Assembly (NCBI RefSeq): GCF_900099695.1
Contig: NZ_FNCY01000017.1
Coordinates: 1 to 64,000, forward strand
Direction: 5' to 3'
Length of the DNA: 64,000 bases
Source of the DNA: Propionivibrio dicarboxylicus
GTDB taxonomy: Bacteria; Pseudomonadota; Gammaproteobacteria; Burkholderiales; Rhodocyclaceae
In this document: piece after piece, positions 1 through 64,000 of the stretch
Numbering within the stretch: the first letter of the stretch is position 1
Layout: each line of letters begins with the position of its first letter
Notes under the pieces: generated by a model
What the model saw: the letters and a program-made list of their open reading frames with translations, nothing else
Databases searched by the model: none
Told to the model about the DNA's origin: nothing
Position numbers and translations under genes: made by a program

Positions 1-488
1 ACCGGCCCGACCGTCTCGCCGAAGGAGAGAAAGACCTCGTCCTGGATGAAGACGTTCTTGACGAAGCCCTGTTCGTCCTTGACCGCCGCGATCAGCGCCA
101 ACCCCGCGAGAATGCCCCGCGTCGCCAGCGTGACAATGAATTCAGGCAGCTCGAAGTAGGTGATGAAGAAGCCGTTCACCCAGCCGATCAGGCAGCCTCC
201 GGCCAGCGCGATCGGAATGTAGATATACGCCGGCAGTTGCGTGTAGGAAATGAAGTTGATGCAGACCATCGAGGTGATGGCCACCACGGCGCCGATCGAC
301 ATGTCGATCCCCGCCGTGATCAGCACCAGCGTGAAACCGATCGCGATGATCCCCGTCAGCGACGCCTCCTGCAACAGCGTCATGATGTTGTCCAGCGTCA
401 GGAACGTGGGCGTGGCTAGGGACAGGAGCGCCGAGATGAGCAGCAGCAACCCGATCAAGATGAGTCGTCGTATGGCACTGACCGACAC
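1..488 (-). CDS. Sugar ABC transporter permease (RbsC family), N-terminal part, cut by window edge
   Basis: Inner-membrane permease subunit of a ribose/galactose-type ABC importer. Only the first 162 codons lie in the window; the gene continues past the left edge. Hydrophobic segments begin near residue 8. The motif ITAGIDMSIGAVVAI near residue 65 corresponds to the GIDLSVG signature of RbsC-type permeases. I chose a GTG start at 488 because GGAGG lies 7 bases upstream and the reading frame stays open to position 1. It follows the binding-protein gene on the same strand, separated by a hairpin, so the two form one operon. The ATPase subunit is not in view and presumably lies further left. The substrate is inferred from context to be a sugar or lactone. 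Confidence 0.85.
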   Translation of the reverse strand, partial: MSVSAIRRLILIGLLLLISALLSLATPTFLTLDNIMTLLQEASLTGIIAIGFTLVLITAGIDMSIGAVVAITSMVCINFISYTQLPAYIYIPIALAGGCLIGWVNGFFITYFELPEFIVTLATRGILAGLALIAAVKDEQGFVKNVFIQDEVFLSFGETVGP

Positions 489-542
489 GATAAAACCTCC
501 GAACGATGCTTGGATTTCTGGGTGATACGAGGAGGGAAAACA

Positions 543-589
543 CTCCGGATGTTGGCAGTGACGGCGCCCGCGGGCGCCGTCATCCGGAG
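543..589 (-). terminator. Intergenic hairpin between binding protein and permease genes
   Basis: A perfect 24-bp palindrome at 559-582 (centre GCGCCCGCGGGCGC) is extended by an outer inverted repeat CTCCGGAT/ATCCGGAG at 543-550 and 582-589. There is no T-run. Hairpins at this place in binding-protein operons usually stabilise the upstream mRNA or lower readthrough into the permease gene; that role is inferred here. Confidence 0.6.
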
Positions 590-596
590 GCAGGTC

Positions 597-1541
597 TTAC
601 CAGCGGTCTTCAGCCTTGATCTGGGCAACCGTCGCCTTGGTCGCAGCGAACGGCGGCACGGTGATGATCTCGGTCTTGCCGCCCTTCTTCTTGGCGCCCG
701 AGAGCAGATCAAGCACATATTGCGCAGCGGTGGCGCCCTGGTTGTAGGCGTTGGTGTAGGCGGTGCCGGTGATCTTGCCTTGCTCGATCAGCGCCAGCGT
801 GCTCTTCTGCCCGTTGAAGCCCCAGATCTGGACCTTCGCCAGGCGACCGGCGGCTTCGGCGGCGATCATGGCGCCTTCGGCCATATTGTCATTGACGGCG
901 AAGACGGCATCCAGCTCCTTATTGACTTGCAGGAAGCTGTTCATGATCTCGATCGCCTTGTCCTTGTTCCAGGCCGCGTTCTGGGCGCCGACGATCTTGA
1001 TGCCGGGATAGTTCTTGGCCATCGCGTTGCGGAAACCCTTCTCGCGCTCGACGCCGGCCTGCGCACCCGGAGGCGATTGCAGGATGGCGACATTGCCCTT
1101 GCCACCGAGCGCCTTGCCGATGCTTTCGCCGACCATGGCGCCGGCACCTTCGTCGTCCATCGTCACGCAGGCAGCGTGCGGCAGCATCGTGTCGGTATTC
1201 AGCGTGATGACGTGAATGCCCTTGCCTTCGGCCTTCTTGACGCTGGCCGTCAGCGCGGCGGCATCGATCGGTTGCAAAATGATCGCGTTGTAACCCTGGT
1301 TGATGAAGTCGTCCATCATTGTCACCTGAATCTCGGCCTTCATCTGCGCGTCAAGCGACTGCAGACTGACATTCGGCTGATTTTTCACGGTCCGCTCGAT
1401 GCCCGCCTTCCAGGCTTGCGTCAGCGCCTGACCAACCGTGCTTGGCAGATAACCGATCTTGTAGCTCGTCTGTGCCTGCGCCGCGCCACCCGCCGTCACG
1501 AACAAGGCGGTCAAGATTGCCATCCATTTTGCTTTTGCCAT
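597..1541 (-). CDS. Sugar ABC transporter periplasmic substrate-binding protein (RbsB-like)
   Basis: 314-residue type I periplasmic binding protein that delivers a sugar-like ligand to the neighbouring permease. The N-terminus is a signal peptide: basic MAKAKWM, a hydrophobic core, and a probable cleavage after AQA near residue 24. The mature protein starts with YKIGYLPSTVGQ, a typical first strand of the RbsB/LsrB fold, and contains the family segment NQGYNAIILQPIDAAAL. The ATG at 1541 is chosen over an upstream GTG because AGGAGAGG precedes it and it places the signal peptide at the N-terminus. It is divergent from the ulaE/ulaF-like genes, with operator-like palindromes in the shared gap. 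The ligand is unknown; ascorbate or a related lactone or acid is a context-based guess. Confidence 0.9.
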   Translation of the reverse strand: MAKAKWMAILTALFVTAGGAAQAQTSYKIGYLPSTVGQALTQAWKAGIERTVKNQPNVSLQSLDAQMKAEIQVTMMDDFINQGYNAIILQPIDAAALTASVKKAEGKGIHVITLNTDTMLPHAACVTMDDEGAGAMVGESIGKALGGKGNVAILQSPPGAQAGVEREKGFRNAMAKNYPGIKIVGAQNAAWNKDKAIEIMNSFLQVNKELDAVFAVNDNMAEGAMIAAEAAGRLAKVQIWGFNGQKSTLALIEQGKITGTAYTNAYNQGATAAQYVLDLLSGAKKKGGKTEIITVPPFAATKATVAQIKAEDRW

Positions 1542-1580
1542 GTTGCCTCTCCTGATTGTTTGCCGATTAAGAACCACAAC

Positions 1581-1593
1581 GATCATTATGATC
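1581..1593. promoter_or_regulatory. Operator-like palindrome GATCATTATGATC
   Basis: Perfect 6-bp inverted repeat (GATCAT, 1-nt spacer, ATGATC) 40 bases upstream of the binding-protein gene. A close relative is found at 1759-1771 in the same gap, and others lie at 13385-13402 and 14554-14576. I infer a binding site for the DeoR-type repressor encoded at 11011-11811. Confidence 0.5.
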
Positions 1594-1758
1594 ACTTATG
1601 GAACCATTCTATAGTCAACGTGTCGCCTTTTGCAAGAAATATTTGATGAAATAATTTCCTTTAAAAATCATTTGATTGCAGACACAATTCGCCAGCCCTA
1701 CGGCATAAGCACACATCAAGCCCGACGCGGCAAACGACGCAAAACTTCTCTTTTTAAC

Positions 1759-1771
1759 CATCATAACGATC
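1759..1771 (-). promoter_or_regulatory. Operator-like site GATCGTTATGATG (read on the minus strand)
   Basis: On the minus strand this matches 12 of 13 positions of the pattern GATCRTTWTGATC that describes the site at 1581-1593 and the one at 13385-13397. It lies about 80 bases upstream of the UlaE-like start. It is probably a second DeoR repressor site in the divergent promoter region. Confidence 0.45.
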
Positions 1772-1849
1772 ACTTTGCGCTTTTCGCAGTTTACAATTGA
1801 CCAAAAAACCACGTACACTCCCACCCCACCCCGTATCGAAAGGCGGCCC

Positions 1850-2704
1850 ATGGACAATCCGGTCGGTATTTACGAAAAAGCCCTTCCCAAACACTTGAGC
1901 TGGTCCGAGCGCTTTGCTGCGGCAAGGAACGCCGGTTACGACTTTCTCGAACTCTCGGTCGATGAGACGCCCGAACGCATGGCGCGCCTCGACTGGTCGC
2001 TCGCCGAGCGGCTCGATTTCTTCCGCCAATCGCGCGAGGCCGGCATCCCGGTGCCAAGCATGTGCCTCTCGGGCCATCGCAAGATCCCCTTCGGCAGCGC
2101 CGACCCGGCGATCCGCAAACAGGCCGCCGACTTCATGGAAAAAGCGATCCGCTTCGCCTGCGACACAGGCATCCGCGTCATCCAGTTGGCCGGCTACGAT
2201 GTTTACTATGAGCCGAGCACGCGCGCATCGCGCGAACGCTATATCGAAGGCATGGAAAAGGCGCTCGAGGTCGCGGCGCAGCATCAGGTCATGCTCGGCC
2301 TCGAAATCATGGACACGCCGTTCCAGAACTCGATCACCCGCTATCTGAAGCTCAAGGAGCGCCTGCCCTCGCCATGGTTCAAGGTCTATCCCGACCTCGG
2401 CAACCTGACCGCCTGGGGCAACGACGTCGCCCACGAACTTGAAATCGGCATCGACCACATCGTCGGCGTGCACGTCAAGGAAACGAAGGCCGTCGGCCCC
2501 GACTTCCCCGGTGCCTTCCGCGACATTCCCTTCGGCGAGGGCTGCGTCGACTTCGTGCATTGTTTCCAGACATTGAAGTCGCTGCGCTATGCCGGCCCGT
2601 TCCTGATCGAAATGTGGACCGAGAAAGCCGCCGACCCGCTCGCCGAAATCGCCAAGGCCCGCCAGTGGGTCGGCGAACGTCTCACTCAAGGAGGATATGA
2701 ATAA
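1850..2704 (+). CDS. ulaE: L-ribulose/L-xylulose-5-phosphate 3-epimerase, UlaE/SgbU family
   Basis: Cytoplasmic TIM-barrel epimerase that would interconvert L-xylulose 5-phosphate and L-ribulose 5-phosphate. The 284-residue length equals E. coli UlaE. The metal-ligand segments of the family can be picked out: [10 protein letters not shown] (Glu), [12 protein letters not shown] (Asp), [10 protein letters not shown] (His) and FLIEMWTE (Glu). The start [13 protein letters not shown] aligns with the family N-terminus and has AAAGG upstream; the longer open frame from 1775 is rejected. It overlaps the next gene by one base (TAATG), so the two are translationally coupled. Together with the ulaF- and ulaG-like genes it points to ascorbate-type or L-xylulose catabolism. 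Confidence 0.88.
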
Positions 2705-3408
2705 TGCTTGAACAACTGAAACAGGAAGTGCTCGAGGCCAACCTCGACCTGCCCAAGCTCGGCCTCGTCGACTTCACCTGGGGCAATGTCAGCGGCAAGG
2801 ACGCCGATACCGGCGCCATCGTCATCAAGCCAAGCGGCGTTCCCTACGAGACGATGAAGGTCGAGGACATGGTCGTCGTCGACCGCGACGGCAAGCGCAT
2901 CGAAGGCACGCTCAACCCCTCCTCCGACCTCGCTACCCACGTCGAGTTGTATCGCCATTTCCCGACACTCGGCGGCATCGTGCACACGCACTCGACCTGG
3001 GCGACCGTCTGGGCACAAGCCTGCCGTGGCATCCCGGCCTTCGGCACGACCCACGCCGACTATTTCTACGGCGAAATCCCCTGCACTGCGGTGCTCACCG
3101 AAGCCGAGGTCAAGGAACACTACGAAGCGCAGACCGGCATCGCCATCGTCGAACGGTTCAAGGCCGGCAAGCTCGATCCCAAGGACGTGCCGGCCGTGCT
3201 CGTCGCCAATCACGGCCCCTTCGCCTGGGGCAAGACCGCGCACGACGCCGTGCATAATGCCGCCGTGCTCGAACTGACGGCGCGCATGGCGCTGCTCAGC
3301 CTGCAGCTGGCGCCGAACCTGCCGCCGATGCCGCAATACCTGCTCGACAAGCACTACCTGCGCAAGCACGGCCCCGGCGCCTACTACGGGCAAAGCGGCG
3401 GTAAATAA
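2704..3408 (+). CDS. ulaF: L-ribulose-5-phosphate 4-epimerase, UlaF/AraD family
   Basis: Class II aldolase-like zinc enzyme converting L-ribulose 5-phosphate to D-xylulose 5-phosphate, which enters the pentose phosphate pathway. 234 residues against about 228-231 in the family. Zinc ligands are visible in [10 protein letters not shown] (two His) and ANHGPFAWG (third His). THADYF carries the catalytic Asp, and a C-terminal tyrosine pair sits in GAYYGQ. A strong AAGGAGGA site lies inside the end of the upstream gene. It is the second gene of a two-gene operon, ended by the hairpin at 3416-3453. UlaF, AraD and SgbE cannot be separated from sequence alone; context favours UlaF. Confidence 0.88.
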
Positions 3409-3415
3409 GACGCAG

Positions 3416-3453
3416 CGGCGGCATCGCCGCCCCCGATCCCGGCGATGCCGCCG
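3416..3453. terminator. Hairpin between convergent genes
   Basis: Perfect 14-bp stem CGGCGGCATCGCCG/CGGCGATGCCGCCG with a 10-nt loop, lying between the stops of the UlaF-like gene (+) and the P-loop protein gene (-). No U-tract is evident on either side. It probably acts as a bidirectional terminator or mRNA end stabiliser. Confidence 0.55.
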
Positions 3454-3456
3454 GGA

Positions 3457-4380
3457 TCAGCCGACGATCTTCAGGATGCGGTCGAAACCCGTTTCCTGCT
3501 GCGCTTCACCGACCATACCGACCAGCAGGTACTCCTGGTCGATCGGATTGAAGCGAAACTCGGGCAATAACCGGAACGACTCGATCAGCCCCGTCGACGG
3601 CACGTGCGTGCGCACACCGGTGCATTCGATGACCTCGTCGCCGATGCGGATGTGATCCTCGTCGGCCGGCGTGATCGGCAGATCGCGGGCGATGTATTCG
3701 GCGACATCGGCCTCCAGCTTCTTGAAATCGATTTCCGGCGGATGCGTGAAGCCGATGACAAAGCCATGCTTGACGTCGGAGTGCAGCCCGGGAATCGGGA
3801 TACCGTAATCGCGCGACAGGATCATGCTGGTGATGTCCTCGGCCGAGTGCGCCATCTTGCGGTACTTGACGGTGCGATAGACGATCTCCTTGATCGCCGC
3901 CGGATCGGGACCGAAAACATTGGGCCGCGCGACAACGACCTCCTCGCCGATGCCGAGGATGATCTGGGCGTTGAAATTGAGGTGCGGATAGAGCAGGTCG
4001 AAATGCTCGACGATGACGCGACGACGATGGCGGATCGCCTCGGTCACCACCTCGGCGATTTCCCAGAGCTGGTGGAAAGCCTGCTCGTAACGCACGTCGA
4101 TGTGATAGGTGTGCGGCCCGAAACGGTCCGACTCGTTGAAGTCGAAGATCGGCGCCGTGCGCAGGTTGATGCCCTCGTCATCATTGGTGAGTTCGAGGCC
4201 GGGAAACAGGCCGCGAATCAGCGTCGACTTGCCGGCCCCCTCGGCGCCGATGATGCCGACCAGGAGATCGGTCGGAAACAGATGGCGCTCGGCGATGTCC
4301 CGCCCCAGCCGGTACAGGCGCAAACGCCCCCGCGGCGCGTAATAGACCGCGTAGATCAGGGTTTCGTGCATCACCACCAT
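3457..4380 (-). CDS. P-loop protein of the methylaspartate cluster (possible alanyl-tRNA-synthetase additional-domain family)
   Basis: About 307 residues, of unknown function. A Walker A motif GAEGAGKST lies near residue 46, so nucleotide binding is likely. The C-terminal half (EVIECTGVRTHVPSTGL and following) has no obvious NTPase motif; from memory, databases place similar proteins under 'alanine-tRNA synthetase second additional domain', which I cannot verify here. Two ATGs compete: 4386 has its AAGG only a few bases away, while 4380 has AAGGAAG at better spacing, so 4380 is preferred. It lies downstream of the DUF4387 gene on the same strand after a gap of about 100 bases and probably ends the glutamate fermentation operon. 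A role as chaperone or activator of the enzymes upstream is only a guess. Confidence 0.7.
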   Translation of the reverse strand: MVVMHETLIYAVYYAPRGRLRLYRLGRDIAERHLFPTDLLVGIIGAEGAGKSTLIRGLFPGLELTNDDEGINLRTAPIFDFNESDRFGPHTYHIDVRYEQAFHQLWEIAEVVTEAIRHRRRVIVEHFDLLYPHLNFNAQIILGIGEEVVVARPNVFGPDPAAIKEIVYRTVKYRKMAHSAEDITSMILSRDYGIPIPGLHSDVKHGFVIGFTHPPEIDFKKLEADVAEYIARDLPITPADEDHIRIGDEVIECTGVRTHVPSTGLIESFRLLPEFRFNPIDQEYLLVGMVGEAQQETGFDRILKIVG

Positions 4381-4482
4381 GGCCATCTTCCTTCTCTCGG
4401 AAATGCGTCAGCGGACCGAATCATGCCATGACAGCAGGGCACCCGAAACAAAGGGCACCCCGCCTCACAGCCCTCCTCGAAA

Positions 4483-4797
4483 TTAGAGATCGAAGGTCAT
4501 GCCAAGCAAGGGCGCGTGCTGCTGCGCGCCATACACGTCGGAATCGCCGGGCGCGCCCGAAACGATGCGGCGCGGCATGACGACCTTGACGGCATTGGCC
4601 GGTTCGAACCAGACGATGTTGCGGATCTCGTCGAGTCCGACGCCATAGGCCTTTGCGACGCGCTCCGGCGAAAACTGACCGCTGGCGCGCAGCGCGTCGA
4701 ACAGCGCGCGATCCTTGAGCATGACGTCGAGCACGAGTTCATAAGGCCCGGAGTTCTTGGAGCGAACGACGCGGGCGATGTCGAGAATATTTTTCAT
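4483..4797 (-). CDS. DUF4387 family protein
   Basis: Small cytoplasmic protein of 104 residues, with the family-like run MKNILDIARVVRSKNSGPYE at the N-terminus and IVWFEPANAVKVVMPRR in the middle. The ATG at 4797 is chosen because AAGGATAAGCTC precedes it; an upstream in-frame start at 4830 would overlap the AtuA-like gene by 8 bases. The partner immediately upstream is the AtuA/DUF1446 protein, and in acyclic-terpene-type clusters these two families are usually encoded together, sometimes fused. Function is unknown. Its position in the glutamate mutase/methylaspartate operon suggests a subunit acting on mesaconate, citramalate or a CoA derivative. Confidence 0.8.
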   Translation of the reverse strand: MKNILDIARVVRSKNSGPYELVLDVMLKDRALFDALRASGQFSPERVAKAYGVGLDEIRNIVWFEPANAVKVVMPRRIVSGAPGDSDVYGAQQHAPLLGMTFDL

Positions 4798-4822
4798 GAG
4801 CTTATCCTTGTCTCCAACGGGC

Positions 4823-6175
4823 TCAGCCAACCTGTTCCATGCGGAACGGGAACGCCGTCGCCGGGTCGATCGGCATCAGGTGGTAAAGGGCGAATTCGTA
4901 GACGGTGCCAGCCTGCACATCCGACGGCGAGAACGGGAAGGCGAGATTGCCGGCGGTGGCGACGCGACCCGGATAGCCATAGTGCAGAAGCGTCGAGCGC
5001 GTCAGCGAACAGACCGTATTGGCCTGCTCCTGCGTGTCGGCGAGCACTTCGATGACGATGCCAAGCTCATGCGCCGTCGCACCCTTCAGCGGCTCCAGTC
5101 CCCCCATGACACCGTTCTTGCCGTAGATATGGAAGAACACCTGCGCCTTGGCCTCGTTGCCGAGGATGACACCGACGCGCGCCTTGACTGCATCGATGAT
5201 CGAATCGATCGTCGAGATCATGATCGGATCGCGCGTGCCGGCGATCGAGATCGTGCGGAAGCCGACCGGCGCCGAGCCTTCGAGCTTGACCTTGTACGGA
5301 GTATGCACATGCTTCGAGCCGCGCACTTCGACAGTGCCGTCACCGAGTTCGGTGAAGGTGCACTCGGTCAGGTCGAGGATACCGCCCGGTCCGGGCAGGT
5401 GATAAGGATCGGACTTCTCGTAGAGCGTGTGCGCCGCTGCCGATTCGGCGGTGAACTTGCGGTCGTCGGAAAGCGCTTTCAGCACAAAGGAATCCTCGCG
5501 CAGGATGCCCATCGCACAGTCCGAACCCGAACCGGGCGAAGCGGCGATGGCGGCGCATTCGAGGATCTTGCCGCAGTGCAGCGCCAGGCCTTCGTCATAG
5601 CCCTTCATGATCGGCAGCGCCGCGAAACAAGCCGGGTCGTAACCGCGACCGGCGAGCACCACCTGCGCACCGGCTTCGAGCGCACGGATGAAGGGCTCGA
5701 CGCCGGCCTGGGCGACGATGTAGGGGCTGGCATCGATGGCTTCATGCGTCAGCGGCGGCACCAGGTCGAGCGGCTCGATGTCACCGGCATCGAGCGCGGC
5801 ATGGATCGTCGCCTTGTCGACGTCGGTCGGGATCACCGCCATCTTGAAGCTCAGCTTTTCTTCCTTGGCGATTTCGAGAATGATCTCGCGGCACCATTCG
5901 AGGTGCGGCGCCGCGCCCGAACCGCCGGCCGTGCCGACGACGACCGGGATGCCGGCTTTGACGCCGTGCGTGATCATGTAGCGCAGGTCGCGTTTGACAC
6001 CGGTGCGATCGGTGAAGGCCTTGCCGGCGCCGAGATAGTACGGGCCGGGATCGGTCGAGCCGCCGTCGACGGCGATGAGGTCGGGCTTTTCGGCCATGCC
6101 GCGCAGGAAGCTGGCTTCCGGGAAGCCATAGCCAAGGATTGCGGTCGGGGAAAGAATCTTGAATTCAGGTTTCAT
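4823..6175 (-). CDS. AtuA-like (DUF1446) protein of the methylaspartate operon
   Basis: 450-residue cytoplasmic protein of the acyclic terpene utilisation AtuA family. Family-like blocks include ILGYGFPEASF and LIAVDGGSTDPGPYYLG at the N-terminus and VVLAGRGYDPACFAALP near residue 220. No biochemical reaction is firmly established for the family. It starts 2 bases before the stop of methylaspartate ammonia-lyase and is followed after 25 bases by its DUF4387 partner. The operon makes mesaconate but has no recognisable mesaconase (fumarase-like or aconitase-like), so this pair is a candidate for the hydration step or the one after it. That is inference. Confidence 0.85.
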   Translation of the reverse strand: MKPEFKILSPTAILGYGFPEASFLRGMAEKPDLIAVDGGSTDPGPYYLGAGKAFTDRTGVKRDLRYMITHGVKAGIPVVVGTAGGSGAAPHLEWCREIILEIAKEEKLSFKMAVIPTDVDKATIHAALDAGDIEPLDLVPPLTHEAIDASPYIVAQAGVEPFIRALEAGAQVVLAGRGYDPACFAALPIMKGYDEGLALHCGKILECAAIAASPGSGSDCAMGILREDSFVLKALSDDRKFTAESAAAHTLYEKSDPYHLPGPGGILDLTECTFTELGDGTVEVRGSKHVHTPYKVKLEGSAPVGFRTISIAGTRDPIMISTIDSIIDAVKARVGVILGNEAKAQVFFHIYGKNGVMGGLEPLKGATAHELGIVIEVLADTQEQANTVCSLTRSTLLHYGYPGRVATAGNLAFPFSPSDVQAGTVYEFALYHLMPIDPATAFPFRMEQVG

Positions 6176-6177
6176 GC

Positions 6178-7422
6178 TTAGCTTCTCCGTGCTTTAAGCA
6201 GCGCCAGCGTGCGATGCATTTCGTTATAGACGATGTTCATTCCTTCATCGAAGCCCATGCCGGGCTTGACCAGCATGCGCATCGGCCGCGCCGCGAGGGC
6301 AAGGTGCACACAGGCGCGGGCCGAGACGTCGGTTTCGTTGCAGGTACCGCCCTGATAGGCTTCCATGCCATTGGCGTTACAGTAGAGCACCGACTCGACG
6401 ATGTTGTGGATGCCGCCGAGGTCGGGCGTCTTGATCTGCGCCATGTGGCAGCACTGCGCGTCGGTGAACTCGACGATGTCCTCGTAGGTGTTGCACCATT
6501 CGTCGGCGACGATCTTGACGTTCGAACCGAGTTGTTTGAGGCGCCGTGTGATTTTGCCCAGTTCCTCGATCTGCGCGTCCTTGCTGCCGGCATCGACCGG
6601 GCCTTCGATGTAGAGGTCGAGCGGGCCGGCGGCCTTTTCGAGGCCGGCGACATACTCGGCGACGCGTGCGGCGTCCTGGTCGAAGATCAGGCCGATCGTG
6701 CCATAGACGTCGATATGCAAGGAGGGTCTGTAGTCCGGCCGCGTGCGCAGCTTCTCGACGCGGGCGACGAGCCAGCGGATGTATTCCTCGAGCTTCTCGC
6801 CCTTGTATCCGAGCTTGTCGGGCACATTGTTGATCAGCCCGTGCGGCAGCGCATCGACGCCCTTGAGCAGCATCTTGTCGACGGCGGCATAGCGGTCGTC
6901 GCCGCTCTGGCCGAACAGCGGCACCGGTGCAGCGACGAAAGGCAGTTGGTATTCATCGAGAATGACCTCGGCCTTGGTGATGCTGCGCGCTTGCGCCGTC
7001 GCGTCGAGCAAGGCCTGCGTCAGGCCGTAGCGGATCGCCGTATGCAGGCGCTTGCCGTCGATCTCGAGCGCGTCGAAATAGCGCGCATTGGGCAGGAAAG
7101 TCGCCACCGAACGTCCTTCGAGCAGCGGCTTGATATGCTTTTCGAGAAATGGCACGAAGTTCGCGCCAAGGAACAGCGGATCGCGGCCGCCAGCGCCCGA
7201 GTACTGCACCGCCGCGCAATCGCCGACGGCGACCGTGCCGTTGTCGAGCACGAGCAGCACCGAGACGCATTCGCCGGCCTGGCGGATGTCGCGGAAGCCG
7301 TCGGTGACGGCCTTGCCGAGATAGACGAAGCCGTCCTGCCCGGCGCCGTTCTTGATCGCCTTCTGGTCGTCGAAATAGAAAGAGGAATAGCCCGATACGA
7401 ACAGGGCCTGGGTAATTTTCAT
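6178..7422 (-). CDS. mal: Methylaspartate ammonia-lyase
   Basis: Deaminates (2S,3S)-3-methylaspartate to mesaconate, the second committed step of glutamate fermentation by the methylaspartate route. 414 residues, matching the roughly 413-residue clostridial enzyme. It belongs to the enolase superfamily: LYIEGPVDAGSKDAQ and KIVADEWCNTYEDI carry acidic metal ligands, and MAQIKTPDLGGIHNI carries the catalytic lysine region. The start MKITQALFVSGYSSFYF matches the family N-terminus; the much longer open frame up to 7995 is a shadow of glmE. The ATG overlaps the glmE stop by 4 bases (ATGA), so the genes are coupled. Confidence 0.95.
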   Translation of the reverse strand: MKITQALFVSGYSSFYFDDQKAIKNGAGQDGFVYLGKAVTDGFRDIRQAGECVSVLLVLDNGTVAVGDCAAVQYSGAGGRDPLFLGANFVPFLEKHIKPLLEGRSVATFLPNARYFDALEIDGKRLHTAIRYGLTQALLDATAQARSITKAEVILDEYQLPFVAAPVPLFGQSGDDRYAAVDKMLLKGVDALPHGLINNVPDKLGYKGEKLEEYIRWLVARVEKLRTRPDYRPSLHIDVYGTIGLIFDQDAARVAEYVAGLEKAAGPLDLYIEGPVDAGSKDAQIEELGKITRRLKQLGSNVKIVADEWCNTYEDIVEFTDAQCCHMAQIKTPDLGGIHNIVESVLYCNANGMEAYQGGTCNETDVSARACVHLALAARPMRMLVKPGMGFDEGMNIVYNEMHRTLALLKARRS

Positions 7423-8864
7423 CGCGGTCTCCCGATCAGTTTGCTCTTGGATATGGCATAGATGTCGTCCACCACCATCTGGAAGACGGGCGCACGGTTT
7501 TCCGCCTTGGCGCGCTCGGCGATCTTCTCCTTGTGGTAGGCAAGGACGTCGTCCGGCAGCGGCACGCGACCGACTTCGAAGATACGCACGGCGCCCTCGT
7601 TGTCGCGCACCGGCATCAGCTTGCCGGCATTGCAGGTGGCGGGTGCGAAGGGCACGTCGAGCACGCCGGCCTCGAAGGCGCGCACGGCGCCGACGGCAAC
7701 GTCGCCGTTGCCGAGTTCGAAGACCTTGGCCATCACCGCACGCACTTCGCGCTTGATCAGCTCGACTTCGAGATCGACCACCGGACTCGCCGGGAAGACC
7801 TGTTCGCGCACCATGTTGAGCAGTTGCGTCGTCGCATCGAGGCCCTGCTTGTTGGCTTCCTTGGTCGGGATGCCGGAAGCTTCGTGCGGCGTCTTGACGA
7901 TCACTTTGGTCGCGCCCGAGAGCGCCGCCATAGCGCTGCCCCAGGCGATCACCGAGAAGGCCATCGCCTCGTTCTCGGGGAAACCGCCCATCCATTGGTG
8001 GAAGACCGTCGATAACGCATAGTCCTCATAGCCGGCGGCGCGGAAGAACTCGTGCCCGAGTTCGCGCAGCGAGCGGATCGCGGCGATGTCCTGAACGATA
8101 TTGCCGGCCTGTCCGTATCCCAGCGTAATACACTTGCAGCCCTGTTCAAGTGCCAGCAGGCCCTCGATGATGGCGACGCAGTGCGAGACGAAGGGCGGCA
8201 CCAGCGTGCCCGAGAGCGGCCCGAAGGGTTCGCGGTTGATGCGCACACCACGCTCCTCGTACAGGCCGACGAGGCGGTCGCAGTACTGCCAGTGACGGAT
8301 CGAACGCTCGAGCGGCACCTTCTTGGCATAAGGAATGTTGTACGAGATGCCGCCGCCCTCGTAGGCGGTGAAACCGGCTGCCAGCGTGATCTCGCCGAGC
8401 AGGCGGGCATCCGGTGTGCCGTGGCGCACCTGCACCGGTTTCTTCAGCGCCTCGACGACGCGACGGCACTCGGCCAGGCCATGATTGACTGCCGGAAAGC
8501 CGTTGAGCAGCGAGGTTCCCGCCGCAAGCGAACGGGCGACGCCCTCGGCGGCCTTTTCGTAATGATTGAGACGCGTGTAGGCGTCGATCGTCGACGGCAG
8601 CAGGTCGCAGGAGGGCTCGAGGAACTGCAGCAGCTTGATATGCTCATCGACCAGCGCCACACCGGCGCGCGGCTGGCACAGCGTCTTGCCCTCGCGCTCG
8701 GCCTTGGCCAACGCACTGGAGAAGCGCTTGCTCTCGGGCAGCGCCAATTGGTAGCGGACGCCGTCCTCGAAGTCGACGCCCTGGCCGGTCGGCCAGGTGC
8801 GCATGACTTCTTCGCGTTCGGCCTGGAACGCTTCCATTGTCATTTTTTCGCTTTTCAATTTCAT
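7419..8864 (-). CDS. glmE: Methylaspartate (glutamate) mutase, epsilon subunit
   Basis: Large TIM-barrel subunit of adenosylcobalamin-dependent glutamate mutase, which rearranges L-glutamate to (2S,3S)-3-methylaspartate with the sigma subunit. 481 residues, close to the clostridial 483-485. Family segments visible include RHGTPDARLLGEIT, YEGGGISYNIPYAK and GSAMAALSGATKVIVKT. It lies 17 bases downstream of glmL and overlaps mal by 4 bases. The full length and continuous conservation argue for a functional enzyme. Confidence 0.96.
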   Translation of the reverse strand: MKLKSEKMTMEAFQAEREEVMRTWPTGQGVDFEDGVRYQLALPESKRFSSALAKAEREGKTLCQPRAGVALVDEHIKLLQFLEPSCDLLPSTIDAYTRLNHYEKAAEGVARSLAAGTSLLNGFPAVNHGLAECRRVVEALKKPVQVRHGTPDARLLGEITLAAGFTAYEGGGISYNIPYAKKVPLERSIRHWQYCDRLVGLYEERGVRINREPFGPLSGTLVPPFVSHCVAIIEGLLALEQGCKCITLGYGQAGNIVQDIAAIRSLRELGHEFFRAAGYEDYALSTVFHQWMGGFPENEAMAFSVIAWGSAMAALSGATKVIVKTPHEASGIPTKEANKQGLDATTQLLNMVREQVFPASPVVDLEVELIKREVRAVMAKVFELGNGDVAVGAVRAFEAGVLDVPFAPATCNAGKLMPVRDNEGAVRIFEVGRVPLPDDVLAYHKEKIAERAKAENRAPVFQMVVDDIYAISKSKLIGRPR

Positions 8865-8881
8865 TCAACAGACTCCTAAAG

Positions 8882-10246
8882 TCAATCTTGCAATAAGCGG
8901 ATGCCCGCCTGCGCGGCGGCTGCGGGGAAGGCGCGCGCGAGGTTGGCCAGCAACGGGAACAGGTAGTCCGCGTCGCGGTAATAGCTAAAGTGCTGCGGGA
9001 ACAGCACGAGGCGTCCGCGCGCATCGACGGCGTGCTGCGCGAACCACGGCGCCGGATCGAAATCGGCGGCACGTGCAAGCCAGCCGCCCGAACCGATGAC
9101 CCGCGCTACCTGGCGCAGATCGCGGCCGGTCTGGATCTTCATCTCGCCGTCCGGCGTGTAGATCGTCGCCAGGCGGCCGACATGACGACGGCACGCCTGC
9201 CCGACGCAGACGGCGGCCAGACGCGTATCGAGCGCCGCATCCTCGGGCGTCAGCGGCAGGAACTCGGGCTGCGCCACCACGCGTTCGGCATAGCAGCGCA
9301 AGGCTTCGGCGGCGTCGCCGAACTCCGGCTCGCCGGCTTCGACCGTCGTCCTGGCCGACACGCGCATGCCGAGATCCCCCTCGACGGTGCGCTTCACTTC
9401 CGGTTCGGGCAGGCCGCGCAACACCGTGCCAAGATCGGGCATTTCCTGATGAACCGAGTACACATCGGTCGTCGCGCCGCCCATGTCGAAGAGCACGAAG
9501 CTATCCCATTCGGGCACATGCGCATGGATCGCCCGGGTGTATTCGAGCACGGCAAACGGCGTCGGCACCGGCGCCGCACCGGTCGCCGCCATGATGCGAT
9601 CGAGCCCTTTGCCCTTGACGATGGTTTCGAGAAAGATCGTGCGGATGGCGTCGCGCGCCGGGTCCGGGTTCGGCTCGTTGAAGACCGGCATCAGGTTGTC
9701 GACGATGCGCAGGCGCTTGCCAGCGAGCAGACGTCCGACCTCGGCAGCGACCGAGCGGTTGCCGGCATAGACGATCTCGCAATCGATCGACGAGCGGCCG
9801 ATCGCCTCGGCATTGGCGCGCACATAATTGGTATTGCCGCCGTCAGTGCCGCCGGCAAAGAGCAGGATGTCGGGCGGCGAGGCTTCGAGGCCGGCGATGT
9901 CGTCCTCGGTCAGGTGATAGGCGAAGACCTGCGACAGGCGCGCACCGGCCGACTGGGCGGCGATCTTGCCGATTTCCAGCGTCATTTCCGGCACGAGGCC
10001 GATGGCGGCGACGGCGAGCCCGCCTTTCGCCGACGACGAATACTGGAGGCTCAAGCGTCCGTCATGCAGTTGCGCGAGCGGATCGCCCTCGACGATATCG
10101 CCGAGCACGGCAAAAAAGCCGTCGGCGAGATTGACCACCGTGGTCGGCCGCGCCGCACGCGCCAGCAAGGACACCGTCTCGCCATCGACGCGGAAGGTCG
10201 CGCCTTTTGTCCAGGTCGACCCGATATCGAGACAGGCGACGATCAT
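8882..10246 (-). CDS. glmL: Glutamate mutase accessory protein MutL/GlmL
   Basis: 454-residue ASKHA-fold ATPase encoded between the sigma and epsilon subunits of glutamate mutase in most such clusters; it is thought to act as a chaperone or reactivator of the B12 enzyme. The phosphate-1 motif is [12 protein letters not shown] at residues 7-18 and a second nucleotide-binding motif is [14 protein letters not shown] near residue 250. The ATG overlaps the glmS stop by 4 bases. The name is shared with, but unrelated to, DNA mismatch-repair MutL. Confidence 0.93.
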
Positions 10247-10659
10247 GAGCGGGCTGCGACGTCCTGTTTGAGCAGGTTCGCCATTTCCTTCAGATCGACG
10301 GTCGGCGGAAAGACGCGGTCATAACCCATGCCGCGGAACAGCGTCTCGACTTCGGCGAAGTCACGCTTGCCGATAACGAGGTTGCCACCGACATAAAGCA
10401 CGACCTTGTCGAGACCGCGTTCGAGGCAGCGACCGCGCAGTCCGTCACAGTCGATTTCGCCGTGACCGTAGATCGATGCCACCAGGATTGCCTGCGCGCC
10501 GGTTTCGACGGCGGCATTGATGAACTCGTCCTGGCTGACCATGACGCCGAGATTGACGACCTTGATGCCCTCGGCCGTCAGTGCATGGTCGAGGATCTTG
10601 TTGCCGACGGCATGACAGTCGGAACCGATGACACCGAGAACGGCGGTAATGTCGCTCAT
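10243..10659 (-). CDS. glmS: Methylaspartate (glutamate) mutase, sigma subunit (B12-binding)
   Basis: 138-residue cobalamin-binding subunit of glutamate mutase, usual family length. The base-off/His-on cobalamin signature DxHxxG is present as SDCHAVG near residue 13, and GGNLVIGK near residue 90 fits the nucleotide-loop glycine motif. It is the first gene of the glmS-glmL-glmE-mal-AtuA-DUF4387 operon. The ribosome-binding site is weak: the nearest AAAGG is about 12 bases from the ATG. Function requires adenosylcobalamin, but I find no cobalamin riboswitch in the leader. Confidence 0.96.
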
Positions 10660-11010
10660 GAATCTGGTAACCTTTCAAATTCAAACACTTCTTGCAAAAA
10701 ACGAAGGTTTTCACAAAAACAGAAAACCATTTGATGCACAGAAGGAATAAAGTCGATGTAAAAACTGACGTGTAACTTCTATATTTCAATTTTTACAGGG
10801 TGTTACCGAGACGACAAACGACAAATTATCAAAACTTAATTCCGTTTTGGAATGTTATAAATTTGTTAATGCCAAAAAGGAATGAAGTACGGAAAGAGCG
10901 GAAGGAACTCAGCGACAAATTCGCGGCAAAACACTGCCCACTGCCAGACGGCGCGAACGCGATTTTCCGTTATCAGACATGCCCCGGCGCCACGCGGACA
11001 CCCGGCAGAC
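10660..11010. promoter_or_regulatory. AT-rich intergenic region, probable promoter of the glutamate mutase operon
   Basis: 351 bases between the DeoR repressor stop and the glmS start, both on the minus strand. The part from about 10,660 to 10,900 is clearly more AT-rich than its surroundings, as expected of a promoter and leader. I find no convincing B12-box, terminator hairpin or coding frame. The DeoR-type GATC palindrome of the sugar promoters is absent here, which suggests that the mutase operon is not under that repressor. Confidence 0.45.
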
Positions 11011-11811
11011 TCAAGCCTCTTCCGGCACCCGCACGACCGACAATCCGGCCTCTTCGAGTTCCTGGCAGAACGAGACCGGCGTCAGCCAGTCGGTGACGAT
11101 GACGTCGATGCGCGCCAGCGGACAGGTGAGGAAGCTCGAGACGCAATTCATCTTGGTGTGATCGGCGACGACGATGACCTTGCCGCCGGAGTTCTCGATC
11201 ATCGCCTTGTTGACGCTCGTCTCCTGATGCACGGCGGTCGTGCAGCCCTTGCGGATACTGACGCCATTGATGCCGAGCACGGTCACGCTCGAGAAGATGC
11301 TGTGCAGACCGGCGATCGTCAGATCGCCGACCAGCGACTTCGACTGGGCGCGATAGTCGCCGCCAAGCAGGATGAGCTCAAGCTGCGGATCGAGATCGAG
11401 TCCCAGGCAGGCGGCGTTGTTCGTCACCACGCGCAGCTTCTTGCCGTGGAGATGACGAATGACTTCCAGCGTCGTCGAGCCGGCATTGATGAAGACCGTT
11501 TCGTTCTCGTCAATCAACGAGGCAACATAGCGGCCGATCAGCGCCTTTTCGCGCTTGGCGACGTGATCCTTGGCATCGAAAAACTCTTCCAGACGCAGCC
11601 CGGCGATCGACACGGCGCCGCCGCGCGTGCGTTCGAGGAATTTCTCGCCGGCGAGCGTATCGAGATCGCGTCGGATGGTGATCTTCGAGACGCCGAATTC
11701 GGTCGCCAACTCGTCGGCCGAAATCGACTGCCGCTGGTACAGCATTTCGAGAATTTTCTTGTGGCGATAATTGGAGATCGACGCGATCGATTGCTTGGCT
11801 GCCTGTTTCAT
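11011..11811 (-). CDS. DeoR-family transcriptional repressor
   Basis: 266 residues. The N-terminal winged helix-turn-helix covers residues 18-60, with ISADELATEFGVSKITIRRD as recognition region. The DeoR C-terminal sensor domain binds phosphorylated sugars in characterised members; family segments here are FINAGSTTLEVIRHL, LILLGGDYR and KVIVVADHTK. The ATG at 11811 is preceded by GGAAG. The gene lies 10 bases downstream of the FGGY kinase stop and is cotranscribed with it. Its likely targets are the GATC-containing palindromes at 1581, 1759, 13385 and 14554. E. coli UlaR is also a DeoR-family protein, which fits the ula-like genes, but orthology is not shown. Confidence 0.9.
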   Translation of the reverse strand: MKQAAKQSIASISNYRHKKILEMLYQRQSISADELATEFGVSKITIRRDLDTLAGEKFLERTRGGAVSIAGLRLEEFFDAKDHVAKREKALIGRYVASLIDENETVFINAGSTTLEVIRHLHGKKLRVVTNNAACLGLDLDPQLELILLGGDYRAQSKSLVGDLTIAGLHSIFSSVTVLGINGVSIRKGCTTAVHQETSVNKAMIENSGGKVIVVADHTKMNCVSSFLTCPLARIDVIVTDWLTPVSFCQELEEAGLSVVRVPEEA

Positions 11812-11821
11812 CTTCCGACCC

Positions 11822-13315
11822 TTATTCGAACAGTTCGCGCAACACCGGCGACGCCAGCGCCTGATAGAGCGCCTCCGAGCGCCGGCATTGCCGCTCGTAC
11901 AGCGCCCGCTGCGACGCGTCCGGACGATATTGCCGCGACGCCTCCGGTCGCGCCGCCCGCGCGAAGGCGGCAGGATAGCTGCTTTCCAGACCGACGGCCA
12001 CCGCCCCGGCAATCCAGGCCCCGAGCGAGGTCGCTTCGTTATTGGCAAAACGCTCGACCGGCCGGTCGAAGACGTCGCTCTGGATCTGGTTGAAGAGATC
12101 AGAACGCGCCAGTCCGCCCGAAACGCTGACCGAGTCGACGCAGCCGCACAGGCGCTCGACCAGCGACAAGCCACCTTTCATCTCGACGGCAATGCCTTCG
12201 AGAATCGCCCGCGCCATCTCGCCGCGCGTCGTGCTCAGCGTCAGATTGTAGAAGGCGCCGCGCGCCTGCGGATCCCAGTACGGCGCGCCACTGCCCTTGA
12301 AATGCGGCAAGAGCAGCAGCCCGTTGGCGCCGGCCGGCGCCGCCGCCGCCTCGGCATTGAGCGCGTCGAAGGAAGCATCGCCATAAAACGCGTCACGGCA
12401 CCAGCGGTAGATCGCGCCCGAGGTCAACACCGCCGCCTCAACGATATAGGCGCCCGGCACCGCCGAGGCATTGCAGGCCAGACGCATCGCCTCGTCGAAG
12501 ACCGGATGATCGGCATGACCGATCATGTAGGAACCGGTGCCGGTATTCGACACCGCCCGATGCGGCGAAAACAGCCCCAGCCCGAGCGCCGCGCACTGCT
12601 GGTCGCCGCCGGCCGACACCACGGGCAACCCCGCCGGCAGACCGGTCGCTGACGCCATTGCCGGCGTCAACCCGCCAACGATGGCACCCGGTGCGACGAG
12701 ATCGCAGAGCATCCGCCGCTCGACGCTGAAAAGGTCAAGCAAGGCATCGTCCCACTGTCGCGCCTTGAGATCGAAAAGATTGGTGCGGCTGCCAAAGGTG
12801 TGGTCGGTAACGTAGCGACCGCTGAGCAGATAGAGCACCCAGTCCTGGATGCCGATCATCTTGTGCGTGCGCTGCCAGAGCTCGGGCCGCTCACGCCGGA
12901 ACCACAACATCTTGAGCGCCGAGAACACCGGCGAGATCTTCAGGCCGGTCTTGCCGTAGACCAGCGCGTCGTTGTCCTGCATCGCCCGCGCCAGCTCGGC
13001 GGTACGCCGGTCCTGCCACATGATCGCCGGATGCAGCGGCACGCCGTCGGCATCGACCGGAATCACCGACGAACGCTGCGCCGTCACCGCGATGCCGGCC
13101 ACCGCGATACCGTCATCCCGTGCCGCAACGGCACAGGCCGCGAGCGAATCGGCAAGAATGCCGGCCCAGGCCTGCGGCGCCTGCTCGACCCGCCCGTCGT
13201 CGAAATACTCCGGCGCGTTGTCGCGCTGGTAAATATGCACGATGCGGCCGCCGCCATCATAAAGAATGGCGCGCATGCTCGTCGTACCGACGTCGACGGT
13301 GACGATCCCCTTCAT
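11822..13315 (-). CDS. FGGY-family carbohydrate kinase
   Basis: 497-residue cytoplasmic sugar kinase of the xylulokinase/glycerol kinase family. The N-terminal phosphate-binding motif is VTVDVGTTSMRAILYD, and the adenosine-side motif is SVSVSGGLARSDLFNQ near residue 400. AIMWQDRRTAELARA near residue 95 corresponds to the substrate-contacting stretch. The start at 13315 is preceded by GGGGGAAGA. It is the first gene of a kinase-repressor operon divergent from the FG-GAP and UlaG-like genes. No PTS genes are seen in this regulon, so this kinase is the best candidate to supply the phosphorylated substrate for UlaG. L-xylulose or L-ribulose kinase activity is the main alternative. Confidence 0.88.
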   Translation of the reverse strand: MKGIVTVDVGTTSMRAILYDGGGRIVHIYQRDNAPEYFDDGRVEQAPQAWAGILADSLAACAVAARDDGIAVAGIAVTAQRSSVIPVDADGVPLHPAIMWQDRRTAELARAMQDNDALVYGKTGLKISPVFSALKMLWFRRERPELWQRTHKMIGIQDWVLYLLSGRYVTDHTFGSRTNLFDLKARQWDDALLDLFSVERRMLCDLVAPGAIVGGLTPAMASATGLPAGLPVVSAGGDQQCAALGLGLFSPHRAVSNTGTGSYMIGHADHPVFDEAMRLACNASAVPGAYIVEAAVLTSGAIYRWCRDAFYGDASFDALNAEAAAAPAGANGLLLLPHFKGSGAPYWDPQARGAFYNLTLSTTRGEMARAILEGIAVEMKGGLSLVERLCGCVDSVSVSGGLARSDLFNQIQSDVFDRPVERFANNEATSLGAWIAGAVAVGLESSYPAAFARAARPEASRQYRPDASQRALYERQCRRSEALYQALASPVLRELFE

Positions 13316-13384
13316 TCTTCCCCCGGCTGACAAATTCCTCGCGCCATTCTAATGCCAAAGCCCCTGCCCGAAGCAAGCACTTTC

Positions 13385-13402
13385 GATCGTTTTGATCGTT
13401 TT
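13385..13402. promoter_or_regulatory. Tandem operator-like repeat, two copies of GATCGTTTT
   Basis: Two adjacent 9-bp direct repeats, with the first 13 bases also reading GATCGTTTTGATC. The site sits in the divergent gap between the FGGY kinase start (13315) and the FG-GAP protein start (13482). It matches the pattern found at 1581 and 1759, which suggests autoregulation by the DeoR repressor. Confidence 0.5.
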
Positions 13403-13481
13403 ATGTTTCATTACTTTCCTTGACAGGGTAAAATCAGAGCAAATTGTCGACGCATCACCACCCACTTCACGAGGCTCGCCC

Positions 13482-14519
13482 ATGAAAATCGAGAAACGCT
13501 TCCTCACCGAATTCAACCGCTGCTATGCCGCCAATCACCTCAGCGTCGACGCGCGCACGCGCATCCTGCTGGCGACCGAGGGCGAAGGCGCGTGCAAGGC
13601 CTGGACCGGCCCCGACTACAGCGAATCGCATAATGTCTGGGAAGGCCCCGGCGGCACCATGTCGATCGTGCCAATTCCCGGCACCAACGGCGAATTCCTG
13701 GCGGTGCAGAAGTTCTTCAAGATGTTCCAGTGGGAAGAAGCCAAGGTCGTGCACGTCAAGCCGCGCGCCGACGGCGGCTACGATGTCACCGACATCCTGG
13801 CGCTCCCTTACATCCACCGCTTCGATCTGCTGACGGTCGGCGGTCGCCACTATTTCATCGGTTGCACGCTGGCGACCAAAAAGGAATCCAAGGAAGACTG
13901 GTCGAACCCCGGCAAGATCTGGGTCGGCGAATATACCGGCCCCGGCCCGCTGCAGGTACGCGCACTCAAGGAAGGCCTGACGCAGAACCACGGCTACGAC
14001 CGCCTGACGGTGGACGGCCGCATGTCCGGACTCGTCACCTGCCGCGAGGGCGCCTTCGAGGTCACGCCGCCGCAGACGCCCGGCGCCGACTGGCAGGTTG
14101 AACAGTTCATGGACTGGCCGATCAGCGACATCTCGACGATCGACATCGACGGCGACGGCGAACTCGAATTCGCCACGATCGAACCCTTCCACGGCGAGTA
14201 TTTCCGCGTCTACAAGAAGATCGACGGCAAGTTCGTCCGCATCTTCGAGCACCCCGAAGTCACCGAGTTCTATCACGTCGTCGTCGGCGCCACGCTGGCC
14301 GGCACGCCGGTGTTCATCGGCGGCTGCCGCCGCGGCAAGCAACAGCTCTTCTACGTCAAGGCAAACCAGGCCGCGCCGCTCGCGCTCGAAGCCGTCGTCA
14401 TTGAAGAAGGCGTCGGACCGAGCAACGTGCATGTGATCAACGAAGCCGGCCGCGACATCATCGTCGCCGCCAACCGGGAAAAAGGCGAGGCCGCGCTCTA
14501 CTTCATCACCCCGGATTAA
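13482..14519 (+). CDS. FG-GAP/VCBS-like beta-propeller protein of unknown function
   Basis: 345 residues, without a signal peptide or membrane segment, so probably cytoplasmic. A calcium-loop-like motif STIDIDGDGELEFATIEPF near residue 220 and several repeated strands of the type 'v-v-g...-i-a-a-n' near the C-terminus suggest an FG-GAP-type beta-propeller. The ATG at 13482 has GAGG upstream. It is divergent from the FGGY kinase and followed after about 95 bases by the UlaG-like gene, all next to DeoR-type operators. It therefore probably takes part in the same sugar pathway, perhaps as a lactonase, isomerase or binding protein. I do not recognise a named family member. Confidence 0.75.
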   Translation: MKIEKRFLTEFNRCYAANHLSVDARTRILLATEGEGACKAWTGPDYSESHNVWEGPGGTMSIVPIPGTNGEFLAVQKFFKMFQWEEAKVVHVKPRADGGYDVTDILALPYIHRFDLLTVGGRHYFIGCTLATKKESKEDWSNPGKIWVGEYTGPGPLQVRALKEGLTQNHGYDRLTVDGRMSGLVTCREGAFEVTPPQTPGADWQVEQFMDWPISDISTIDIDGDGELEFATIEPFHGEYFRVYKKIDGKFVRIFEHPEVTEFYHVVVGATLAGTPVFIGGCRRGKQQLFYVKANQAAPLALEAVVIEEGVGPSNVHVINEAGRDIIVAANREKGEAALYFITPD

Positions 14520-14553
14520 AAGAACCAAGATGATCTTGCAAAAAGATAGTTGT

Positions 14554-14576
14554 GATCATATTATTGCAAAATGATC
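14554..14576. promoter_or_regulatory. Operator-like inverted repeat GATCAT-N11-ATGATC upstream of the UlaG-like gene
   Basis: Half-sites GATCAT (14554-14559) and ATGATC (14571-14576) are the same as those at 1581-1593 but 11 bases apart. A further TGATCTTGCAAAA/TTGCAAAATGATC partial repeat surrounds them. The site is 39 bases upstream of the UlaG-like ATG, fitting repressor control of a separate promoter for that gene. Confidence 0.45.
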
Positions 14577-14614
14577 GATCGATAAGATCAATATGAACAT
14601 TTAAGGAGAATCGC

Positions 14615-15679
14615 ATGGCAAAAGTGGACGAGATCACCAAGGAATCCTGGGTACTGAGCACGTTTCCGCAGTGGGGCACCTGGCTGAACGAGGAAATCGA
14701 GCGCGAAGTCGTCAAGCCCGGCACCTTCGCCATGTGGTGGCTGGCCTGCACCGGCATCTGGGTCAAGACCGACGGTAACACCAATATCTGTATCGACTTC
14801 TGGTGCGGCACCGGCAAGCGTTCGATGAAGAACCCGCTGATGGACCCGCATCACCAGATGGCGCGCATGAGCGGCTGCGTCGCGCTGCAACCCAACCTGC
14901 GCGTCTCGCCCTTCGTTCTCGATCCGTTCGCCATCAAGCAGATTGACGCTGTCATTTCGACGCACACCCACAACGATCACATCGACGTCAACGTTGCCGC
15001 CGCCGTGCTCAAGAACGTCGAAGCCAAGGTGCCGTTCATCGGTCCGAAGTCCTGCGCCGACCAATGGAAGAAGTGGGGCGTTCCCGCCGACCGCATCATC
15101 CAGGTCAAGCCGGGCGACGTCGTCAAGATCGGCGACATCGAACTCGTCGCGCTCGAATCCTTCGACCGCACGATGGCCATCACCCTGCCCAAGGAAGAGA
15201 TCGCCAAGAACAAGATGCCGGTCGACATGGACGAAGTGGCGGTGAACTACCTCGTCAAGACGCCGGGCGGCAACCTCTACCACAGCGGCGATTCGCACTA
15301 CTCGAACGGTTATGCCAAGCATGGCAACGAGTACAAGGTCGACGTCGCCCTCGGTTCCTACGGCGAGAATCCGCGCGGCATCACCGACAAGATGACTTCG
15401 TCGGACATCCTGCGCATGGCCGAGGCGCTCAATACCAAAGTCATCATCCCCTTCCACCATGACATCTGGTCGAACTTCATGGCCGATCCGATGGAAATCA
15501 CCATGCTCTGGAAGATGAAGAAGGATCGCCTCAAGTACGGCTTCAAGCCTTACATCTGGCAGGTCGGCGGCAAGTTCGTCTTCCCGGAAAACAAGGACGA
15601 CATGGAATTCCACTTCTACCGCGGCTTCGACGACGTGTTCACCAAGGACACCGACCTGCCCTTCCCGTCATTCCTGTAA
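14615..15679 (+). CDS. ulaG: L-ascorbate-6-phosphate lactonase-like metallo-hydrolase
   Basis: 354 residues, the same length as E. coli UlaG, which opens the lactone of L-ascorbate 6-phosphate to 3-keto-L-gulonate 6-phosphate. It has the metallo-beta-lactamase fold. The metal motif HxHxDH is [14 protein letters not shown] near residue 115, and further conserved histidines appear in [11 protein letters not shown] and [15 protein letters not shown] lies 7 bases before the ATG. A strong terminator follows. In E. coli the substrate is made by the UlaABC PTS; here the regulon has an ABC transporter and an FGGY kinase instead. A different phosphorylated lactone remains possible. Confidence 0.9.
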
Positions 15680-15704
15680 CGGTGGTCTCTTGAGGGATCT
15701 CGCA

Positions 15705-15727
15705 CCCCGCTCCGGCGGGGTTTTTTT
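15705..15727 (+). terminator. Rho-independent terminator after the UlaG-like gene
   Basis: Stem CCCCGC/GCGGGG with a 4-nt loop TCCG, followed directly by seven T residues. It lies 26 bases after the stop codon. Confidence 0.9.
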
Positions 15728-15743
15728 CGCCGCTTGCGCGCCG

Positions 15744-16520
15744 TCAGACCCGCGCGTTGATCGCCGCCGCTTTCACCAGCGGCCACTGGCGACGACTCAC
15801 CGGCAATGCCTCTGGAATATCGCGCAAGACCGCCCGCCACTGCGTCTCACCCTCCGTCTCGCCGCCTTTCTCGAAGGCGACGATCGCCTCTCGCGCCGCC
15901 AGCACGCTGCGGTGCAAACGGATGAAGCGCACCGCGAATTCCTCTTCAAGGCGCACCAGCGATTCGTCGAGCACGTAGCTGCGCAGCGCCGTATGCGCGG
16001 TCACGTACTTGAGGCCGGCCTGCAGGTAGCGGATATCGACCACCGGGACGAGCAGCAGACGGCCACGCTCGTGACATGACAAATGCGTTCTTTCGCCGGG
16101 CTGGAGACTCGCCAGTACGAGATCCGGCACCGGCGTGCTCAGCCGGCGTGCCTTCCGCAGCGCGGCGACGAGGCGGGCGAGCCGCACCGGCTTGAGCAGA
16201 TAGTCGATGGCGTTGAGATCGAAGGCCTGGAGCGCATAGCTGTCATAGGCGGTGACGAAGACCACGGCCGGCGGTCGCGCCATGCGCGAAATATGCCGGG
16301 CGAGTTCGATGCCATCCATTGCCGGCATGCGGATATCGACCAGCACGAGATCGATCTCGCGTTCGGCCAGCACCGCCAGCGCCAGCAGCCCGTTGGCCGC
16401 CTCGGCGACAACCGCGTTGGCTTCCTCTGCCGTCGCATCGGCAAGCAGGTCGCGCAAACGCGCGCGGGCCGGCGCCTCGTCGTCGACGATCAACACCGAC
16501 AGCGCCGTCGCCGTATTCAT
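15744..16520 (-). CDS. LytTR-family response regulator (AlgR-like)
   Basis: 258 residues. Receiver domain at residues 8-125, with acidic pocket VDDE and phospho-acceptor Asp in DLVLVDIRMPAMDG, and the conserved Thr and Lys in FVTAYDSYAL and YLLKPV. The C-terminal LytTR DNA-binding domain (about 150-250) includes RFIRLHRSVLAA. Its ATG overlaps the stop of the sensor kinase by 4 bases. The arrangement next to argH is the same as algZ-algR in pseudomonads and other Beta/Gammaproteobacteria. Targets are unknown. Confidence 0.9.
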   Translation of the reverse strand: MNTATALSVLIVDDEAPARARLRDLLADATAEEANAVVAEAANGLLALAVLAEREIDLVLVDIRMPAMDGIELARHISRMARPPAVVFVTAYDSYALQAFDLNAIDYLLKPVRLARLVAALRKARRLSTPVPDLVLASLQPGERTHLSCHERGRLLLVPVVDIRYLQAGLKYVTAHTALRSYVLDESLVRLEEEFAVRFIRLHRSVLAAREAIVAFEKGGETEGETQWRAVLRDIPEALPVSRRQWPLVKAAAINARV

Positions 16521-17548
16521 GGTTGCCGCCGCCGCAGCGGAATGGCGATACGCACGCAGAACTGGCAGCCACCTTCGGGCAGTGTTTCCTGGCGTGCGTC
16601 GAGGCGAGCCTCAAGATCGTAAAACAGGTCCAGCCGCTCGCGGATATTGGCGATCGCCATGTGATGCCCGCCGCTGCCTTGGGGCGCCGACGCGCAGGGG
16701 TTGATCAGTTCGATCCGCAGGCTGTCATCTTCGCGGGCGAAACGCAGCTGCAGCGTGCCGCCCTCGGCCAGCGGTTCGATGCCGTGATAAACGGCGTTTT
16801 CGAGCAAGGGTTGCAGCATCAGCGGTGGCACCGCGACATTGGCCGGTACGTCGCGCACGTCCCAATCGACGCGCAGGCGCTCGCCCAGCCGCAGCTTTTC
16901 GAGATCGAGATACTGACGGCAGAAGGCGATCTCGTCGGCGAGCGGCAGCAGTTCACGCGGATCGCGCATGAGCACGCGGAAAAGCTCGGCGAGCTCCTCA
17001 AGCGCCGTCTCGGCGCGGCGCGGTTCGCTGCGGATCAGTCCGAGCACGGCATTGAGGCTGTTGAAGAGAAAATGCGGACGGATGCGGGCGGTCAGCGCCA
17101 GCAGCCGTGCCTCGGCAATCGCCGGCGAGAAGGCGCGGGCGCGCAGCGCAAAGTACGCCAGCATCAGCGCCGCAGCCAGCCCACCGAACAGCGCCGCACG
17201 CATGAAGCTGACATCGCCGCCGTCGAGGCCGAAGAAGCGCCAGGCGTCGGCCAGAAACAGGGACGACAGCGCCGCCAAGCCGATCACGCCAGCGCGCGCC
17301 AGCGCCAGCGGCCATGACAAGAGCAAGGGCGCGGCAGCGGCGAGCACGAGCAGATTGAGCAGCAACAAGGGCTGCACCCAGGCCGACAGGGCGACAAACT
17401 GCGTCGCCCAGTCGCCGAATCCGGCGCCGCGCACGAGCGCCGCGGCGGCCGCCATCGCGTTCACGCCGAGCAATGTCCGCAGCATGATGCCGACGTTGCG
17501 GAAGTCAGGGACCGGGTGCCCGGCCGACGAATGCTTTATACTTCGCAT
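16517..17548 (-). CDS. Sensor histidine kinase, LytS/AlgZ type
   Basis: 343-residue membrane histidine kinase. [14 protein letters not shown] near residue 14 is the typical AlgZ start and supports the upstream start. Several hydrophobic segments fill residues 20-140. The phospho-acceptor histidine is in [19 protein letters not shown] near residue 164, the HisKA_7TM-independent LytS-type H-box. The N-box is [13 protein letters not shown] and the glycine-rich ATP lid is [14 protein letters not shown]. No clear ribosome-binding site precedes the start. It forms a two-gene operon with the LytTR regulator and is divergent from argH. Confidence 0.88.
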
Positions 17549-17609
17549 CTACCGAAAATTGGAAAACAAACAAGGTTTTCCCCATTCTAGCCCAAGCCAT
17601 TACGCCATC

Positions 17610-19013
17610 ATGACCGACACGCACAATTCGCCCACGCAATACACCTGGGCCGGCCGCTTCACCGAACCCATGTCCGAACTCGTCAAGCGCTACACCGCCT
17701 CGGTCAACTTCGACCAGCGCATGTGGCGGCAGGATATCCGGGGCTCGCTGGCGCATGCCAGGATGCTGGCGCGTCAAGGCATCATCGCCGCCGCCGACCT
17801 CGCCGACATCGAGCGCGGCATGGCACAGGTCGTTGCCGAGATCGAGTCGGGCGACTTCGTCTGGTCGCTCGACCTCGAAGACGTGCACCTCAACATCGAG
17901 AAGCGCCTGACCACGCTCGTCGGCGATGCCGGCAAGCGCCTGCATACCGGCCGCTCGCGCAACGACCAGGTGGCGACCGATATCCGTCTCTACCTGCGCG
18001 ATGCGATCGACGACATCCTGACGCTGATCAAGGCCTTCCAGACCAACCTGCTCGACCTCGCGGAACGCGAGGCAGCGACGCCGATGCCCGGTTGCACCCA
18101 CCTGCAGGTCGCCCAGCCGGTGACTTTCGGCCACCACCTGCTGGCCTGGTTCGAGATGACCCGCCGCGACGGCGAACGCTTTGTCGACGTCCGCAAGCGC
18201 GTCAACGTCCTGCCGCTCGGCGCCGCCGCGCTGGCCGGCACGACCTATCCGATCGACCGCGAATTCGTCGCCGCCGAACTCGGCTTCGCCGGCGTCTGCG
18301 AGAACTCGCTCGACGCCGTCTCCGACCGCGATTTCGCCATCGAATTCTGCGCCGCCGCGTCGCTGCTGATGATGCATTTCTCGCGCATGTCGGAAGAATT
18401 GGTGTTGTGGATGAACCCGCGCTTCGGCTTCGTCCGCATCGCCGACCGCTTCTGCACCGGCAGTTCGATCATGCCGCAGAAGAAGAACCCCGACGTGCCC
18501 GAACTCGCGCGCGGCAAGACCGGCCGCGTCTACGGCCATCTGATGTCGCTCTTGACGCTGATGAAGGGCCAGCCGCTCGCCTACAACAAGGACAACCAGG
18601 AAGACAAGGAACCGCTGTTCGACGCGGTCGACACCGTCACCGACACGCTGCGCATCTTCGCCGAGATGATCGCCGGCGTCAGCGCCCGTCCTGAGAACAT
18701 GCGCGATGCCTTGCGCCAGGGCTTCGCCACGGCCACCGATCTCGCCGACTACCTGACGCGCAAGGGCCTGCCCTTCCGCGACGCGCACGAAGCGGTCGGA
18801 CTTGCGGTCAAGCGCGCCGAGGAACGCGGCGTCGATCTGCCGCAGCTGCCGCTGGCAGAACTGCAGACCTTCTCGCCGATGATCGAGGAAGACGTTTTCA
18901 CCGTACTGACGGTCGAAGGCTCGCTCGCCTCACGCAAGCACATCGGCGGCACCGCGCCCGAGCAGGTGCGCGCGGCGATCACGCGCGCACGTCAGCGGCT
19001 GGCAACGGCTTAG
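17610..19013 (+). CDS. argH: Argininosuccinate lyase
   Basis: Last step of arginine biosynthesis: argininosuccinate to arginine and fumarate. 467 residues, family length. The fumarase/aspartase signature is [15 protein letters not shown] near residue 290; [13 protein letters not shown] and [15 protein letters not shown] carry other active-site residues. The ATG at 17610 aligns with [20 protein letters not shown]; the open frame runs upstream to 16968 but that part is the antisense of the sensor kinase. It is divergent from the LytTR pair. Confidence 0.97.
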
Positions 19014-19041
19014 AGCGAGCGCAGGAACGGCGCCTCCGGCC

Positions 19042-19557
19042 TCAGGGAGAACACGAGGGCACGATGCGCCGACCGTCAAGATCGGGTAGCGAATAGGTCG
19101 AGCGCACCCGTCCGGTCGTGCCGTCGAAAAGTACATCGAACTTCGCGGCCTTCCACCAGGCGTCGCAATACCGCCATTCCCAGACCAGTTCGTCGCGCGC
19201 CTCGAAATACACGGTCCAAGCCGGAAACGACGGACCGAGCAGACGCAGGACATCCTCCTGCGTGCTTTTTCCGGACTCGATCTGCGAAAAATGGGCCTGA
19301 TCGAGGACCTGCTCGACGCGCTCGATCACACCGTCCGGAGCAACGAACACCATGTGCGTCGTGAAGCCCGCAGGGCCGCCGGGGTAAGCCAACTGCATGC
19401 TGCCGTCGGCATTCACCCAGCGCATCGCCGGCGGTCCGAAGGTCGCCAGCACATCGGACACGCTGCTGGTGCCAGCCTTCAGATTGCCGAGGGAATGAAA
19501 CGAGCATGCCGACAGCCCCGCCAGGCAGACTACCGCAAGAATCGTTCTGAGGCTCAC
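19042..19557 (-). CDS. Putative lipoprotein (SmpA/OmlA-like length and layout)
   Basis: 171 residues with a lipoprotein signal peptide ending in LAGLSAC, so the mature protein would be acylated at Cys18 and exported to the periplasmic side of a membrane. The rest is soluble, with two repeated segments of the type 'sdVLatFGPPa' and 'edVLrLLGPSf' as in small outer-membrane assembly lipoproteins. GTG start at 19557, with GAGGG about 7 bases upstream. It is convergent with argH. The specific function is unknown. Confidence 0.8.
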   Translation of the reverse strand: MSLRTILAVVCLAGLSACSFHSLGNLKAGTSSVSDVLATFGPPAMRWVNADGSMQLAYPGGPAGFTTHMVFVAPDGVIERVEQVLDQAHFSQIESGKSTQEDVLRLLGPSFPAWTVYFEARDELVWEWRYCDAWWKAAKFDVLFDGTTGRVRSTYSLPDLDGRRIVPSCSP

Positions 19558-19613
19558 TGCACGCCCTCGATCAGAAAATCGGCACCGACGATAGCGATGC
19601 CGACGCCTTCATG

Positions 19614-19937
19614 TCAATCCGGCGCGGCGATGCCGACAAGCATCTGCTGGAGTTCGCCGGCCTGGTACATTTCGCGCATGATGTCGCAACCGCCGACGAA
19701 CTCGCCGCGGATATACAGCTGCGGAATCGTCGGCCAGTTGGAGAACTGCTTGACGCCTTCGCGGATCTCGGGTTCTTCAAGCACATTCACGCTGAAGAAC
19801 AGGGGCAGGTTGCAGGCCTGCAGGATCTGCACCGCCGTCGCCGAAAACCCGCACATCGGCTGGCGCGGCGTTCCCTTCATGTAAAGCACGACCGGGTTCG
19901 TCGTCACCTGCTGCTTGATCAGTTCCTGCACATCCAT
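19614..19937 (-). CDS. grxD: Monothiol glutaredoxin, Grx4 type
   Basis: 107-residue glutaredoxin with the monothiol active site CGFS in RQPMCGFSATA near residue 30 and the glutathione-binding segment WPTIPQLYIRGEFVGG. These proteins bind and transfer [2Fe-2S] clusters. GAGG lies before the ATG. It is downstream of prmC, prfA and hemA on the same strand, as in many Betaproteobacteria. Confidence 0.95.
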   Translation of the reverse strand: MDVQELIKQQVTTNPVVLYMKGTPRQPMCGFSATAVQILQACNLPLFFSVNVLEEPEIREGVKQFSNWPTIPQLYIRGEFVGGCDIMREMYQAGELQQMLVGIAAPD

Positions 19938-20000
19938 GAATTACCTCGTCTTGATGGGTTGTTTGAAGCTTGAAATTCTACCGGCGAAATACCGGCGGGG

Positions 20001-20861
20001 TTAGCCCGCAGCGCCGTCGACGCCTTCGCCGAACGTTCCGCCGCTGACCCGCTCGATGCCGGCCTCGTCGCGCCATGACGCAATCTCGCGAAAACCGGCC
20101 GCCGCGAGCCGTTCCCGCACTTTGACCGCCTGATCGTAGCCGTGTTCCATCAGCAGCCAGCCCCCCGGCGCGAGATGCGCGGAGGCACCGTCGATGATCG
20201 CGGCAAGGCAGGCCATGCCGTCGCCGCCCAGCACCTGATCGGTGAGCGCGCCCTGCGGCTCGAAGGGCAGGCCGTCGCCGGCCAGATGCGGGTCGCCGTC
20301 GGCAATGTACGGCGGGTTTGAAACGATCAGGTCGAAACGCTCGCCCGCGAGCGGCGCATACCAGTCGCCTTCGAGAAAACGGATCGCGGCGCCGTGTCTC
20401 ACGGCATTGCTTTGCGCCACCGCGAGCGCCGCCGCCGAGACATCGACCGCCGTCAGTGCCGCCGCCGGGCAACGTTTGGACAGCACGACCGGAATGATGC
20501 CGGAGCCGGTACCGAGATCGACGATACGCGCCGTCGGCAGGCGCACGGCACGCTCGGCGGCAAGGTTCACGAGCACCTCGGTGTCGGGGCGCGGAATCAG
20601 CACCGCCGGCGAAACCGCGAATTCGAGACCGGCGAACCAGGCACTACCGAGCAGATAGGCGAGCGGTTCGCCGTTTTCCCGACGCGCCACCAGCGCGTCA
20701 AAGTGCCAGACCTGATCCTCGCTCATGAGCCGCTCGGGATGGGCGATCAGGTCAGCATGGGAGCAGACGCACACCGTTTCAAGCAGGCTGCGCGCCTCGC
20801 CGCGGCCGATGCGCTGCGATGCCTGTCGCCAGGCCTCGCCGATCGACGCGGCGCCGCTCAT
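20001..20861 (-). CDS. prmC: Peptide chain release factor N5-glutamine methyltransferase
   Basis: 286-residue SAM-dependent enzyme that methylates the Gln of the GGQ motif in release factors. The SAM motif is [16 protein letters not shown] near residue 118 and the catalytic NPPY is in [16 protein letters not shown] near residue 190. It overlaps the stop of prfA, its substrate gene, by 4 bases. The start at 20861 ([11 protein letters not shown]) is chosen over the long upstream open frame, which is the antisense-frame shadow of prfA. Confidence 0.95.
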
Positions 20862-21940
20862 TCGGTGTCGGCGAGCGCGGCGAGCTGATCCGCCTGATGT
20901 TCGGTCGTCAGCGCGCCGATCAGTTCGTCGAGATCGCCGTCCATGATCGCGTCGATCTTGTACAGCGTCAGGTTGATACGATGGTCGGTCACCCGGCCTT
21001 GCGGGAAGTTGTAGGTACGGATGCGTTCCGAACGGTCGCCGCTGCCGATCAGGTTCTTGCGCGTCGAGGCGATCTTGGCGTGGCGTTCGCGTTCCTGCGC
21101 GTCGCGGATACGCGAAGCCAGCACCGCCATCGCCTGCGCCTTGTTCTGGTGCTGCGAGCGGCCATCCTGGCATTCGACGACGAGGCCGGTCGGCAGGTGG
21201 GTGATACGCACCGCCGAGTCGGTCTTCTGGATGTGCTGACCGCCGGCGCCCGACGCCCGGAAGGTGTCGATGCGAATGTCGTTGGCGTTGATCTGCACGT
21301 CCTCGAGCGCGTCGGCTTCCGGCATCACCGCCACCGTACACGCCGAGGTGTGGATGCGGCCTTGCGACTCGGTCTCGGGCACGCGCTGAACGCGGTGACC
21401 GCCCGACTCGAACTTCAGCCGTGCATAGACGCCGTTACCGGCGATACGGGCGATGACTTCCTTGTAGCCGCCGAGTTCGGATTCATTGGCCGAGACGACC
21501 TCGACCTGCCAGCGTTGGCGCTCGGCGAAACGCGTGTACATGCGGAAGAGACTGCCGGCGAACAGCGCCGACTCGTCGCCGCCCGTACCGGCACGGATTT
21601 CGAGGAAGATGTTGCGCTCGTCGTTGTCGTCCTTCGGCAGCAGCAGCTTCTGCAGATCGAGTTCGATTTCGGGCAGGCGCGCTTTCGCCGCCTTCATTTC
21701 CTCTTCGGCCAGATCCTTCATTTCCGGGTCGGCCATCATTTCCTGCGCCGACGCGAGATCCGCCTCGGTCTGCTGCCAGCTTTGATAGAGCGCAACCACC
21801 GGTCCCAACTCGGCATGCTCACGCGAGAGCTTGCGGTACTGGTCCATGTCCCGCGTCGCCTCGCCACTGGCGAGGATGCGGTCGAGTTCGTCAAGCCGCC
21901 CGACCAGGCTCTCGAGCTTGTCGCGAATGCTTTGTTTCAT
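20858..21940 (-). CDS. prfA: Peptide chain release factor 1
   Basis: 360 residues, standard length. The peptidyl-tRNA hydrolysis motif GGQ is in [19 protein letters not shown] near residue 235. Recognises UAA and UAG. It lies 4 bases downstream of the hemA stop and overlaps prmC. Confidence 0.97.
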
Positions 21941-21944
21941 ACGC

Positions 21945-23192
21945 TCAGTCAGAATGCAAGTGGAATAGCCTGGAAATCAGCGCCTGTTGTTCGCTGCGGT
22001 TCCCGTCGGCCTGGTGCAGCGCCTGGGTCGGCGCGTGCAGGAATTTGTTGGTCAGGCGCTGCGACAGCTGTTCGAGGACGGCGGCCGGATCGTCGCCGCG
22101 CGCCAGCAGCTTGAGCGCGTGATCGAGCTCATGCCGGCGCATGCGCTCGGCACTGTCGCGCAACGCCCGGATCAGCGGCACGCTGTCGCGCGCATGCAAC
22201 CAGTGCAGGAAAGCATCGACGCGGGCATCGACGATCGTCTCGGCGCTGACCACGGCCGACTGGCGGGCTTCCATGCCCTCCTCGACGATCTGCGCGAGGT
22301 CGTCGACGGTGTAGAGGAAAACGTCGTCGAGTTCCCCGACTTCGACTTCGACGTCGCGCGGCACGGCCAGGTCGACCATGAACATCGGCCGGTGGCGGCG
22401 CGACTTGATCGCACGCTCGACGAGACCGAGGCCGAGGATCGGCAACTGGCTGGCCGTGCAGGTAATGACAATGTCGAATTCCTGCAAGCGGCCGGCAACG
22501 TCTTCGAGGCGGATCGCCGTCGCGCCGAAGCGCTCGGCCAGGGCCCGCCCACGATCGACAGTACGGTTGGCGACAACGATCTGCTTCGGCTTCTGGGCGG
22601 CGAAATGCGTGGCGCACAACTCGATCATCTCGCCGGCGCCGATGAACAGTACGCGCTGCTCGTCGATGCGTTCGAAGATACGGCCGGCCAGGCGCACGGC
22701 GGCGGCGGCCATCGAAACGATATTGGCACCGATCGCCGTCGTCGAGCGGACATCCTTGGCAACGGCAAAAGAGTTCTGGAAGAGCTTGTTGAGCGTCGCG
22801 CCGAGCGATCCTTCTTCACGCGCGATGCGTACCGCTTCCTTCATCTGCCCAAGGATCTGCGGCTCGCCGAGCACCATCGAATCGAGACCGCTGGCAACGC
22901 GGAAGGCATGGCGCACGGCCTCGCGCTCGGGATGCACGTACAGATAGGGCGCGATGTCGTCCGGCGCCAGCCGGCGATACTCGGCCAGCCACTGGCTGAC
23001 GCGTTCCGGCGACTCGGCCTGGCAGTACAGTTCGGTCCGGTTGCAGGTCGACAGGATCGCCGCCTCCTGCGCGCGCGCACCGCCGAGCAGGTCGCCGAGC
23101 GCACGCCGCAATTCCTCGGCATGGAATGCCACCTGCTCACGCACCGAAAGCGGTGCCGTGCGGTGATTGATACCGAGAGTGAAAAGGGCCAT
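21945..23192 (-). CDS. hemA: Glutamyl-tRNA reductase
   Basis: 415 residues. Reduces glutamyl-tRNA to glutamate 1-semialdehyde, the first step of C5 tetrapyrrole biosynthesis, which also feeds the B12 needed by glutamate mutase. The catalytic Cys is in [13 protein letters not shown] near residue 50. The NADPH-binding region includes [17 protein letters not shown]. It is first in the hemA-prfA-prmC(-grxD) run. Confidence 0.97.
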
Positions 23193-23299
23193 GGGAATGC
23201 GTCGGGAAGAAATTCAAAGACCGTCGGTCTGCGGGAAAAACGAGCAGGATTATAGCATTCGCCCCTCGCCTCCCGACCAACCGCGGCGTTGTGGCAGCG

Positions 23300-24190
23300 C
23301 TACAGCGACTGCTCCGCCTGTTCGCGCAGCCAGACGAGAAACTGCGCCACCTCCTGGCGTTGGGCATTGCGTTCGGGATAGACGACGAAATGGGCGTGGA
23401 CGCGGATTCCCCAGTCGGCATGGAAGACCGGCAACAACTGGCCGTTGGCGATATGCTGCGCGGCGATCTTCTGGCTTTCCAGGGCAATGCCGAAGCCCTG
23501 CACCGCCGCTTCGAGCGACATCGCTGCCCGGTCGAAACGGAAGGCAAAACGTTCGGGGACGGTGTCGATGCCGCGACTGGAAAACCAGTCGCGCCACTGA
23601 ACGACGCTGACGGTCGACTGGATCAGGGGGCGTTCCAGGAGATCGGTCGGCGAATGCACCGGCTCGCGCATCAGAAGATCGGGGCTCGCCAGCGGCAGGA
23701 TGTTCTCCTCGAAGATCGGCTCGACGACGAGGTTCGGCCAGTCCGGCACGCCATAGCGGATATCGACGTCCACCTGCCCCAGGGCGAAATCGGAATTGAC
23801 CGGCGAGGCCGACAGCGACAGTGCGATGTCGCGGTGCGCGCGCACGAAAGCCCCCAGGCGCGGCATCAGCCACAGGCTGGCGATGCTGGTGCTGGCATGA
23901 ACGTTGAGGCTGTTCTTGACGCCCTTGCGGATGTCATTGGTGGCGCTGCCGATCGCACCGAGCGCCGCCGCCACGCGCTTGAGGTAATCCTCGCCGGCCT
24001 TGCTGAGCGCGATGCCCTTCGACAGCCGCTCGAACAGCAGGAATCCGAGAAACTGCTCCAGCTTGGCGATCTGGTGGCTGACCGCCGAGGGTGTCAGGAA
24101 CAGCTCTTCCGCCGCGCGGGCAAAACTGAGCCGACGGGCCACGGTTTCAAACACGACGAGCGCATCGAGCGGCGGGAGATCGGATTTCAC
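23300..24190 (-). CDS. LysR-family regulator (GcvA-like)
   Basis: 296 residues from a GTG start at 24190. This start is preferred over an ATG at 24241 because TGAGGG lies 5-6 bases upstream and the product then begins VKSDLPPLDALVVFETVARR, the typical GcvA-like N-terminus. The helix-turn-helix is LSFARAAEELFLTPSAVSHQ and the substrate-binding domain follows from about residue 90. It is divergent from the SDR-TRAP-DhaK-transketolase genes and probably controls them. The effector is unknown. Confidence 0.88.
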   Translation of the reverse strand: MKSDLPPLDALVVFETVARRLSFARAAEELFLTPSAVSHQIAKLEQFLGFLLFERLSKGIALSKAGEDYLKRVAAALGAIGSATNDIRKGVKNSLNVHASTSIASLWLMPRLGAFVRAHRDIALSLSASPVNSDFALGQVDVDIRYGVPDWPNLVVEPIFEENILPLASPDLLMREPVHSPTDLLERPLIQSTVSVVQWRDWFSSRGIDTVPERFAFRFDRAAMSLEAAVQGFGIALESQKIAAQHIANGQLLPVFHADWGIRVHAHFVVYPERNAQRQEVAQFLVWLREQAEQSL

Positions 24191-24473
24191 GCAGGCCCTC
24201 AGTGAAAATAATTCATCGGCCGAACAATAAGCCATCCGCATTGAACCGACAAGATGGCCAAGGCCGCCACCGGCCGTTCGTGACCTCGGAAAAAGCTTGC
24301 CACCGGCTACGAGAAAAATTTGCTGTAACGATTCAGCACCATGTCATGACTGCAAAAGCATCCCGGCGTGAAATAAATTCACCGGTCCCTGAAATTTTAT
24401 CGCTTGCGCGGCTTTCACCGTCTGCACAACCATGAGCAACGTTTTCACCACAGCAAAAAAAGGGACACGTCAA

Positions 24474-25223
24474 ATGCTACTTGCCAATCGCGTTGCAATC
24501 GTTACCGGCGGTGCCGGGGTCAATGGGCTGGGTTTCTGCACCGCCCGCATGATGGCCGAACAAGGCGCCAAGATCGTCATCATGGATCTGGCCGTCGCCA
24601 ATCCGCAGCAATCGGCCGACCTGCTCGGCGCGGGCCACCTGGGCGTCGTCGGCGACGTCACCAAGAAGGACCAGTGCGAAGCCGCCATCCAGCAGATCCT
24701 CGCCAAGTTCGGCCGCATCGACATTCTCGTCAATAACGCCGGCATCACCCAGCCGCGCAAGACCGTCGACATCACCGACAGCGACTACGACGCCGTCCTC
24801 GACGTCAGCCTGCGCGGCACGATGCACATGTCACAAGCGGTGATCCCGGTCATGCAGAAGCAGAAATCCGGCTCGATCGTCTGCATCTCGTCGGTCTCGG
24901 CGCAGCGCGGCGGCGGCATCCTCGGCGGCCCCCACTACTCGGCCGCCAAGGCCGGCGTGCTCGGTCTCGCCCGCGCCATGGCGCGCGAATTCGGCGGCGA
25001 CGGCATCCGCGTCAATTGCGTCTCGCCCGGCCTCATCGCCACCGACATCAACAAGGGCAAGATCCCCGAAGACCGCCGCGCCTCGATCCTCGAATCGATC
25101 CCGCTGAACCGCATCGGCGAACCGGCCGACATCGGCGGCGCCTGCCTGTTCCTCGCCAGCGACCTCGCCAAGTATTGCACTGGCATCACGCTGGATGTTA
25201 ACGGCGGTATGCTGATCCACTAA
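24474..25223 (+). CDS. Short-chain dehydrogenase/reductase
   Basis: 249-residue NAD(P)-dependent oxidoreductase of the classical SDR family. The dinucleotide motif is TGGAGVNGLG near residue 9, NNAG is in ILVNNAGITQP, and the catalytic Ser-Tyr-Lys are in ISSVSAQRGG and HYSAAKAG. An acidic residue at the end of the second strand (IVIMDLAV) suggests NAD preference. ATG at 24474 with AGGGAC upstream; an in-frame ATG at 24432 is less likely. First gene of the operon, followed by an attenuator-like hairpin and the TRAP genes. The substrate is probably a polyol, aldose or hydroxyacid imported by the TRAP system. Confidence 0.9.
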   Translation: MLLANRVAIVTGGAGVNGLGFCTARMMAEQGAKIVIMDLAVANPQQSADLLGAGHLGVVGDVTKKDQCEAAIQQILAKFGRIDILVNNAGITQPRKTVDITDSDYDAVLDVSLRGTMHMSQAVIPVMQKQKSGSIVCISSVSAQRGGGILGGPHYSAAKAGVLGLARAMAREFGGDGIRVNCVSPGLIATDINKGKIPEDRRASILESIPLNRIGEPADIGGACLFLASDLAKYCTGITLDVNGGMLIH

Positions 25224-25243
25224 TCTGGCAACTTGCAGCACCC

Positions 25244-25273
25244 ACGTGGTTCCCGACCGGGAACCACGTTTTT
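25244..25273 (+). terminator. Intrinsic terminator or attenuator between SDR and TRAP genes
   Basis: Perfect 11-bp stem ACGTGGTTCCC/GGGAACCACGT with loop GACC and a following run of T. It lies 21 bases after the SDR stop and 46 before the DctP start. Because the genes on both sides probably belong together, it may reduce rather than abolish readthrough. Confidence 0.8.
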
Positions 25274-25318
25274 CATCAACAGCAGAACGCCATCAAAAAG
25301 GCGTGGAGGAGTCGGACA

Positions 25319-26293
25319 ATGAAACGTAAATGCCTCGCTCTACTTGTTGCACTCATGACCGTTGCTGGCGGCGCCCTCGCCCAGCAGCCGATCAAGCTCA
25401 CCCTCGGTCACGGCGCAGCGCCGGGCAACCCGCGTCATGAAGCGGCGGTGCTCTTCGCCGACCGCGTCAAGGAAAAGACCGCCGGCCGCTATACCGTGTT
25501 CGTCGCCCACTCGGCACAGCTCGGTGATGACGCTGCCATGGTCACGGCCCTGCGCTCGGGTTCGCTCGACATGTCGGCCAACAGCCAGGGCGCGATCTCG
25601 GCCGCCGTGCCGGAATATGCCGCACTCGGTCTGCCCTTCCTCTTCGCCAACATCGAAAAGGCCTGGAAGCTGCTCGACAGCCCGGTCGGCAAGGAACTCG
25701 CCGACAAGACCGCCGCCAAGGGCATGGTCGTCCTCGGTTACTGGGACAATGGCATCCGCCACATCACCAACAGCAAGCGCGCGATCAAGACGCCGGCCGA
25801 CGTCAAGGGCCTGAAGATCCGCACCCCGCCGGATCCCGTCACCGTCGACATCATGCAGGCGCTCGGCGCCGACGCGCAGCAGATCAAGTTCGCCGAACTC
25901 TATGTCGCGCTGCAGCAGGGCGTCGTCGATGGTCAGGAAAATCCGCTGACCAACATCGTTTCGTCCAAGCTCTACGAAGTCCAGAAATTCCTCTCGCTGT
26001 CCGGCCACAAGTACGAAGTGACGCCGTTCCTGATGGGCAAGCGCGCCTGGGAGAAGCTGACCCCGGCCGACCAGAAGGTCTTCCAGGATGCCGCCAATGA
26101 AGCGACCGTGCTGCAGCGCAAGCTCTCGAAGGAAGCCGACGAGAAGCTGCTGGTCGAACTCAAGGGCAAGGGTGTCCAGGTCGACATGGTTGACCGCGCC
26201 CAGTTCGTCACCGCGACCAAGCCGGTCTATGACAAGTGGCTGACAGGACCGGTCGGCGATTTCGCCAAGCGCGTCGTCGAAGCGAGCAAGTAA
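25319..26293 (+). CDS. TRAP transporter substrate-binding protein (DctP family)
   Basis: 324-residue periplasmic solute receptor for a TRAP importer. Signal peptide with cleavage after LAQ/ALA near residue 21. The DctP hallmark Arg that binds the ligand carboxylate falls in GLKIRTPPDPVTVDIM, and YVALQQGVVDGQENPL is the usual family motif. GGAGGAG before the ATG. TRAP receptors mostly bind organic acids, so an acid such as a sugar acid or glycerate-type compound is likely. Followed by its own DctQ and DctM. Confidence 0.93.
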   Translation: MKRKCLALLVALMTVAGGALAQQPIKLTLGHGAAPGNPRHEAAVLFADRVKEKTAGRYTVFVAHSAQLGDDAAMVTALRSGSLDMSANSQGAISAAVPEYAALGLPFLFANIEKAWKLLDSPVGKELADKTAAKGMVVLGYWDNGIRHITNSKRAIKTPADVKGLKIRTPPDPVTVDIMQALGADAQQIKFAELYVALQQGVVDGQENPLTNIVSSKLYEVQKFLSLSGHKYEVTPFLMGKRAWEKLTPADQKVFQDAANEATVLQRKLSKEADEKLLVELKGKGVQVDMVDRAQFVTATKPVYDKWLTGPVGDFAKRVVEASK

Positions 26294-26295
26294 GG

Positions 26296-26871
26296 ATGAC
26301 CTCCGTGAATCATACGGAATCTTCCGGCGCGAGCCCCGAAAGGGGTTCGCCCTCGGCGATGGCGGTGCTGATGGCCGTCGTCGACCGGGGCATCGGCGCC
26401 CTCTGCCGCACCATGTTGTATCTCACCATGTCGATCGTCTTCGCCATCCTGAGCGTCAACGTCGGTCTGCGCTACGTCGCCGGTACCAGCCTGTCATGGG
26501 CGTCGGAACTGCCCGAGCTGCTGTTTCCCTGGATGATCGTTGCCGGTGTCGTCCTGGCCGCGCAACACGGTTCGCATATCGCCGTGGTGCTCGTCACCCA
26601 GAAACTGTCGGACAACCTGCGTCGCTGGGTACTCTCCGGCGGTTCGCTGATCGTCATCGGCCTCTACGGCTACATGGCCACCATCGCCTGGCCGCTGCTC
26701 GAAATTGCCCATGACGAACGCACCCCGGTCCTGCAAGTCCCCGGCTCGATCACCGTCAGCGCGCTGATGGTCGGATTCTTCATGCTCGCCGTGGTGACGC
26801 TGATCCGTCTGCCCGGCCTCTGGAATCCCGACCGCAACGCCCACCTTGAGAACGCGGGAGACCACTCATGA
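26296..26871 (+). CDS. TRAP transporter small permease (DctQ family)
   Basis: 191-residue membrane protein with four predicted transmembrane segments, roughly at residues 38-60, 75-95, 115-135 and 155-175. LSWASELPELLFPWMIVAG is the DctQ signature. The ATG at 26296 has AAGG directly adjacent; an in-frame GTG at 26305 has better spacing and could be the true start. It overlaps dctM by 4 bases. Confidence 0.88.
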   Translation: MTSVNHTESSGASPERGSPSAMAVLMAVVDRGIGALCRTMLYLTMSIVFAILSVNVGLRYVAGTSLSWASELPELLFPWMIVAGVVLAAQHGSHIAVVLVTQKLSDNLRRWVLSGGSLIVIGLYGYMATIAWPLLEIAHDERTPVLQVPGSITVSALMVGFFMLAVVTLIRLPGLWNPDRNAHLENAGDHS

Positions 26872-28127
26872 CCGGCGTCATCATTACTCTCTTCATCATT
26901 GCCGCGCTGATCTCGATCCCGATTGCGCACGCGCTGGTGCTCGCCTCTGTCGGCGGTCTGCTGATCATCGACCGTGTGCCGGTCCATCTGGCCATCGAGC
27001 AGATGATCACGCAGATGCAGAGCTTCCCGCTGATCGCCATCCCGTTCTTCATGCTGACCGGCGCCCTGATGGTCAGCGGACGCCTCGGCCAGAGCCTCGT
27101 CAATCTGCTCTCGATGATGATCGGCCGCGTGCATGGCGGGCCGGCGCAAGTCGGCGTGCTCTCCTCGACGATCTTCGGCGGCGTTTCCGGTTCGGCCGTG
27201 GCCGACGCTTCGGCGATCGGTTCGATGCTGATCCCCTGGCTGAAGAACCTCGGCTACCCGGCGCCTTTCGCGGCCGGCACGCTGGCCGCCGCGGCGACGA
27301 TCGACATCCTGATCCCGCCGTCGATCCCGATGATCATCTACGCCCTCGTCTCGGGTGCGTCGATCGGCTCGCTGTTCGTCGCCGGCATCCTGCCGGGTCT
27401 CCTGATGTGCGGCTTCTTCATGGCCATCTGCTACGTCCAGGGACGCCGCCGCAACTTCCCGCGCGACACCACGCCCTTCGCCTGGGATGCCTTCTGGGTG
27501 CAGCTCGGCCAGGCCGGTCCCGCGCTGGCGATGCCGGTCCTGATCATCATCTTCCTGCGTTTCGGCATCGCCACGCCGACCGAGGTCAGCGTCATGTCGA
27601 CGCTCTACGCCCTGGTCGTCTCCGGCATCGTCTATCACGACCTGACGCTGGAAAAGATCAAGGCCGCCACCGTCGAAGCGGGCATCGCCACCGGCGTCGT
27701 GCTACTGATCATCATGGCCTCCAGCGTCGTCGGCTGGGTCGTCACCTACGAGCAGTTGCCGGCGCAATTTACCGAGTACGCGACCGAAACGCTGCGCGAA
27801 CCGTGGCTGATCATCCTCGCGATGAACGGCATCATGCTCGGCACCGGCATGTTCATCGACCTGCCCGCCGCCGTGCTGCTGCTGACGCCGATGTTCGTCC
27901 CCCTGGCCTCGGCCGTCGGCATGGACACGGTCCAGCTCGGCATCATGATGATCGTCAATCTGTCGATCGGGCTGTATCACCCACCCATCGGCACGACCCT
28001 GTTCATCACCAGCTCGATCGCCAAGGTGCGGATCGGCGATGTGGTCGTCGAACTCATCCCGTTCTACATCGTCGCCTTCGGTTTGTTGCTGGGCTTCGCT
28101 TACCTGCCCTGGCTGACGATCCGCTGA
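26868..28127 (+). CDS. TRAP transporter large permease (DctM family)
   Basis: 419-residue membrane protein with about 12 hydrophobic segments, the sodium-coupled transport subunit of the TRAP importer. Family segments include FPLIAIPFFMLTGALM, GGVSGSAVADASAIGSML and NLSIGLYHPPIGTTLF. Normal length and start. Confidence 0.94.
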   Translation: MTGVIITLFIIAALISIPIAHALVLASVGGLLIIDRVPVHLAIEQMITQMQSFPLIAIPFFMLTGALMVSGRLGQSLVNLLSMMIGRVHGGPAQVGVLSSTIFGGVSGSAVADASAIGSMLIPWLKNLGYPAPFAAGTLAAAATIDILIPPSIPMIIYALVSGASIGSLFVAGILPGLLMCGFFMAICYVQGRRRNFPRDTTPFAWDAFWVQLGQAGPALAMPVLIIIFLRFGIATPTEVSVMSTLYALVVSGIVYHDLTLEKIKAATVEAGIATGVVLLIIMASSVVGWVVTYEQLPAQFTEYATETLREPWLIILAMNGIMLGTGMFIDLPAAVLLLTPMFVPLASAVGMDTVQLGIMMIVNLSIGLYHPPIGTTLFITSSIAKVRIGDVVVELIPFYIVAFGLLLGFAYLPWLTIR

Positions 28128-28145
28128 CGAGTACAGGCCAAGGTC

Positions 28146-29144
28146 ATGAACCGCGTCATCAACAACCCCGGTCTCGTCGTCGATGACATGCTCAAGGGCG
28201 TGCTCGCCGCTTATCCGCAGCTCGAAGCGGCGGCGGCCAACCCCAGGGTGATCAAGCGCACCTGTGCGCCGATCGCCGGCAAGGTTGGCATCGTCACCGG
28301 CGGCGGCGCGGGTCATGAACCGGCCTTTCTCGGCTACGTCGGCGAGAATCTGGTCGACGCGGTGGCGATCGGCGAAATCCTTTCGTCGCCGACAGCCAAC
28401 AGCTTCTTCGAAGCTTTCTGCGCCGCCGACGGCGGCAAGGGCATCGCCTGCCTGTACGGCAATTATGCGGGCGACGCGATGAACGTCTCGATGGCACTCA
28501 AGATGGCCGAACTTGCCGGCATCCGCGTCAGGACGGTCGTCGCCAACGACGACGTCGCCTCGGCGCCCAAAGGCAAGGAAGCCGAACGGCGTGGCGTCGC
28601 CGGCGAGTTGCTGATGCTGAAGACCGCCTCGGCCTGCGCATCGCTCGGCGGCTCGCTTGACGACGTCATCGCCATCGCGCAGAAGACGATCGACCACACG
28701 CGCAGCATCGGCATCGGCCTCAAGCCCTTCGTCATCCCGGCGGTCGGCAAGGCCAACTTCCGCATCGGCGACGGCAAGATGTCGATCGGCGTCGGGCTGC
28801 GCGGCGAGCCCGGCATCCGCCTCGACGACGTCGTTTCGGCCGACGAGATGGCAAGCCTGATGGTCGACGCCGTCGTCACCGACCTGCCGTTCCCGCCGGG
28901 CAAGCGCGTCGCCGTGCTGCTCACCGGCCTCGGTGCGACACCGCTCATGGAGCAGTACATCCTCTATGCCAGTGTCACCCGTTATCTCGGCGAAGCGGGC
29001 CTCACCGTCGCCGTGCCGCTGATCGGAAATTTCTTCACCTCGCTGGAGATGACGGGCGTCGCGCTGTCCGTCCTCCTGCTCGACGAAGAGCTGGAACGCT
29101 ACATGAAGCACCCCTGTGCCTCGATCGGACTCAAGCAGACCTAG
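28146..29144 (+). CDS. DhaK-like protein with substituted substrate histidine
   Basis: 332 residues, one DhaK domain without DhaL. The family's glycine-rich start GIVTGGGAGHEPAFLGYVG (the His equivalent to E. coli His56) and NYAGDAMNV (Asp109) are kept. The His that covalently binds dihydroxyacetone, normally in GIHGEPG, is replaced: here VGLRGEPGI. No dhaL or dhaM gene is in the window. It lies between TRAP genes and a split transketolase. It may be a kinase for another ketose, using a DhaL encoded elsewhere, a non-phosphorylating ketose-binding protein, or a regulatory DhaQ-like protein. Recognition of the fold is firm; the function is open. Confidence 0.82.
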   Translation: MNRVINNPGLVVDDMLKGVLAAYPQLEAAAANPRVIKRTCAPIAGKVGIVTGGGAGHEPAFLGYVGENLVDAVAIGEILSSPTANSFFEAFCAADGGKGIACLYGNYAGDAMNVSMALKMAELAGIRVRTVVANDDVASAPKGKEAERRGVAGELLMLKTASACASLGGSLDDVIAIAQKTIDHTRSIGIGLKPFVIPAVGKANFRIGDGKMSIGVGLRGEPGIRLDDVVSADEMASLMVDAVVTDLPFPPGKRVAVLLTGLGATPLMEQYILYASVTRYLGEAGLTVAVPLIGNFFTSLEMTGVALSVLLLDEELERYMKHPCASIGLKQT

Positions 29145-29257
29145 ACGCCCACCCACCGCGCCGGAAATGGCCATTACACAAAGATTTCATGCCGCGGCAC
29201 CCGCCATGGCAGCCGTCATACAACCTGGTTTCTGTTTCTTACTGAAGGAGTCTCACT

Positions 29258-30112
29258 ATGGAAAACCCGTCGAACCTATCGTTCGATGCCCGCGTGGACC
29301 GGCTCAACAAGATCGCTCAAGAGCTGAGAATGCACGTCGTGGACATGGTCTACACGGCACAATCGGGCCACATCGGCGGATCGCTGTCGGCCGCCGACTT
29401 CGTCGCCGCGCTGTACTTCGACCTGATGAACCTCGATCCGGCCAACCCCGGCTGGGCTGATCGCGACCGCTTCGTCCTGTCCAAGGGCCACGTCTGCCCG
29501 ATCTGGTACGCGGCGCTGGCCGTGCGCGGTTTCTTCCCGGTCGAGGAATTGAAGACGCTGCGCAAGAACAACAGCCGCCTGCAAGGCCATCCGATCGCCA
29601 CCTACCTGCCCGGCCTCGACGCCTCGGCCGGTTCGCTCGGCATCGGCTTCGCCCAGGCTGTCGGCATTGCCATGGAAGGCAAGCTGATGCGCAAGAAGGA
29701 CTACAAGGTCTATACCGTGCTCGGCGACGGCGAAATCAATGAAGGCATCATCTGGGAAAGCTCGCTGGCTGCCGCCAAGTTCAAGCTCGACAACCTGGTC
29801 GCCATCATCGACATCAACAACCTGCAACTCGACGGCACGCTGGCCGAAGTCATGCCGACCGAACCGATCGACGAGAAATTCCGCGCGCTCGGTTTCGACG
29901 TGCTGAAGATGAACGGACACGACATGGCCGACGTCCTCACGACCTTGATGAAGGCCAAGCGCGCCTGCTCGGGCAAGCCGACCTGCGTCCTCGCCTACAC
30001 CGTCAAGGGCAAGGGCGTCAGCTTCATGGAGAACCAGCTCGACTGGCACGGCAAGGCGCCGAACGAAGCGCAGTACACACAAGCGATCGCAGAACTGAAA
30101 GGAGCCGCATGA
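29258..30112 (+). CDS. Transketolase, N-terminal (TPP-binding) subunit
   Basis: 284 residues, first half of a split transketolase. The TPP/magnesium motif is VLGDGEINEGIIWESSLAAA running to DINNLQLDG near residue 165. SGHIGGSLSAADFVAALYF and DRFVLSKGHVCPIWYA are typical N-terminal transketolase segments. GAAGGAG lies before the ATG. It overlaps the C-terminal subunit gene by 4 bases. Split forms act on sugar phosphates and, in some branched-sugar pathways, on unusual ketose phosphates such as apulose 4-phosphate. Confidence 0.93.
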   Translation: MENPSNLSFDARVDRLNKIAQELRMHVVDMVYTAQSGHIGGSLSAADFVAALYFDLMNLDPANPGWADRDRFVLSKGHVCPIWYAALAVRGFFPVEELKTLRKNNSRLQGHPIATYLPGLDASAGSLGIGFAQAVGIAMEGKLMRKKDYKVYTVLGDGEINEGIIWESSLAAAKFKLDNLVAIIDINNLQLDGTLAEVMPTEPIDEKFRALGFDVLKMNGHDMADVLTTLMKAKRACSGKPTCVLAYTVKGKGVSFMENQLDWHGKAPNEAQYTQAIAELKGAA

Positions 30113-31062
30113 TGGACTTTGCCGCCGCCAAGAGCCCGACCCGCAAGGTCTTTGCCGAACGCATGACCGCCCGCGGAGACACCGACAGCGAATTCGTGGT
30201 CTTTGAATCCGACCTCGCCAAGTCGACCTACTCCTACATCTTCAAGGACAAGCACCCCGAGCGCTACTTCAACATGGGCATCGCCGAGATCGGCACTGTC
30301 GCCTCGGCCGCCGGCATGGCCGCCGAAGGACGCAATGTCGTCGTCTGCGGTTATGGCGTCTTCATCACCATGCGCGCGCTGGAAGCGATCCGTTCGTTCA
30401 TCTGCTATCCGCACCTGAACGTCAAGTTTCTCTCCAGCCACGGCGGCCTGACCGCCGCCATCGACGGTGTCACGCACCAGGCAACCGAGGACATCGCCTT
30501 CATGACGACGATCCCGCAGATGAAAGTGCTGGTGCCCGCCGACAGCGCCTCGGCCGCCGCCGCCTTCGACATCGCGCTCGACACACCGGGACCGGTGTTC
30601 ACCCGCCTGATGCGCGATCCGCTGTTCGAACTCTACGGACCGGGCGAATCCTTCAAGCTCGGCGGTTCCAAGGTCGTACGCAAGGGCAAGGACGTCACCA
30701 TCGCCACCTACGGCGACATGGTCTTCCAGTCGCTGCTCGCCGCCGACGAACTCGCCAAACAGGGCATCGATGCCGAAGTCATCGACTTCTATTCGCTCAA
30801 GCCCTGGGACCAGGCGACGCTCGCCGAATCGCTGAAGAAGACCGGCGCGCTCGTTGTCGCCGAGAACCATCAGCGCCGCAACGGCTTCGGTTACGAAGCC
30901 GCCGTGTGGACACTGATGAATAATCCGGTGCCGACCGAACTGATCGGCCTGGAGGACACCTTCGCCGAAAGCGGCAGCTATCCGATCACGATCGACAAGT
31001 TCGGCCTGTCCGGACCCAAGATCGCTGCGAAGACCGCCGCGCTGGTGGCGAAGAAGCGCTAA
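30109..31062 (+). CDS. Transketolase, C-terminal subunit
   Basis: 317 residues: pyrimidine-binding domain (about 10-170) and C-terminal domain. The catalytic Glu that activates TPP is in YFNMGIAEIGTVASAAGMA. SSHGGLTAAIDGVTHQATED is a further transketolase motif. It overlaps the N-subunit stop; two ATGs in tandem start the gene. Together with the preceding gene it makes a complete transketolase. Confidence 0.93.
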   Translation: MMDFAAAKSPTRKVFAERMTARGDTDSEFVVFESDLAKSTYSYIFKDKHPERYFNMGIAEIGTVASAAGMAAEGRNVVVCGYGVFITMRALEAIRSFICYPHLNVKFLSSHGGLTAAIDGVTHQATEDIAFMTTIPQMKVLVPADSASAAAAFDIALDTPGPVFTRLMRDPLFELYGPGESFKLGGSKVVRKGKDVTIATYGDMVFQSLLAADELAKQGIDAEVIDFYSLKPWDQATLAESLKKTGALVVAENHQRRNGFGYEAAVWTLMNNPVPTELIGLEDTFAESGSYPITIDKFGLSGPKIAAKTAALVAKKR

Positions 31063-31151
31063 GCATCCGTCGCCACCGACTTCCCTTCCACCCTGTTCTG
31101 CCCGGCAGCCTCGGCTGACCGGGCAAGACACCGACGCCAAGGAAACTCCTC

Positions 31152-32111
31152 ATGAAAATCGTCGTTCTCGATGGATACACCCTCAACCCCGGCGACCTCA
31201 GCTGGTCCGGCATCGAGCAGTTCGGCGAGGTCGTCGTCCATGACCGCACGGCCCCGGAACAGATCATGGAGCGCCTCGCCGGCGCCGAGATCGTCTTCAC
31301 CAACAAGACGCCGCTGACGCGCGAGCACTTCGCCGCCAACCCGCAACTCCGCTTCGTCGGCGTGCTGGCGACCGGCTACAACGTCGTCGACATCGTCACC
31401 GCCAAGGAACGCAAGATCCCGGTCTGCAACATCCCGACCTACGGCACGATGGCCGTGGCGCAGTTCGCTGCCGCGCTGATGCTCGAACTCTGTCATCGCG
31501 TCGGCCGTCACGCCGACAGCGTCAAGGCCGGCGACTGGTCGCGCGGAAACGACTTCTGCTACTGGCTGAACCCGCTCATCGAACTCGACGGCAAGACCCT
31601 CGGCGTCGTCGGTTTCGGCCGCATCGGCCAGGCCTTCGGTCGCATCGCCCAAGCGTTTGGCATGAAGATCATCGCCGTCGACGAGTACCCCAACAAGGCG
31701 CTCGAATCGGCGACGCTGCGTTACGGAACGCTCGACGAACTCTACGCCGAAGCCGACGTCATCAGCCTGCACTGCCCGCTCTTCGACAACAACAAGGGCA
31801 TGATCAACAAGAGCGCCATCGCCAAGATGAAGCCCGGCGTGCTGATCCTCAACACCTCGCGCGGACCGCTGATCAACGAAGCCGACCTCGCCGAAGCGCT
31901 GGCTGCCGGCAAGGTCGCCGGTGCAGGTGTCGACGTGCTGTCGTCGGAACCGCCGGCGCTGACCAACCCCTTGCTCTCGGCGCCAAACTGCATCGTCACC
32001 CCGCACATCGCCTGGGCGACCAAGGAAGCGCGTTCGCGCCTGATGGACATCGCCACCGACAACCTCGCCGCCTTCCTCAAAGGCGCGCCGAAGAACGTCG
32101 TCAATCCCTGA
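31152..32111 (+). CDS. D-2-hydroxyacid dehydrogenase (glycerate dehydrogenase/hydroxypyruvate reductase-like)
   Basis: 319 residues. NAD-binding motif LGVVGFGRIGQAFGRIA near residue 152; catalytic Arg in NTSRGPLINEADL, Glu in LSSEPPALTNPLL and His in TPHIAWATKEAR. The length and N-terminal MKIVVLDGYTLNPGDL are typical of glycerate dehydrogenases. It is the last gene of the operon, followed by a strong terminator. Hydroxypyruvate is also a ketol donor for transketolase, which would tie the two activities together; this is inference. Confidence 0.9.
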   Translation: MKIVVLDGYTLNPGDLSWSGIEQFGEVVVHDRTAPEQIMERLAGAEIVFTNKTPLTREHFAANPQLRFVGVLATGYNVVDIVTAKERKIPVCNIPTYGTMAVAQFAAALMLELCHRVGRHADSVKAGDWSRGNDFCYWLNPLIELDGKTLGVVGFGRIGQAFGRIAQAFGMKIIAVDEYPNKALESATLRYGTLDELYAEADVISLHCPLFDNNKGMINKSAIAKMKPGVLILNTSRGPLINEADLAEALAAGKVAGAGVDVLSSEPPALTNPLLSAPNCIVTPHIAWATKEARSRLMDIATDNLAAFLKGAPKNVVNP

Positions 32112-32152
32112 GAAACCATGAGCGGGGACAGGTGCACACGCACCTCCCTTCG

Positions 32153-32187
32153 CGCCGTCCGCCCACCGGGGCCGACGGCGTTTTTTT
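32153..32187 (+). terminator. Rho-independent terminator of the TRAP/transketolase operon
   Basis: Stem CGCCGTC/GACGGCG, 14-nt loop, then seven T residues. It lies 41 bases after the dehydrogenase stop and directly before the convergent cysA stop at 32190. Confidence 0.88.
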
Positions 32188-32189
32188 CG

Positions 32190-33256
<1,067 letters not shown>

Positions 33257-33260
<4 letters not shown>

Positions 33261-34153
33261 GATCTATTTCCCGTGCTTGTTCCGGTGGCTTCCGGCGCCA
33301 GCGTCGCCGCCAGCATCTCGGTCTCGCGCCGCATCCGCCATTCGACCAGGGTCTTGGCGACCAGCGTCACCAGCGCCAGCAAGGCGAGGACCGACGCGGC
33401 GGCGAAGGAACCGACCGCGTTGTATTCGTTGTAAAGAATCTCGACGTGCAGCGGCAAGGTATTGGTCTCGCCGCGAATATGTCCCGACACCACCGACACC
33501 GCGCCAAATTCGCCCATCGCCCGAGCATTGGCGAGGATCACGCCGTAGAGCAGGCCCCACTTGATGTTCGGCAGCGTGACGCGGAAGAACATCTGCCAGC
33601 CAGTCGCGCCGAGCGAGATAGCGGCCTCTTCCTCGTCTTTGCCCTGCGCCTGCATCAGCGGAATCAATTCGCGGGCGACGAAGGGAAAGGTAATGAACAA
33701 CGTGACGAGAATCATCCCCGGCAAGGCGAAGACGACCTTGATTTCATGCGCCGACAGCCAGGGGCCGAGGAGCCCCTGCGCGCCGAAAATCATCAGGAAG
33801 ACGAGGCCGACGACGACCGGCGACACGGCAAAAGGCAGATCGATCAGTGTGATCAGCAGGCTCTTGCCGCGAAAATCGAACTTGGCGATCGCCCACGCGG
33901 CGGCGACGCCGACGGCAATATTGAAAGGCAAGACAAAGACGGCGATGAACACCGTCAGCCGGATCGCCGCCAGGGCCTCACGGTCGGCAAGCGCCGTTAG
34001 GTAGTTGTCCCACCCGCTGCGCAGGGCCTCGGTGAATACCGCCACCAGCGGCAGCGCCAGGAAAAGGCCGAGAAAACCGAGCGCGACGGCGGTCAGCGTC
34101 AGGCGCAACCAGCGCGGTTCGGCGTTGGCGCGACGAGGGGAGGATGTACTCAC
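33257..34153 (-). CDS. cysW: Sulfate ABC transporter permease CysW
   Basis: 298 residues, six predicted membrane segments, with the EAA loop near residue 195 ([18 protein letters not shown]). I chose a GTG at 34153, which overlaps the cysT stop (GTGA) and has GGGGGG upstream; the longer frame from 34198 would run into cys[20 protein letters not shown] is the CysW-type motif. Confidence 0.94.
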
Positions 34154-34983
34154 AGTGCCCCCCCATTCAGCCGGTGATGCCGATGCGCCGCCCACCACTG
34201 CAGGGCGTTGACGCCGAGCAGCAGCAGGAAGGAGATGATCAGCATCAGGAGCGCCAGCGCCGTGGCGCCGACGATGTCGTACTGTTCGAGTTTGGAAATG
34301 ATCAGCAAGGGGGTGATCTCGGAGACCAGCGGCATGTTGCCGGCGATGAAGATGACCGAACCGTACTCGCCGACCGCCCGCGAAAACGCCAGCGTGAAGC
34401 CGGTCAGCAAGGCCGGAAAGATGCCCGGCAACAAGACGCGGAAAAAGGTCTGCGCCCGCGAGGCGCCGAGCGTCGCGGCGGCCTCCTCGACCTCCGGCTC
34501 GATATCCTCGATCACCGGCTGCAGCGTGCGTACGACGAAAGGAAGGCCGATAAAGGTCAGCGCGACGACGATCCCGAGCGGCGTAAACGCCACCTTGATA
34601 CCGAGCGGTTCGAGATAGCGGCCGACCCAGCCATTGCCGGCATAGAGCGTCGCCAGCGTGATACCGGCGACGGCGGTCGGCAAGGCGAAGGGAAGATCGA
34701 CCAGCGAATCCACGAGCCGCTTGCCGGGAAACGAGTATCGCACCAGCACCCAGGCGACGATCAAGCCAAACACGGCATTGATCGTCGCGGCCAGGAGCGA
34801 CGCACCGAAGGTCACGCGCAGCGAAGCGAGCGCCCGCTCACCGGTGGCGATGTCCCACCATTGCGCGAAGCTCAGGGCACTGCTCTTGAACACCAGCCCC
34901 GACAAGGGCAAGAGCACGAGCAGCCCGAGATAGACAAGCGTGATACCGAGCGACAGGCCGAAGCCGGGCAGGACTCGTTTCAT
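34150..34983 (-). CDS. cysT: Sulfate ABC transporter permease CysT
   Basis: 277 residues, as in E. coli CysT/CysU. EAA motif in EEAAATLGASRAQTFFRVLLP and the family segment RAVGEYGSVIFIAGN. The ATG at 34983 (MKRVLPGFGLSLG) has AAAGG upstream; the longer open frame to 35181 adds only low-complexity residues and is rejected. It forms a heterodimer with CysW. Confidence 0.95.
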   Translation of the reverse strand: MKRVLPGFGLSLGITLVYLGLLVLLPLSGLVFKSSALSFAQWWDIATGERALASLRVTFGASLLAATINAVFGLIVAWVLVRYSFPGKRLVDSLVDLPFALPTAVAGITLATLYAGNGWVGRYLEPLGIKVAFTPLGIVVALTFIGLPFVVRTLQPVIEDIEPEVEEAAATLGASRAQTFFRVLLPGIFPALLTGFTLAFSRAVGEYGSVIFIAGNMPLVSEITPLLIISKLEQYDIVGATALALLMLIISFLLLLGVNALQWWAAHRHHRLNGGAL

Positions 34984-35056
34984 GGCGCCGGCCTTTCTGC
35001 GGAAGGCGCTGCGGCAAGGCGGGATGAGATCGACATGATCGGCGGCATCCGACGAC

Positions 35057-36055
35057 TTAGCGAACCTGATAGATCTGGTCGAAACTGCCGCCGTCGCGGA
35101 AGTGCGCCGCCGTCGCCTTGGCCCAGCCGCCGAAGACTTCATCGACCGAGAAGGTGCGGATCGGCGGGAACTGCGCGGCATACTTCTTCAGCACTTCCGG
35201 ATCGCGCGGCCGCAGATAGTTCTGCGCGGCATTCTCTTGCCCTTCCTTCGACCACAGGTATTCGAGATAGGCCTGCGCCAGCTTGCGCGTGCCCTTCTTA
35301 TCGACGACCTTCTCGACCAGCGCGACCGGGAATTCGGCGAGGATCGACTGCGAGGGATAGACGACGTCGAACTCGCCCTTGCCGAATTCCTTGGCGATCA
35401 GTTCGGCTTCGCTCTCGAAAGTCACCAGCACGTCGCCGAGGCGGCGCTGCATGAAGGTCGTCGTCGCATCGCGGCCACCGGCGGCGAAGAGCGGCGCATT
35501 CTTGAGCAATTTGCCGACGAACTCCTGCGCCGTCTTGTCGTTGCCGCCCGGTTGCTTGAGTGCGACGCCCCAGGCGGCGAGGTAGGTGTAACGGCCGTTC
35601 CCGGTATTCTTCGGATGCGGCAGGATCACCTGCACCCCGGGCGCAGCCAGGTCGGCCCATTCCTTGAGGCCCTTCGGATTGCCCTTGCGCACGATGAACA
35701 CCATCGTCGAGGTATACGGCGAGGCATTGTTCGGGAAACGCTTCGCGTAATCCTTGACGACCAGGCCCTTCTCGACGAGGAAATCGACGTCGGGCGCCTG
35801 GTTCATCGTCACCACGTCGGCTTCGAGGCCGTCGGCCACCGAGCGTACCTGCTTGCTCGAACCGCCGTGCGACTGGCGCAGTTCGACCGTTTCACCGGTC
35901 TTCGCCTTCCAGTATTTCTGGAAGAGCGGGTTGTAATCCTTATAGACGTCGCGGGCAACGTCATACGACACATTGAGAAGCCCCGTCTGGGCGAACCCGG
36001 ACACCGACCACGCGAGGGCAGACAGCAGCAGAACACGACGAACCGAAGCAAACAT
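35057..36055 (-). CDS. sbp: Periplasmic sulfate-binding protein
   Basis: 332 residues with a signal peptide cleaved after GFA near residue 22. Family motifs: LLNVSYDVARDVYKDYN at the mature N-terminus, RQSHGGSSKQ and HPKNTGNGRYTYLAAWG. GGAG before the ATG at 36055, which is preferred over an upstream start at 36118. First gene of sbp-cysT-cysW-cysA. CysP (thiosulfate) versus Sbp cannot be separated with certainty, but the sequence looks Sbp-like. Confidence 0.93.
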   Translation of the reverse strand: MFASVRRVLLLSALAWSVSGFAQTGLLNVSYDVARDVYKDYNPLFQKYWKAKTGETVELRQSHGGSSKQVRSVADGLEADVVTMNQAPDVDFLVEKGLVVKDYAKRFPNNASPYTSTMVFIVRKGNPKGLKEWADLAAPGVQVILPHPKNTGNGRYTYLAAWGVALKQPGGNDKTAQEFVGKLLKNAPLFAAGGRDATTTFMQRRLGDVLVTFESEAELIAKEFGKGEFDVVYPSQSILAEFPVALVEKVVDKKGTRKLAQAYLEYLWSKEGQENAAQNYLRPRDPEVLKKYAAQFPPIRTFSVDEVFGGWAKATAAHFRDGGSFDQIYQVR

Positions 36056-36234
36056 GACAAACTCCTTGAGCAAACGAACACGGCATGGAAGCACTATAAC
36101 GACCCGGCATAGAACCACAAAGTCTGTTTGTTCATTTGCTTATACCTTCGGAGAATATAAGAACACCGCTGCCGCGACGCGACACCGGCCGGACAAGCGG
36201 TTAACATGTCGCCTCCTGCGTTTTTCCCGACACC

Positions 36235-37200
36235 ATGGATTCTGCATCCTCTCTCCCGGTCGACTTTGGCGGTCGCCGCTACCACGCCTACAACGACTGG
36301 GTCCGCCGCCAGCACGGCGGACGCCTCCAGAAAATATCGATCGACGCCGGCTTCACCTGCCCGAACCGGGATGGGGCGCTCGGCACGGGCGGTTGCAGCT
36401 TCTGCAACAACGACGGATTCACCCCGAGTTATCTGCGCGAGCAACGTGACATTCGACAACAAATCGACACGGGCGTTGCCTTCATGCGCCGGCGTTACCC
36501 AAACACGCGTGCTTTCCTCGCCTATTTCCAGAGCTATTCGAACACCTACGGCGAACTCGAACAGCTTGAGGCGCGCTACCGGACGGCGCTCGAACATCCG
36601 GACATCGCCGGACTCGTCATCGGCACGCGGCCGGACTGCCTGCCCGACGCGACGCTCGACTATCTCTCCGAACTCGCCCGGCACACGCCGGTAGAACTGG
36701 AGATCGGGATCGAATCCTGCAACGACGACGTCCTCCGGGAATGCCGGCGAGGCCATGATTTCGCCTGCACCGCCGATGCCATCCGCCGCGCTGCCGAGCG
36801 TGAGCTCTTCGTCACCGGCCACCTGCTGCTCGGCTTGCCGGGAGAAAGCCGCGACAGCCTGATCGCCGGCGCCGAAACACTGGCGCAACTCCCGCTCGAC
36901 GCGCTCAAGTTCCATCAATTGCAGATTGTCCGCCACACGCGCTTGGCCAAACAGTACAACGAAGCCCCCGAGAGCATTCCGTTGTTCTCGCCGCAGGACT
37001 ACATCGATGCCGTCGTCGATATGCTGGAGCGATTGCCGCCGACGGTAAAAATACAGCGCCTCGGCAGCGAAGTTCCGCCCAAGCTCCGCCTCTCGCCCGA
37101 CTGGGGCGTCCGCCTCTCACGTTTTCCGGAAATGCTCGAAGAACGCCTGCTCGCCCGCGACACCTGGCAGTCCCGGCTGTTCCCGCCCCCCCGGAACTGA
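36235..37200 (+). CDS. Radical SAM protein, YhcC family
   Basis: 321 residues. Belongs to the YhcC-like radical SAM family (TIGR01212 type). The iron-sulfur Cys residues are in SIDAGFTCPNRDGALGTGGC and SFCNN near residues 42-62, the usual spacing of this family rather than CxxxCxxC. C-terminal segment VEIGIESCNDDVLRECRRGHD is typical of elongator-type Elp3-like radical SAM proteins. The reaction is not established; YhcC-like proteins have been linked to tRNA and redox functions. A single gene with an isolated promoter region. Confidence 0.9.
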   Translation: MDSASSLPVDFGGRRYHAYNDWVRRQHGGRLQKISIDAGFTCPNRDGALGTGGCSFCNNDGFTPSYLREQRDIRQQIDTGVAFMRRRYPNTRAFLAYFQSYSNTYGELEQLEARYRTALEHPDIAGLVIGTRPDCLPDATLDYLSELARHTPVELEIGIESCNDDVLRECRRGHDFACTADAIRRAAERELFVTGHLLLGLPGESRDSLIAGAETLAQLPLDALKFHQLQIVRHTRLAKQYNEAPESIPLFSPQDYIDAVVDMLERLPPTVKIQRLGSEVPPKLRLSPDWGVRLSRFPEMLEERLLARDTWQSRLFPPPRN

Positions 37201-37616
37201 AGGCCCGCTGATTTATTCGTCATTACGGCGAAGACCAATGTCCTAATCTGGGATTGCCCGGAGCTCCAACCTTTGCCGTAATAACACCGCAGCCGCCCCC
37301 CTCCCATCACAGGCGCCTGTCACCGTCGTCGTTTTCGACTGACGCCGCGGGGATGTGAAAAAATCTATATACAAACCGTGAAATAGGTCACAACTGCAAA
37401 TCCGTGCACTCGGCAGAATAACGTCATCGAATCGTTGAAAACCGCACCGGAGTCGAAGTGTTATCACACGAGGCAGTCCATCGATTACCCGGCCAGACAA
37501 AAAGGCCAGACCGGGCATCCGCTCAGGGAACCCCACGCGACATCCAACGCGTCGGTGCCGTCTGGCGCTGAAACGTTGCGGGTTTCGGTATCTTCATCCT
37601 CTCGCCCAAACACACG
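37201..37616. other. Intergenic region of 416 bases, no gene identified
   Basis: Between the radical SAM gene and the MerR regulator, both on the plus strand. The middle (37330-37450) is relatively AT-rich, consistent with the promoter of the MerR gene. It contains a widely spaced inverted repeat ATTACGGC/GCCGTAAT around 37223-37283 and GGAGCTCC at 37260-37267. Short open frames here lack ribosome-binding sites and coding bias. Confidence 0.4.
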
Positions 37617-38006
37617 ATGACCTCTGAACTTAGCAAAGGATTGACGAGCATCGTAGATCTGGCCGAAGCCAGCGGCATCGCCATCGGTACGATCCGTCAC
37701 TACCAGAATGTCGGGCTCATCCAGAAGCCGGCACGCGCGCAGTACGGTGGATTCCGCCGTTACACGCAGGAAGACATCGACCGACTGAAATTCATTCAGA
37801 ACGCGCTCGATATCGGATTCACCCTGAAGGAAATCGCCGAGATCCTGCAGCACCAACGAAAAGGCGAGGAATCTGCCCTGTTTGCCCTGCTCAACTCGCG
37901 CAAATCGGCCATTGAAAAGGAAATCAGGACCCTCAACCGGAATCTCGAATATCTCGTCAACCTCAGTGCCCACTGCACGCCCACGCAAGCCTCCGCGCCG
38001 GGTTGA
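37617..38006 (+). CDS. MerR-family transcriptional regulator
   Basis: 129 residues. The N-terminal winged helix reads IVDLAEASGIAIGTIRHYQN followed by VGLIQKP and YGGFRRYTQEDIDRLKFI, a classic MerR DNA-binding domain. A coiled-coil helix follows (about 85-118). The C-terminus has a single Cys, so it does not bind mercury as MerR does. It may regulate the small Cys-rich gene just downstream, or itself. The inducer is unknown. Confidence 0.9.
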   Translation: MTSELSKGLTSIVDLAEASGIAIGTIRHYQNVGLIQKPARAQYGGFRRYTQEDIDRLKFIQNALDIGFTLKEIAEILQHQRKGEESALFALLNSRKSAIEKEIRTLNRNLEYLVNLSAHCTPTQASAPG

Positions 38007-38054
38007 GGCACGGAAACCCGCTTTTTACATGCTGCGTATTTCGGCACTGCCGCC

Positions 38055-38333
38055 ATGTCCCAGCGACAACCCGAAGAGCCCATGGCGATAGACGGGCACA
38101 CCACCGCACAATTAGAGGCTTTGCTTGCCTGCGCTTGCCCGCAGAAGACAGGCAATACCGATCTCGCTCCCGGCTGTCATGCCGAGCGCCTGCTCAATGA
38201 AACCTCGGCACTGCTATTCGTCACGCCCGGGGAACCGTGGCAATTGACTTGCAGGAAGCTGATCCATTTCGGCTCGGGATATTTCTGCCGTTGTCGCCAG
38301 CGCATCGACTACTACAAAAAATACGGTTGCTGA
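38055..38333 (+). CDS. Small Cys-rich protein of unknown function
   Basis: 92 residues, or 83 if it starts at the internal ATG at 38082. Eight cysteines, including CAC near residue 26 and CRC near residue 79, and a terminal YKKYGC. Without membrane segments or signal peptide. The pairs of cysteines suggest metal binding. It lies 48 bases downstream of the MerR gene on the same strand and is followed by a strong terminator, so a MerR-controlled metal-related role is possible. I do not recognise the family and the start is uncertain. Confidence 0.5.
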   Translation: MSQRQPEEPMAIDGHTTAQLEALLACACPQKTGNTDLAPGCHAERLLNETSALLFVTPGEPWQLTCRKLIHFGSGYFCRCRQRIDYYKKYGC

Positions 38334-38428
38334 ACAACGCCACAGACAATGCCCCCAGCATCCCGGCGAACGGATCGTGGTTCCAGAGCAGGCTAGGATT
38401 GAGCCCTCCCCGAAAGAAGACGCGATCA

Positions 38429-38459
38429 TAAAAAAAGCCGCCAGAATTGGCGGCTTTTT
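38429..38459. terminator. Bidirectional Rho-independent terminator
   Basis: Stem AAAAAGCCGCCA/TGGCGGCTTTTT with loop GAAT. The A-run on one side and T-run on the other make it work in both directions, for the Cys-rich gene (+) and for kdgK (-). Confidence 0.9.
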
Positions 38460-38480
38460 GCTTGCGACATCGGCGAACGT

Positions 38481-39581
38481 TTAGCGAATCACGCGCGCGC
38501 CCTTGCCCTTCATCGCGGCTTCGACTTCATCGACACGCACCATCGAGGTATCGCCCGGCGTCGTCATCGCCAGCGCGCCGTGCGCGGCACCGTACTCGAC
38601 CGCTGCCTGCGGGCCCTTGCCTTCCATGAAGCCGTAGGCCACACCCGAGGCAAAACCGTCGCCGCCACCGACGCGGTCATAGATCTCGAGGTTGTCGCGC
38701 TTCATCGACTCATAGATCTTGCCGTCATACCAGAGGATCGCCGACCAGTCGTTGATCGTCGCCGTCTTGGCATTGCGCAGCGTCGTCGCCGCCACCTTGA
38801 AGTTCGGGAACTCGGTGACCGCCTTCTGAATCATCTTGGCGAAGGAATCAGTCTCGATATTGGTCAGGTGCTCGTCGGCGCCTTCAACTTCAAAGCCCAG
38901 ACAGGCAGTGAAGTCTTCCTCGTTGCCGATCATCACATCGACATACTTGGCGATTTCGCGGTTGATGCGCTGTGCGGCTTCCTTGCCACCCTGGCTCTTC
39001 CACAGCGAAGCGCGGTAGTTGAGGTCATAAGCGACGATCGTGCCGTATTTCTTGGCCACTTGGACGGCTTCGATCACGGCTTCGGCGGTGTTCGAGGCCA
39101 GCGCGGCGAAGATGCCACCCGTATGGAACCAGCGCACGCCCTCTTCGCCGAAGATCTTTTCCCAGTTGAATTCGCCAGGACGGATCTGCGAAGCGGCCGT
39201 ATGGCCACGATCCGAGCAGCCCAGCGCCGGACGCACGCCAAAGCCCTTTTCGGTGAAGTTGAGACCGACGCGGGTGTTCTTGCCAAGGCCGTCGAAATCG
39301 CGCCAGACGACATGGCTCATGTCGACGCCGCCTTGCATGATCAGGTCCTCGAGCAGCCAGCCGAGATCGTTCTTCGGGATCGCGGTCGCCACCATGGCGC
39401 GCTTGCCCCAGCACTTGCGCATGGCGCGCGCGACGTTGTACTCGCCGCCGCCTTCCCAGACCTGGAAGCTGCGGGCATTACGCACGCGGCCGAAGCCCGG
39501 ATCGAAGCGCAACATGATTTCGCCGAAGGACGCGCAGTCCCACTTGCACTCGGCGGCCGATTTGACGATCAGTTCTGCCAT
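38481..39581 (-). CDS. kdgK: 2-Dehydro-3-deoxygluconate kinase (PfkB family)
   Basis: 366 residues, somewhat longer than the E. coli enzyme (309). Phosphorylates KDG to KDPG. N-terminal substrate region FGEIMLRFDPG and EGGGEYNVARAM; C-terminal catalytic motif is RVGGGDGFASGVAYGF, with the catalytic Asp, in place of the more usual GAGD. GGGAG before the ATG. Downstream of eda on the same strand in the altronate pathway, so KDG is the expected substrate. Confidence 0.88.
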   Translation of the reverse strand: MAELIVKSAAECKWDCASFGEIMLRFDPGFGRVRNARSFQVWEGGGEYNVARAMRKCWGKRAMVATAIPKNDLGWLLEDLIMQGGVDMSHVVWRDFDGLGKNTRVGLNFTEKGFGVRPALGCSDRGHTAASQIRPGEFNWEKIFGEEGVRWFHTGGIFAALASNTAEAVIEAVQVAKKYGTIVAYDLNYRASLWKSQGGKEAAQRINREIAKYVDVMIGNEEDFTACLGFEVEGADEHLTNIETDSFAKMIQKAVTEFPNFKVAATTLRNAKTATINDWSAILWYDGKIYESMKRDNLEIYDRVGGGDGFASGVAYGFMEGKGPQAAVEYGAAHGALAMTTPGDTSMVRVDEVEAAMKGKGARVIR

Positions 39582-39596
39582 AGTCTTTTCTCCCGC

Positions 39597-40283
39597 TTAT
39601 TTGCCGGCCAGCTCGGCCTTGATGCGCTTGACCAGCGCGATGGTCTGACGCACGTTTTCCTCGATACCCTTGAAATCCTTGGCGTCGAGCAGCTTCTTGG
39701 TGATCAGGTTGGAACCGACGCCACAGGCGACGATACCGGCACCGAACCACTTGCGCAGCGACTCCTCGGTCGGCTCGACGCCGCCGGTCGGCATGATGCG
39801 CGTCCAGGGCATCGGGCCCATGACGCTCTTGACGAATTCCGGGCCGCCCACCGACGAACCGGGGAAAACCTTGACGATTTCGACGCCGAGTTCCTGCGCG
39901 TCGCCGATTTCGGTCGCCGAACCGCAACCGGGGCTGTAGGGGATGCCGCGACGGTTACACACTTTGGCGACATCGGCATTGAGCAGCGGGCCGACGACGA
40001 ACTTGGCGCCGTTGGCGATGTAGATGCCGGCCGTCGGCGCGTCGCAGATCGAACCGACGCCCATAATCACCGAGGGATCGGCCTTGGCGAAATACTTCGT
40101 CACCTGGAAGAACACATCCGCTGCAAAATCGCCGCGATTGGTGAATTCAACACACTTGGCGCCACCGTTGGCGCAGGCCTGGATAACATCCTTACAAAGC
40201 TCGACATCCGGATGATAGAAGACCGGAATCACGCTCTGATCCATCATCGCGGACAATACCGCCATGCGATCCTTAGCAGCCAT
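39597..40283 (-). CDS. eda: KDPG aldolase
   Basis: 228 residues. Splits 2-keto-3-deoxy-6-phosphogluconate to pyruvate and glyceraldehyde 3-phosphate. The Schiff-base lysine is in VEIVKVFPGSSVGGPEFVK, and VEFTNRGDFAAD carries the catalytic Glu. GGGAGAG before the ATG. Cotranscribed with kdgK, 15 bases apart. Confidence 0.93.
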   Translation of the reverse strand: MAAKDRMAVLSAMMDQSVIPVFYHPDVELCKDVIQACANGGAKCVEFTNRGDFAADVFFQVTKYFAKADPSVIMGVGSICDAPTAGIYIANGAKFVVGPLLNADVAKVCNRRGIPYSPGCGSATEIGDAQELGVEIVKVFPGSSVGGPEFVKSVMGPMPWTRIMPTGGVEPTEESLRKWFGAGIVACGVGSNLITKKLLDAKDFKGIEENVRQTIALVKRIKAELAGK

Positions 40284-40424
40284 TTAACTCTCCCATAGGA
40301 AAAAACCGAAAACAATGAAACGGCATCAAGCCGGCACAACGGCGCGCGCCGGCACTCATACCGGCGCGGCACCATACAAGTGCTATTCTAGCTCAAATTG
40401 GCCTGACAATCTTACAAAATTGAA

Positions 40425-41951
40425 TTACATCACCGCACTAACGCGCCACGGCAGGAATTCGTCGTTGCCGTAACCGAGTTCTTCGCTGCGCACTTTCTCG
40501 CCTGAAGCATAGCGGATGATGGCGTCGAAGATGCGCTGGCTGATCTCGGTCATCGGCGTGCCGTCGATCAGATCGCCGCAATTGACGTCCATGTCGTCGC
40601 GCATACGCTCGAACAAGGCGTTGTTGGTCGCCAGCTTGATCGTCGGGACGCCGGCGCAACCGAAGGCAGACCCGCGCCCGGTGGTGAAACAGATGATCTG
40701 CGCGCCGCCCGCCGCTTGCCCGGTCGCCGAGACCGGATCGTAGCCCGGCGTGTCCATATAGACGAAGCCTTTGGCATCGATCGGCTCGCCGAACAGATAG
40801 ACGCCGTTCAGCGTGCTCGTACCGCCCTTGGCGACCGCGCCCAGCGATTTTTCGAGAATCGTCGTCAGCCCGCCGGCCTTGTTGCCGACCGACGGATTGT
40901 TGTCGAGTTCGCCGCCGGTGCGTGCGCAATAGTCCTTCCACCAGGCGATGCGGTCGATCAGTTTCTGGGCGATCTCGGGCTTCGCCGCACGGCGCGTCAG
41001 CAAATGCTCGGCGCCGTAAATTTCCGGCGTTTCCGACAACACGGTCGTCGCGCCATGGCGGACGAGCAGGTCGGACGCGCCGCCCAGCGCCGGGTTGGCG
41101 GTGATGCCGGAATAGCCGTCCGAGCCGCCGCAGTTGAGGCCGACGATCAGGTGCGAGACCGACACGTCCTCGCGCTGATAGGCGTTGGCCTTCGGCAACA
41201 TCGCCTCGACCAGCGCCACGCCCTTGCGGATCGCCGCCGCCGTGCCGCCTTCAGCCTGCATGACGACTTGCTGAAGCATGTCCGGTTCATGTTGCCCGAT
41301 GGCTTCGATGATCGGGCCGATCTGGTTCTGTTCGCAGCCGAGGCCGACGAAGAGCACGCCGGCGAAATTCGGATGCTTGGCGAAGCCGACCATCGTCCGG
41401 CGCAGCATCTGCATGCCCTCGCCGTTCGGGTTGATGCCACAGCCTTCCGGATGCGGCAGGGCGATGACGCCGTCGACGTTGGGGAAGGCCGCCAGGATTT
41501 CCGGCGTGAAATGACGGGCGATGGCGCGCGTCACGGTCGCCGAACAGTTCACCGACGAGATGACGGCGATGTAATTGCGCGTGCCGACCTTGCCGTTCGG
41601 ACGCTTGTAGCCACGGAAAGTGGCAGGATGCTCGACCTTCGGCAGCGCGTTCACGCCCTCGCCGATACCGTAATCGCGCTCGAAATCGCCCATACCGAGG
41701 TTATGGCTGTGAATATGCTGACCGGCTTGAATGTCCGACTTGGCGAAGCCGATGACCTGGTTGTAGCGACGCACCGGAGCGCCGGCCTTGAGGTCGTGCG
41801 CCGCCATCTTGTGGCCGTTGGGGATCAGGTCGCGCACGGTCACGCTGTCGGCCCCATTCTCGTCGGCGACCGAATTGCCGGGAACGAGTTGCTGGGTCGC
41901 AATCAGCACGTCGTCATTGGCGTGCAGACGGATTACGGAAGACTTGCTCAT
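40425..41951 (-). CDS. uxaA: Altronate dehydratase
   Basis: 508 residues, full-length UxaA/GarD family enzyme. Converts D-altronate to KDG using iron. It has the N-terminal SAF-like domain (residues 10-95, ending in HSHNLGMGDF) and the catalytic domain starting with GYKRPNGKVGTRNYIAVI. The conserved Cys in SSVNCSATV and GLNCGGSDGYSG may bind the metal. GGAG lies 7 bases before the ATG. A gap of 141 bases separates it from eda, so a second promoter there is possible. Confidence 0.95.
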   Translation of the reverse strand: MSKSSVIRLHANDDVLIATQQLVPGNSVADENGADSVTVRDLIPNGHKMAAHDLKAGAPVRRYNQVIGFAKSDIQAGQHIHSHNLGMGDFERDYGIGEGVNALPKVEHPATFRGYKRPNGKVGTRNYIAVISSVNCSATVTRAIARHFTPEILAAFPNVDGVIALPHPEGCGINPNGEGMQMLRRTMVGFAKHPNFAGVLFVGLGCEQNQIGPIIEAIGQHEPDMLQQVVMQAEGGTAAAIRKGVALVEAMLPKANAYQREDVSVSHLIVGLNCGGSDGYSGITANPALGGASDLLVRHGATTVLSETPEIYGAEHLLTRRAAKPEIAQKLIDRIAWWKDYCARTGGELDNNPSVGNKAGGLTTILEKSLGAVAKGGTSTLNGVYLFGEPIDAKGFVYMDTPGYDPVSATGQAAGGAQIICFTTGRGSAFGCAGVPTIKLATNNALFERMRDDMDVNCGDLIDGTPMTEISQRIFDAIIRYASGEKVRSEELGYGNDEFLPWRVSAVM

Positions 41952-42041
41952 GTTCTGCTCCGGAGGAAGGAGATGAAGATTGGTATTGCAAGAGCGGCAC
42001 CCCGGGGATATCGCCGGGGCGCCACCTGACGCTCCAGGGAG

Positions 42042-43538
42042 TTACAGCTCGCCCATCGCCGTCTTGACGCCGACGGCCTGGATACGCGCCAGTGCCGCCG
42101 CGGTCTGCTCGGCCAGGCCGGGCACGCGGGTCAGGTCCTCACCCCACAAGCGGGTGTCGGCCAGCAGCGTCGCCGCCACCTTGGCCGCATCGCTGCTGCC
42201 TGCCCATGCCGCATTCATGATCTGCAGGATGTCGGCATTGTCCTTGATCGGATAGGCACCCGCGTCGCGTTGGCCGACGTAGTCGCCGTTGGCCGCGAAG
42301 CTGCCGCGATAGAAGTTGAGCAGGGCCGCCAGCGAGAACGACAAGCCGGCCGGCGCCTTGCCATGCTGCGCCGCATAATCCTTGACCGTCGGCAGCACGC
42401 GCACCGTCCACTTCGAGACCGAGTTCAACGCGATCGAAATCAGTTCATGACGGATATGCGGATTGGCGAAGCGCTCCATGATCGTCGCGGCATAGGCCTT
42501 GCGCTCGGCATCGGGCAACGGCACGAACGGAACGATTTCCTCGAACATGACACGGTCAAGATACTTCGAGACGACCGGGTCCTCGGTCATTTCGCGCACG
42601 GTGTCGAGCCCGGCGCAATACGAGGCGAGCGAGCTGGCCGTGTGCGCGCCGTTGAGGATGCGCACCTTGCGCGTGCGGTACGGTTGCAGGTCGTCGGTCC
42701 AGACGACGTCGATACCGGCCTTGTGCAGCGGCAGTTCCTCGGCAATCTTCGCCGGACCTTCGATGCACCACAGCAGGAAGGGCTCGGCCGCCACCATCAG
42801 CGGATCCTTGTAACCGAATTCGGCGTACAGCGCTTCGGCTTCAGCCGCCGGGAATCCCGGCACGATGCGGTCGACGAGCGTATTGCAGAAAACGTTGTGC
42901 GCCTTGACCCAGGCAACGAAATCGGCCGGCAGTTTCCAGGCCTCGGCGAACTGCAGCACGAAGCTGCGCAGCTTGGAACCGTTGGTATCGATCAGTTCGC
43001 ACGGCAGGAAGACGAGACCCGATTCCGGCGAACCGCCGAAGGCCTTGAAGCGTGCCAGCAACAGCGCCGTCACCTTGGCCGGGAAGTTGGCCGGGCACTT
43101 GCCATCGACATAAGCTTCATCGACGTAGGCGATACCGGCTTCGGTCGTGTTCGAGACGACGAAGCGCAGCGACGGATCCTGCATCGCCGCCAGCATCACA
43201 TCCCATTGGGCATACGGATTGAGCGTGTCCTTGACGCAACTGACCAGGCGCTTGGTCTGCACCTGCTGACCGTTCTGCACGCCGCGCAGCAGCACCGTGA
43301 AGAGCTGGTCCTGCGCTTTCATCAGGTCGGCAATGCCGCGATCGAGCGGCTGCACGACGGTCACTTCACCGTTCATCAGCCCGGCGCCGTTGGCGACATC
43401 GACCATCCAGTCGACGAAGGCACGCAGGAAGTTACCATCGCCAATCTGCAGGATGCGCACAGGCTTTTGCGACGACGGCTGGCTCGCCTCGACCTTGAGC
43501 TTGCCCTCGGCAAGACTGGCCCTGTTCAGTGAATTCAT
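42042..43538 (-). CDS. uxaB: Tagaturonate reductase (altronate oxidoreductase)
   Basis: 498 residues, mannitol dehydrogenase family. Interconverts D-tagaturonate and D-altronate with NADH. N-terminal nucleotide-binding segment ILQIGDGNFLRAFVDWM; catalytic Lys region RKVRILNGAHTASS. Of two close ATGs (43544 and 43538) the second has GGAG at proper spacing. It directly precedes uxaA. Fructuronate reductase UxuB is in the same superfamily, but context and the GDGNFLRAF motif favour UxaB. Confidence 0.92.
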   Translation of the reverse strand: MNSLNRASLAEGKLKVEASQPSSQKPVRILQIGDGNFLRAFVDWMVDVANGAGLMNGEVTVVQPLDRGIADLMKAQDQLFTVLLRGVQNGQQVQTKRLVSCVKDTLNPYAQWDVMLAAMQDPSLRFVVSNTTEAGIAYVDEAYVDGKCPANFPAKVTALLLARFKAFGGSPESGLVFLPCELIDTNGSKLRSFVLQFAEAWKLPADFVAWVKAHNVFCNTLVDRIVPGFPAAEAEALYAEFGYKDPLMVAAEPFLLWCIEGPAKIAEELPLHKAGIDVVWTDDLQPYRTRKVRILNGAHTASSLASYCAGLDTVREMTEDPVVSKYLDRVMFEEIVPFVPLPDAERKAYAATIMERFANPHIRHELISIALNSVSKWTVRVLPTVKDYAAQHGKAPAGLSFSLAALLNFYRGSFAANGDYVGQRDAGAYPIKDNADILQIMNAAWAGSSDAAKVAATLLADTRLWGEDLTRVPGLAEQTAAALARIQAVGVKTAMGEL

Positions 43539-43756
43539 TGACATTGCTCCGTAATTATTTTTCAGGAAGGATTCGCCCCGGACCCACCGCGCAACAGTCT
43601 CCCGTCATTTCGATGGCGAGCCGTGGACGCCCGATGGCAGCGCGTCACTATCGTCCCGGCCCGGAGGCTTGTCCAATGTTTATTCGACATAGGCATATGC
43701 GGTGTTCGCATGGCGACGCATGCCGCCGGCACACGTCGCCTTTGCCCATTTGATGC

Positions 43757-44770
43757 TTACAGCAGGCAGGTCACCTTGAGGAACTCGCCGGGGTTCTCGG
43801 CGATCGCCTTGACCATCGCCGGCGCCTCGTCGATCTGCACCGAGCAGGTCAGGAGATGCGACACGTCGATCTTCCCCTCCGAGATCAGGCGCAGGCTTTC
43901 GGGGAACATGCCAACGCTGTTGCGCGACCCGAAAATCGACAGTTCCTTGCGCGTGATCGTCGCCGTCGGCAGCGGAATCTCGTTCTTCGGCCAACCGGCC
44001 AGCGCGATGCGCCCGGCGAAGGCGACATATTCCAGCGTATTGCGGATCGCCCGCGCATCGCCGGAGGCCTCGATCACGGCTTCCGCCATGCGCCCGCCGG
44101 TGATCTCCTTGATCGCCGCGATCGAATCGACCGTCACCGGGTTGACCGCGTGCTTCACGCCCAGCCGGCGCGCCAGTTCGAGGCGTTCGTCGACCGGGTC
44201 GATGATGATCGGATGAGCGCCCAACGTCAGCGCGTACTGCGCCGCCAACAGGCCGATCTGACCAGCACCGGTGATCGCCACGTGTTCGCCGGCCTTGACC
44301 TTCGCCTGGCTGACCGCATGCATCGAAATGACGAGCGGCTCGGCCAGCGGCAACAGTTCCCAGGCGATGTTATCAGGCGCCTTGTGCACGAGATGGCGCG
44401 GATGCGTGATGCATTCGGCCATGCCGCCCTCGATATGCACCCCGCGTACCGTCAGGTTCTCGCAGCAGTTGGTGTGGCCGATCGAACACGGATAGCAGGT
44501 GCCGCAATAGACATAGGGCTCGATGATGACGCGGTCGCCCGGCATCAACTCGGTCTCGTTCTCGGGCACTTCGAGTACTTCACCGGCGACTTCGTGGCCG
44601 ATCGTGCGCGGATAGCTGACGAGCGGATTGACGCCGCGGTAGGCGCCGATGTCCGAGCCGCAGATGCCGGCGCTACGCACCCGGATCAGCACCTCGTCCT
44701 TGCCGCGCTTCGGCTCGGCAATGTCGGCCAGGGCGATTTCGCCGGGACTTTTCAACAATACGGATTTCAT
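43757..44770 (-). CDS. Zinc-dependent dehydrogenase, probably L-galactonate 5-dehydrogenase-like
   Basis: 337 residues, medium-chain alcohol dehydrogenase family. Catalytic zinc ligands are in SAGICGSDIGAY (Cys) and RTIGHEVAGEVLEV (His, Glu); the structural zinc site is YCGTCYPCSIGHTNCC. NAD-binding motif VAITGAGQIGLLAAQYA near residue 165. It resembles E. coli LgoD (YjjN), which oxidises L-galactonate to D-tagaturonate, the substrate of the next enzyme UxaB. AAGGAG before the ATG. Sorbitol or threonine dehydrogenase activity is the alternative. Confidence 0.85.
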   Translation of the reverse strand: MKSVLLKSPGEIALADIAEPKRGKDEVLIRVRSAGICGSDIGAYRGVNPLVSYPRTIGHEVAGEVLEVPENETELMPGDRVIIEPYVYCGTCYPCSIGHTNCCENLTVRGVHIEGGMAECITHPRHLVHKAPDNIAWELLPLAEPLVISMHAVSQAKVKAGEHVAITGAGQIGLLAAQYALTLGAHPIIIDPVDERLELARRLGVKHAVNPVTVDSIAAIKEITGGRMAEAVIEASGDARAIRNTLEYVAFAGRIALAGWPKNEIPLPTATITRKELSIFGSRNSVGMFPESLRLISEGKIDVSHLLTCSVQIDEAPAMVKAIAENPGEFLKVTCLL

Positions 44771-44785
44771 ACTTTCTCCTTCAAA

Positions 44786-46069
44786 TTACATCGGAACCCA
44801 GTTCGCCAGTACCAGCGACAGCGGCGGATAGAACGTCGTCACCATCAGCGTGACGCCAAGCGCGATATAGAACGGCAGGATTTCCCGCATGTATTCGTCG
44901 AGTTTGACGCCGGTCAGGTTGCAGGTCAGGAACATCGTCGTCCCGAAGGGCGGGGTGATCGCGCCGATCGAGAGATTGAAGATCATCATGATGCCGAAAT
45001 GCACCGGATCGATGCCCAGCGCATGGACGGTCGGCATCAGGAGCGGCGTCAGCACGATGATCGCGGCATTGCCGTCGAGGAACATGCCGACCAGGATCAG
45101 CAGCACGTTGACAATCAGCAGGAACACCACCGGGCTCGTCGAGATGCTCATCAGCAACTCGGTCGTCTCAGCGGCAACCCCCTCCCAGGTGAGTATCCAG
45201 GCGAATCCGGCCGATGCCATCAGGATCAGCATGATCGAACCGTTGGCGCGCGCCGACTCGGCGAGCGCCGCCTTGACGTCGGCCCAACTCGTTTCCTTGT
45301 AGGCGAAGCCGACGATCAGTGCGTAGATGCAGGTGACGGCGCCCGCCTCGGTCGGGGTGAAGATACCGTAGCGGATCCCGCCGAGGATCAGGACCATCAG
45401 CATCAGGCCCCAGAAGGCCTCGATCGAAGCCTTGCCCATTTCGCCGAGACTCGCCATCTTCGGCCGCGTCGGCTTATAGCCGCGCTTGCGCGCGACATAG
45501 TCGACGGCGACCATGAGCAGGATCGTGCACAGGATGCCCGGCCCCATACCGCCCATGAACAGCTTGCCGATCGAGGTATCGGAGACAAACCCGTAGATGA
45601 TGAGACCGATACCCGGCGGCAGGATCGGGCCGAGCAGCGCCGACGCCGACGTGAGCGCCGCGGCGAACGGACGGCTGTAGCCGTTCTTGCTCATTTCCGG
45701 CACCAGCACCTTGCAGATCATCGCCGCATCGGCCAGACCGGCGCCCGACGGTCCGCCGATCAGGGCACCGAGCACGACGTTGGTCTGCGCCAGACCGCCA
45801 CGCATGTGGCCCGACAAGGCGTCGGCCAGTTTGAGCAGGCGGTTGGTGATGCCGGTGTAGTTGAGGATCGAGCCGAGCATCATGAAAAAGGGAATCGCCA
45901 GCAAGGGCAGGTTATCGGCACCACCGATCATGCGTTGCACGACCATGATCGCCGACATGTCATTGGCAATGAAGAAATAGGCGAAGGTCGCAGCGCAGAT
46001 GGCGAAGGCCACCGGCACATTGATGGCGAACAGGCCAAGCATCACCAGAAAAGCAATCAGAACGCTCAT
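44786..46069 (-). CDS. TRAP transporter large permease (DctM family)
   Basis: 427 residues, 12 predicted membrane segments. Family segments LPLLAIPFFMMLGSILN, GGPSGAGLADAAMICKVLVP and MIFNLSIGAITPPFGTTM. Belongs with the next two genes as importer for the hexonate pathway. Overlaps dctQ by 4 bases. A long open frame on the opposite strand (43,856-46,150) is an artefact of codon bias. Confidence 0.94.
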   Translation of the reverse strand: MSVLIAFLVMLGLFAINVPVAFAICAATFAYFFIANDMSAIMVVQRMIGGADNLPLLAIPFFMMLGSILNYTGITNRLLKLADALSGHMRGGLAQTNVVLGALIGGPSGAGLADAAMICKVLVPEMSKNGYSRPFAAALTSASALLGPILPPGIGLIIYGFVSDTSIGKLFMGGMGPGILCTILLMVAVDYVARKRGYKPTRPKMASLGEMGKASIEAFWGLMLMVLILGGIRYGIFTPTEAGAVTCIYALIVGFAYKETSWADVKAALAESARANGSIMLILMASAGFAWILTWEGVAAETTELLMSISTSPVVFLLIVNVLLILVGMFLDGNAAIIVLTPLLMPTVHALGIDPVHFGIMMIFNLSIGAITPPFGTTMFLTCNLTGVKLDEYMREILPFYIALGVTLMVTTFYPPLSLVLANWVPM

Positions 46070-46584
46070 TGTGCGGGCTCCACGGATTCGTCATCGAGAT
46101 TGGTCGTGTTTTTCTCGCCGCGCAGGCTGTTCCAGAACATGCGACCGTAGTACATCAACATAAAGAAGCAACTGACCGGAACCGAGGCATCGACGTAGCT
46201 GTAAGGAATGCCGAGAATCGGCGTGAGCTTGGTCTGTCCCTTGATCGTCAGCAGGATGCCGAACCAGATCAGCAACACCAGCGTCACCAGCACGACGAGA
46301 TCACCAAAGATGCTGACGGCGCGTTGCCACTTCGACGGAAAGCGCCGCACCAGCACATCGATCGAGCAATGGCCTTCGACGTGCACCACGGCGGAAGCCC
46401 CGAGCATGGTCAGCCAGACGAAGGTAAAGACCGTCACCTCCTCGACCCAGCCCCAGGGCCTGCCGACGACGTAACGCATGAATACGTTGGCACAGGCGAG
46501 CAGGATGATGAAAGCCATCGCTGTCATGCCGAGAAAGTTGTCGAGCTTTCTCACCAGATTGTAGAAACTTCTGAGAATTTGCAT
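46066..46584 (-). CDS. TRAP transporter small permease (DctQ family)
   Basis: 172 residues, four membrane segments, with GWVEEVTVFTFVWLTMLGAS as DctQ signature near residue 45. The ATG at 46584 has ACAGGTG upstream at good spacing; a GTG at 46593 is an alternative. Second gene of the TRAP trio. Confidence 0.9.
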   Translation of the reverse strand: MQILRSFYNLVRKLDNFLGMTAMAFIILLACANVFMRYVVGRPWGWVEEVTVFTFVWLTMLGASAVVHVEGHCSIDVLVRRFPSKWQRAVSIFGDLVVLVTLVLLIWFGILLTIKGQTKLTPILGIPYSYVDASVPVSCFFMLMYYGRMFWNSLRGEKNTTNLDDESVEPAQ

Positions 46585-46715
46585 AAAAATCACCTGTCAT
46601 GGGGACGACGAGATCTCTGACGCAGCAAAGACGGCGTCATGATCGAGGACCCTGAGGGCAGAGAGGAACCGGAATGCGGTCGGGAGCCGCGGAGGCTTCC
46701 CGACCGATGCGTGGA

Positions 46716-47714
46716 TTACTTGTGGCCGATGATCGAATAGACCTTGTTCATGACTTCAGGCGGGAACTCCTTGTTGAAGCGTGCCGGGAAGTCCTTCATC
46801 GCAGTCTTGAACGCAGCGCGGTCGACCTCGACGATCTTGACGCCCGCCGCTTCCATCTTCTTGACGGCGTCCTTGTCGGCGATTTCGTTCTCCTTGTCGA
46901 GGAACTTGCCGGCCTCTTCGCCGGTTTCCTTGAGCATCTGGACGATTTCCGGCGGCAGCTTCTTGATGAAGCCGGTACCGGCGATCCATGACGACAGGTT
47001 AACCTGGTGCTTGGTCATCAGCAGGAACTTGGCGCCTTCGAACATCTTGCCGCCGTAGAGCACCGGGATCGGATTCTCGGCGCCGTTGATGACGCCCTGC
47101 ATCAGCGCCGGATAGGCTTCGGCCAGCGGCATCGGCGTTGCCGTCGCGCCCATCGCATTCATCATTTCGTTCGACAAACGGATGTTCGGCACACGGATCT
47201 TCAGGCCCTTGAGATCTTCGGGCTTGGTCGCTGCCTTGGTCGCCAGCATGTTGCGCACGCCGTAGATCCACTTGCTATGCACGATGTACAGGCCCTTGGC
47301 TTCGAGCTGCTTGGAGAGATCCTTGAAGAGATCGCTGTCGACGAGCTTGAAGAGCTGTTCCTTGTTGTCATAGATGTACGGCAGATAGGTGACGCCGAAC
47401 GCCGGCACGTAATCCATCAGGAAGCCGCCATCCGAAATCGTGATGACGTTCGAGCCGATCGTCAGCTGTTCGGTCACGTCCTTCTGCGAGCCAAGCTGCG
47501 AGCTCGGGAAATACTGGAACTCGACCTGCCCCTTGCTGCGTTCCTTCATCAGGCGGCCCCACTCGCGCACCGCCTTGTCGTTGGGTTCGCCAACGTTATT
47601 GCCGTAAGCGATCTTGATCTTGATCACGTCGGCAGCCATCGCCGAGCCGGCCGCCACACACAAGGCCACGCTCATGGCGCAGGCCATCAATTTCTTGGAA
47701 AACCCTGAAATCAT
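46716..47714 (-). CDS. TRAP transporter substrate-binding protein (DctP family)
   Basis: 332 residues, signal peptide cleaved after AMA near residue 27. The ligand-carboxylate Arg is in GLKIRVPNIRLSNEMMNAMG. Similar to receptors for hexuronates and related sugar acids. First gene of the operon transcribed from the sigma-54 promoter at 47826-47841, about 110 bases upstream. Given the pathway downstream, L-galactonate or another hexonate is the most likely ligand. No uronate isomerase (UxaC) gene is found, which argues against galacturonate. Confidence 0.93.
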   Translation of the reverse strand: MISGFSKKLMACAMSVALCVAAGSAMAADVIKIKIAYGNNVGEPNDKAVREWGRLMKERSKGQVEFQYFPSSQLGSQKDVTEQLTIGSNVITISDGGFLMDYVPAFGVTYLPYIYDNKEQLFKLVDSDLFKDLSKQLEAKGLYIVHSKWIYGVRNMLATKAATKPEDLKGLKIRVPNIRLSNEMMNAMGATATPMPLAEAYPALMQGVINGAENPIPVLYGGKMFEGAKFLLMTKHQVNLSSWIAGTGFIKKLPPEIVQMLKETGEEAGKFLDKENEIADKDAVKKMEAAGVKIVEVDRAAFKTAMKDFPARFNKEFPPEVMNKVYSIIGHK

Positions 47715-47825
47715 TGTGCATCCCCTTTTCTTTGAGTTAAACGGAATCCTCTCTCAACCTTCCGGCACAGCGCTTCCGCACGCGATCGCGCATCGTCGTC
47801 GCCGCCGCAAGGCGTGACCACTAAT

Positions 47826-47841
47826 AGCAAACGTCATGCCA
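47826..47841 (-). promoter_or_regulatory. Sigma-54 (-24/-12) promoter of the TRAP/galactonate operon
   Basis: Read on the minus strand: TGGCAT-N5-TTGCT, close to the consensus TGGCAC-N5-TTGCA, with the invariant GG and GC at correct 10-base spacing. Transcription would start near 47814, about 100 bases before the DctP ATG. A sigma-54-dependent activator is encoded divergently next to it, which supports this assignment. Confidence 0.75.
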
Positions 47842-47881
47842 CGGGTAAGTCCTTGTTTATTATCATCGCATTCATCGGCGT

Positions 47882-47897
47882 CGTTTCATTTTTGAAA
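47882..47897. promoter_or_regulatory. Upstream activator site, palindrome GTTTCATTTTTGAAAC
   Basis: Perfect inverted repeat GTTTCA-N4-TGAAAC, 41 bases upstream of the -24 element at 47841. It is a probable binding site of the sigma-54 activator. A degenerate second copy (TTTTGAAAA) follows near 47912-47920. Confidence 0.55.
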
Positions 47898-47966
47898 CAT
47901 ATGCAATTGCACTTTTGAAAATGCTTGTTATAGTGGCAGCTTCAGCCCATCCCTGCCTTGCCGATC

Positions 47967-49817
47967 ATGACGCCCATTCTGCTACTGAGTCCGATGCAAA
48001 GCATCTCCGATCTCGCCCCCGAGGTCGCCGACGCGCTCGGCATCGACATCGACATCGAAACCACGGATGACGCCAGCGTCAGGAAAATCATCGGGCGCAA
48101 TCCGCACATCGAGGTCGTCGTCACCCGCGGCGGACTCGCCGAGCAGGCCAAGCAGATTCCGGGCATCAGCGTCGTCGAAATCTCGATGTCGCTCAACGAC
48201 CTGCTCGCCCAACTGAGCCAGCTCACTTCGGCCGGATTCAAGCGCATCGGCATTGTCAGCCGCGCCAATTTCTTCAGCGGCGCCTCCGGCGATTTCCCGA
48301 TCCTCGACGTGCACGTAAGCATCCGGCCGCAGGCGGACGAAGCCGGCACCGAACGCATGGTCCGCCAGATGGTCGATGAGGGTTTCGAAGCCATCATCGG
48401 CTGCCGCGTCGCCTACGAAACCGCGCGCGCCCTCGGCGTCCGCGCGATCTTCCTCGAAAACGGCCGGACCTCGATCCGCAGCGCCTTCGAAGAAGCCCAA
48501 CGCATCCTCGAAGCGAAGAAACGCGAGAAGCTGCAGGCCGCCCAACTCACCGCGATCATCGACAACATCGATGAAGCCGTCATCGCCGTCACGCCGAAGC
48601 GCGACGTCAGCTTCTTCAATCGCCATGCGCGCCGGCTATTCGCGCCGAAGCCGGGCATGGCGCCTGATTTTGCCCGCATCCTGCCGGTGCTCGATACCGG
48701 CGAGAAGGAGCAGGTCACCGCCATCAACGGCAACAGCGTCATCGCCCGCAGCATCCCGCTCGAATTCGACCACAGCATCCAGGGCACCGTCCTGACGCTG
48801 CACGAAGTCGCGCGCATCCAGGCGTCGGAATCGAAGATCCGCTCGTCGTTCCACCAGAAAGGTCTCGTCGCCCGCTATCACTTCAAGGACCTGGTCGGCG
48901 AGTCGGACGTCATGCAGCAGCTGATCGAGCGCGCCAAGACCTATGCCGGCCACGACTCGAACCTCCTCGTGTACGGCGAGACCGGCACCGGCAAGGAAGT
49001 CTTCGCCCAGAGCATCCACAACCACAGCAAGCGCAAACACGGCCCCTTCGTCTCGGTCAATATCGCCTCGATCGCGCCCAGCCTGCTCGAAAGCGAACTC
49101 TTCGGCTACGTCGACGGCGCCTTCACCGGCGCGCGCAAGGGCGGCAAGCCCGGGCTGTTCGAACTCGCCCACCGCGGCACCCTTTTCCTCGACGAGATCG
49201 GCGAACTGGCGCCGGAGATGCAAAGCCGCCTGCTGCGCGTGCTGCAGGAACGCGAGATCATGCGCATCGGCGATGACAAAATCATCCCGATCGACGTGCG
49301 CATCATCGCCGCGACCAACCGCGACCTCTTCCAGCAAACACTGGCCGGCTCGTTCCGTCAGGACCTCTACTACCGCATCCACGTCGTCGGCCTGCGCATC
49401 CCGCCGCTGCGCGCCCGCGTCGATGACATCCCGCAAATCTTCGAGCACTATCTGCAGCGCTTTTCCGCACAGACCCACCAGACCCCGCACCTGACCGCCA
49501 GCGCGCGCCAACTGCTCAAGTCGCGCCCATGGCCGGGCAACATCCGCCAGTTGCGCAACCTGGCCGAGGTCATCTCCTACCACGAAACCGAGCGCGTCGA
49601 CGCCGAGCATCTCGCCGCGGCCCTCGGCGAACAGGAGCACACCGTCTCGGACACCGGTTTCATCGCCATCCCCGACCGCGGCACGCTCAAGGAGATGGAA
49701 TCGGAGATCCTGCGCCACCTGCTCGCCAAGAACCCGGCCGACGCCGTCTGCCAACGCCTCGGCATCAGCCGCGTCACCCTGTGGCGCAAGATGCAGACCC
49801 TGGCGGTCTCTGCCTGA
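47967..49817 (+). CDS. Sigma-54-dependent transcriptional activator, PrpR-type sensor
   Basis: 616 residues. The N-terminal PrpR_N-like sensory domain covers about residues 1-175, followed by a PAS-like region (190-280) and the AAA+ domain (about 305-530): Walker A YGETGTGKEVFAQ, the sigma-54 contact loop GAFTGARKGG, Walker B LFLDEIGEL. A Fis-type HTH lies at the C-terminus (VCQRLGISRVTLWRKMQ). The ATG at 47967 is chosen; a TTG 9 bases upstream is also possible and no strong ribosome-binding site is seen. It is divergent from the TRAP/galactonate operon and almost certainly activates it, responding to an organic acid. Confidence 0.93.
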   Translation: MTPILLLSPMQSISDLAPEVADALGIDIDIETTDDASVRKIIGRNPHIEVVVTRGGLAEQAKQIPGISVVEISMSLNDLLAQLSQLTSAGFKRIGIVSRANFFSGASGDFPILDVHVSIRPQADEAGTERMVRQMVDEGFEAIIGCRVAYETARALGVRAIFLENGRTSIRSAFEEAQRILEAKKREKLQAAQLTAIIDNIDEAVIAVTPKRDVSFFNRHARRLFAPKPGMAPDFARILPVLDTGEKEQVTAINGNSVIARSIPLEFDHSIQGTVLTLHEVARIQASESKIRSSFHQKGLVARYHFKDLVGESDVMQQLIERAKTYAGHDSNLLVYGETGTGKEVFAQSIHNHSKRKHGPFVSVNIASIAPSLLESELFGYVDGAFTGARKGGKPGLFELAHRGTLFLDEIGELAPEMQSRLLRVLQEREIMRIGDDKIIPIDVRIIAATNRDLFQQTLAGSFRQDLYYRIHVVGLRIPPLRARVDDIPQIFEHYLQRFSAQTHQTPHLTASARQLLKSRPWPGNIRQLRNLAEVISYHETERVDAEHLAAALGEQEHTVSDTGFIAIPDRGTLKEMESEILRHLLAKNPADAVCQRLGISRVTLWRKMQTLAVSA

Positions 49818-49938
49818 GCCCGCCGGCACGGCCGCCGCAGCGAAAAAAAATCAAGGCGCGCCGTGCAACAAAACCGGCATCTCCGTGTCCACCCGCACGG
49901 ATAGACGCCCCGTCTGCCATAAAAACAACACGATTTCG

Positions 49939-50652
49939 ATGCCCATGACCGCAAGCTCCCATCCGCCCCGCTGGCTCGGTTTTGCCGATGCCGCGGCGCT
50001 CCAGACCGCCGCCGTCGCGGCCATCGCCGACGCGGCGGAAGCCGCCCTGCGCCTGCGCGGGCGCTTCGACATCGTCCTCGCCGGCGGGACGACGCCGAAA
50101 GCCATTTACGCCGCCTGTCGCGGCCTCGCCACCGACTGGTCGCGCTGGCACTGCTATTTCGGCGACGAACGCTGCCTGCCCATCGACGACCCGGAACGCA
50201 ATTCGGTCATGGCGCGCGCCGCCTGGCTCGACCACGTACCGATCCCCGCCGCCCAGATTTACGCCATCCCCGCCGAACTCGGCGCCACCAGCGGGGCCGT
50301 CGCCTATGCGCGAACCCTGAGCGGCGTCGGCAGCTTCGACTTCGTTCTCCTCGGCCTCGGCGAAGACGGTCACACCGCCAGCCTGTTCCCCGGCCATGCC
50401 TGGGGCGAGACCGCCGACGCGGCCGATGCGCTGCCGGTCTTCAACGCCCCGAAGCCGCCGCCCGAACGCGTCTCGATGAGCGCCGCCCGCCTCAGCCGCG
50501 CCCGCCGCGTCGTTTTCGCGGTCACCGGCGAAAGCAAGCGCACGGCCGTCAACGCCTGGCGCGCCGGCGAAGCGCTTCCCGCCAGCGCCATTTCCGCCGA
50601 CAATGCAATCGAAATATTCTGCGAGCAAGGGCTTCTCGCGCCTTCCCCTTAA
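49939..50652 (+). CDS. pgl: 6-Phosphogluconolactonase
   Basis: 237 residues. Hydrolyses 6-phosphogluconolactone made by the next gene, zwf. DevB-type family motifs: VLAGGTTPKAIYAAC, WHCYFGDERCLPIDD and LLGLGEDGHTASLFPGH with the catalytic His. Two in-frame ATGs (49939, 49945) and no clear ribosome-binding site, so the start is uncertain. It ends 10 bases before zwf. Confidence 0.93.
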   Translation: MPMTASSHPPRWLGFADAAALQTAAVAAIADAAEAALRLRGRFDIVLAGGTTPKAIYAACRGLATDWSRWHCYFGDERCLPIDDPERNSVMARAAWLDHVPIPAAQIYAIPAELGATSGAVAYARTLSGVGSFDFVLLGLGEDGHTASLFPGHAWGETADAADALPVFNAPKPPPERVSMSAARLSRARRVVFAVTGESKRTAVNAWRAGEALPASAISADNAIEIFCEQGLLAPSP

Positions 50653-50662
50653 GGACATCACC

Positions 50663-52072
50663 ATGGACATGATTGACCAGCACCCCGAACACTCTGACGC
50701 GCTTGTCATTTTCGGCGTCACCGGCGACCTGGCGCGCAAGAAGATTTTCCCGGCGCTCTATGCCATGGCCAAGCGCGGCGTGCTGACATTGCCGGTCATC
50801 GGCGTCGCCTCGTCGAAATGGAGCATCGCCCAGTTGCACGAACGCGCCACCGACAGCATCAACGAAAGCGGCGGCATCGACGACCCCGATGCCATGAGCG
50901 TGCTGCTCTCGCGCCTCACCTACGTCAGCGGCAACTACAAGAATCCGGAGACCTTCGCGGCGCTGCGCGAGGTGCTGGGCACCGCCGTCCGCCCGGCCTA
51001 CTACCTGGCGATTCCGCCGGCGCTGTTCGAAACGATGATCCAGGGCCTGCGCGACTCGGGTCTCGCCGAAAACGCCCGCTTGATCGTCGAAAAGCCCTTC
51101 GGCCGCGACCTCGCCTCGGCCCGCGAACTCAACCGCATCGCCCGCAGCGCCTTCCCGGAAGACGCGATATTCCGCATCGATCACTACCTGGGCAAGGAAG
51201 CGATCATGAATATCCTGTACTTCCGCTTCGCCAACACCTTCCTCGAGCCGATCTGGAACCGCAATTACATCTCGAGCGTCCAGATCACGCTGTCGGAAAA
51301 ATTCGGCGTCGAAGGCCGCGGCGCCTTCTATGAAACCGCCGGCTGCCTGCGCGACGTCGTCCAGAACCACCTGTTCCAGATCGTCGCCCTGCTCGCCATG
51401 GAACCGCCGGCCTACCGCGGCTACGGGGCCGTCCACGAGAAGACCGCCGAAGTCTTCCATGCCATGCGGCCGCTCAGCCCCACCGACATGGTGCGCGGCC
51501 AGTACGAGTCGTACCGCGCCGAAGCCGGCGTCCCGCAGGATTCCGACGTCGAGACCTACTGCGCCTTGCGCCTCTATATCGACTCCTGGCGCTGGCAGGG
51601 CGTGACCTGGTACCTGCGTTCGGGCAAATGCCTCTCGGAAACCGGGGCCGAAGTCGTCGTCCAGCTCAAGGCACCGCCGCAGCGGCTGTTCGCCGACTCA
51701 CACCCCGACGGTCGCGCCAACTACCTGCGCATCCGCCTGTCGCCGCGCTCGGCGATTGCGCTGGCCGCCCGGGTCAAGCGTCCCGGCAAGGAATTCATCG
51801 GCGACCAGCGCGAACTGGTGCTCGTCGACGAGCAACAGGGCGCCGAGACACCGTACGAGCGCCTGCTCGGCGATGCCATGGCCGGCAACGGCGCCCTGTT
51901 CATCCGGCAGGACGCCGTCGAGGCGGCCTGGGCGGTCGTCGAACCGATTCTTGAGAACCATCCGCCCGTCGTCCCGTACTTCAGCCGCAGCTGGGGTCCG
52001 GAGTCGGCCAATCGGCTGATCGAAGCCGACGGCGGCTGGATCAATCCGATGCCCGAGTCCCGCCGCGAATAG
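50663..52072 (+). CDS. zwf: Glucose-6-phosphate 1-dehydrogenase
   Basis: 469 residues. First oxidative step of the pentose phosphate and Entner-Doudoroff routes. N-terminal nucleotide-binding motif VIFGVTGDLARKKIFPALY, and the active site RIDHYLGKEAIMNILYFRF with catalytic His and Lys. AAGGAC before the ATG at 50663. Confidence 0.96.
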   Translation: MDMIDQHPEHSDALVIFGVTGDLARKKIFPALYAMAKRGVLTLPVIGVASSKWSIAQLHERATDSINESGGIDDPDAMSVLLSRLTYVSGNYKNPETFAALREVLGTAVRPAYYLAIPPALFETMIQGLRDSGLAENARLIVEKPFGRDLASARELNRIARSAFPEDAIFRIDHYLGKEAIMNILYFRFANTFLEPIWNRNYISSVQITLSEKFGVEGRGAFYETAGCLRDVVQNHLFQIVALLAMEPPAYRGYGAVHEKTAEVFHAMRPLSPTDMVRGQYESYRAEAGVPQDSDVETYCALRLYIDSWRWQGVTWYLRSGKCLSETGAEVVVQLKAPPQRLFADSHPDGRANYLRIRLSPRSAIALAARVKRPGKEFIGDQRELVLVDEQQGAETPYERLLGDAMAGNGALFIRQDAVEAAWAVVEPILENHPPVVPYFSRSWGPESANRLIEADGGWINPMPESRRE

Positions 52073-52165
52073 GTGTCGATCCGGCACGCCGGAGCGCTGC
52101 TACAAACCGTCACGGAAACACCCAAGAACGGTCATAGACGCCCACCGCCGCATCACCCAAAATCT

Positions 52166-52186
52166 GGCCTCGGTCCGAGGCCGTTT
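52166..52186 (+). terminator. Weak terminator-like hairpin after zwf
   Basis: Stem GGCCTC/GAGGCC with loop GGTCC, followed by GTTT. It lies 93 bases after the zwf stop. The short T-run makes it a weak candidate. Confidence 0.4.
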
Positions 52187-52268
52187 ACAATTGCGGCGAA
52201 ACCCTCCCGCGCCAGAAACGGCCCGAATCGTCCGTCCGCGGAATCGCGCACATGAAAAGGAGACGAGA

Positions 52269-52418
52269 ATGTATTCGGTTATTTGCAAAAAAACGGGCGA
52301 AATCCTGGCAAAGAATCTCACGCTTGACGGCGTCGACACGTGGATCTCGCGCAACGAGTCGCGCTACATGAGCGTGCGCACGGTCGGCATGACCGTCTTC
52401 GTCGCCAGCATCTCCTGA
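52269..52418 (+). CDS. Small protein of 49 residues, unknown function
   Basis: Begins MYSVICKKTGEILAKNL and is soluble, with no recognised domain. A good AAGGAG ribosome-binding site lies 7 bases upstream of the ATG. It is followed after 20 bases by acpH. The sequence reads like a single small beta-rich domain. It was too short for default gene calling but its translation signals look real. Confidence 0.65.
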   Translation: MYSVICKKTGEILAKNLTLDGVDTWISRNESRYMSVRTVGMTVFVASIS

Positions 52419-52438
52419 CGACGCCCGACCGGGCCCCG

Positions 52439-53032
52439 ATGAATTTCCTCGCCCACGCGCTGCTGGCGGGCGACCATGAGGCCGACCGCATCGGCGGCCT
52501 GATCGGCGACTTCATCAAGGGCCCGCTTCCGGGCACCCTGCCCACCGACCTCGCCGCCGGCGTCGCCCTTCACCGGGCCATCGACAGCTACGCCGAGCAA
52601 CACCCCGCCTTCATCGCCAGCCGCCGCCGCATCAGCCCCGCACGCCGCCGCGTCGCCGGCGTCCTCGTCGATCTGTTTTACGACCACCTGCTGGCCCGCG
52701 ACTGGGATCGCCACCACGACCTGCCGCTCGACGCCTACGCCGCACAGCGTTATGACGCCCTCGACACGCGCCTGAACGACCTGCCGGACGCCGCCCGCGA
52801 CATCGCGCAACGCATGCGCGCCGGCAACTGGCTGTTCTCCTACCGCAACGTCACCGCCGTCGGCACGGCGATCGACCGCATGTCGATCTACCGCATGCGG
52901 CGCGCCAATCCGCTCGCCGGCGGCATCGACGAATTCTTCGCCGACCGCGAGGGTTTCGCCGCCGACTTCAACGCTTTTCTCCCCGATGCCCGCGACTTTG
53001 CCCGCGACCACTGCGCGCGCCGCAAGGCCTGA
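52439..53032 (+). CDS. acpH: Acyl-carrier-protein phosphodiesterase (AcpH, DUF479)
   Basis: 197 residues. Removes the phosphopantetheine group of ACP. Begins MNFLAHALLAGDHEADRIGG, the typical AcpH start, with GDFIKG near residue 22 and FYDHLLARDW near residue 80, His and Asp residues of the HD-like metal site. The ATG is at 52439; the longer frame to 52340 overlaps the small gene upstream. Confidence 0.9.
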   Translation: MNFLAHALLAGDHEADRIGGLIGDFIKGPLPGTLPTDLAAGVALHRAIDSYAEQHPAFIASRRRISPARRRVAGVLVDLFYDHLLARDWDRHHDLPLDAYAAQRYDALDTRLNDLPDAARDIAQRMRAGNWLFSYRNVTAVGTAIDRMSIYRMRRANPLAGGIDEFFADREGFAADFNAFLPDARDFARDHCARRKA

Positions 53033-53050
53033 AGAATCCTGACACTGAAC

Positions 53051-53326
53051 ATGACCGCCACGCCGCTGCAACTCGCCATCGCCGACGGCCTGCTGACGAC
53101 CCCGGACGGCGCCTCGCCCTTCGCCGAACCGATTTTCATCTTCAAGGGCACGACCTACGCGGCGCCAGACCTCGTCGCCAACCAACCGCCCGAGAGCGCC
53201 GAGACCCGCGTGAACGCGGCCTACGACAACGCAGTCGAAAACGGCCGGCGCTTCACCCGCGCCGAATACAATCTCGTCGCCCGCTTTTGCGGTCTGCCGT
53301 CCGCTAACCTGTGCTCCGGCGAATAG
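53051..53326 (+). CDS. Hypothetical protein, 91 residues
   Basis: Soluble; no recognised domain. AAPDLVANQPPESAETRVNA and RFTRAEYNLVARFCGLP suggest a compact alpha/beta protein. It starts 18 bases after acpH and may be cotranscribed with it. No strong ribosome-binding site is visible. Coding bias agrees with neighbours. Confidence 0.6.
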   Translation: MTATPLQLAIADGLLTTPDGASPFAEPIFIFKGTTYAAPDLVANQPPESAETRVNAAYDNAVENGRRFTRAEYNLVARFCGLPSANLCSGE

Positions 53327-53352
53327 ACGCCGGGACGAAATCCCGGTGCGAT

Positions 53353-54495
53353 TCAGCGCTGCGCCGGAATGCAGCGCCCCCCGGTCATGCCGGGTTGCGC
53401 CAGCATCGACTGGCAGAGGGCGAGTTCGCTTGCCGGCGAATCTGCCTGCACGACAATCGCACTCTGGGGCAGAAGCAAGGAAGCGTGCACACCCGGCGCC
53501 CCACGCAAGGCGAGGGCAACCGAAGAATCCGGTGCCGTCTCGCAACGCGACGTAGTCGACAGGCACTCAGGACATTGCCGACGAACCGCCGCGCTATCGG
53601 CGGCAAGCACCGCCAGGCAGCGTTCCGACGATCCGAGCGGTGGTTTGAGCACGGTCAGACGAACGCCGGGCTGATCGATCTCGACGATCGGGAACGACAG
53701 ACTTGCCGCGGCCCAGGTCACCAGCCCCCAGGCGAGCGCCGTGACCGTGGCAGCCCCTGCCAGCGTCAGGAACAGGACGCGCCCCCCGTGCCGCACATAT
53801 GCCGACAGGCTGCGCCAGCCCGGCACCAGGCACGGCACGCTATTGGCATAAGCGGCGTACTCGTCGAAATGCCGGCGCAAAACCGACTCCTCGTAGCGCA
53901 AACGCAGGAACTGGAAGAACAGGATCGCCGCGAGCAAGACCACGCCGGCCACGCTACGAAAGCCCAGGTAGATCCCGAACAGCGAGATAGCCTCGGCGAC
54001 GTAGAGCGGATGCCGGACCACGGCATACGGACCGCTGGTCACCAGCCTCCGCGCCTCGGGCATCACGCTCAAGGCCCGACCAAGGTGGCTGACCGAAACG
54101 ATCGACAGCAGGTTTCCAAGCAGGATGAGGAACAGCGCAGCCTGATCGTACGCCGGATTCGACACGGCGCGCGGCAGCAGCGCCCAGCCGAATACCAGAC
54201 AGACGCCGCACAGCGCGACAAGACGCGGCCAAGGCCCCTCGGATTTTCCGACCGGCCGCATGCGGACCAGATGAAAAACGAAGAGCAGAGCGAAAAAACT
54301 CAACAGGGCGACACGCGTGGCGACATTGCACAACACATCGAAAAATGCCGCCCCCCAGGCCGGATGCTCGTTCAGGTACTGCCGCAGATTTCCCACCTCC
54401 ATCACGATGAAATACGCATTGAAGGCCAAAATCGGCAATCGCATCAGGCGATCATAGACGACCGATCCTGCAAAAACAGACAAGCATTTTTCCAT
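53353..54495 (-). CDS. Isoprenylcysteine carboxyl methyltransferase-like membrane protein with Cys-rich C-terminal domain
   Basis: 380 residues. Residues about 15-240 form a PEMT/ICMT-type membrane methyltransferase domain: several hydrophobic segments and the SAM-binding signature TSGPYAVVRHPLYVAEAISL near residue 170, with RYEESVLRRHFDEYAAY at its end. A further membrane segment (about 265-290) leads into a soluble tail of some 90 residues with six cysteines, likely on the periplasmic side. The ATG at 54495 has GAGGA before it. It is convergent with the plus-strand hypothetical gene. The substrate is unknown, and the tail is not part of the usual family. Confidence 0.75.
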   Translation of the reverse strand: MEKCLSVFAGSVVYDRLMRLPILAFNAYFIVMEVGNLRQYLNEHPAWGAAFFDVLCNVATRVALLSFFALLFVFHLVRMRPVGKSEGPWPRLVALCGVCLVFGWALLPRAVSNPAYDQAALFLILLGNLLSIVSVSHLGRALSVMPEARRLVTSGPYAVVRHPLYVAEAISLFGIYLGFRSVAGVVLLAAILFFQFLRLRYEESVLRRHFDEYAAYANSVPCLVPGWRSLSAYVRHGGRVLFLTLAGAATVTALAWGLVTWAAASLSFPIVEIDQPGVRLTVLKPPLGSSERCLAVLAADSAAVRRQCPECLSTTSRCETAPDSSVALALRGAPGVHASLLLPQSAIVVQADSPASELALCQSMLAQPGMTGGRCIPAQR

Positions 54496-54616
54496 GAATA
54501 TCCTCAGGGCCGCGCCACAACGACGGCATGTCAAGTCGATATTGTATTTGACCTGGGCGCTCCGCTTGCGCATAAATGCCTCTTGAGTCCCAACCATCCC
54601 GACAGTCGCCCATTCC

Positions 54617-55672
54617 ATGCCCCGTGACGTTCTGTACGCCCTGACCGCCGCCGCTCTGTTCGGCGCCAGCACGCCACTGGCGAAACTGCTCGTCGGCGCC
54701 ATGCCGCCCATGCTGTTGGCCGGACTGCTCTATCTCGGCAGCGGCGTGGGCTTGGCGCTGATCCATGTTGGCCGCCGCGTTTTCAGCGACGCCGGCACGG
54801 GCCCGTCGCCGCTGTTGCCACGCGAATGGCCCTGGCTGCTCGGTGCCGTGCTCTTCGGCGGCATCCTCGGACCGGTCGCGCTGATGGCCGGACTGGTGCG
54901 GACGAGCGGCGCCACGGCGTCGCTGCTGCTCAATCTAGAAGCCGTGCTGACGGCCGCCATCGCCTGGCTGGCGTTCAAGGAAAACACCGACCGCCGGATC
55001 GTCCTCGGCATGGCGGCGATCGTCGCCGGCGGCATGATTCTTTCATTGACGCCGGCAGACGCCTCGCCCGGCGCCTGGTCGGGACCGGCACTGATCGCCC
55101 TCGCCTGCCTGTGCTGGGCGATCGACAACAACCTGACGCGGCATATCTCCGCGGCCGACCCGCTTTTCATCGCCGGCACCAAGGGGTTGATCGCTGGCAC
55201 AGCCAACTGCGCGGCCGCGTTATCCCTCGGCGCCACGCTACCGTCAACGCCGGCAACAGCGATGACAATGGTAATCGGACTGGGCGGCTACGGCATCAGC
55301 CTCGTTCTCTTCGTGCTCGCACTGCGCGGCCTCGGCACCGCCCGCACCGGTGCCTATTTCTCGACGGCGCCCTTCATCGGTGCAGCGCTTTCGCTGCTCC
55401 TGCTCGGCGAGCGGTCTTCTGCCGAGTTCTGGCTGGCCAGCGCGCTGATCGGCATCGGCGTCTATCTCCACCTGATCGAGCGACACGCGCACGAACACAC
55501 GCACGAAGCGCTGGAACACCGCCACCGGCATCGGCACGACGAACACCACCAGCACGAACACGCCGACGGCGATGACGGGCAGGAAGCGCACGACCACCTG
55601 CACGTACACGCCACGATCACCCACACGCACCCGCACACGCCCGACATTCATCATCGGCACCGCCACGACTGA
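54617..55672 (+). CDS. EamA/DMT-family permease with His-rich tail
   Basis: 351 residues. Residues 1-290 hold ten predicted membrane segments in two EamA repeats, as in drug/metabolite exporters (e.g. GATASLLLNLEAVLTAAIAW and RTGAYFSTAPFIGAALSLLL). The last 65 or so residues are hydrophilic, with about two dozen His, mostly as HxH. Such a tail is usual in metal transporters of the cation diffusion facilitator and ZIP types, not in EamA proteins. Metal binding or export is a reasonable hypothesis. Confidence 0.85.
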   Translation: MPRDVLYALTAAALFGASTPLAKLLVGAMPPMLLAGLLYLGSGVGLALIHVGRRVFSDAGTGPSPLLPREWPWLLGAVLFGGILGPVALMAGLVRTSGATASLLLNLEAVLTAAIAWLAFKENTDRRIVLGMAAIVAGGMILSLTPADASPGAWSGPALIALACLCWAIDNNLTRHISAADPLFIAGTKGLIAGTANCAAALSLGATLPSTPATAMTMVIGLGGYGISLVLFVLALRGLGTARTGAYFSTAPFIGAALSLLLLGERSSAEFWLASALIGIGVYLHLIERHAHEHTHEALEHRHRHRHDEHHQHEHADGDDGQEAHDHLHVHATITHTHPHTPDIHHRHRHD

Positions 55673-55851
55673 CATGAACGACAAATCGCCGCGAACCTTG
55701 CCGCCGGCAAGCGGTCATTCCGATAGACGACACACAGCGCCACCGGTGGCGTGAATATTGCTGGAAAATCGCCACCCCTCCGTGAAACAATTGCCATCTG
55801 CATGACATCGCACCCTGACCACCCGACCGCCCCTTCCTGGAGACTTTCAAA

Positions 55852-56697
55852 ATGAGCCCATTCACCCTGCCCGATTCCGTTCTCGAGCAACTGATGCAGG
55901 ATGATTCGCCGTTCGGCGACGCCACCTCCTGGGGCCTCGGCATCGGCGAAGAACCCGGCCGCATCATCTTCCGCGCGAAGCATGCCCAGACCGTGTGCTG
56001 TACCGAGGAAGCCGCCCGCATGGCCGTCATGCGCGGGCTTTCCGTCGACGGCTCGATCGAAGCGAGCGGCACGACGGTCGAACCGGGCCGCGTCCTCCTG
56101 TGCCTGACCGGCCGGGCCGTCGATCTGCAATCGGTCTGGAAACCGGCGCAAACCCTGATGGAATATTCGGCGGGCATCGCCAGCGCCACCCTCGACCTCA
56201 TCGCCGCGGCACGGCGCGGCAACCCCGACATCGTCATTGCCTGCAGCCGCAAGCACATGCCGGGGGCCAAGGCGATCTGCCTCAAGGCCATCCTCGTCGG
56301 CGGCGCGGTGCCGCACCGCCTCGGCCTCTCCGAATCGCTTGTCATACTGGCGCAGCACCGCACCTTCCTGCGCGGCGAAACGCTCGACAAGACGATCGAC
56401 CGTCTCCACCGCGACTGGCCCGAGCGCCGGGTGGTGATCGAAGTCAAGGGGGAAGCCGACGCCATCGCCTGCATCAACGCCGGCGCCGACGTCATTCAAC
56501 TGGATCGCTGCTCGCCGCAAGTCATCGAAAAAGTGGCGCGGTACGCCGACGGACGCCCGGTCAAGATCGCGGCCATCGGCGGCATCGGCATTTCCAACGC
56601 CGAAACCTACGCCCGCGCCGGTGCGCACATCCTCATTACCAGCTCACAGTACAGCGCCAAACCCAAGGACGTTTCCGTCATCCTCGAACCAAACTGA
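55852..56697 (+). CDS. modD: ModD-like protein (nicotinate-nucleotide pyrophosphorylase family)
   Basis: 281 residues, homologous to quinolinate phosphoribosyltransferase (NadC) but of the ModD subgroup associated with molybdate transport. Family segments: DDSPFGDATSWGLGI, CSRKHMPGAKAICLKAILVGG, VIQLDRCSPQVIEKV. GGAG before the ATG. It has no molybdate transport gene beside it here, though a molybdopterin enzyme is encoded 5 kb to the right. The exact reaction is unestablished. Confidence 0.85.
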   Translation: MSPFTLPDSVLEQLMQDDSPFGDATSWGLGIGEEPGRIIFRAKHAQTVCCTEEAARMAVMRGLSVDGSIEASGTTVEPGRVLLCLTGRAVDLQSVWKPAQTLMEYSAGIASATLDLIAAARRGNPDIVIACSRKHMPGAKAICLKAILVGGAVPHRLGLSESLVILAQHRTFLRGETLDKTIDRLHRDWPERRVVIEVKGEADAIACINAGADVIQLDRCSPQVIEKVARYADGRPVKIAAIGGIGISNAETYARAGAHILITSSQYSAKPKDVSVILEPN

Positions 56698-56718
56698 AAC
56701 ATCGGCGCTGCCCGACGC

Positions 56719-57156
56719 TCAGGACGACGCCGGGCAGAGCGCTGCCAGCCGCTGGCGCAGCGGCGCCGGTATGTCGGTCTTGACGCGCCGGACCGGGTCG
56801 AAGCACACCAACTCCGCCTCGGCCTCGGCGGCCACCGCGCCGTCCGCCTTGCGCACGACCTGATACGAAGTCGAGAAGCGATCGACACCGATCGCGTCGA
56901 TCTTCACCCCGGTCACTACAACATCGCCAAAGCCCAGCGGCGCCTTGAACCGGCAAGCGGTCGAGGCGACGACGATGGTCACGCCACCGGCCACCGATTC
57001 GTCATACTTGCCGATACGGCGATAAAGCTCGACACGCACATTCTCGACGTAGCGGAAATACCAGATGTTGTTGACGTGCCCGTTGGCATCGATCTCGCCC
57101 CAGACGACCGGCTGTTCGACCGTCACCGGAAAATCGGAAAGCATCGCGCGGACCAT
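56719..57156 (-). CDS. Acyl-CoA thioesterase, 4HBT hotdog family
   Basis: 145 residues. A single hotdog fold with the active-site Asp in WGEIDANGHVNNIWYFRY near residue 22, as in 4-hydroxybenzoyl-CoA thioesterases and FcbC/YbgC. YFRYVENVRVELYRRIG is typical. The substrate is unknown. Convergent with modD; likely a single gene. Confidence 0.88.
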   Translation of the reverse strand: MVRAMLSDFPVTVEQPVVWGEIDANGHVNNIWYFRYVENVRVELYRRIGKYDESVAGGVTIVVASTACRFKAPLGFGDVVVTGVKIDAIGVDRFSTSYQVVRKADGAVAAEAEAELVCFDPVRRVKTDIPAPLRQRLAALCPASS

Positions 57157-57237
57157 GGCCGCTCCTCTCGTGCAGGAATCATCGACACATTGTAGCCGCC
57201 GGCGGAGCGCCCCGAGGCGAGGCGAGAAACGCCGGCC

Positions 57238-58146
57238 TCAGCCCAGTCCGGCGAAAAGCTCGCGGCGGGCCGCCGAGATGATTGCCTTGACGGCGGGATG
57301 CGTCAGCCGGCGCTCGACCGAAATGGCGAAGAATTGCTCGACGACATCGCCGGTCCGGCCGATCTCGACGACGCCATACTGCTGGCATACCTCCGTGGCA
57401 ATCACGAGCGGCGCGGCAAAGATGCCGACGCCAACCTTGCCGAACGCCTTGAGCAGGGCGCCGTCGTCGAACTCGCCGACCGATCGGGGCCGGACTGCCT
57501 GCTTCTCGAACCAGCGCAGCAGATGCGCCCGCACGGCCGCGTCCTTGCCCGGAAGCAGCATCGGCGCGCCGTCCATGCAGGACGGGAATTCCCCCTTCAA
57601 CTTGCCAGCCAGCTTCTTCGACGCAAAAAATGACATTGGCGATTCGCCGAGCAAGTGGCTGAACCCACGGATACCGAGATTCTGAGGAATCGGGCTGTCT
57701 GCGATGACAATATCCTGGTTAAGGATGGCCAACTCGGCCAGCAAAGTCGACAGTTTCCCTTCCTGACACTGGATGAAGGGCGGATTCTTCATGCGAACGG
57801 CCGGTTCAAGCAGGCGATAGGCGATCGACTTCGGCACGGCATCGGAAACACCGACGCGAAACGACGGGGGGCGCCCGGCAGTCGGCTGGTCGATGATCTC
57901 CTGCAACTCCTCGCCGATCGAGAATATACGATCCGCATAGTCAAAGACGACGCGCCCGGACTCCGATAAATCCAGGCGATGGCCGACACGATCGAAGAGT
58001 TTGTAGCCGAGGACATCCTCGAAATAGGTGATCTGGCCGCTGACGGTCTGCGGCGTCAGATGCAGCCGCTCGCCTGCGCGCGAGATTCCTCCGGACTTGG
58101 CAACCATCCAGAAGTAGTACAAATGCTTGTAATTGAGCGCACTCAT
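57238..58146 (-). CDS. nhaR: LysR-family regulator (NhaR-like)
   Basis: 302 residues. Starts MSALNYKHLYYFWMVAKSGG, the typical NhaR beginning; HTH ISRAGERLHLTPQTVSGQ. NhaR proteins control sodium/proton antiporter and stress genes, but no nhaA is nearby. It is divergent from the TerC-UspA gene with a shared gap of about 200 bases, so that gene is its likely target. Confidence 0.88.
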   Translation of the reverse strand: MSALNYKHLYYFWMVAKSGGISRAGERLHLTPQTVSGQITYFEDVLGYKLFDRVGHRLDLSESGRVVFDYADRIFSIGEELQEIIDQPTAGRPPSFRVGVSDAVPKSIAYRLLEPAVRMKNPPFIQCQEGKLSTLLAELAILNQDIVIADSPIPQNLGIRGFSHLLGESPMSFFASKKLAGKLKGEFPSCMDGAPMLLPGKDAAVRAHLLRWFEKQAVRPRSVGEFDDGALLKAFGKVGVGIFAAPLVIATEVCQQYGVVEIGRTGDVVEQFFAISVERRLTHPAVKAIISAARRELFAGLG

Positions 58147-58343
58147 GGATTCACCGTCTTTCGGTTTATTCGAAAAACATTTTAATTATATTCGAATTTA
58201 CAAGAAGATCGATCGCCCCTAATGTGGCTGCAACGACCGGAGAGATGACAGCAACAGCGGGAAGCGGCAGGCGGCAACACGCCACGACATCCCGGTACGG
58301 CTGAAATGCATCGAATCCGTCAGCCATTGAGGAGGTGTGCCAA

Positions 58344-59615
58344 ATGGAATTTCTCAGCTTCGAATTCTTCGCCGCCCTGGCGGCCATCGTCGCCATCGAT
58401 CTGGTGCTTGCCGGCGACAACGCAATCGTCATTGCCCTCGCCGCACGCAACGTCCGCAAGGACTTGCAGAAGCGCGCGATGATCTGGGGCGCCGGCGCCG
58501 CCGTGGTAATGCGGGCGGCGATGACCATCGCCGTGGTGTGGTTGCTCAGCATCCCCGGACTCCTGTTCGGCGGCGGCGTGCTGCTTGCGTGGATCGCCTT
58601 CAAGCTGCTGCTGCCCGAAAACGGACACGGCAGCAGCGAAAAGAACATCGCCGCCCCGGCGTCGTTCTGGGCCGCGATCCGGACGATCGTCGTCGCCGAC
58701 GTCGTCATGGGCGTCGACAACGTCCTCGGCGTCGCCGGCGCCGCGCACGGCGACTTCATCCTGGTGGTCGCCGGCCTGCTGATCAGCGTTCCTATCCTGG
58801 TCTGGGGCAGTTCCTTCCTGCTCAAGTACATCGAGCGCTACCCGGTCATCATGTATCTCGGCGCCAGCGTGCTGGCGCTGACCGCGGCGAAGATGATCGC
58901 CTCCGAACCCTTCCTCAAGCGGCAACTCGCCGACGCACCGATCGCCACCTTCCTGCTCTACGCGACGGTCATCGGTGGCGTGCTGTGGGCAGGATTCGTG
59001 CATAACCACCGCAGGATCGAGTCGAAGATCAGCGCGAGGGTCTCCGACTTTAGCGCCCGCAGTCGCCGGGCATCTGACTCGCACGCTTGTCAAGGAGATC
59101 TCATCATGAGAAAGATACTGGTTCCGATCGCTGGTGCTGAAAACGCGACCCTGGTCGTCCCTCACCTGATTCGCGAATTCCGCGCAAATCCGGCCCTCCG
59201 GATTCATCTGCTCAACGTGCAGCCGCGCTTCTCCGCCTATGTCACGCGCTTCATCGGCAAGACCGACCTGAAGGAATACACGCAGTCGCAGGGCCGGGCA
59301 GCCCTTGCAGCGGCGCAGAAGGCGCTCGACGCCGCCGACGTTCCTCACACCTCGCACATCGAGGTCGGCGACAAGGCCGCGGTGATCGCCCGGATGGCGG
59401 AAGACCTGCATTGCGATCACATCGTCATGAGCACCGCGCGCAAGAACACGCTGACCCGAATGGTCGAAGACTCGGTCACCAACCGGGTGCTCGAACTGAC
59501 GACGGTGCCGGTCGAAATGATTGCCGGTGCGCCGCCGTCGAACATCGAGCGCTACGGCATTCCGGCCGCGCTGGCGAGCATCCTCGGCCTCGTGTTCCTC
59601 GCCGCTGCGGAGTGA
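58344..59615 (+). CDS. TerC-family membrane protein fused to UspA-like domain
   Basis: 423 residues in one open frame. Residues 1-230 are a TerC/YjbE-type integral membrane protein with two DxxxxxDN motifs (IVAIDLVLAGDNAIVIALA and VVADVVMGVDNVLGVAGA). A linker of about 25 residues, rich in Arg and Ser, leads to a UspA-like domain (from about 255) beginning MRKILVPIAGAENATLVV. The UspA ATP-binding glycines (G-x2-G-x9-GS) are missing. GAGGAGGTG precedes the start. AAGGAG and an in-frame ATG at 59106 would allow the UspA part to be made separately. The fusion looks recent, with linker derived from an intergenic region. Confidence 0.87.
   Translation: MEFLSFEFFAALAAIVAIDLVLAGDNAIVIALAARNVRKDLQKRAMIWGAGAAVVMRAAMTIAVVWLLSIPGLLFGGGVLLAWIAFKLLLPENGHGSSEKNIAAPASFWAAIRTIVVADVVMGVDNVLGVAGAAHGDFILVVAGLLISVPILVWGSSFLLKYIERYPVIMYLGASVLALTAAKMIASEPFLKRQLADAPIATFLLYATVIGGVLWAGFVHNHRRIESKISARVSDFSARSRRASDSHACQGDLIMRKILVPIAGAENATLVVPHLIREFRANPALRIHLLNVQPRFSAYVTRFIGKTDLKEYTQSQGRAALAAAQKALDAADVPHTSHIEVGDKAAVIARMAEDLHCDHIVMSTARKNTLTRMVEDSVTNRVLELTTVPVEMIAGAPPSNIERYGIPAALASILGLVFLAAAE
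59106..59615 (+). CDS. Internal in-frame start for the UspA-like domain (possible separate product)
   Basis: 169 residues. AAGGAGATCTCATC directly before the ATG at 59106 is a strong ribosome-binding site within the longer TerC-UspA frame. It suggests that the UspA-like protein was, or still is, translated independently. UspA-like features: MRKILVPI first strand and VTNRVLELTTVPVEMI at the end of the domain. A hydrophobic stretch (IPAALASILGLVFLAAAE) ends the protein, possibly a membrane anchor. Confidence 0.5.
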   Translation: MRKILVPIAGAENATLVVPHLIREFRANPALRIHLLNVQPRFSAYVTRFIGKTDLKEYTQSQGRAALAAAQKALDAADVPHTSHIEVGDKAAVIARMAEDLHCDHIVMSTARKNTLTRMVEDSVTNRVLELTTVPVEMIAGAPPSNIERYGIPAALASILGLVFLAAAE

Positions 59616-59668
59616 GTCGCCATGCGCCGCACGAAGCGAAGTGTCCGGCATAAAGCAGCGACGCGTTT

Positions 59669-59689
59669 CGGGGCGGCCGCTTCGCCCCG
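59669..59689 (+). terminator. GC-rich hairpin after TerC-UspA
   Basis: Stem CGGGGCG/CGCCCCG with loop GCCGCTT, 53 bases after the stop, followed by a second GC-rich inverted repeat around 59701-59745 up to the convergent EamA gene. Without a T-run it would be a weak or Rho-assisted terminator. Confidence 0.45.
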
Positions 59690-59748
59690 GCCCTGGCGAT
59701 GCCCGGCGCCCCCCTCGCCGGCGTCGCCGGGGGGTGCGGGGCCGGACG

Positions 59749-60657
59749 CTACTTGCGGCTGACCATGAAGACGCCGAACAGCACCATCGCCGTACCGGCG
59801 GCCTGCGCCAGCGACATCGGCTCGCCGAGGATCCACCAGCCGAAGAAAATGGTCAGCACCGGACCGAGCGTACCGATCAGCACCGAGCGCGCGATGCCGA
59901 TCCGCCGGATCGATGCGGACTGCATGAACATCGGCAGCACCGTCGAGAAGACGACGATGGCAATCACATAGCCGTAGATGCTGGCGGGAAGGTCGTAGGC
60001 GCTGAGCGGCTGGCTGACCAGCGAATGGAACGCCGCGGCCAGGGTCGAGACGATCATCACGAGCGCCGTGAAACGGGTCGAACCGAGGCGCGAAATCATC
60101 GGGCCGCTGCCCGACAGGTAGAGCGAATAGGTCACCGACGAGCCGAAGACGAGTAGGCTGCCGACAATCACCTTCTGCATGTCGCCGGAAAACTCGAGAT
60201 CGTGAACGAAGGCGAGGCCGATGCCGACATAGGACAACAACAAGGCGGCGATCTCACGCCGCTCGAGCCGTTTGCCCATGAAGAAGACGCCGATCAGGAT
60301 CGTCAGGGTCGGATAGGTGAACAGGATCAGACGCTCCAAGCCGGCGGAAACGTACTGCAGTCCGAGAAAATCGAACAGGCTGGCGCCGTAGTAGCCGAGC
60401 AGACCGAGGACGACCAGCATGCCCCAATCGCGGCGCGTCAGCGGCGGCGCGGCGCGGCTCGACGTGATGCCGAGCCAGACGAAGGCCGGCAATGAAAGCA
60501 GCATGCGCAATGACAGGAGCGTCACCGGACCGACCGGCGCCGCGCCCGGGGCGGTATAGGCCAGCTTGATCAGGATCGCCTTGAACGAGAAGCCGAAGGC
60601 CGCCAGGATGGCAAGGCCGACGCCGATGCGGTCGGAAGACCAGTTTTTCCAGAACAT
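59749..60657 (-). CDS. EamA/DMT-family permease
   Basis: 302 residues, ten predicted membrane segments in two EamA repeats. Segments FGFSFKAILIKLAYTAPG near the N-terminus and LTIFFGWWILGEPMSLAQAAG in the last repeat are typical. The ATG at 60657 (MFWKNWSS) is preferred over a GTG at 60669. Transported compound unknown. Convergent with the TerC-UspA gene. Confidence 0.88.
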   Translation of the reverse strand: MFWKNWSSDRIGVGLAILAAFGFSFKAILIKLAYTAPGAAPVGPVTLLSLRMLLSLPAFVWLGITSSRAAPPLTRRDWGMLVVLGLLGYYGASLFDFLGLQYVSAGLERLILFTYPTLTILIGVFFMGKRLERREIAALLLSYVGIGLAFVHDLEFSGDMQKVIVGSLLVFGSSVTYSLYLSGSGPMISRLGSTRFTALVMIVSTLAAAFHSLVSQPLSAYDLPASIYGYVIAIVVFSTVLPMFMQSASIRRIGIARSVLIGTLGPVLTIFFGWWILGEPMSLAQAAGTAMVLFGVFMVSRK

Positions 60658-60913
60658 ATCGCCACACAATCACGCCCGGGAGCGCACCTACCCGCGCCCC
60701 GATCGTCATACATCCGCCGAAACCGGCAACCCCGGCATACTACACCCGCTGCACCGGCGAACGTCATGGGCATGTCGCCGGAGATCGGACGCGACTGCCG
60801 GACCCGGGGTTCCGGACACGGCGCAAAGCAGCCCCGCCCGGCAAGCGGCGTTGAAAGAGACGAGGCTGGGCGGCAGGCGGAAAATCCATCCCGCCGCCCG
60901 CAGACGCTGCCGC

Positions 60914-61762
60914 CTACTTCGCCTTGAGCACCAGTTCGCCGAGGTTCTGGCTGGCGAAGGCACGCACTGCCAACTCGAGCGGCGCATAGCCAACATGCTC
61001 GACGTTGACGACGTAGCCCTCGTTGGTCTCGAGATCGCGGAAGGTGAAGTCGCCGAAGCAATCGGTCAGCGTCTCCTCGATCTTCTTGCCGGTGGCATCC
61101 TTCAGCACGACCTTGACACCCGAAGCGCATTCGCTGCCGCGGTTCGAGAACAGCACTTCGCCGGCGATGAACACTTTCGGCAGACCCGAGTAACACACCG
61201 ACGGGCCGGTCCCGAATTCGGGCTTCAGGGCTTCGAGCTTGCCGGCCTTCTCGGCCAGCATGCGCGACACCGGGCTCGTCACATCATCGAGATCGCCGAA
61301 GACCAGCGCACCGGTCGGGCACACCTCGGCGCAGCGCGTGGTCTTCTCGCCGGCATCGAGCATATGCGCGCACATCGTGCACTTTTGCGGCAGGTCGGCA
61401 TCCTGGTTCCAGTAGACGACGCCGTACGGGCAGGCATCGACCATGGCCTTGCAACCCTTGGCCTTGACCGGATCGATGATGACGATGCCGTCGGCGCGAC
61501 GATAGACCGCCCCTTCCGGCGCCACCTTGGCGCAGGCCAGCGAGTTGCAGTGCTGGCACAGTACCGGCACGTAATCGACCTTGACCTTGGTGCCGGACCC
61601 TTGTTCGACTTCCTTCACGCGGATCCAGCTGTGCCCGCCGTGCGGCTGAGCCGCCGCCGTGGGCAGATGGTCGTTGCCGACAAACTCGTCCTTGCAGGCG
61701 AGAAAGCAGGAGTGGCACCCCGTGCACTTTTCAATATCAATTCCAATTCCAAATCGAGCCAT
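60914..61762 (-). CDS. Iron-sulfur small subunit of a pyrogallol hydroxytransferase-like enzyme
   Basis: 282 residues. The N-terminal part (1-175) is a DmsB/NrfC-type electron-transfer domain: CTGCHSCFLACK near residue 12, then CQHCNSLAC, GCKAMVDACPYG and CTMCAHML...CAEVC. Several family Cys are replaced (AKVAP, CKAMV), leaving 13 and room for three [4Fe-4S] clusters, as in Pelobacter transhydroxylase. The C-terminal part (190-282) is a transthyretin/carboxypeptidase-regulatory-like beta-domain (GLPKVFIAGEVLFSNRGSEC), also typical of that enzyme. ATG at 61762, with TAAGGA overlapping the large subunit's end. No TAT signal, so cytoplasmic. Confidence 0.85.
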   Translation of the reverse strand: MARFGIGIDIEKCTGCHSCFLACKDEFVGNDHLPTAAAQPHGGHSWIRVKEVEQGSGTKVKVDYVPVLCQHCNSLACAKVAPEGAVYRRADGIVIIDPVKAKGCKAMVDACPYGVVYWNQDADLPQKCTMCAHMLDAGEKTTRCAEVCPTGALVFGDLDDVTSPVSRMLAEKAGKLEALKPEFGTGPSVCYSGLPKVFIAGEVLFSNRGSECASGVKVVLKDATGKKIEETLTDCFGDFTFRDLETNEGYVVNVEHVGYAPLELAVRAFASQNLGELVLKAK

Positions 61763-61766
61763 TTCC

Positions 61767-64000
61767 TTACACTCCCCACTTTCTGATTTCAACGAGGCAT
61801 GAATTCGGCGCCATGCCCGGTACGTTCTTCGACAACATGCGTGACGGCGTCAGCAAGGTGACGCAACCGCCGCGGTCGGTCGAACCCGGCTTGCCCGGCA
61901 CCAACGGATCGTACTTCGCGCCCGAGGCGTAGCTGTGGATGACACCGGGCTGGACACGCTCGGTCACGACGGCGCTGCCGAGCACCGAACCGCGATCGTT
62001 ATAAAGCTCGACGATGTCGCCGTTGCTGATGTTGCGTGCCTTGGCATCGGCCGGATTGAGGCGGATCGGCCACCAGCGGTACCCGTTCTTTTCGACGCGG
62101 TGCAGCGGAATCTCATCGACCCAGGTCGTATGATTGTCATAAGCCGTGTGGAACGAAAAGCGCGGATGCGGGCTGATCAGTTGCAGCGGGTACTGCTTGA
62201 ACAGTTCGCTGTCATAGCCTTCCCAGGACGCATGGAAGCTCGGCACGATGCTGCGCTCGGTGTCGTCCGGGAACGCCTTCTTGAGACTTTCCGAAGCGAA
62301 CTCGATCTTGCCGGAATAGGTGCCGAGTTCCTTGGCCTTGTCGGTGCCGCGCTTCGGGTTGCCGGTATCGGGCGTATCGACGTCACGCCCTTCGGCATAC
62401 CAGCGCAGGCTCGGCGTCGACTTGTAGTCGTCGGGCACCGGCACCAGGTGGTAGCCCTTCTGGTTGAACTCGTCCCAGCTCACCGTCTTTGCCACGTCCG
62501 ACGATTCGTAGAAGAGCTTGGCCCAATCGTCCTCGCTGTTGCCCTCGGTGAATAGCTCCTTCATGCCGAGCCGGTCGGAGAGCAGCGTGAAGATCTCGTA
62601 GTCGGACTTCGACTCGCCCAGCGGTTCGACCGCCTTCTGTTGGCGCACGATGACGCGGTAATTGTTGCCGATATGCGCGTTGGTCGTGTAGCCGCCGCAA
62701 GCCGCCCATTCGCCGATGTCATTGCGTTCGAGGTTGGTACAGGCCGGCAGGATGACGTCGGCGAACTTCGTCTCGCTGCTGAACCAGCAATCCTGGTTCA
62801 CCACGAACTCGAGGTTCTCGCTCTGGTACATCTTCACCCACTTGTTGGTGTCGACCATGGTGCCCATGAACGAGCCGCCGTAGCGATAGAACATCTTGAC
62901 CGGCGAATGTCCTTCCATCGGGTAGATGTTGCGCTTGAACTGCTGCTCCAGGCTCTGGCCGCAGAAGCCATCGCCGAGGAAGTCTTCCTTGCCGTTCAGG
63001 ATCGCTTCCGGCAGGGTCAGGCGGAACAGGCGCTGCTTCGTCTGGTTCATCAGCGAGAGCTTGTTCTTGGCGATACCGGACTTGCCCATCTGGCCGCGCG
63101 GTTCGGCATAGGCCGGGAACCAGGTCGTCGAATCGGCCGGCGCGCCCATCGTCGCCCCCCAGATCGAGACACCCGGCTTGCCCAGGCCCTGCATCGCCTG
63201 CAGACAGACCATCATGCGCGCCCACTCGGTCCCGTAGGCGGTACGACAGGCGCCGCCTTCGCCGCCGCGGCAGCCGCTGCTCAGGCTGGTGCGCTTCGAG
63301 GCCCACTCGCGCGCCAGCGCCCGGATCTTGCGCGCCGGAATGCCCGATTCCTCGGCCGCCCATTCCGGCGTCTTGGCGCGACCGTTGTCGCTCAGGCCAA
63401 GGATGTAATCCTTGAATTCGTCGAAACCCTGCGTCTTGTCGGCGACATATTCCTTGTCATAGATGCCTTCGGTGATCCAGACGTAGGCGATCGCCATCGC
63501 CAGCGCCGTGTCGGAACCCGGCCGCGGCGGCAGCCAGGTACCGTCCATGGCAGCGTTGGTGTAGTTGTAGAAGGGATCGATAAAGACCGTCTTGATGCCC
63601 TTTTCCTTCAGCCACTGGCGCCAGATCGCCGATTCCTGGCCGCTGTAGGTGCCGCGCGTCGTGTCCGGATCGTTCGACCAGAAGACGACCATCTCGGTGT
63701 TCTTGAGCACGTCCTCGAGCAGGTCGAACTGTTCCGGCATGCCCAGGCGCCAGTAGAAGCCGTAGGTATGCGTCGCGCCCCAGTGCCAGCCCTCCCAGCT
63801 GTCGGTATTGTCGAGCACCGGCGTGTAGTTGAGCATGTTCATGAAGCGCGAGAACGGCCCCATCTTGTAGCCGACGACGCCCCAGTTGTGGTGCGACGAG
63901 GTCATGCCGGTGATCGACGAGCCGCCGTAGGTATCGGTCAGGCGCTTGATTTCGCCGGAAACGATGTCGAGCGCTTCGTCCCAGCTGATTTCGACATAGC
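61767..64000 (-). CDS. Molybdopterin large subunit of a pyrogallol hydroxytransferase-like enzyme, cut by right edge
   Basis: About 744 residues in the window; the frame stays open to 64000 (reads YVEISWDEALDIVSGEIK) so the N-terminus is missing. DMSO-reductase superfamily. Segments such as NWGVVGYKMGPFSRFMNMLN, GWHWGATHTYGFYWRLGMP and FWSNDPDTTRGTYSGQES agree with Pelobacter pyrogallol-phloroglucinol transhydroxylase, where a His in such a region is catalytic. C-terminal cofactor-binding part: GDIVELYNDRGSVLGSAVV. The small-subunit gene follows by 4 bases. Pyrogallol or another hydroxylated aromatic or hydroaromatic is the likely substrate. Confidence 0.85.
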   Translation of the reverse strand, partial: YVEISWDEALDIVSGEIKRLTDTYGGSSITGMTSSHHNWGVVGYKMGPFSRFMNMLNYTPVLDNTDSWEGWHWGATHTYGFYWRLGMPEQFDLLEDVLKNTEMVVFWSNDPDTTRGTYSGQESAIWRQWLKEKGIKTVFIDPFYNYTNAAMDGTWLPPRPGSDTALAMAIAYVWITEGIYDKEYVADKTQGFDEFKDYILGLSDNGRAKTPEWAAEESGIPARKIRALAREWASKRTSLSSGCRGGEGGACRTAYGTEWARMMVCLQAMQGLGKPGVSIWGATMGAPADSTTWFPAYAEPRGQMGKSGIAKNKLSLMNQTKQRLFRLTLPEAILNGKEDFLGDGFCGQSLEQQFKRNIYPMEGHSPVKMFYRYGGSFMGTMVDTNKWVKMYQSENLEFVVNQDCWFSSETKFADVILPACTNLERNDIGEWAACGGYTTNAHIGNNYRVIVRQQKAVEPLGESKSDYEIFTLLSDRLGMKELFTEGNSEDDWAKLFYESSDVAKTVSWDEFNQKGYHLVPVPDDYKSTPSLRWYAEGRDVDTPDTGNPKRGTDKAKELGTYSGKIEFASESLKKAFPDDTERSIVPSFHASWEGYDSELFKQYPLQLISPHPRFSFHTAYDNHTTWVDEIPLHRVEKNGYRWWPIRLNPADAKARNISNGDIVELYNDRGSVLGSAVVTERVQPGVIHSYASGAKYDPLVPGKPGSTDRGGCVTLLTPSRMLSKNVPGMAPNSCLVEIRKWGV

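Follow-up and report, generated by a model that had tools for sequence, protein, structure and literature searches.

How might a bacterium degrade ascorbate with UlaG, UlaE and UlaF, when neither the ascorbate phosphotransferase system (PTS) nor the decarboxylase UlaD accompanies them? The question is raised by a gene cluster at the start of a 64,000-nucleotide stretch of Propionivibrio dicarboxylicus DNA (the window). The initial annotation had recognised ulaE, ulaF and ulaG next to genes for an ABC permease, a binding protein, a DeoR regulator and an FGGY kinase, and matches to family or equivalog models confirmed all of them. It had overlooked one gene, adjoining ulaG, whose product is called PROP below. 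The features are as follows.

1..488, minus strand: ABC sugar permease, cut by the contig end (BPD_transp_2, Pfam)
597..1541, minus strand: periplasmic sugar-binding protein, RbsB type (Peripla_BP_4, Pfam)
1578..1596: operator-like palindrome between the binding-protein gene and ulaE, 2 mismatches to AACGATCANNATGATCGTT
1850..2704, plus strand: ulaE, L-xylulose/L-ribulose-5-P 3-epimerase (over the cut-off of three L-ribulose-5-P 3-epimerase models)
2704..3408, plus strand: ulaF, L-ribulose-5-P 4-epimerase (PRK08193 and PRK12348 over cut-off, araD equivalog under)
11011..11811, minus strand: DeoR-family regulator, candidate repressor (DeoRC, HTH_DeoR)
11822..13315, minus strand: FGGY kinase, candidate L-ascorbate kinase (FGGY_N 202.8 bits, FGGY_C 112.1 bits)
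13382..13400: operator-like palindrome between the kinase and PROP genes, 3 mismatches
13482..14519, plus strand: PROP, 345 aa, predicted beta-propeller (structure model, linkage, exclusion patterns)
14584..14600: weak third palindrome copy between PROP and ulaG, differing from the 17-base core by 3 mismatches and on its own no better than background
14615..15679, plus strand: ulaG, L-ascorbate-6-phosphate lactonase (NF008688, 641.5 bits, cut-off 306)

It had been suggested to look for ulaD and the ABC ATPase to the left of the window. Nothing lies there, because the window starts where its 93,127-base contig starts; for the same reason the permease gene is cut, and the ATPase lies beyond the contig end, which we count against the pathway proposed below. 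ulaD was searched for in the whole genome instead (44 contigs, 98.6% complete). The UlaD model had no match and the sole OMPdecase match was PyrF-like, so that a UlaD encoded elsewhere in the genome was rejected; none was found beyond the window either. Profile searches of the same genome revealed no IIC-GAT protein (PF03611) and no ascorbate IIC (NF006919), which answers in the negative the reservation that PTS ula genes might lie elsewhere. Most of the region 3457-10659 is taken up by a cluster for glutamate mutase and methylaspartate (GlmS, GlmL, GlmE, methylaspartate ammonia-lyase). It was rejected as part of the system, as glm matches were found in 0 of 23 related loci (E <= 1e-8). Locus L016 has a weak 30% GlmS-like match at one end, detected at a looser limit only.

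We propose, with a probability of about 0.7, an L-ascorbate pathway that does without the PTS and in which two proteins, the kinase and PROP, are non-orthologous replacements. The initial annotation had seen the first of these, the replacement of the PTS, and had missed PROP in the place of UlaD. The proposal is based on gene families, the lack of PTS and UlaD matches, a predicted fold, linkage, exclusion patterns and the kinase clade; from these we infer all substrates and activities, the PROP metal and the regulation. The RbsABC-type importer would take up unphosphorylated L-ascorbate, and the FGGY kinase would use ATP to phosphorylate its C6 hydroxyl. UlaG would then open the lactone of L-ascorbate 6-phosphate, yielding 3-keto-L-gulonate 6-phosphate. 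PROP, which is unrelated to UlaD, would decarboxylate this beta-keto acid to L-xylulose 5-phosphate, probably with the help of a His-held metal that would polarise the ketone at C3 and stabilise the enediolate. UlaE, then UlaF, would lead to D-xylulose 5-phosphate.

Comparison across genomes supports the initial view that ABC import and an FGGY kinase stand in for the PTS. An ascorbate PTS IIC was found in 0 of 25 genomes having a UlaG-linked kinase in the locus, versus 9 of 16 others. In two related loci (L004 and L009) the relative of the permease lies beside an RbsA-type ATPase, a second permease and a binding protein; L009, from Propionivibrio soli SG131, has the same cluster as the window. 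All four combinations of PTS or ABC plus kinase with UlaD or PROP were encountered. Two loci count against the proposal, L057 and L123, where UlaG and PROP accompany a TctABC-type transporter with neither kinase nor PTS in view. L122, L123 and L124, in which UlaE and UlaF are not both in view, also count against it. The window kinase scores 305 bits with the xylulokinase XylB model, below the equivalog cut-off of 380, and is 25.5% identical to LyxK, outside whose clade it falls in the tree. That tree took 13 of the 25 UlaG-linked kinases, and these form a clade of their own (support 96/97) apart from LyxK.

The order of the two middle steps might be reversed, UlaG opening free L-ascorbate, the kinase phosphorylating 3-keto-L-gulonate and PROP then decarboxylating. 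LyxK has been suggested to phosphorylate 3-keto-L-gulonate, FGGY kinases accept open-chain keto sugars, and LyxK-like kinases are present in UlaG-less loci with UlaE/UlaF (L120 and L139). However, the UlaG-linked clade stands apart from LyxK in the kinase tree, whereas the LyxK branch takes in the two kinases that come from loci without UlaG. The window UlaG is moreover 93% identical to that of a PTS locus (L006; UlaG tree of 23 hand-picked rows), and in an alignment of 21 rows no column separates PTS from ABC plus kinase loci. The UlaG proteins of both kinds of loci therefore likely act on the same phosphorylated substrate, as judged from sequence, and we regard the reversed order as improbable.

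PROP matched no Pfam or NCBIfam model, and hence not the UlaD/KGPDC family (PF00215, NF009832). Its structure model (pLDDT 89.9) is a beta-propeller, with seven blades predicted. The top-ranked structure in Foldseek was human LGI1 (E 4.9e-12), with aldos-2-ulose dehydratase, of the VCBS superfamily, in eighth place, while VIA-align gave the latter (PDB 4a7k) the first rank; as the two rankings differ, the fold alone does not settle a function. With the PROP sequence alone, a search of the PDB yielded nothing at E <= 1. With the PROP profile the best PDB match was again aldos-2-ulose dehydratase, at a non-significant E of 0.32, and a DxDxDG motif is present in PROP. We count both this lack of significance and the higher Foldseek rank of LGI1 against the proposal. 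The alignments contain invariant His, Arg and Asp residues, which point to an enzyme, and H112, H170, H237 and H265, by their conservation, probably hold a metal.

PROP tends to occur where UlaD is missing. In a Clostridia sample, UlaG and PROP occurred in the same 8 of 341 genomes, UlaD in 0 of these 8, and three of these loci are PTS operons in which PROP sits where ulaD would be. Of 148 Spirochaetes-class genomes, 12 carry UlaG; every one of these 12 has UlaD or PROP, and one has both, PROP being there at a separate locus, away from UlaG. In the UlaG-less locus L120, PROP takes the place of SgbH. Counted against the proposal are G686, with both UlaD and PROP, and G691, with PROP and, at another locus, a KGPDC below cut-off (218 bits). 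Six of the 23 relatives' genomes had no OMP-decarboxylase match whatever, and the absence of UlaD from these six may reflect incompleteness. Of 399 genomes from the window's order, the window's own was the only one to match the PROP profile, and PROP had no match in plasmid records. The cluster of locus L019, from which the name Spirochaetes for that class is taken, is 76-80% identical to betaproteobacterial ones (PROP, permease, binding protein, UlaE); it shows no difference in GC from the genome's other stretches, a weak test of binning. A candidate relative in G131 (E 1.4e-4) was rejected, the match lying inside a gamma-glutamyltransferase-like reading frame.

PROP could also be an accessory protein (e.g. 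a mutarotase, isomerase or regulator), decarboxylation being spontaneous or due to a protein of another family encoded elsewhere in the genome. Beta-keto acids can indeed lose CO2 unaided, an HxlA-like protein that might decarboxylate exists in G302 (also counted against our proposal), and distant PROP relatives occur in 8 of 136 Spirochaetes-class genomes without UlaG over cut-off (six were aligned; G724 and G744, partial, were left out). The replacement of UlaD by PROP, the two coexisting in only 1 of the 12 UlaG genomes of that class, together with the SgbH place in L120 and the invariant residues, nevertheless makes an accessory role unlikely. We lean, somewhat less firmly than for the pathway as a whole, towards PROP being a new decarboxylase class, in which a beta-propeller carries a metal in its central channel, bound by His. 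Across Pseudomonadota, Bacillota and Spirochaetota this class would replace the fold of UlaD and SgbH; combined with an L-ascorbate kinase that forms an FGGY clade by itself, it would mean that bacteria assemble their ascorbate catabolism from exchangeable modules.

Might the cluster serve another lactone or sugar acid, such as an ascorbate analogue, with other substrates for kinase, UlaG and PROP? The binding protein is below the cut-off of all eight equivalog models it matched, transporter types differ among loci (RbsABC, MalEFGK, PTS, TctABC), and UlaG is 72% identical to that of E. coli, under the 80% below which PMC3219644 warns of substrate shifts. Yet UlaG is far over its equivalog cut-off, the genomes of all eight PTS plus PROP loci contain an IIC over the ascorbate-PTS cut-off, and UlaE with UlaF points to L-xylulose 5-phosphate. 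Another substrate thus seems quite improbable.

In the proposed L-ascorbate pathway, both gene blocks would be under repression by the DeoR protein, acting at the palindrome they share. This protein scored 99 bits with the UlaR equivalog NF010034 (cut-off 244) and is not assigned as UlaR. Relatives of the palindrome at 1578..1596 and of that at 13382..13400 were found in L004 (at 5661, 0 mismatches) and in L004 and L009 (at 9896 and 9914), respectively. The 17-base core occurs at 15 places in the window with <=3 mismatches and, with <=2, beside these genes in 5 of 22 relatives scanned (L004, L005, L007, L009, L022; L025 left out), 8 having no core match; the consensus was drawn from the scored spacers themselves, which makes the chance estimate flattering. 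A looser pattern (32 matches, 8.1 expected) was not used.

In the open-licence literature we found no description of an ascorbate kinase, of an FGGY/ascorbate pathway or of a propeller decarboxylase. A survey of the surroundings of ulaG in over 100 genomes (PMC3219644) reported a ulaABCDEF unit every time, and its main text does not contain the terms ABC, kinase or propeller. A novel ascorbate pathway without typical ascorbate genes is described in PMC7873064. If our proposal is true, an unnamed protein family gains a function and the UlaD-type reaction an unrelated fold, and an ascorbate kinase lets PTS-less bacteria use vitamin C, whereas model-based annotation leaves such organisms two ascorbate-pathway steps short. 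To our knowledge, decarboxylation of 3-keto-L-gulonate-6-P is otherwise known from the UlaD/OMP-decarboxylase fold.

The E. coli ula regulon (ulaR, ulaG, ulaABCDEF) shares with the window UlaG, UlaE, UlaF, a DeoR-type regulator and the expected intermediates from L-ascorbate 6-phosphate onward. The window differs by having an ABC importer, an FGGY kinase and PROP instead of PTS and UlaD, and its DeoR protein falls short of the score required for UlaR. With the E. coli yia-sgb operon (LyxK, SgbH, SgbU, SgbE) it would have in common unphosphorylated import, an FGGY kinase and then epimerases, but its kinase belongs to another clade, UlaG is present, there is no reductase, and PROP stands for SgbH. 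The propeller of aldos-2-ulose dehydratase carries zinc; this domain is 12% identical to PROP, in a chain of 879 residues versus 345 aa, and the reaction, dehydration/isomerisation, is different. A betaproteobacterium, Ralstonia eutropha H16, is said, in work by Stack from 2020, to use ascorbate free of a PTS and with a WD40-like enzyme, reportedly via 2,3-diketogulonate and L-lyxonate, without UlaG/E/F.

The sugar-acid pathway genes of the window, whose start is also that of the contig, lie in two blocks:

left block, minus strand: cut ABC permease, binding protein
left block, plus strand: ulaE, ulaF
right block, minus strand: DeoR regulator, FGGY kinase (11822-13315)
right block, plus strand, divergent: predicted beta-propeller PROP (13482-14519, 345 aa), ulaG

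They are separated, from ulaF to the DeoR gene, by a glutamate-mutase/methylaspartate cluster (3457-10659). It encodes GlmS, GlmL, GlmE, methylaspartate ammonia-lyase and an AtuA-like protein, as well as a protein of 309 aa that has no Pfam match and appears P-loop NTPase-like on reading, and it points to glutamate fermentation. In L004 and in L009 (Propionivibrio soli), loci of near relatives, ulaEF and the DeoR-kinase-PROP-UlaG genes adjoin, without this cluster. A palindrome near AACGATCANNATGATCGTT is found in both divergent spacers of the window (1578-1596 and 13382-13400), for a chance expectation of 0.12 matches in the window, but with a consensus derived from these very spacers. It is also found in both spacers of L004 and L009, the L004 copy at 5661 having 0 mismatches; 8 of the 22 relatives scanned gave no match. 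This putative operator suggests that the two blocks form one regulon in the window's nearer relatives.

In the window's genome (4.53 Mb, 98.6% complete), no match was obtained with the ascorbate IIC, IIC-GAT or UlaD models, and one protein matched the OMP-decarboxylase family. Together with the genomes of 22 relatives, this family amounts to 18 proteins from 17 of 23 genomes, the other 6 giving none. Sixteen of the 18 match pyrF_sub2. The remaining two belong to G302: L043 is HxlA-like (130.7 bits, compared to 61.3 and 47.4 on two UlaD models), and L027 is, by elimination, a PRK00230-type PyrF.

Scanning one genome per species yielded 23 PROP loci, 62-81% identical to the window's, mostly from betaproteobacteria or Proteobacteria, with one from Spirochaetes (L019) and one from Mageeibacillus (L025). 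Many run out at contig ends; kinase was seen in 18, UlaG in 18, and UlaE and/or UlaF in 17. RbsABC- or MalEFGK-type importer genes accompany the kinase in 13 or more of its 18 loci. L006 and L025, with no kinase in view, carry the ascorbate PTS components IIA, IIB and IIC, while neither kinase nor PTS is in view in L017, L021 and L024. L024 (5743-11032), from the source of L004, holds a second PROP copy that shares 74% identity with the window's. Nearby are TRAP-type transporter genes and a gene of the NAD-dependent epimerase/dehydratase family; UlaE, UlaF and UlaG are not in view.

In Clostridia, the class of the L025 genome, the PROP alignment matched 8 of 341 sampled genomes, and the UlaG equivalog the identical 8 (chance p 2.4e-16, assuming independent genomes, which these are not), G431 having two of each. 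None of these 8 has UlaD. The order UlaG, IIA, IIC, IIB, PROP, UlaF, UlaE is common to L055, L058 and L059, and UlaE and UlaF flank PROP in L060 and L062. Because the E. coli order is ulaABCDEF, PROP occupies the ulaD place in the PTS operon. L061 has the kinase and an RbsABC-type importer, L057 carries genes for TctABC, and L056 is a 3-kb contig.

All four combinations of uptake with known or candidate decarboxylase were found: PTS with UlaD in E. coli; ABC importer and kinase with UlaD in L121, L131, L133 and L134; PTS with PROP in L006, L025, L055, L058, L059, L060, L062 and L122; ABC importer and kinase with PROP in the window, at least 13 of the one-per-species PROP relatives, L061 and L124. 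In the last, a PROP-UlaG locus, an MTTB-family (trimethylamine methyltransferase) gene lies between importer and kinase (5928-7520). Speaking against this scheme, L057 (9526-16631) and L123 (129-5330) combine UlaG and PROP with TctABC-type transporter genes and show no kinase and no PTS in view; the UlaGs of these two loci are a divergent pair. Ascorbate IIC was over cut-off in 9 of the 41 genomes searched: 0 of 25 with a UlaG-linked kinase in the locus versus 9 of the 16 others (p 3.3e-5, uncorrected for kinship). A UlaG tree built from 23 rows requires a minimum of 5 changes of uptake type and one of decarboxylase type. PMC3219644, on the ulaG contexts of more than 100 genomes, states that the ulaABCDEF unit was there in every case. 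The term 'ascorbate kinase' is absent from the open-licence papers searched, and those joining FGGY and ascorbate have, at the level of titles, unrelated subjects. Novelty is judged against these open-licence papers alone.

The initial annotation had proposed that the kinase may phosphorylate ascorbate or a derivative. Thirteen UlaG-linked kinases, which span three phyla, both importer types and loci with PROP as well as loci with UlaD, fall on one side of a branch (support 96/97) in a tree excluding AraB, whose very long branch, when included, joined the side of the 13; the program flags long E. coli branches. These thirteen are 39-70% identical to the window's, versus 24-31% for E. coli GlpK, LsrK, FucK, XylB, LyxK and AraB. 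In L120 and L139, which lack UlaG, the kinases cluster with LyxK (support 100/99). As LyxK-like kinases belong to lactonase-free routes, the UlaG-linked clade most likely acts ahead of the lactonase, on ascorbate. The window UlaG is 94% identical to that of L009 (kinase locus), 93% to that of L006 (PTS locus) and 72% to that of E. coli. No ungapped UlaG column separates 9 PTS from 12 ABC and kinase rows, so that a substrate shift between phosphorylated and free ascorbate across uptake types appears unlikely.

In the Spirochaetes class (148 sampled genomes), to which the L019 genome belongs, UlaG was over cut-off in 12 genomes and below it in a further 5. UlaD was over cut-off in 8, all within the UlaG-positive 12, with weaker matches only in eight more, and PROP was found in 13. 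Among the 12 UlaG genomes, seven have UlaD without PROP (G664, G678, G702, G707, G711, G734, G782), four have PROP without over-cut-off UlaD (G315, G669, G691, G761), one has both (G686), and none lacks both. An overlap of one is the minimum possible under these totals (p 0.010). In G691, a KGPDC match of 218 bits (cut-off 250) lies in a LyxK locus without UlaG. PROP scores are at least 246 bits in the five UlaG genomes that have it and at most 187 in the other eight. An HRFD signature is present in 17 of 17 closer PROP rows and absent from all six distant ones aligned (out of eight), which are therefore probably paralogues. L129 (8954-15745), a locus with a distant PROP relative, pairs an RbsABC-type importer with a UlaG relative that shares 34% identity with the E. 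coli protein, and may serve another lactone. In G686, UlaD is at the UlaG locus and PROP at a separate one, L120 (6238-11412), which has no UlaG and encodes a 2-hydroxyacid dehydrogenase, a LyxK-like kinase, UlaF, PROP and UlaE. L120 is much like the E. coli yia-sgb route, with PROP where SgbH stands in E. coli.
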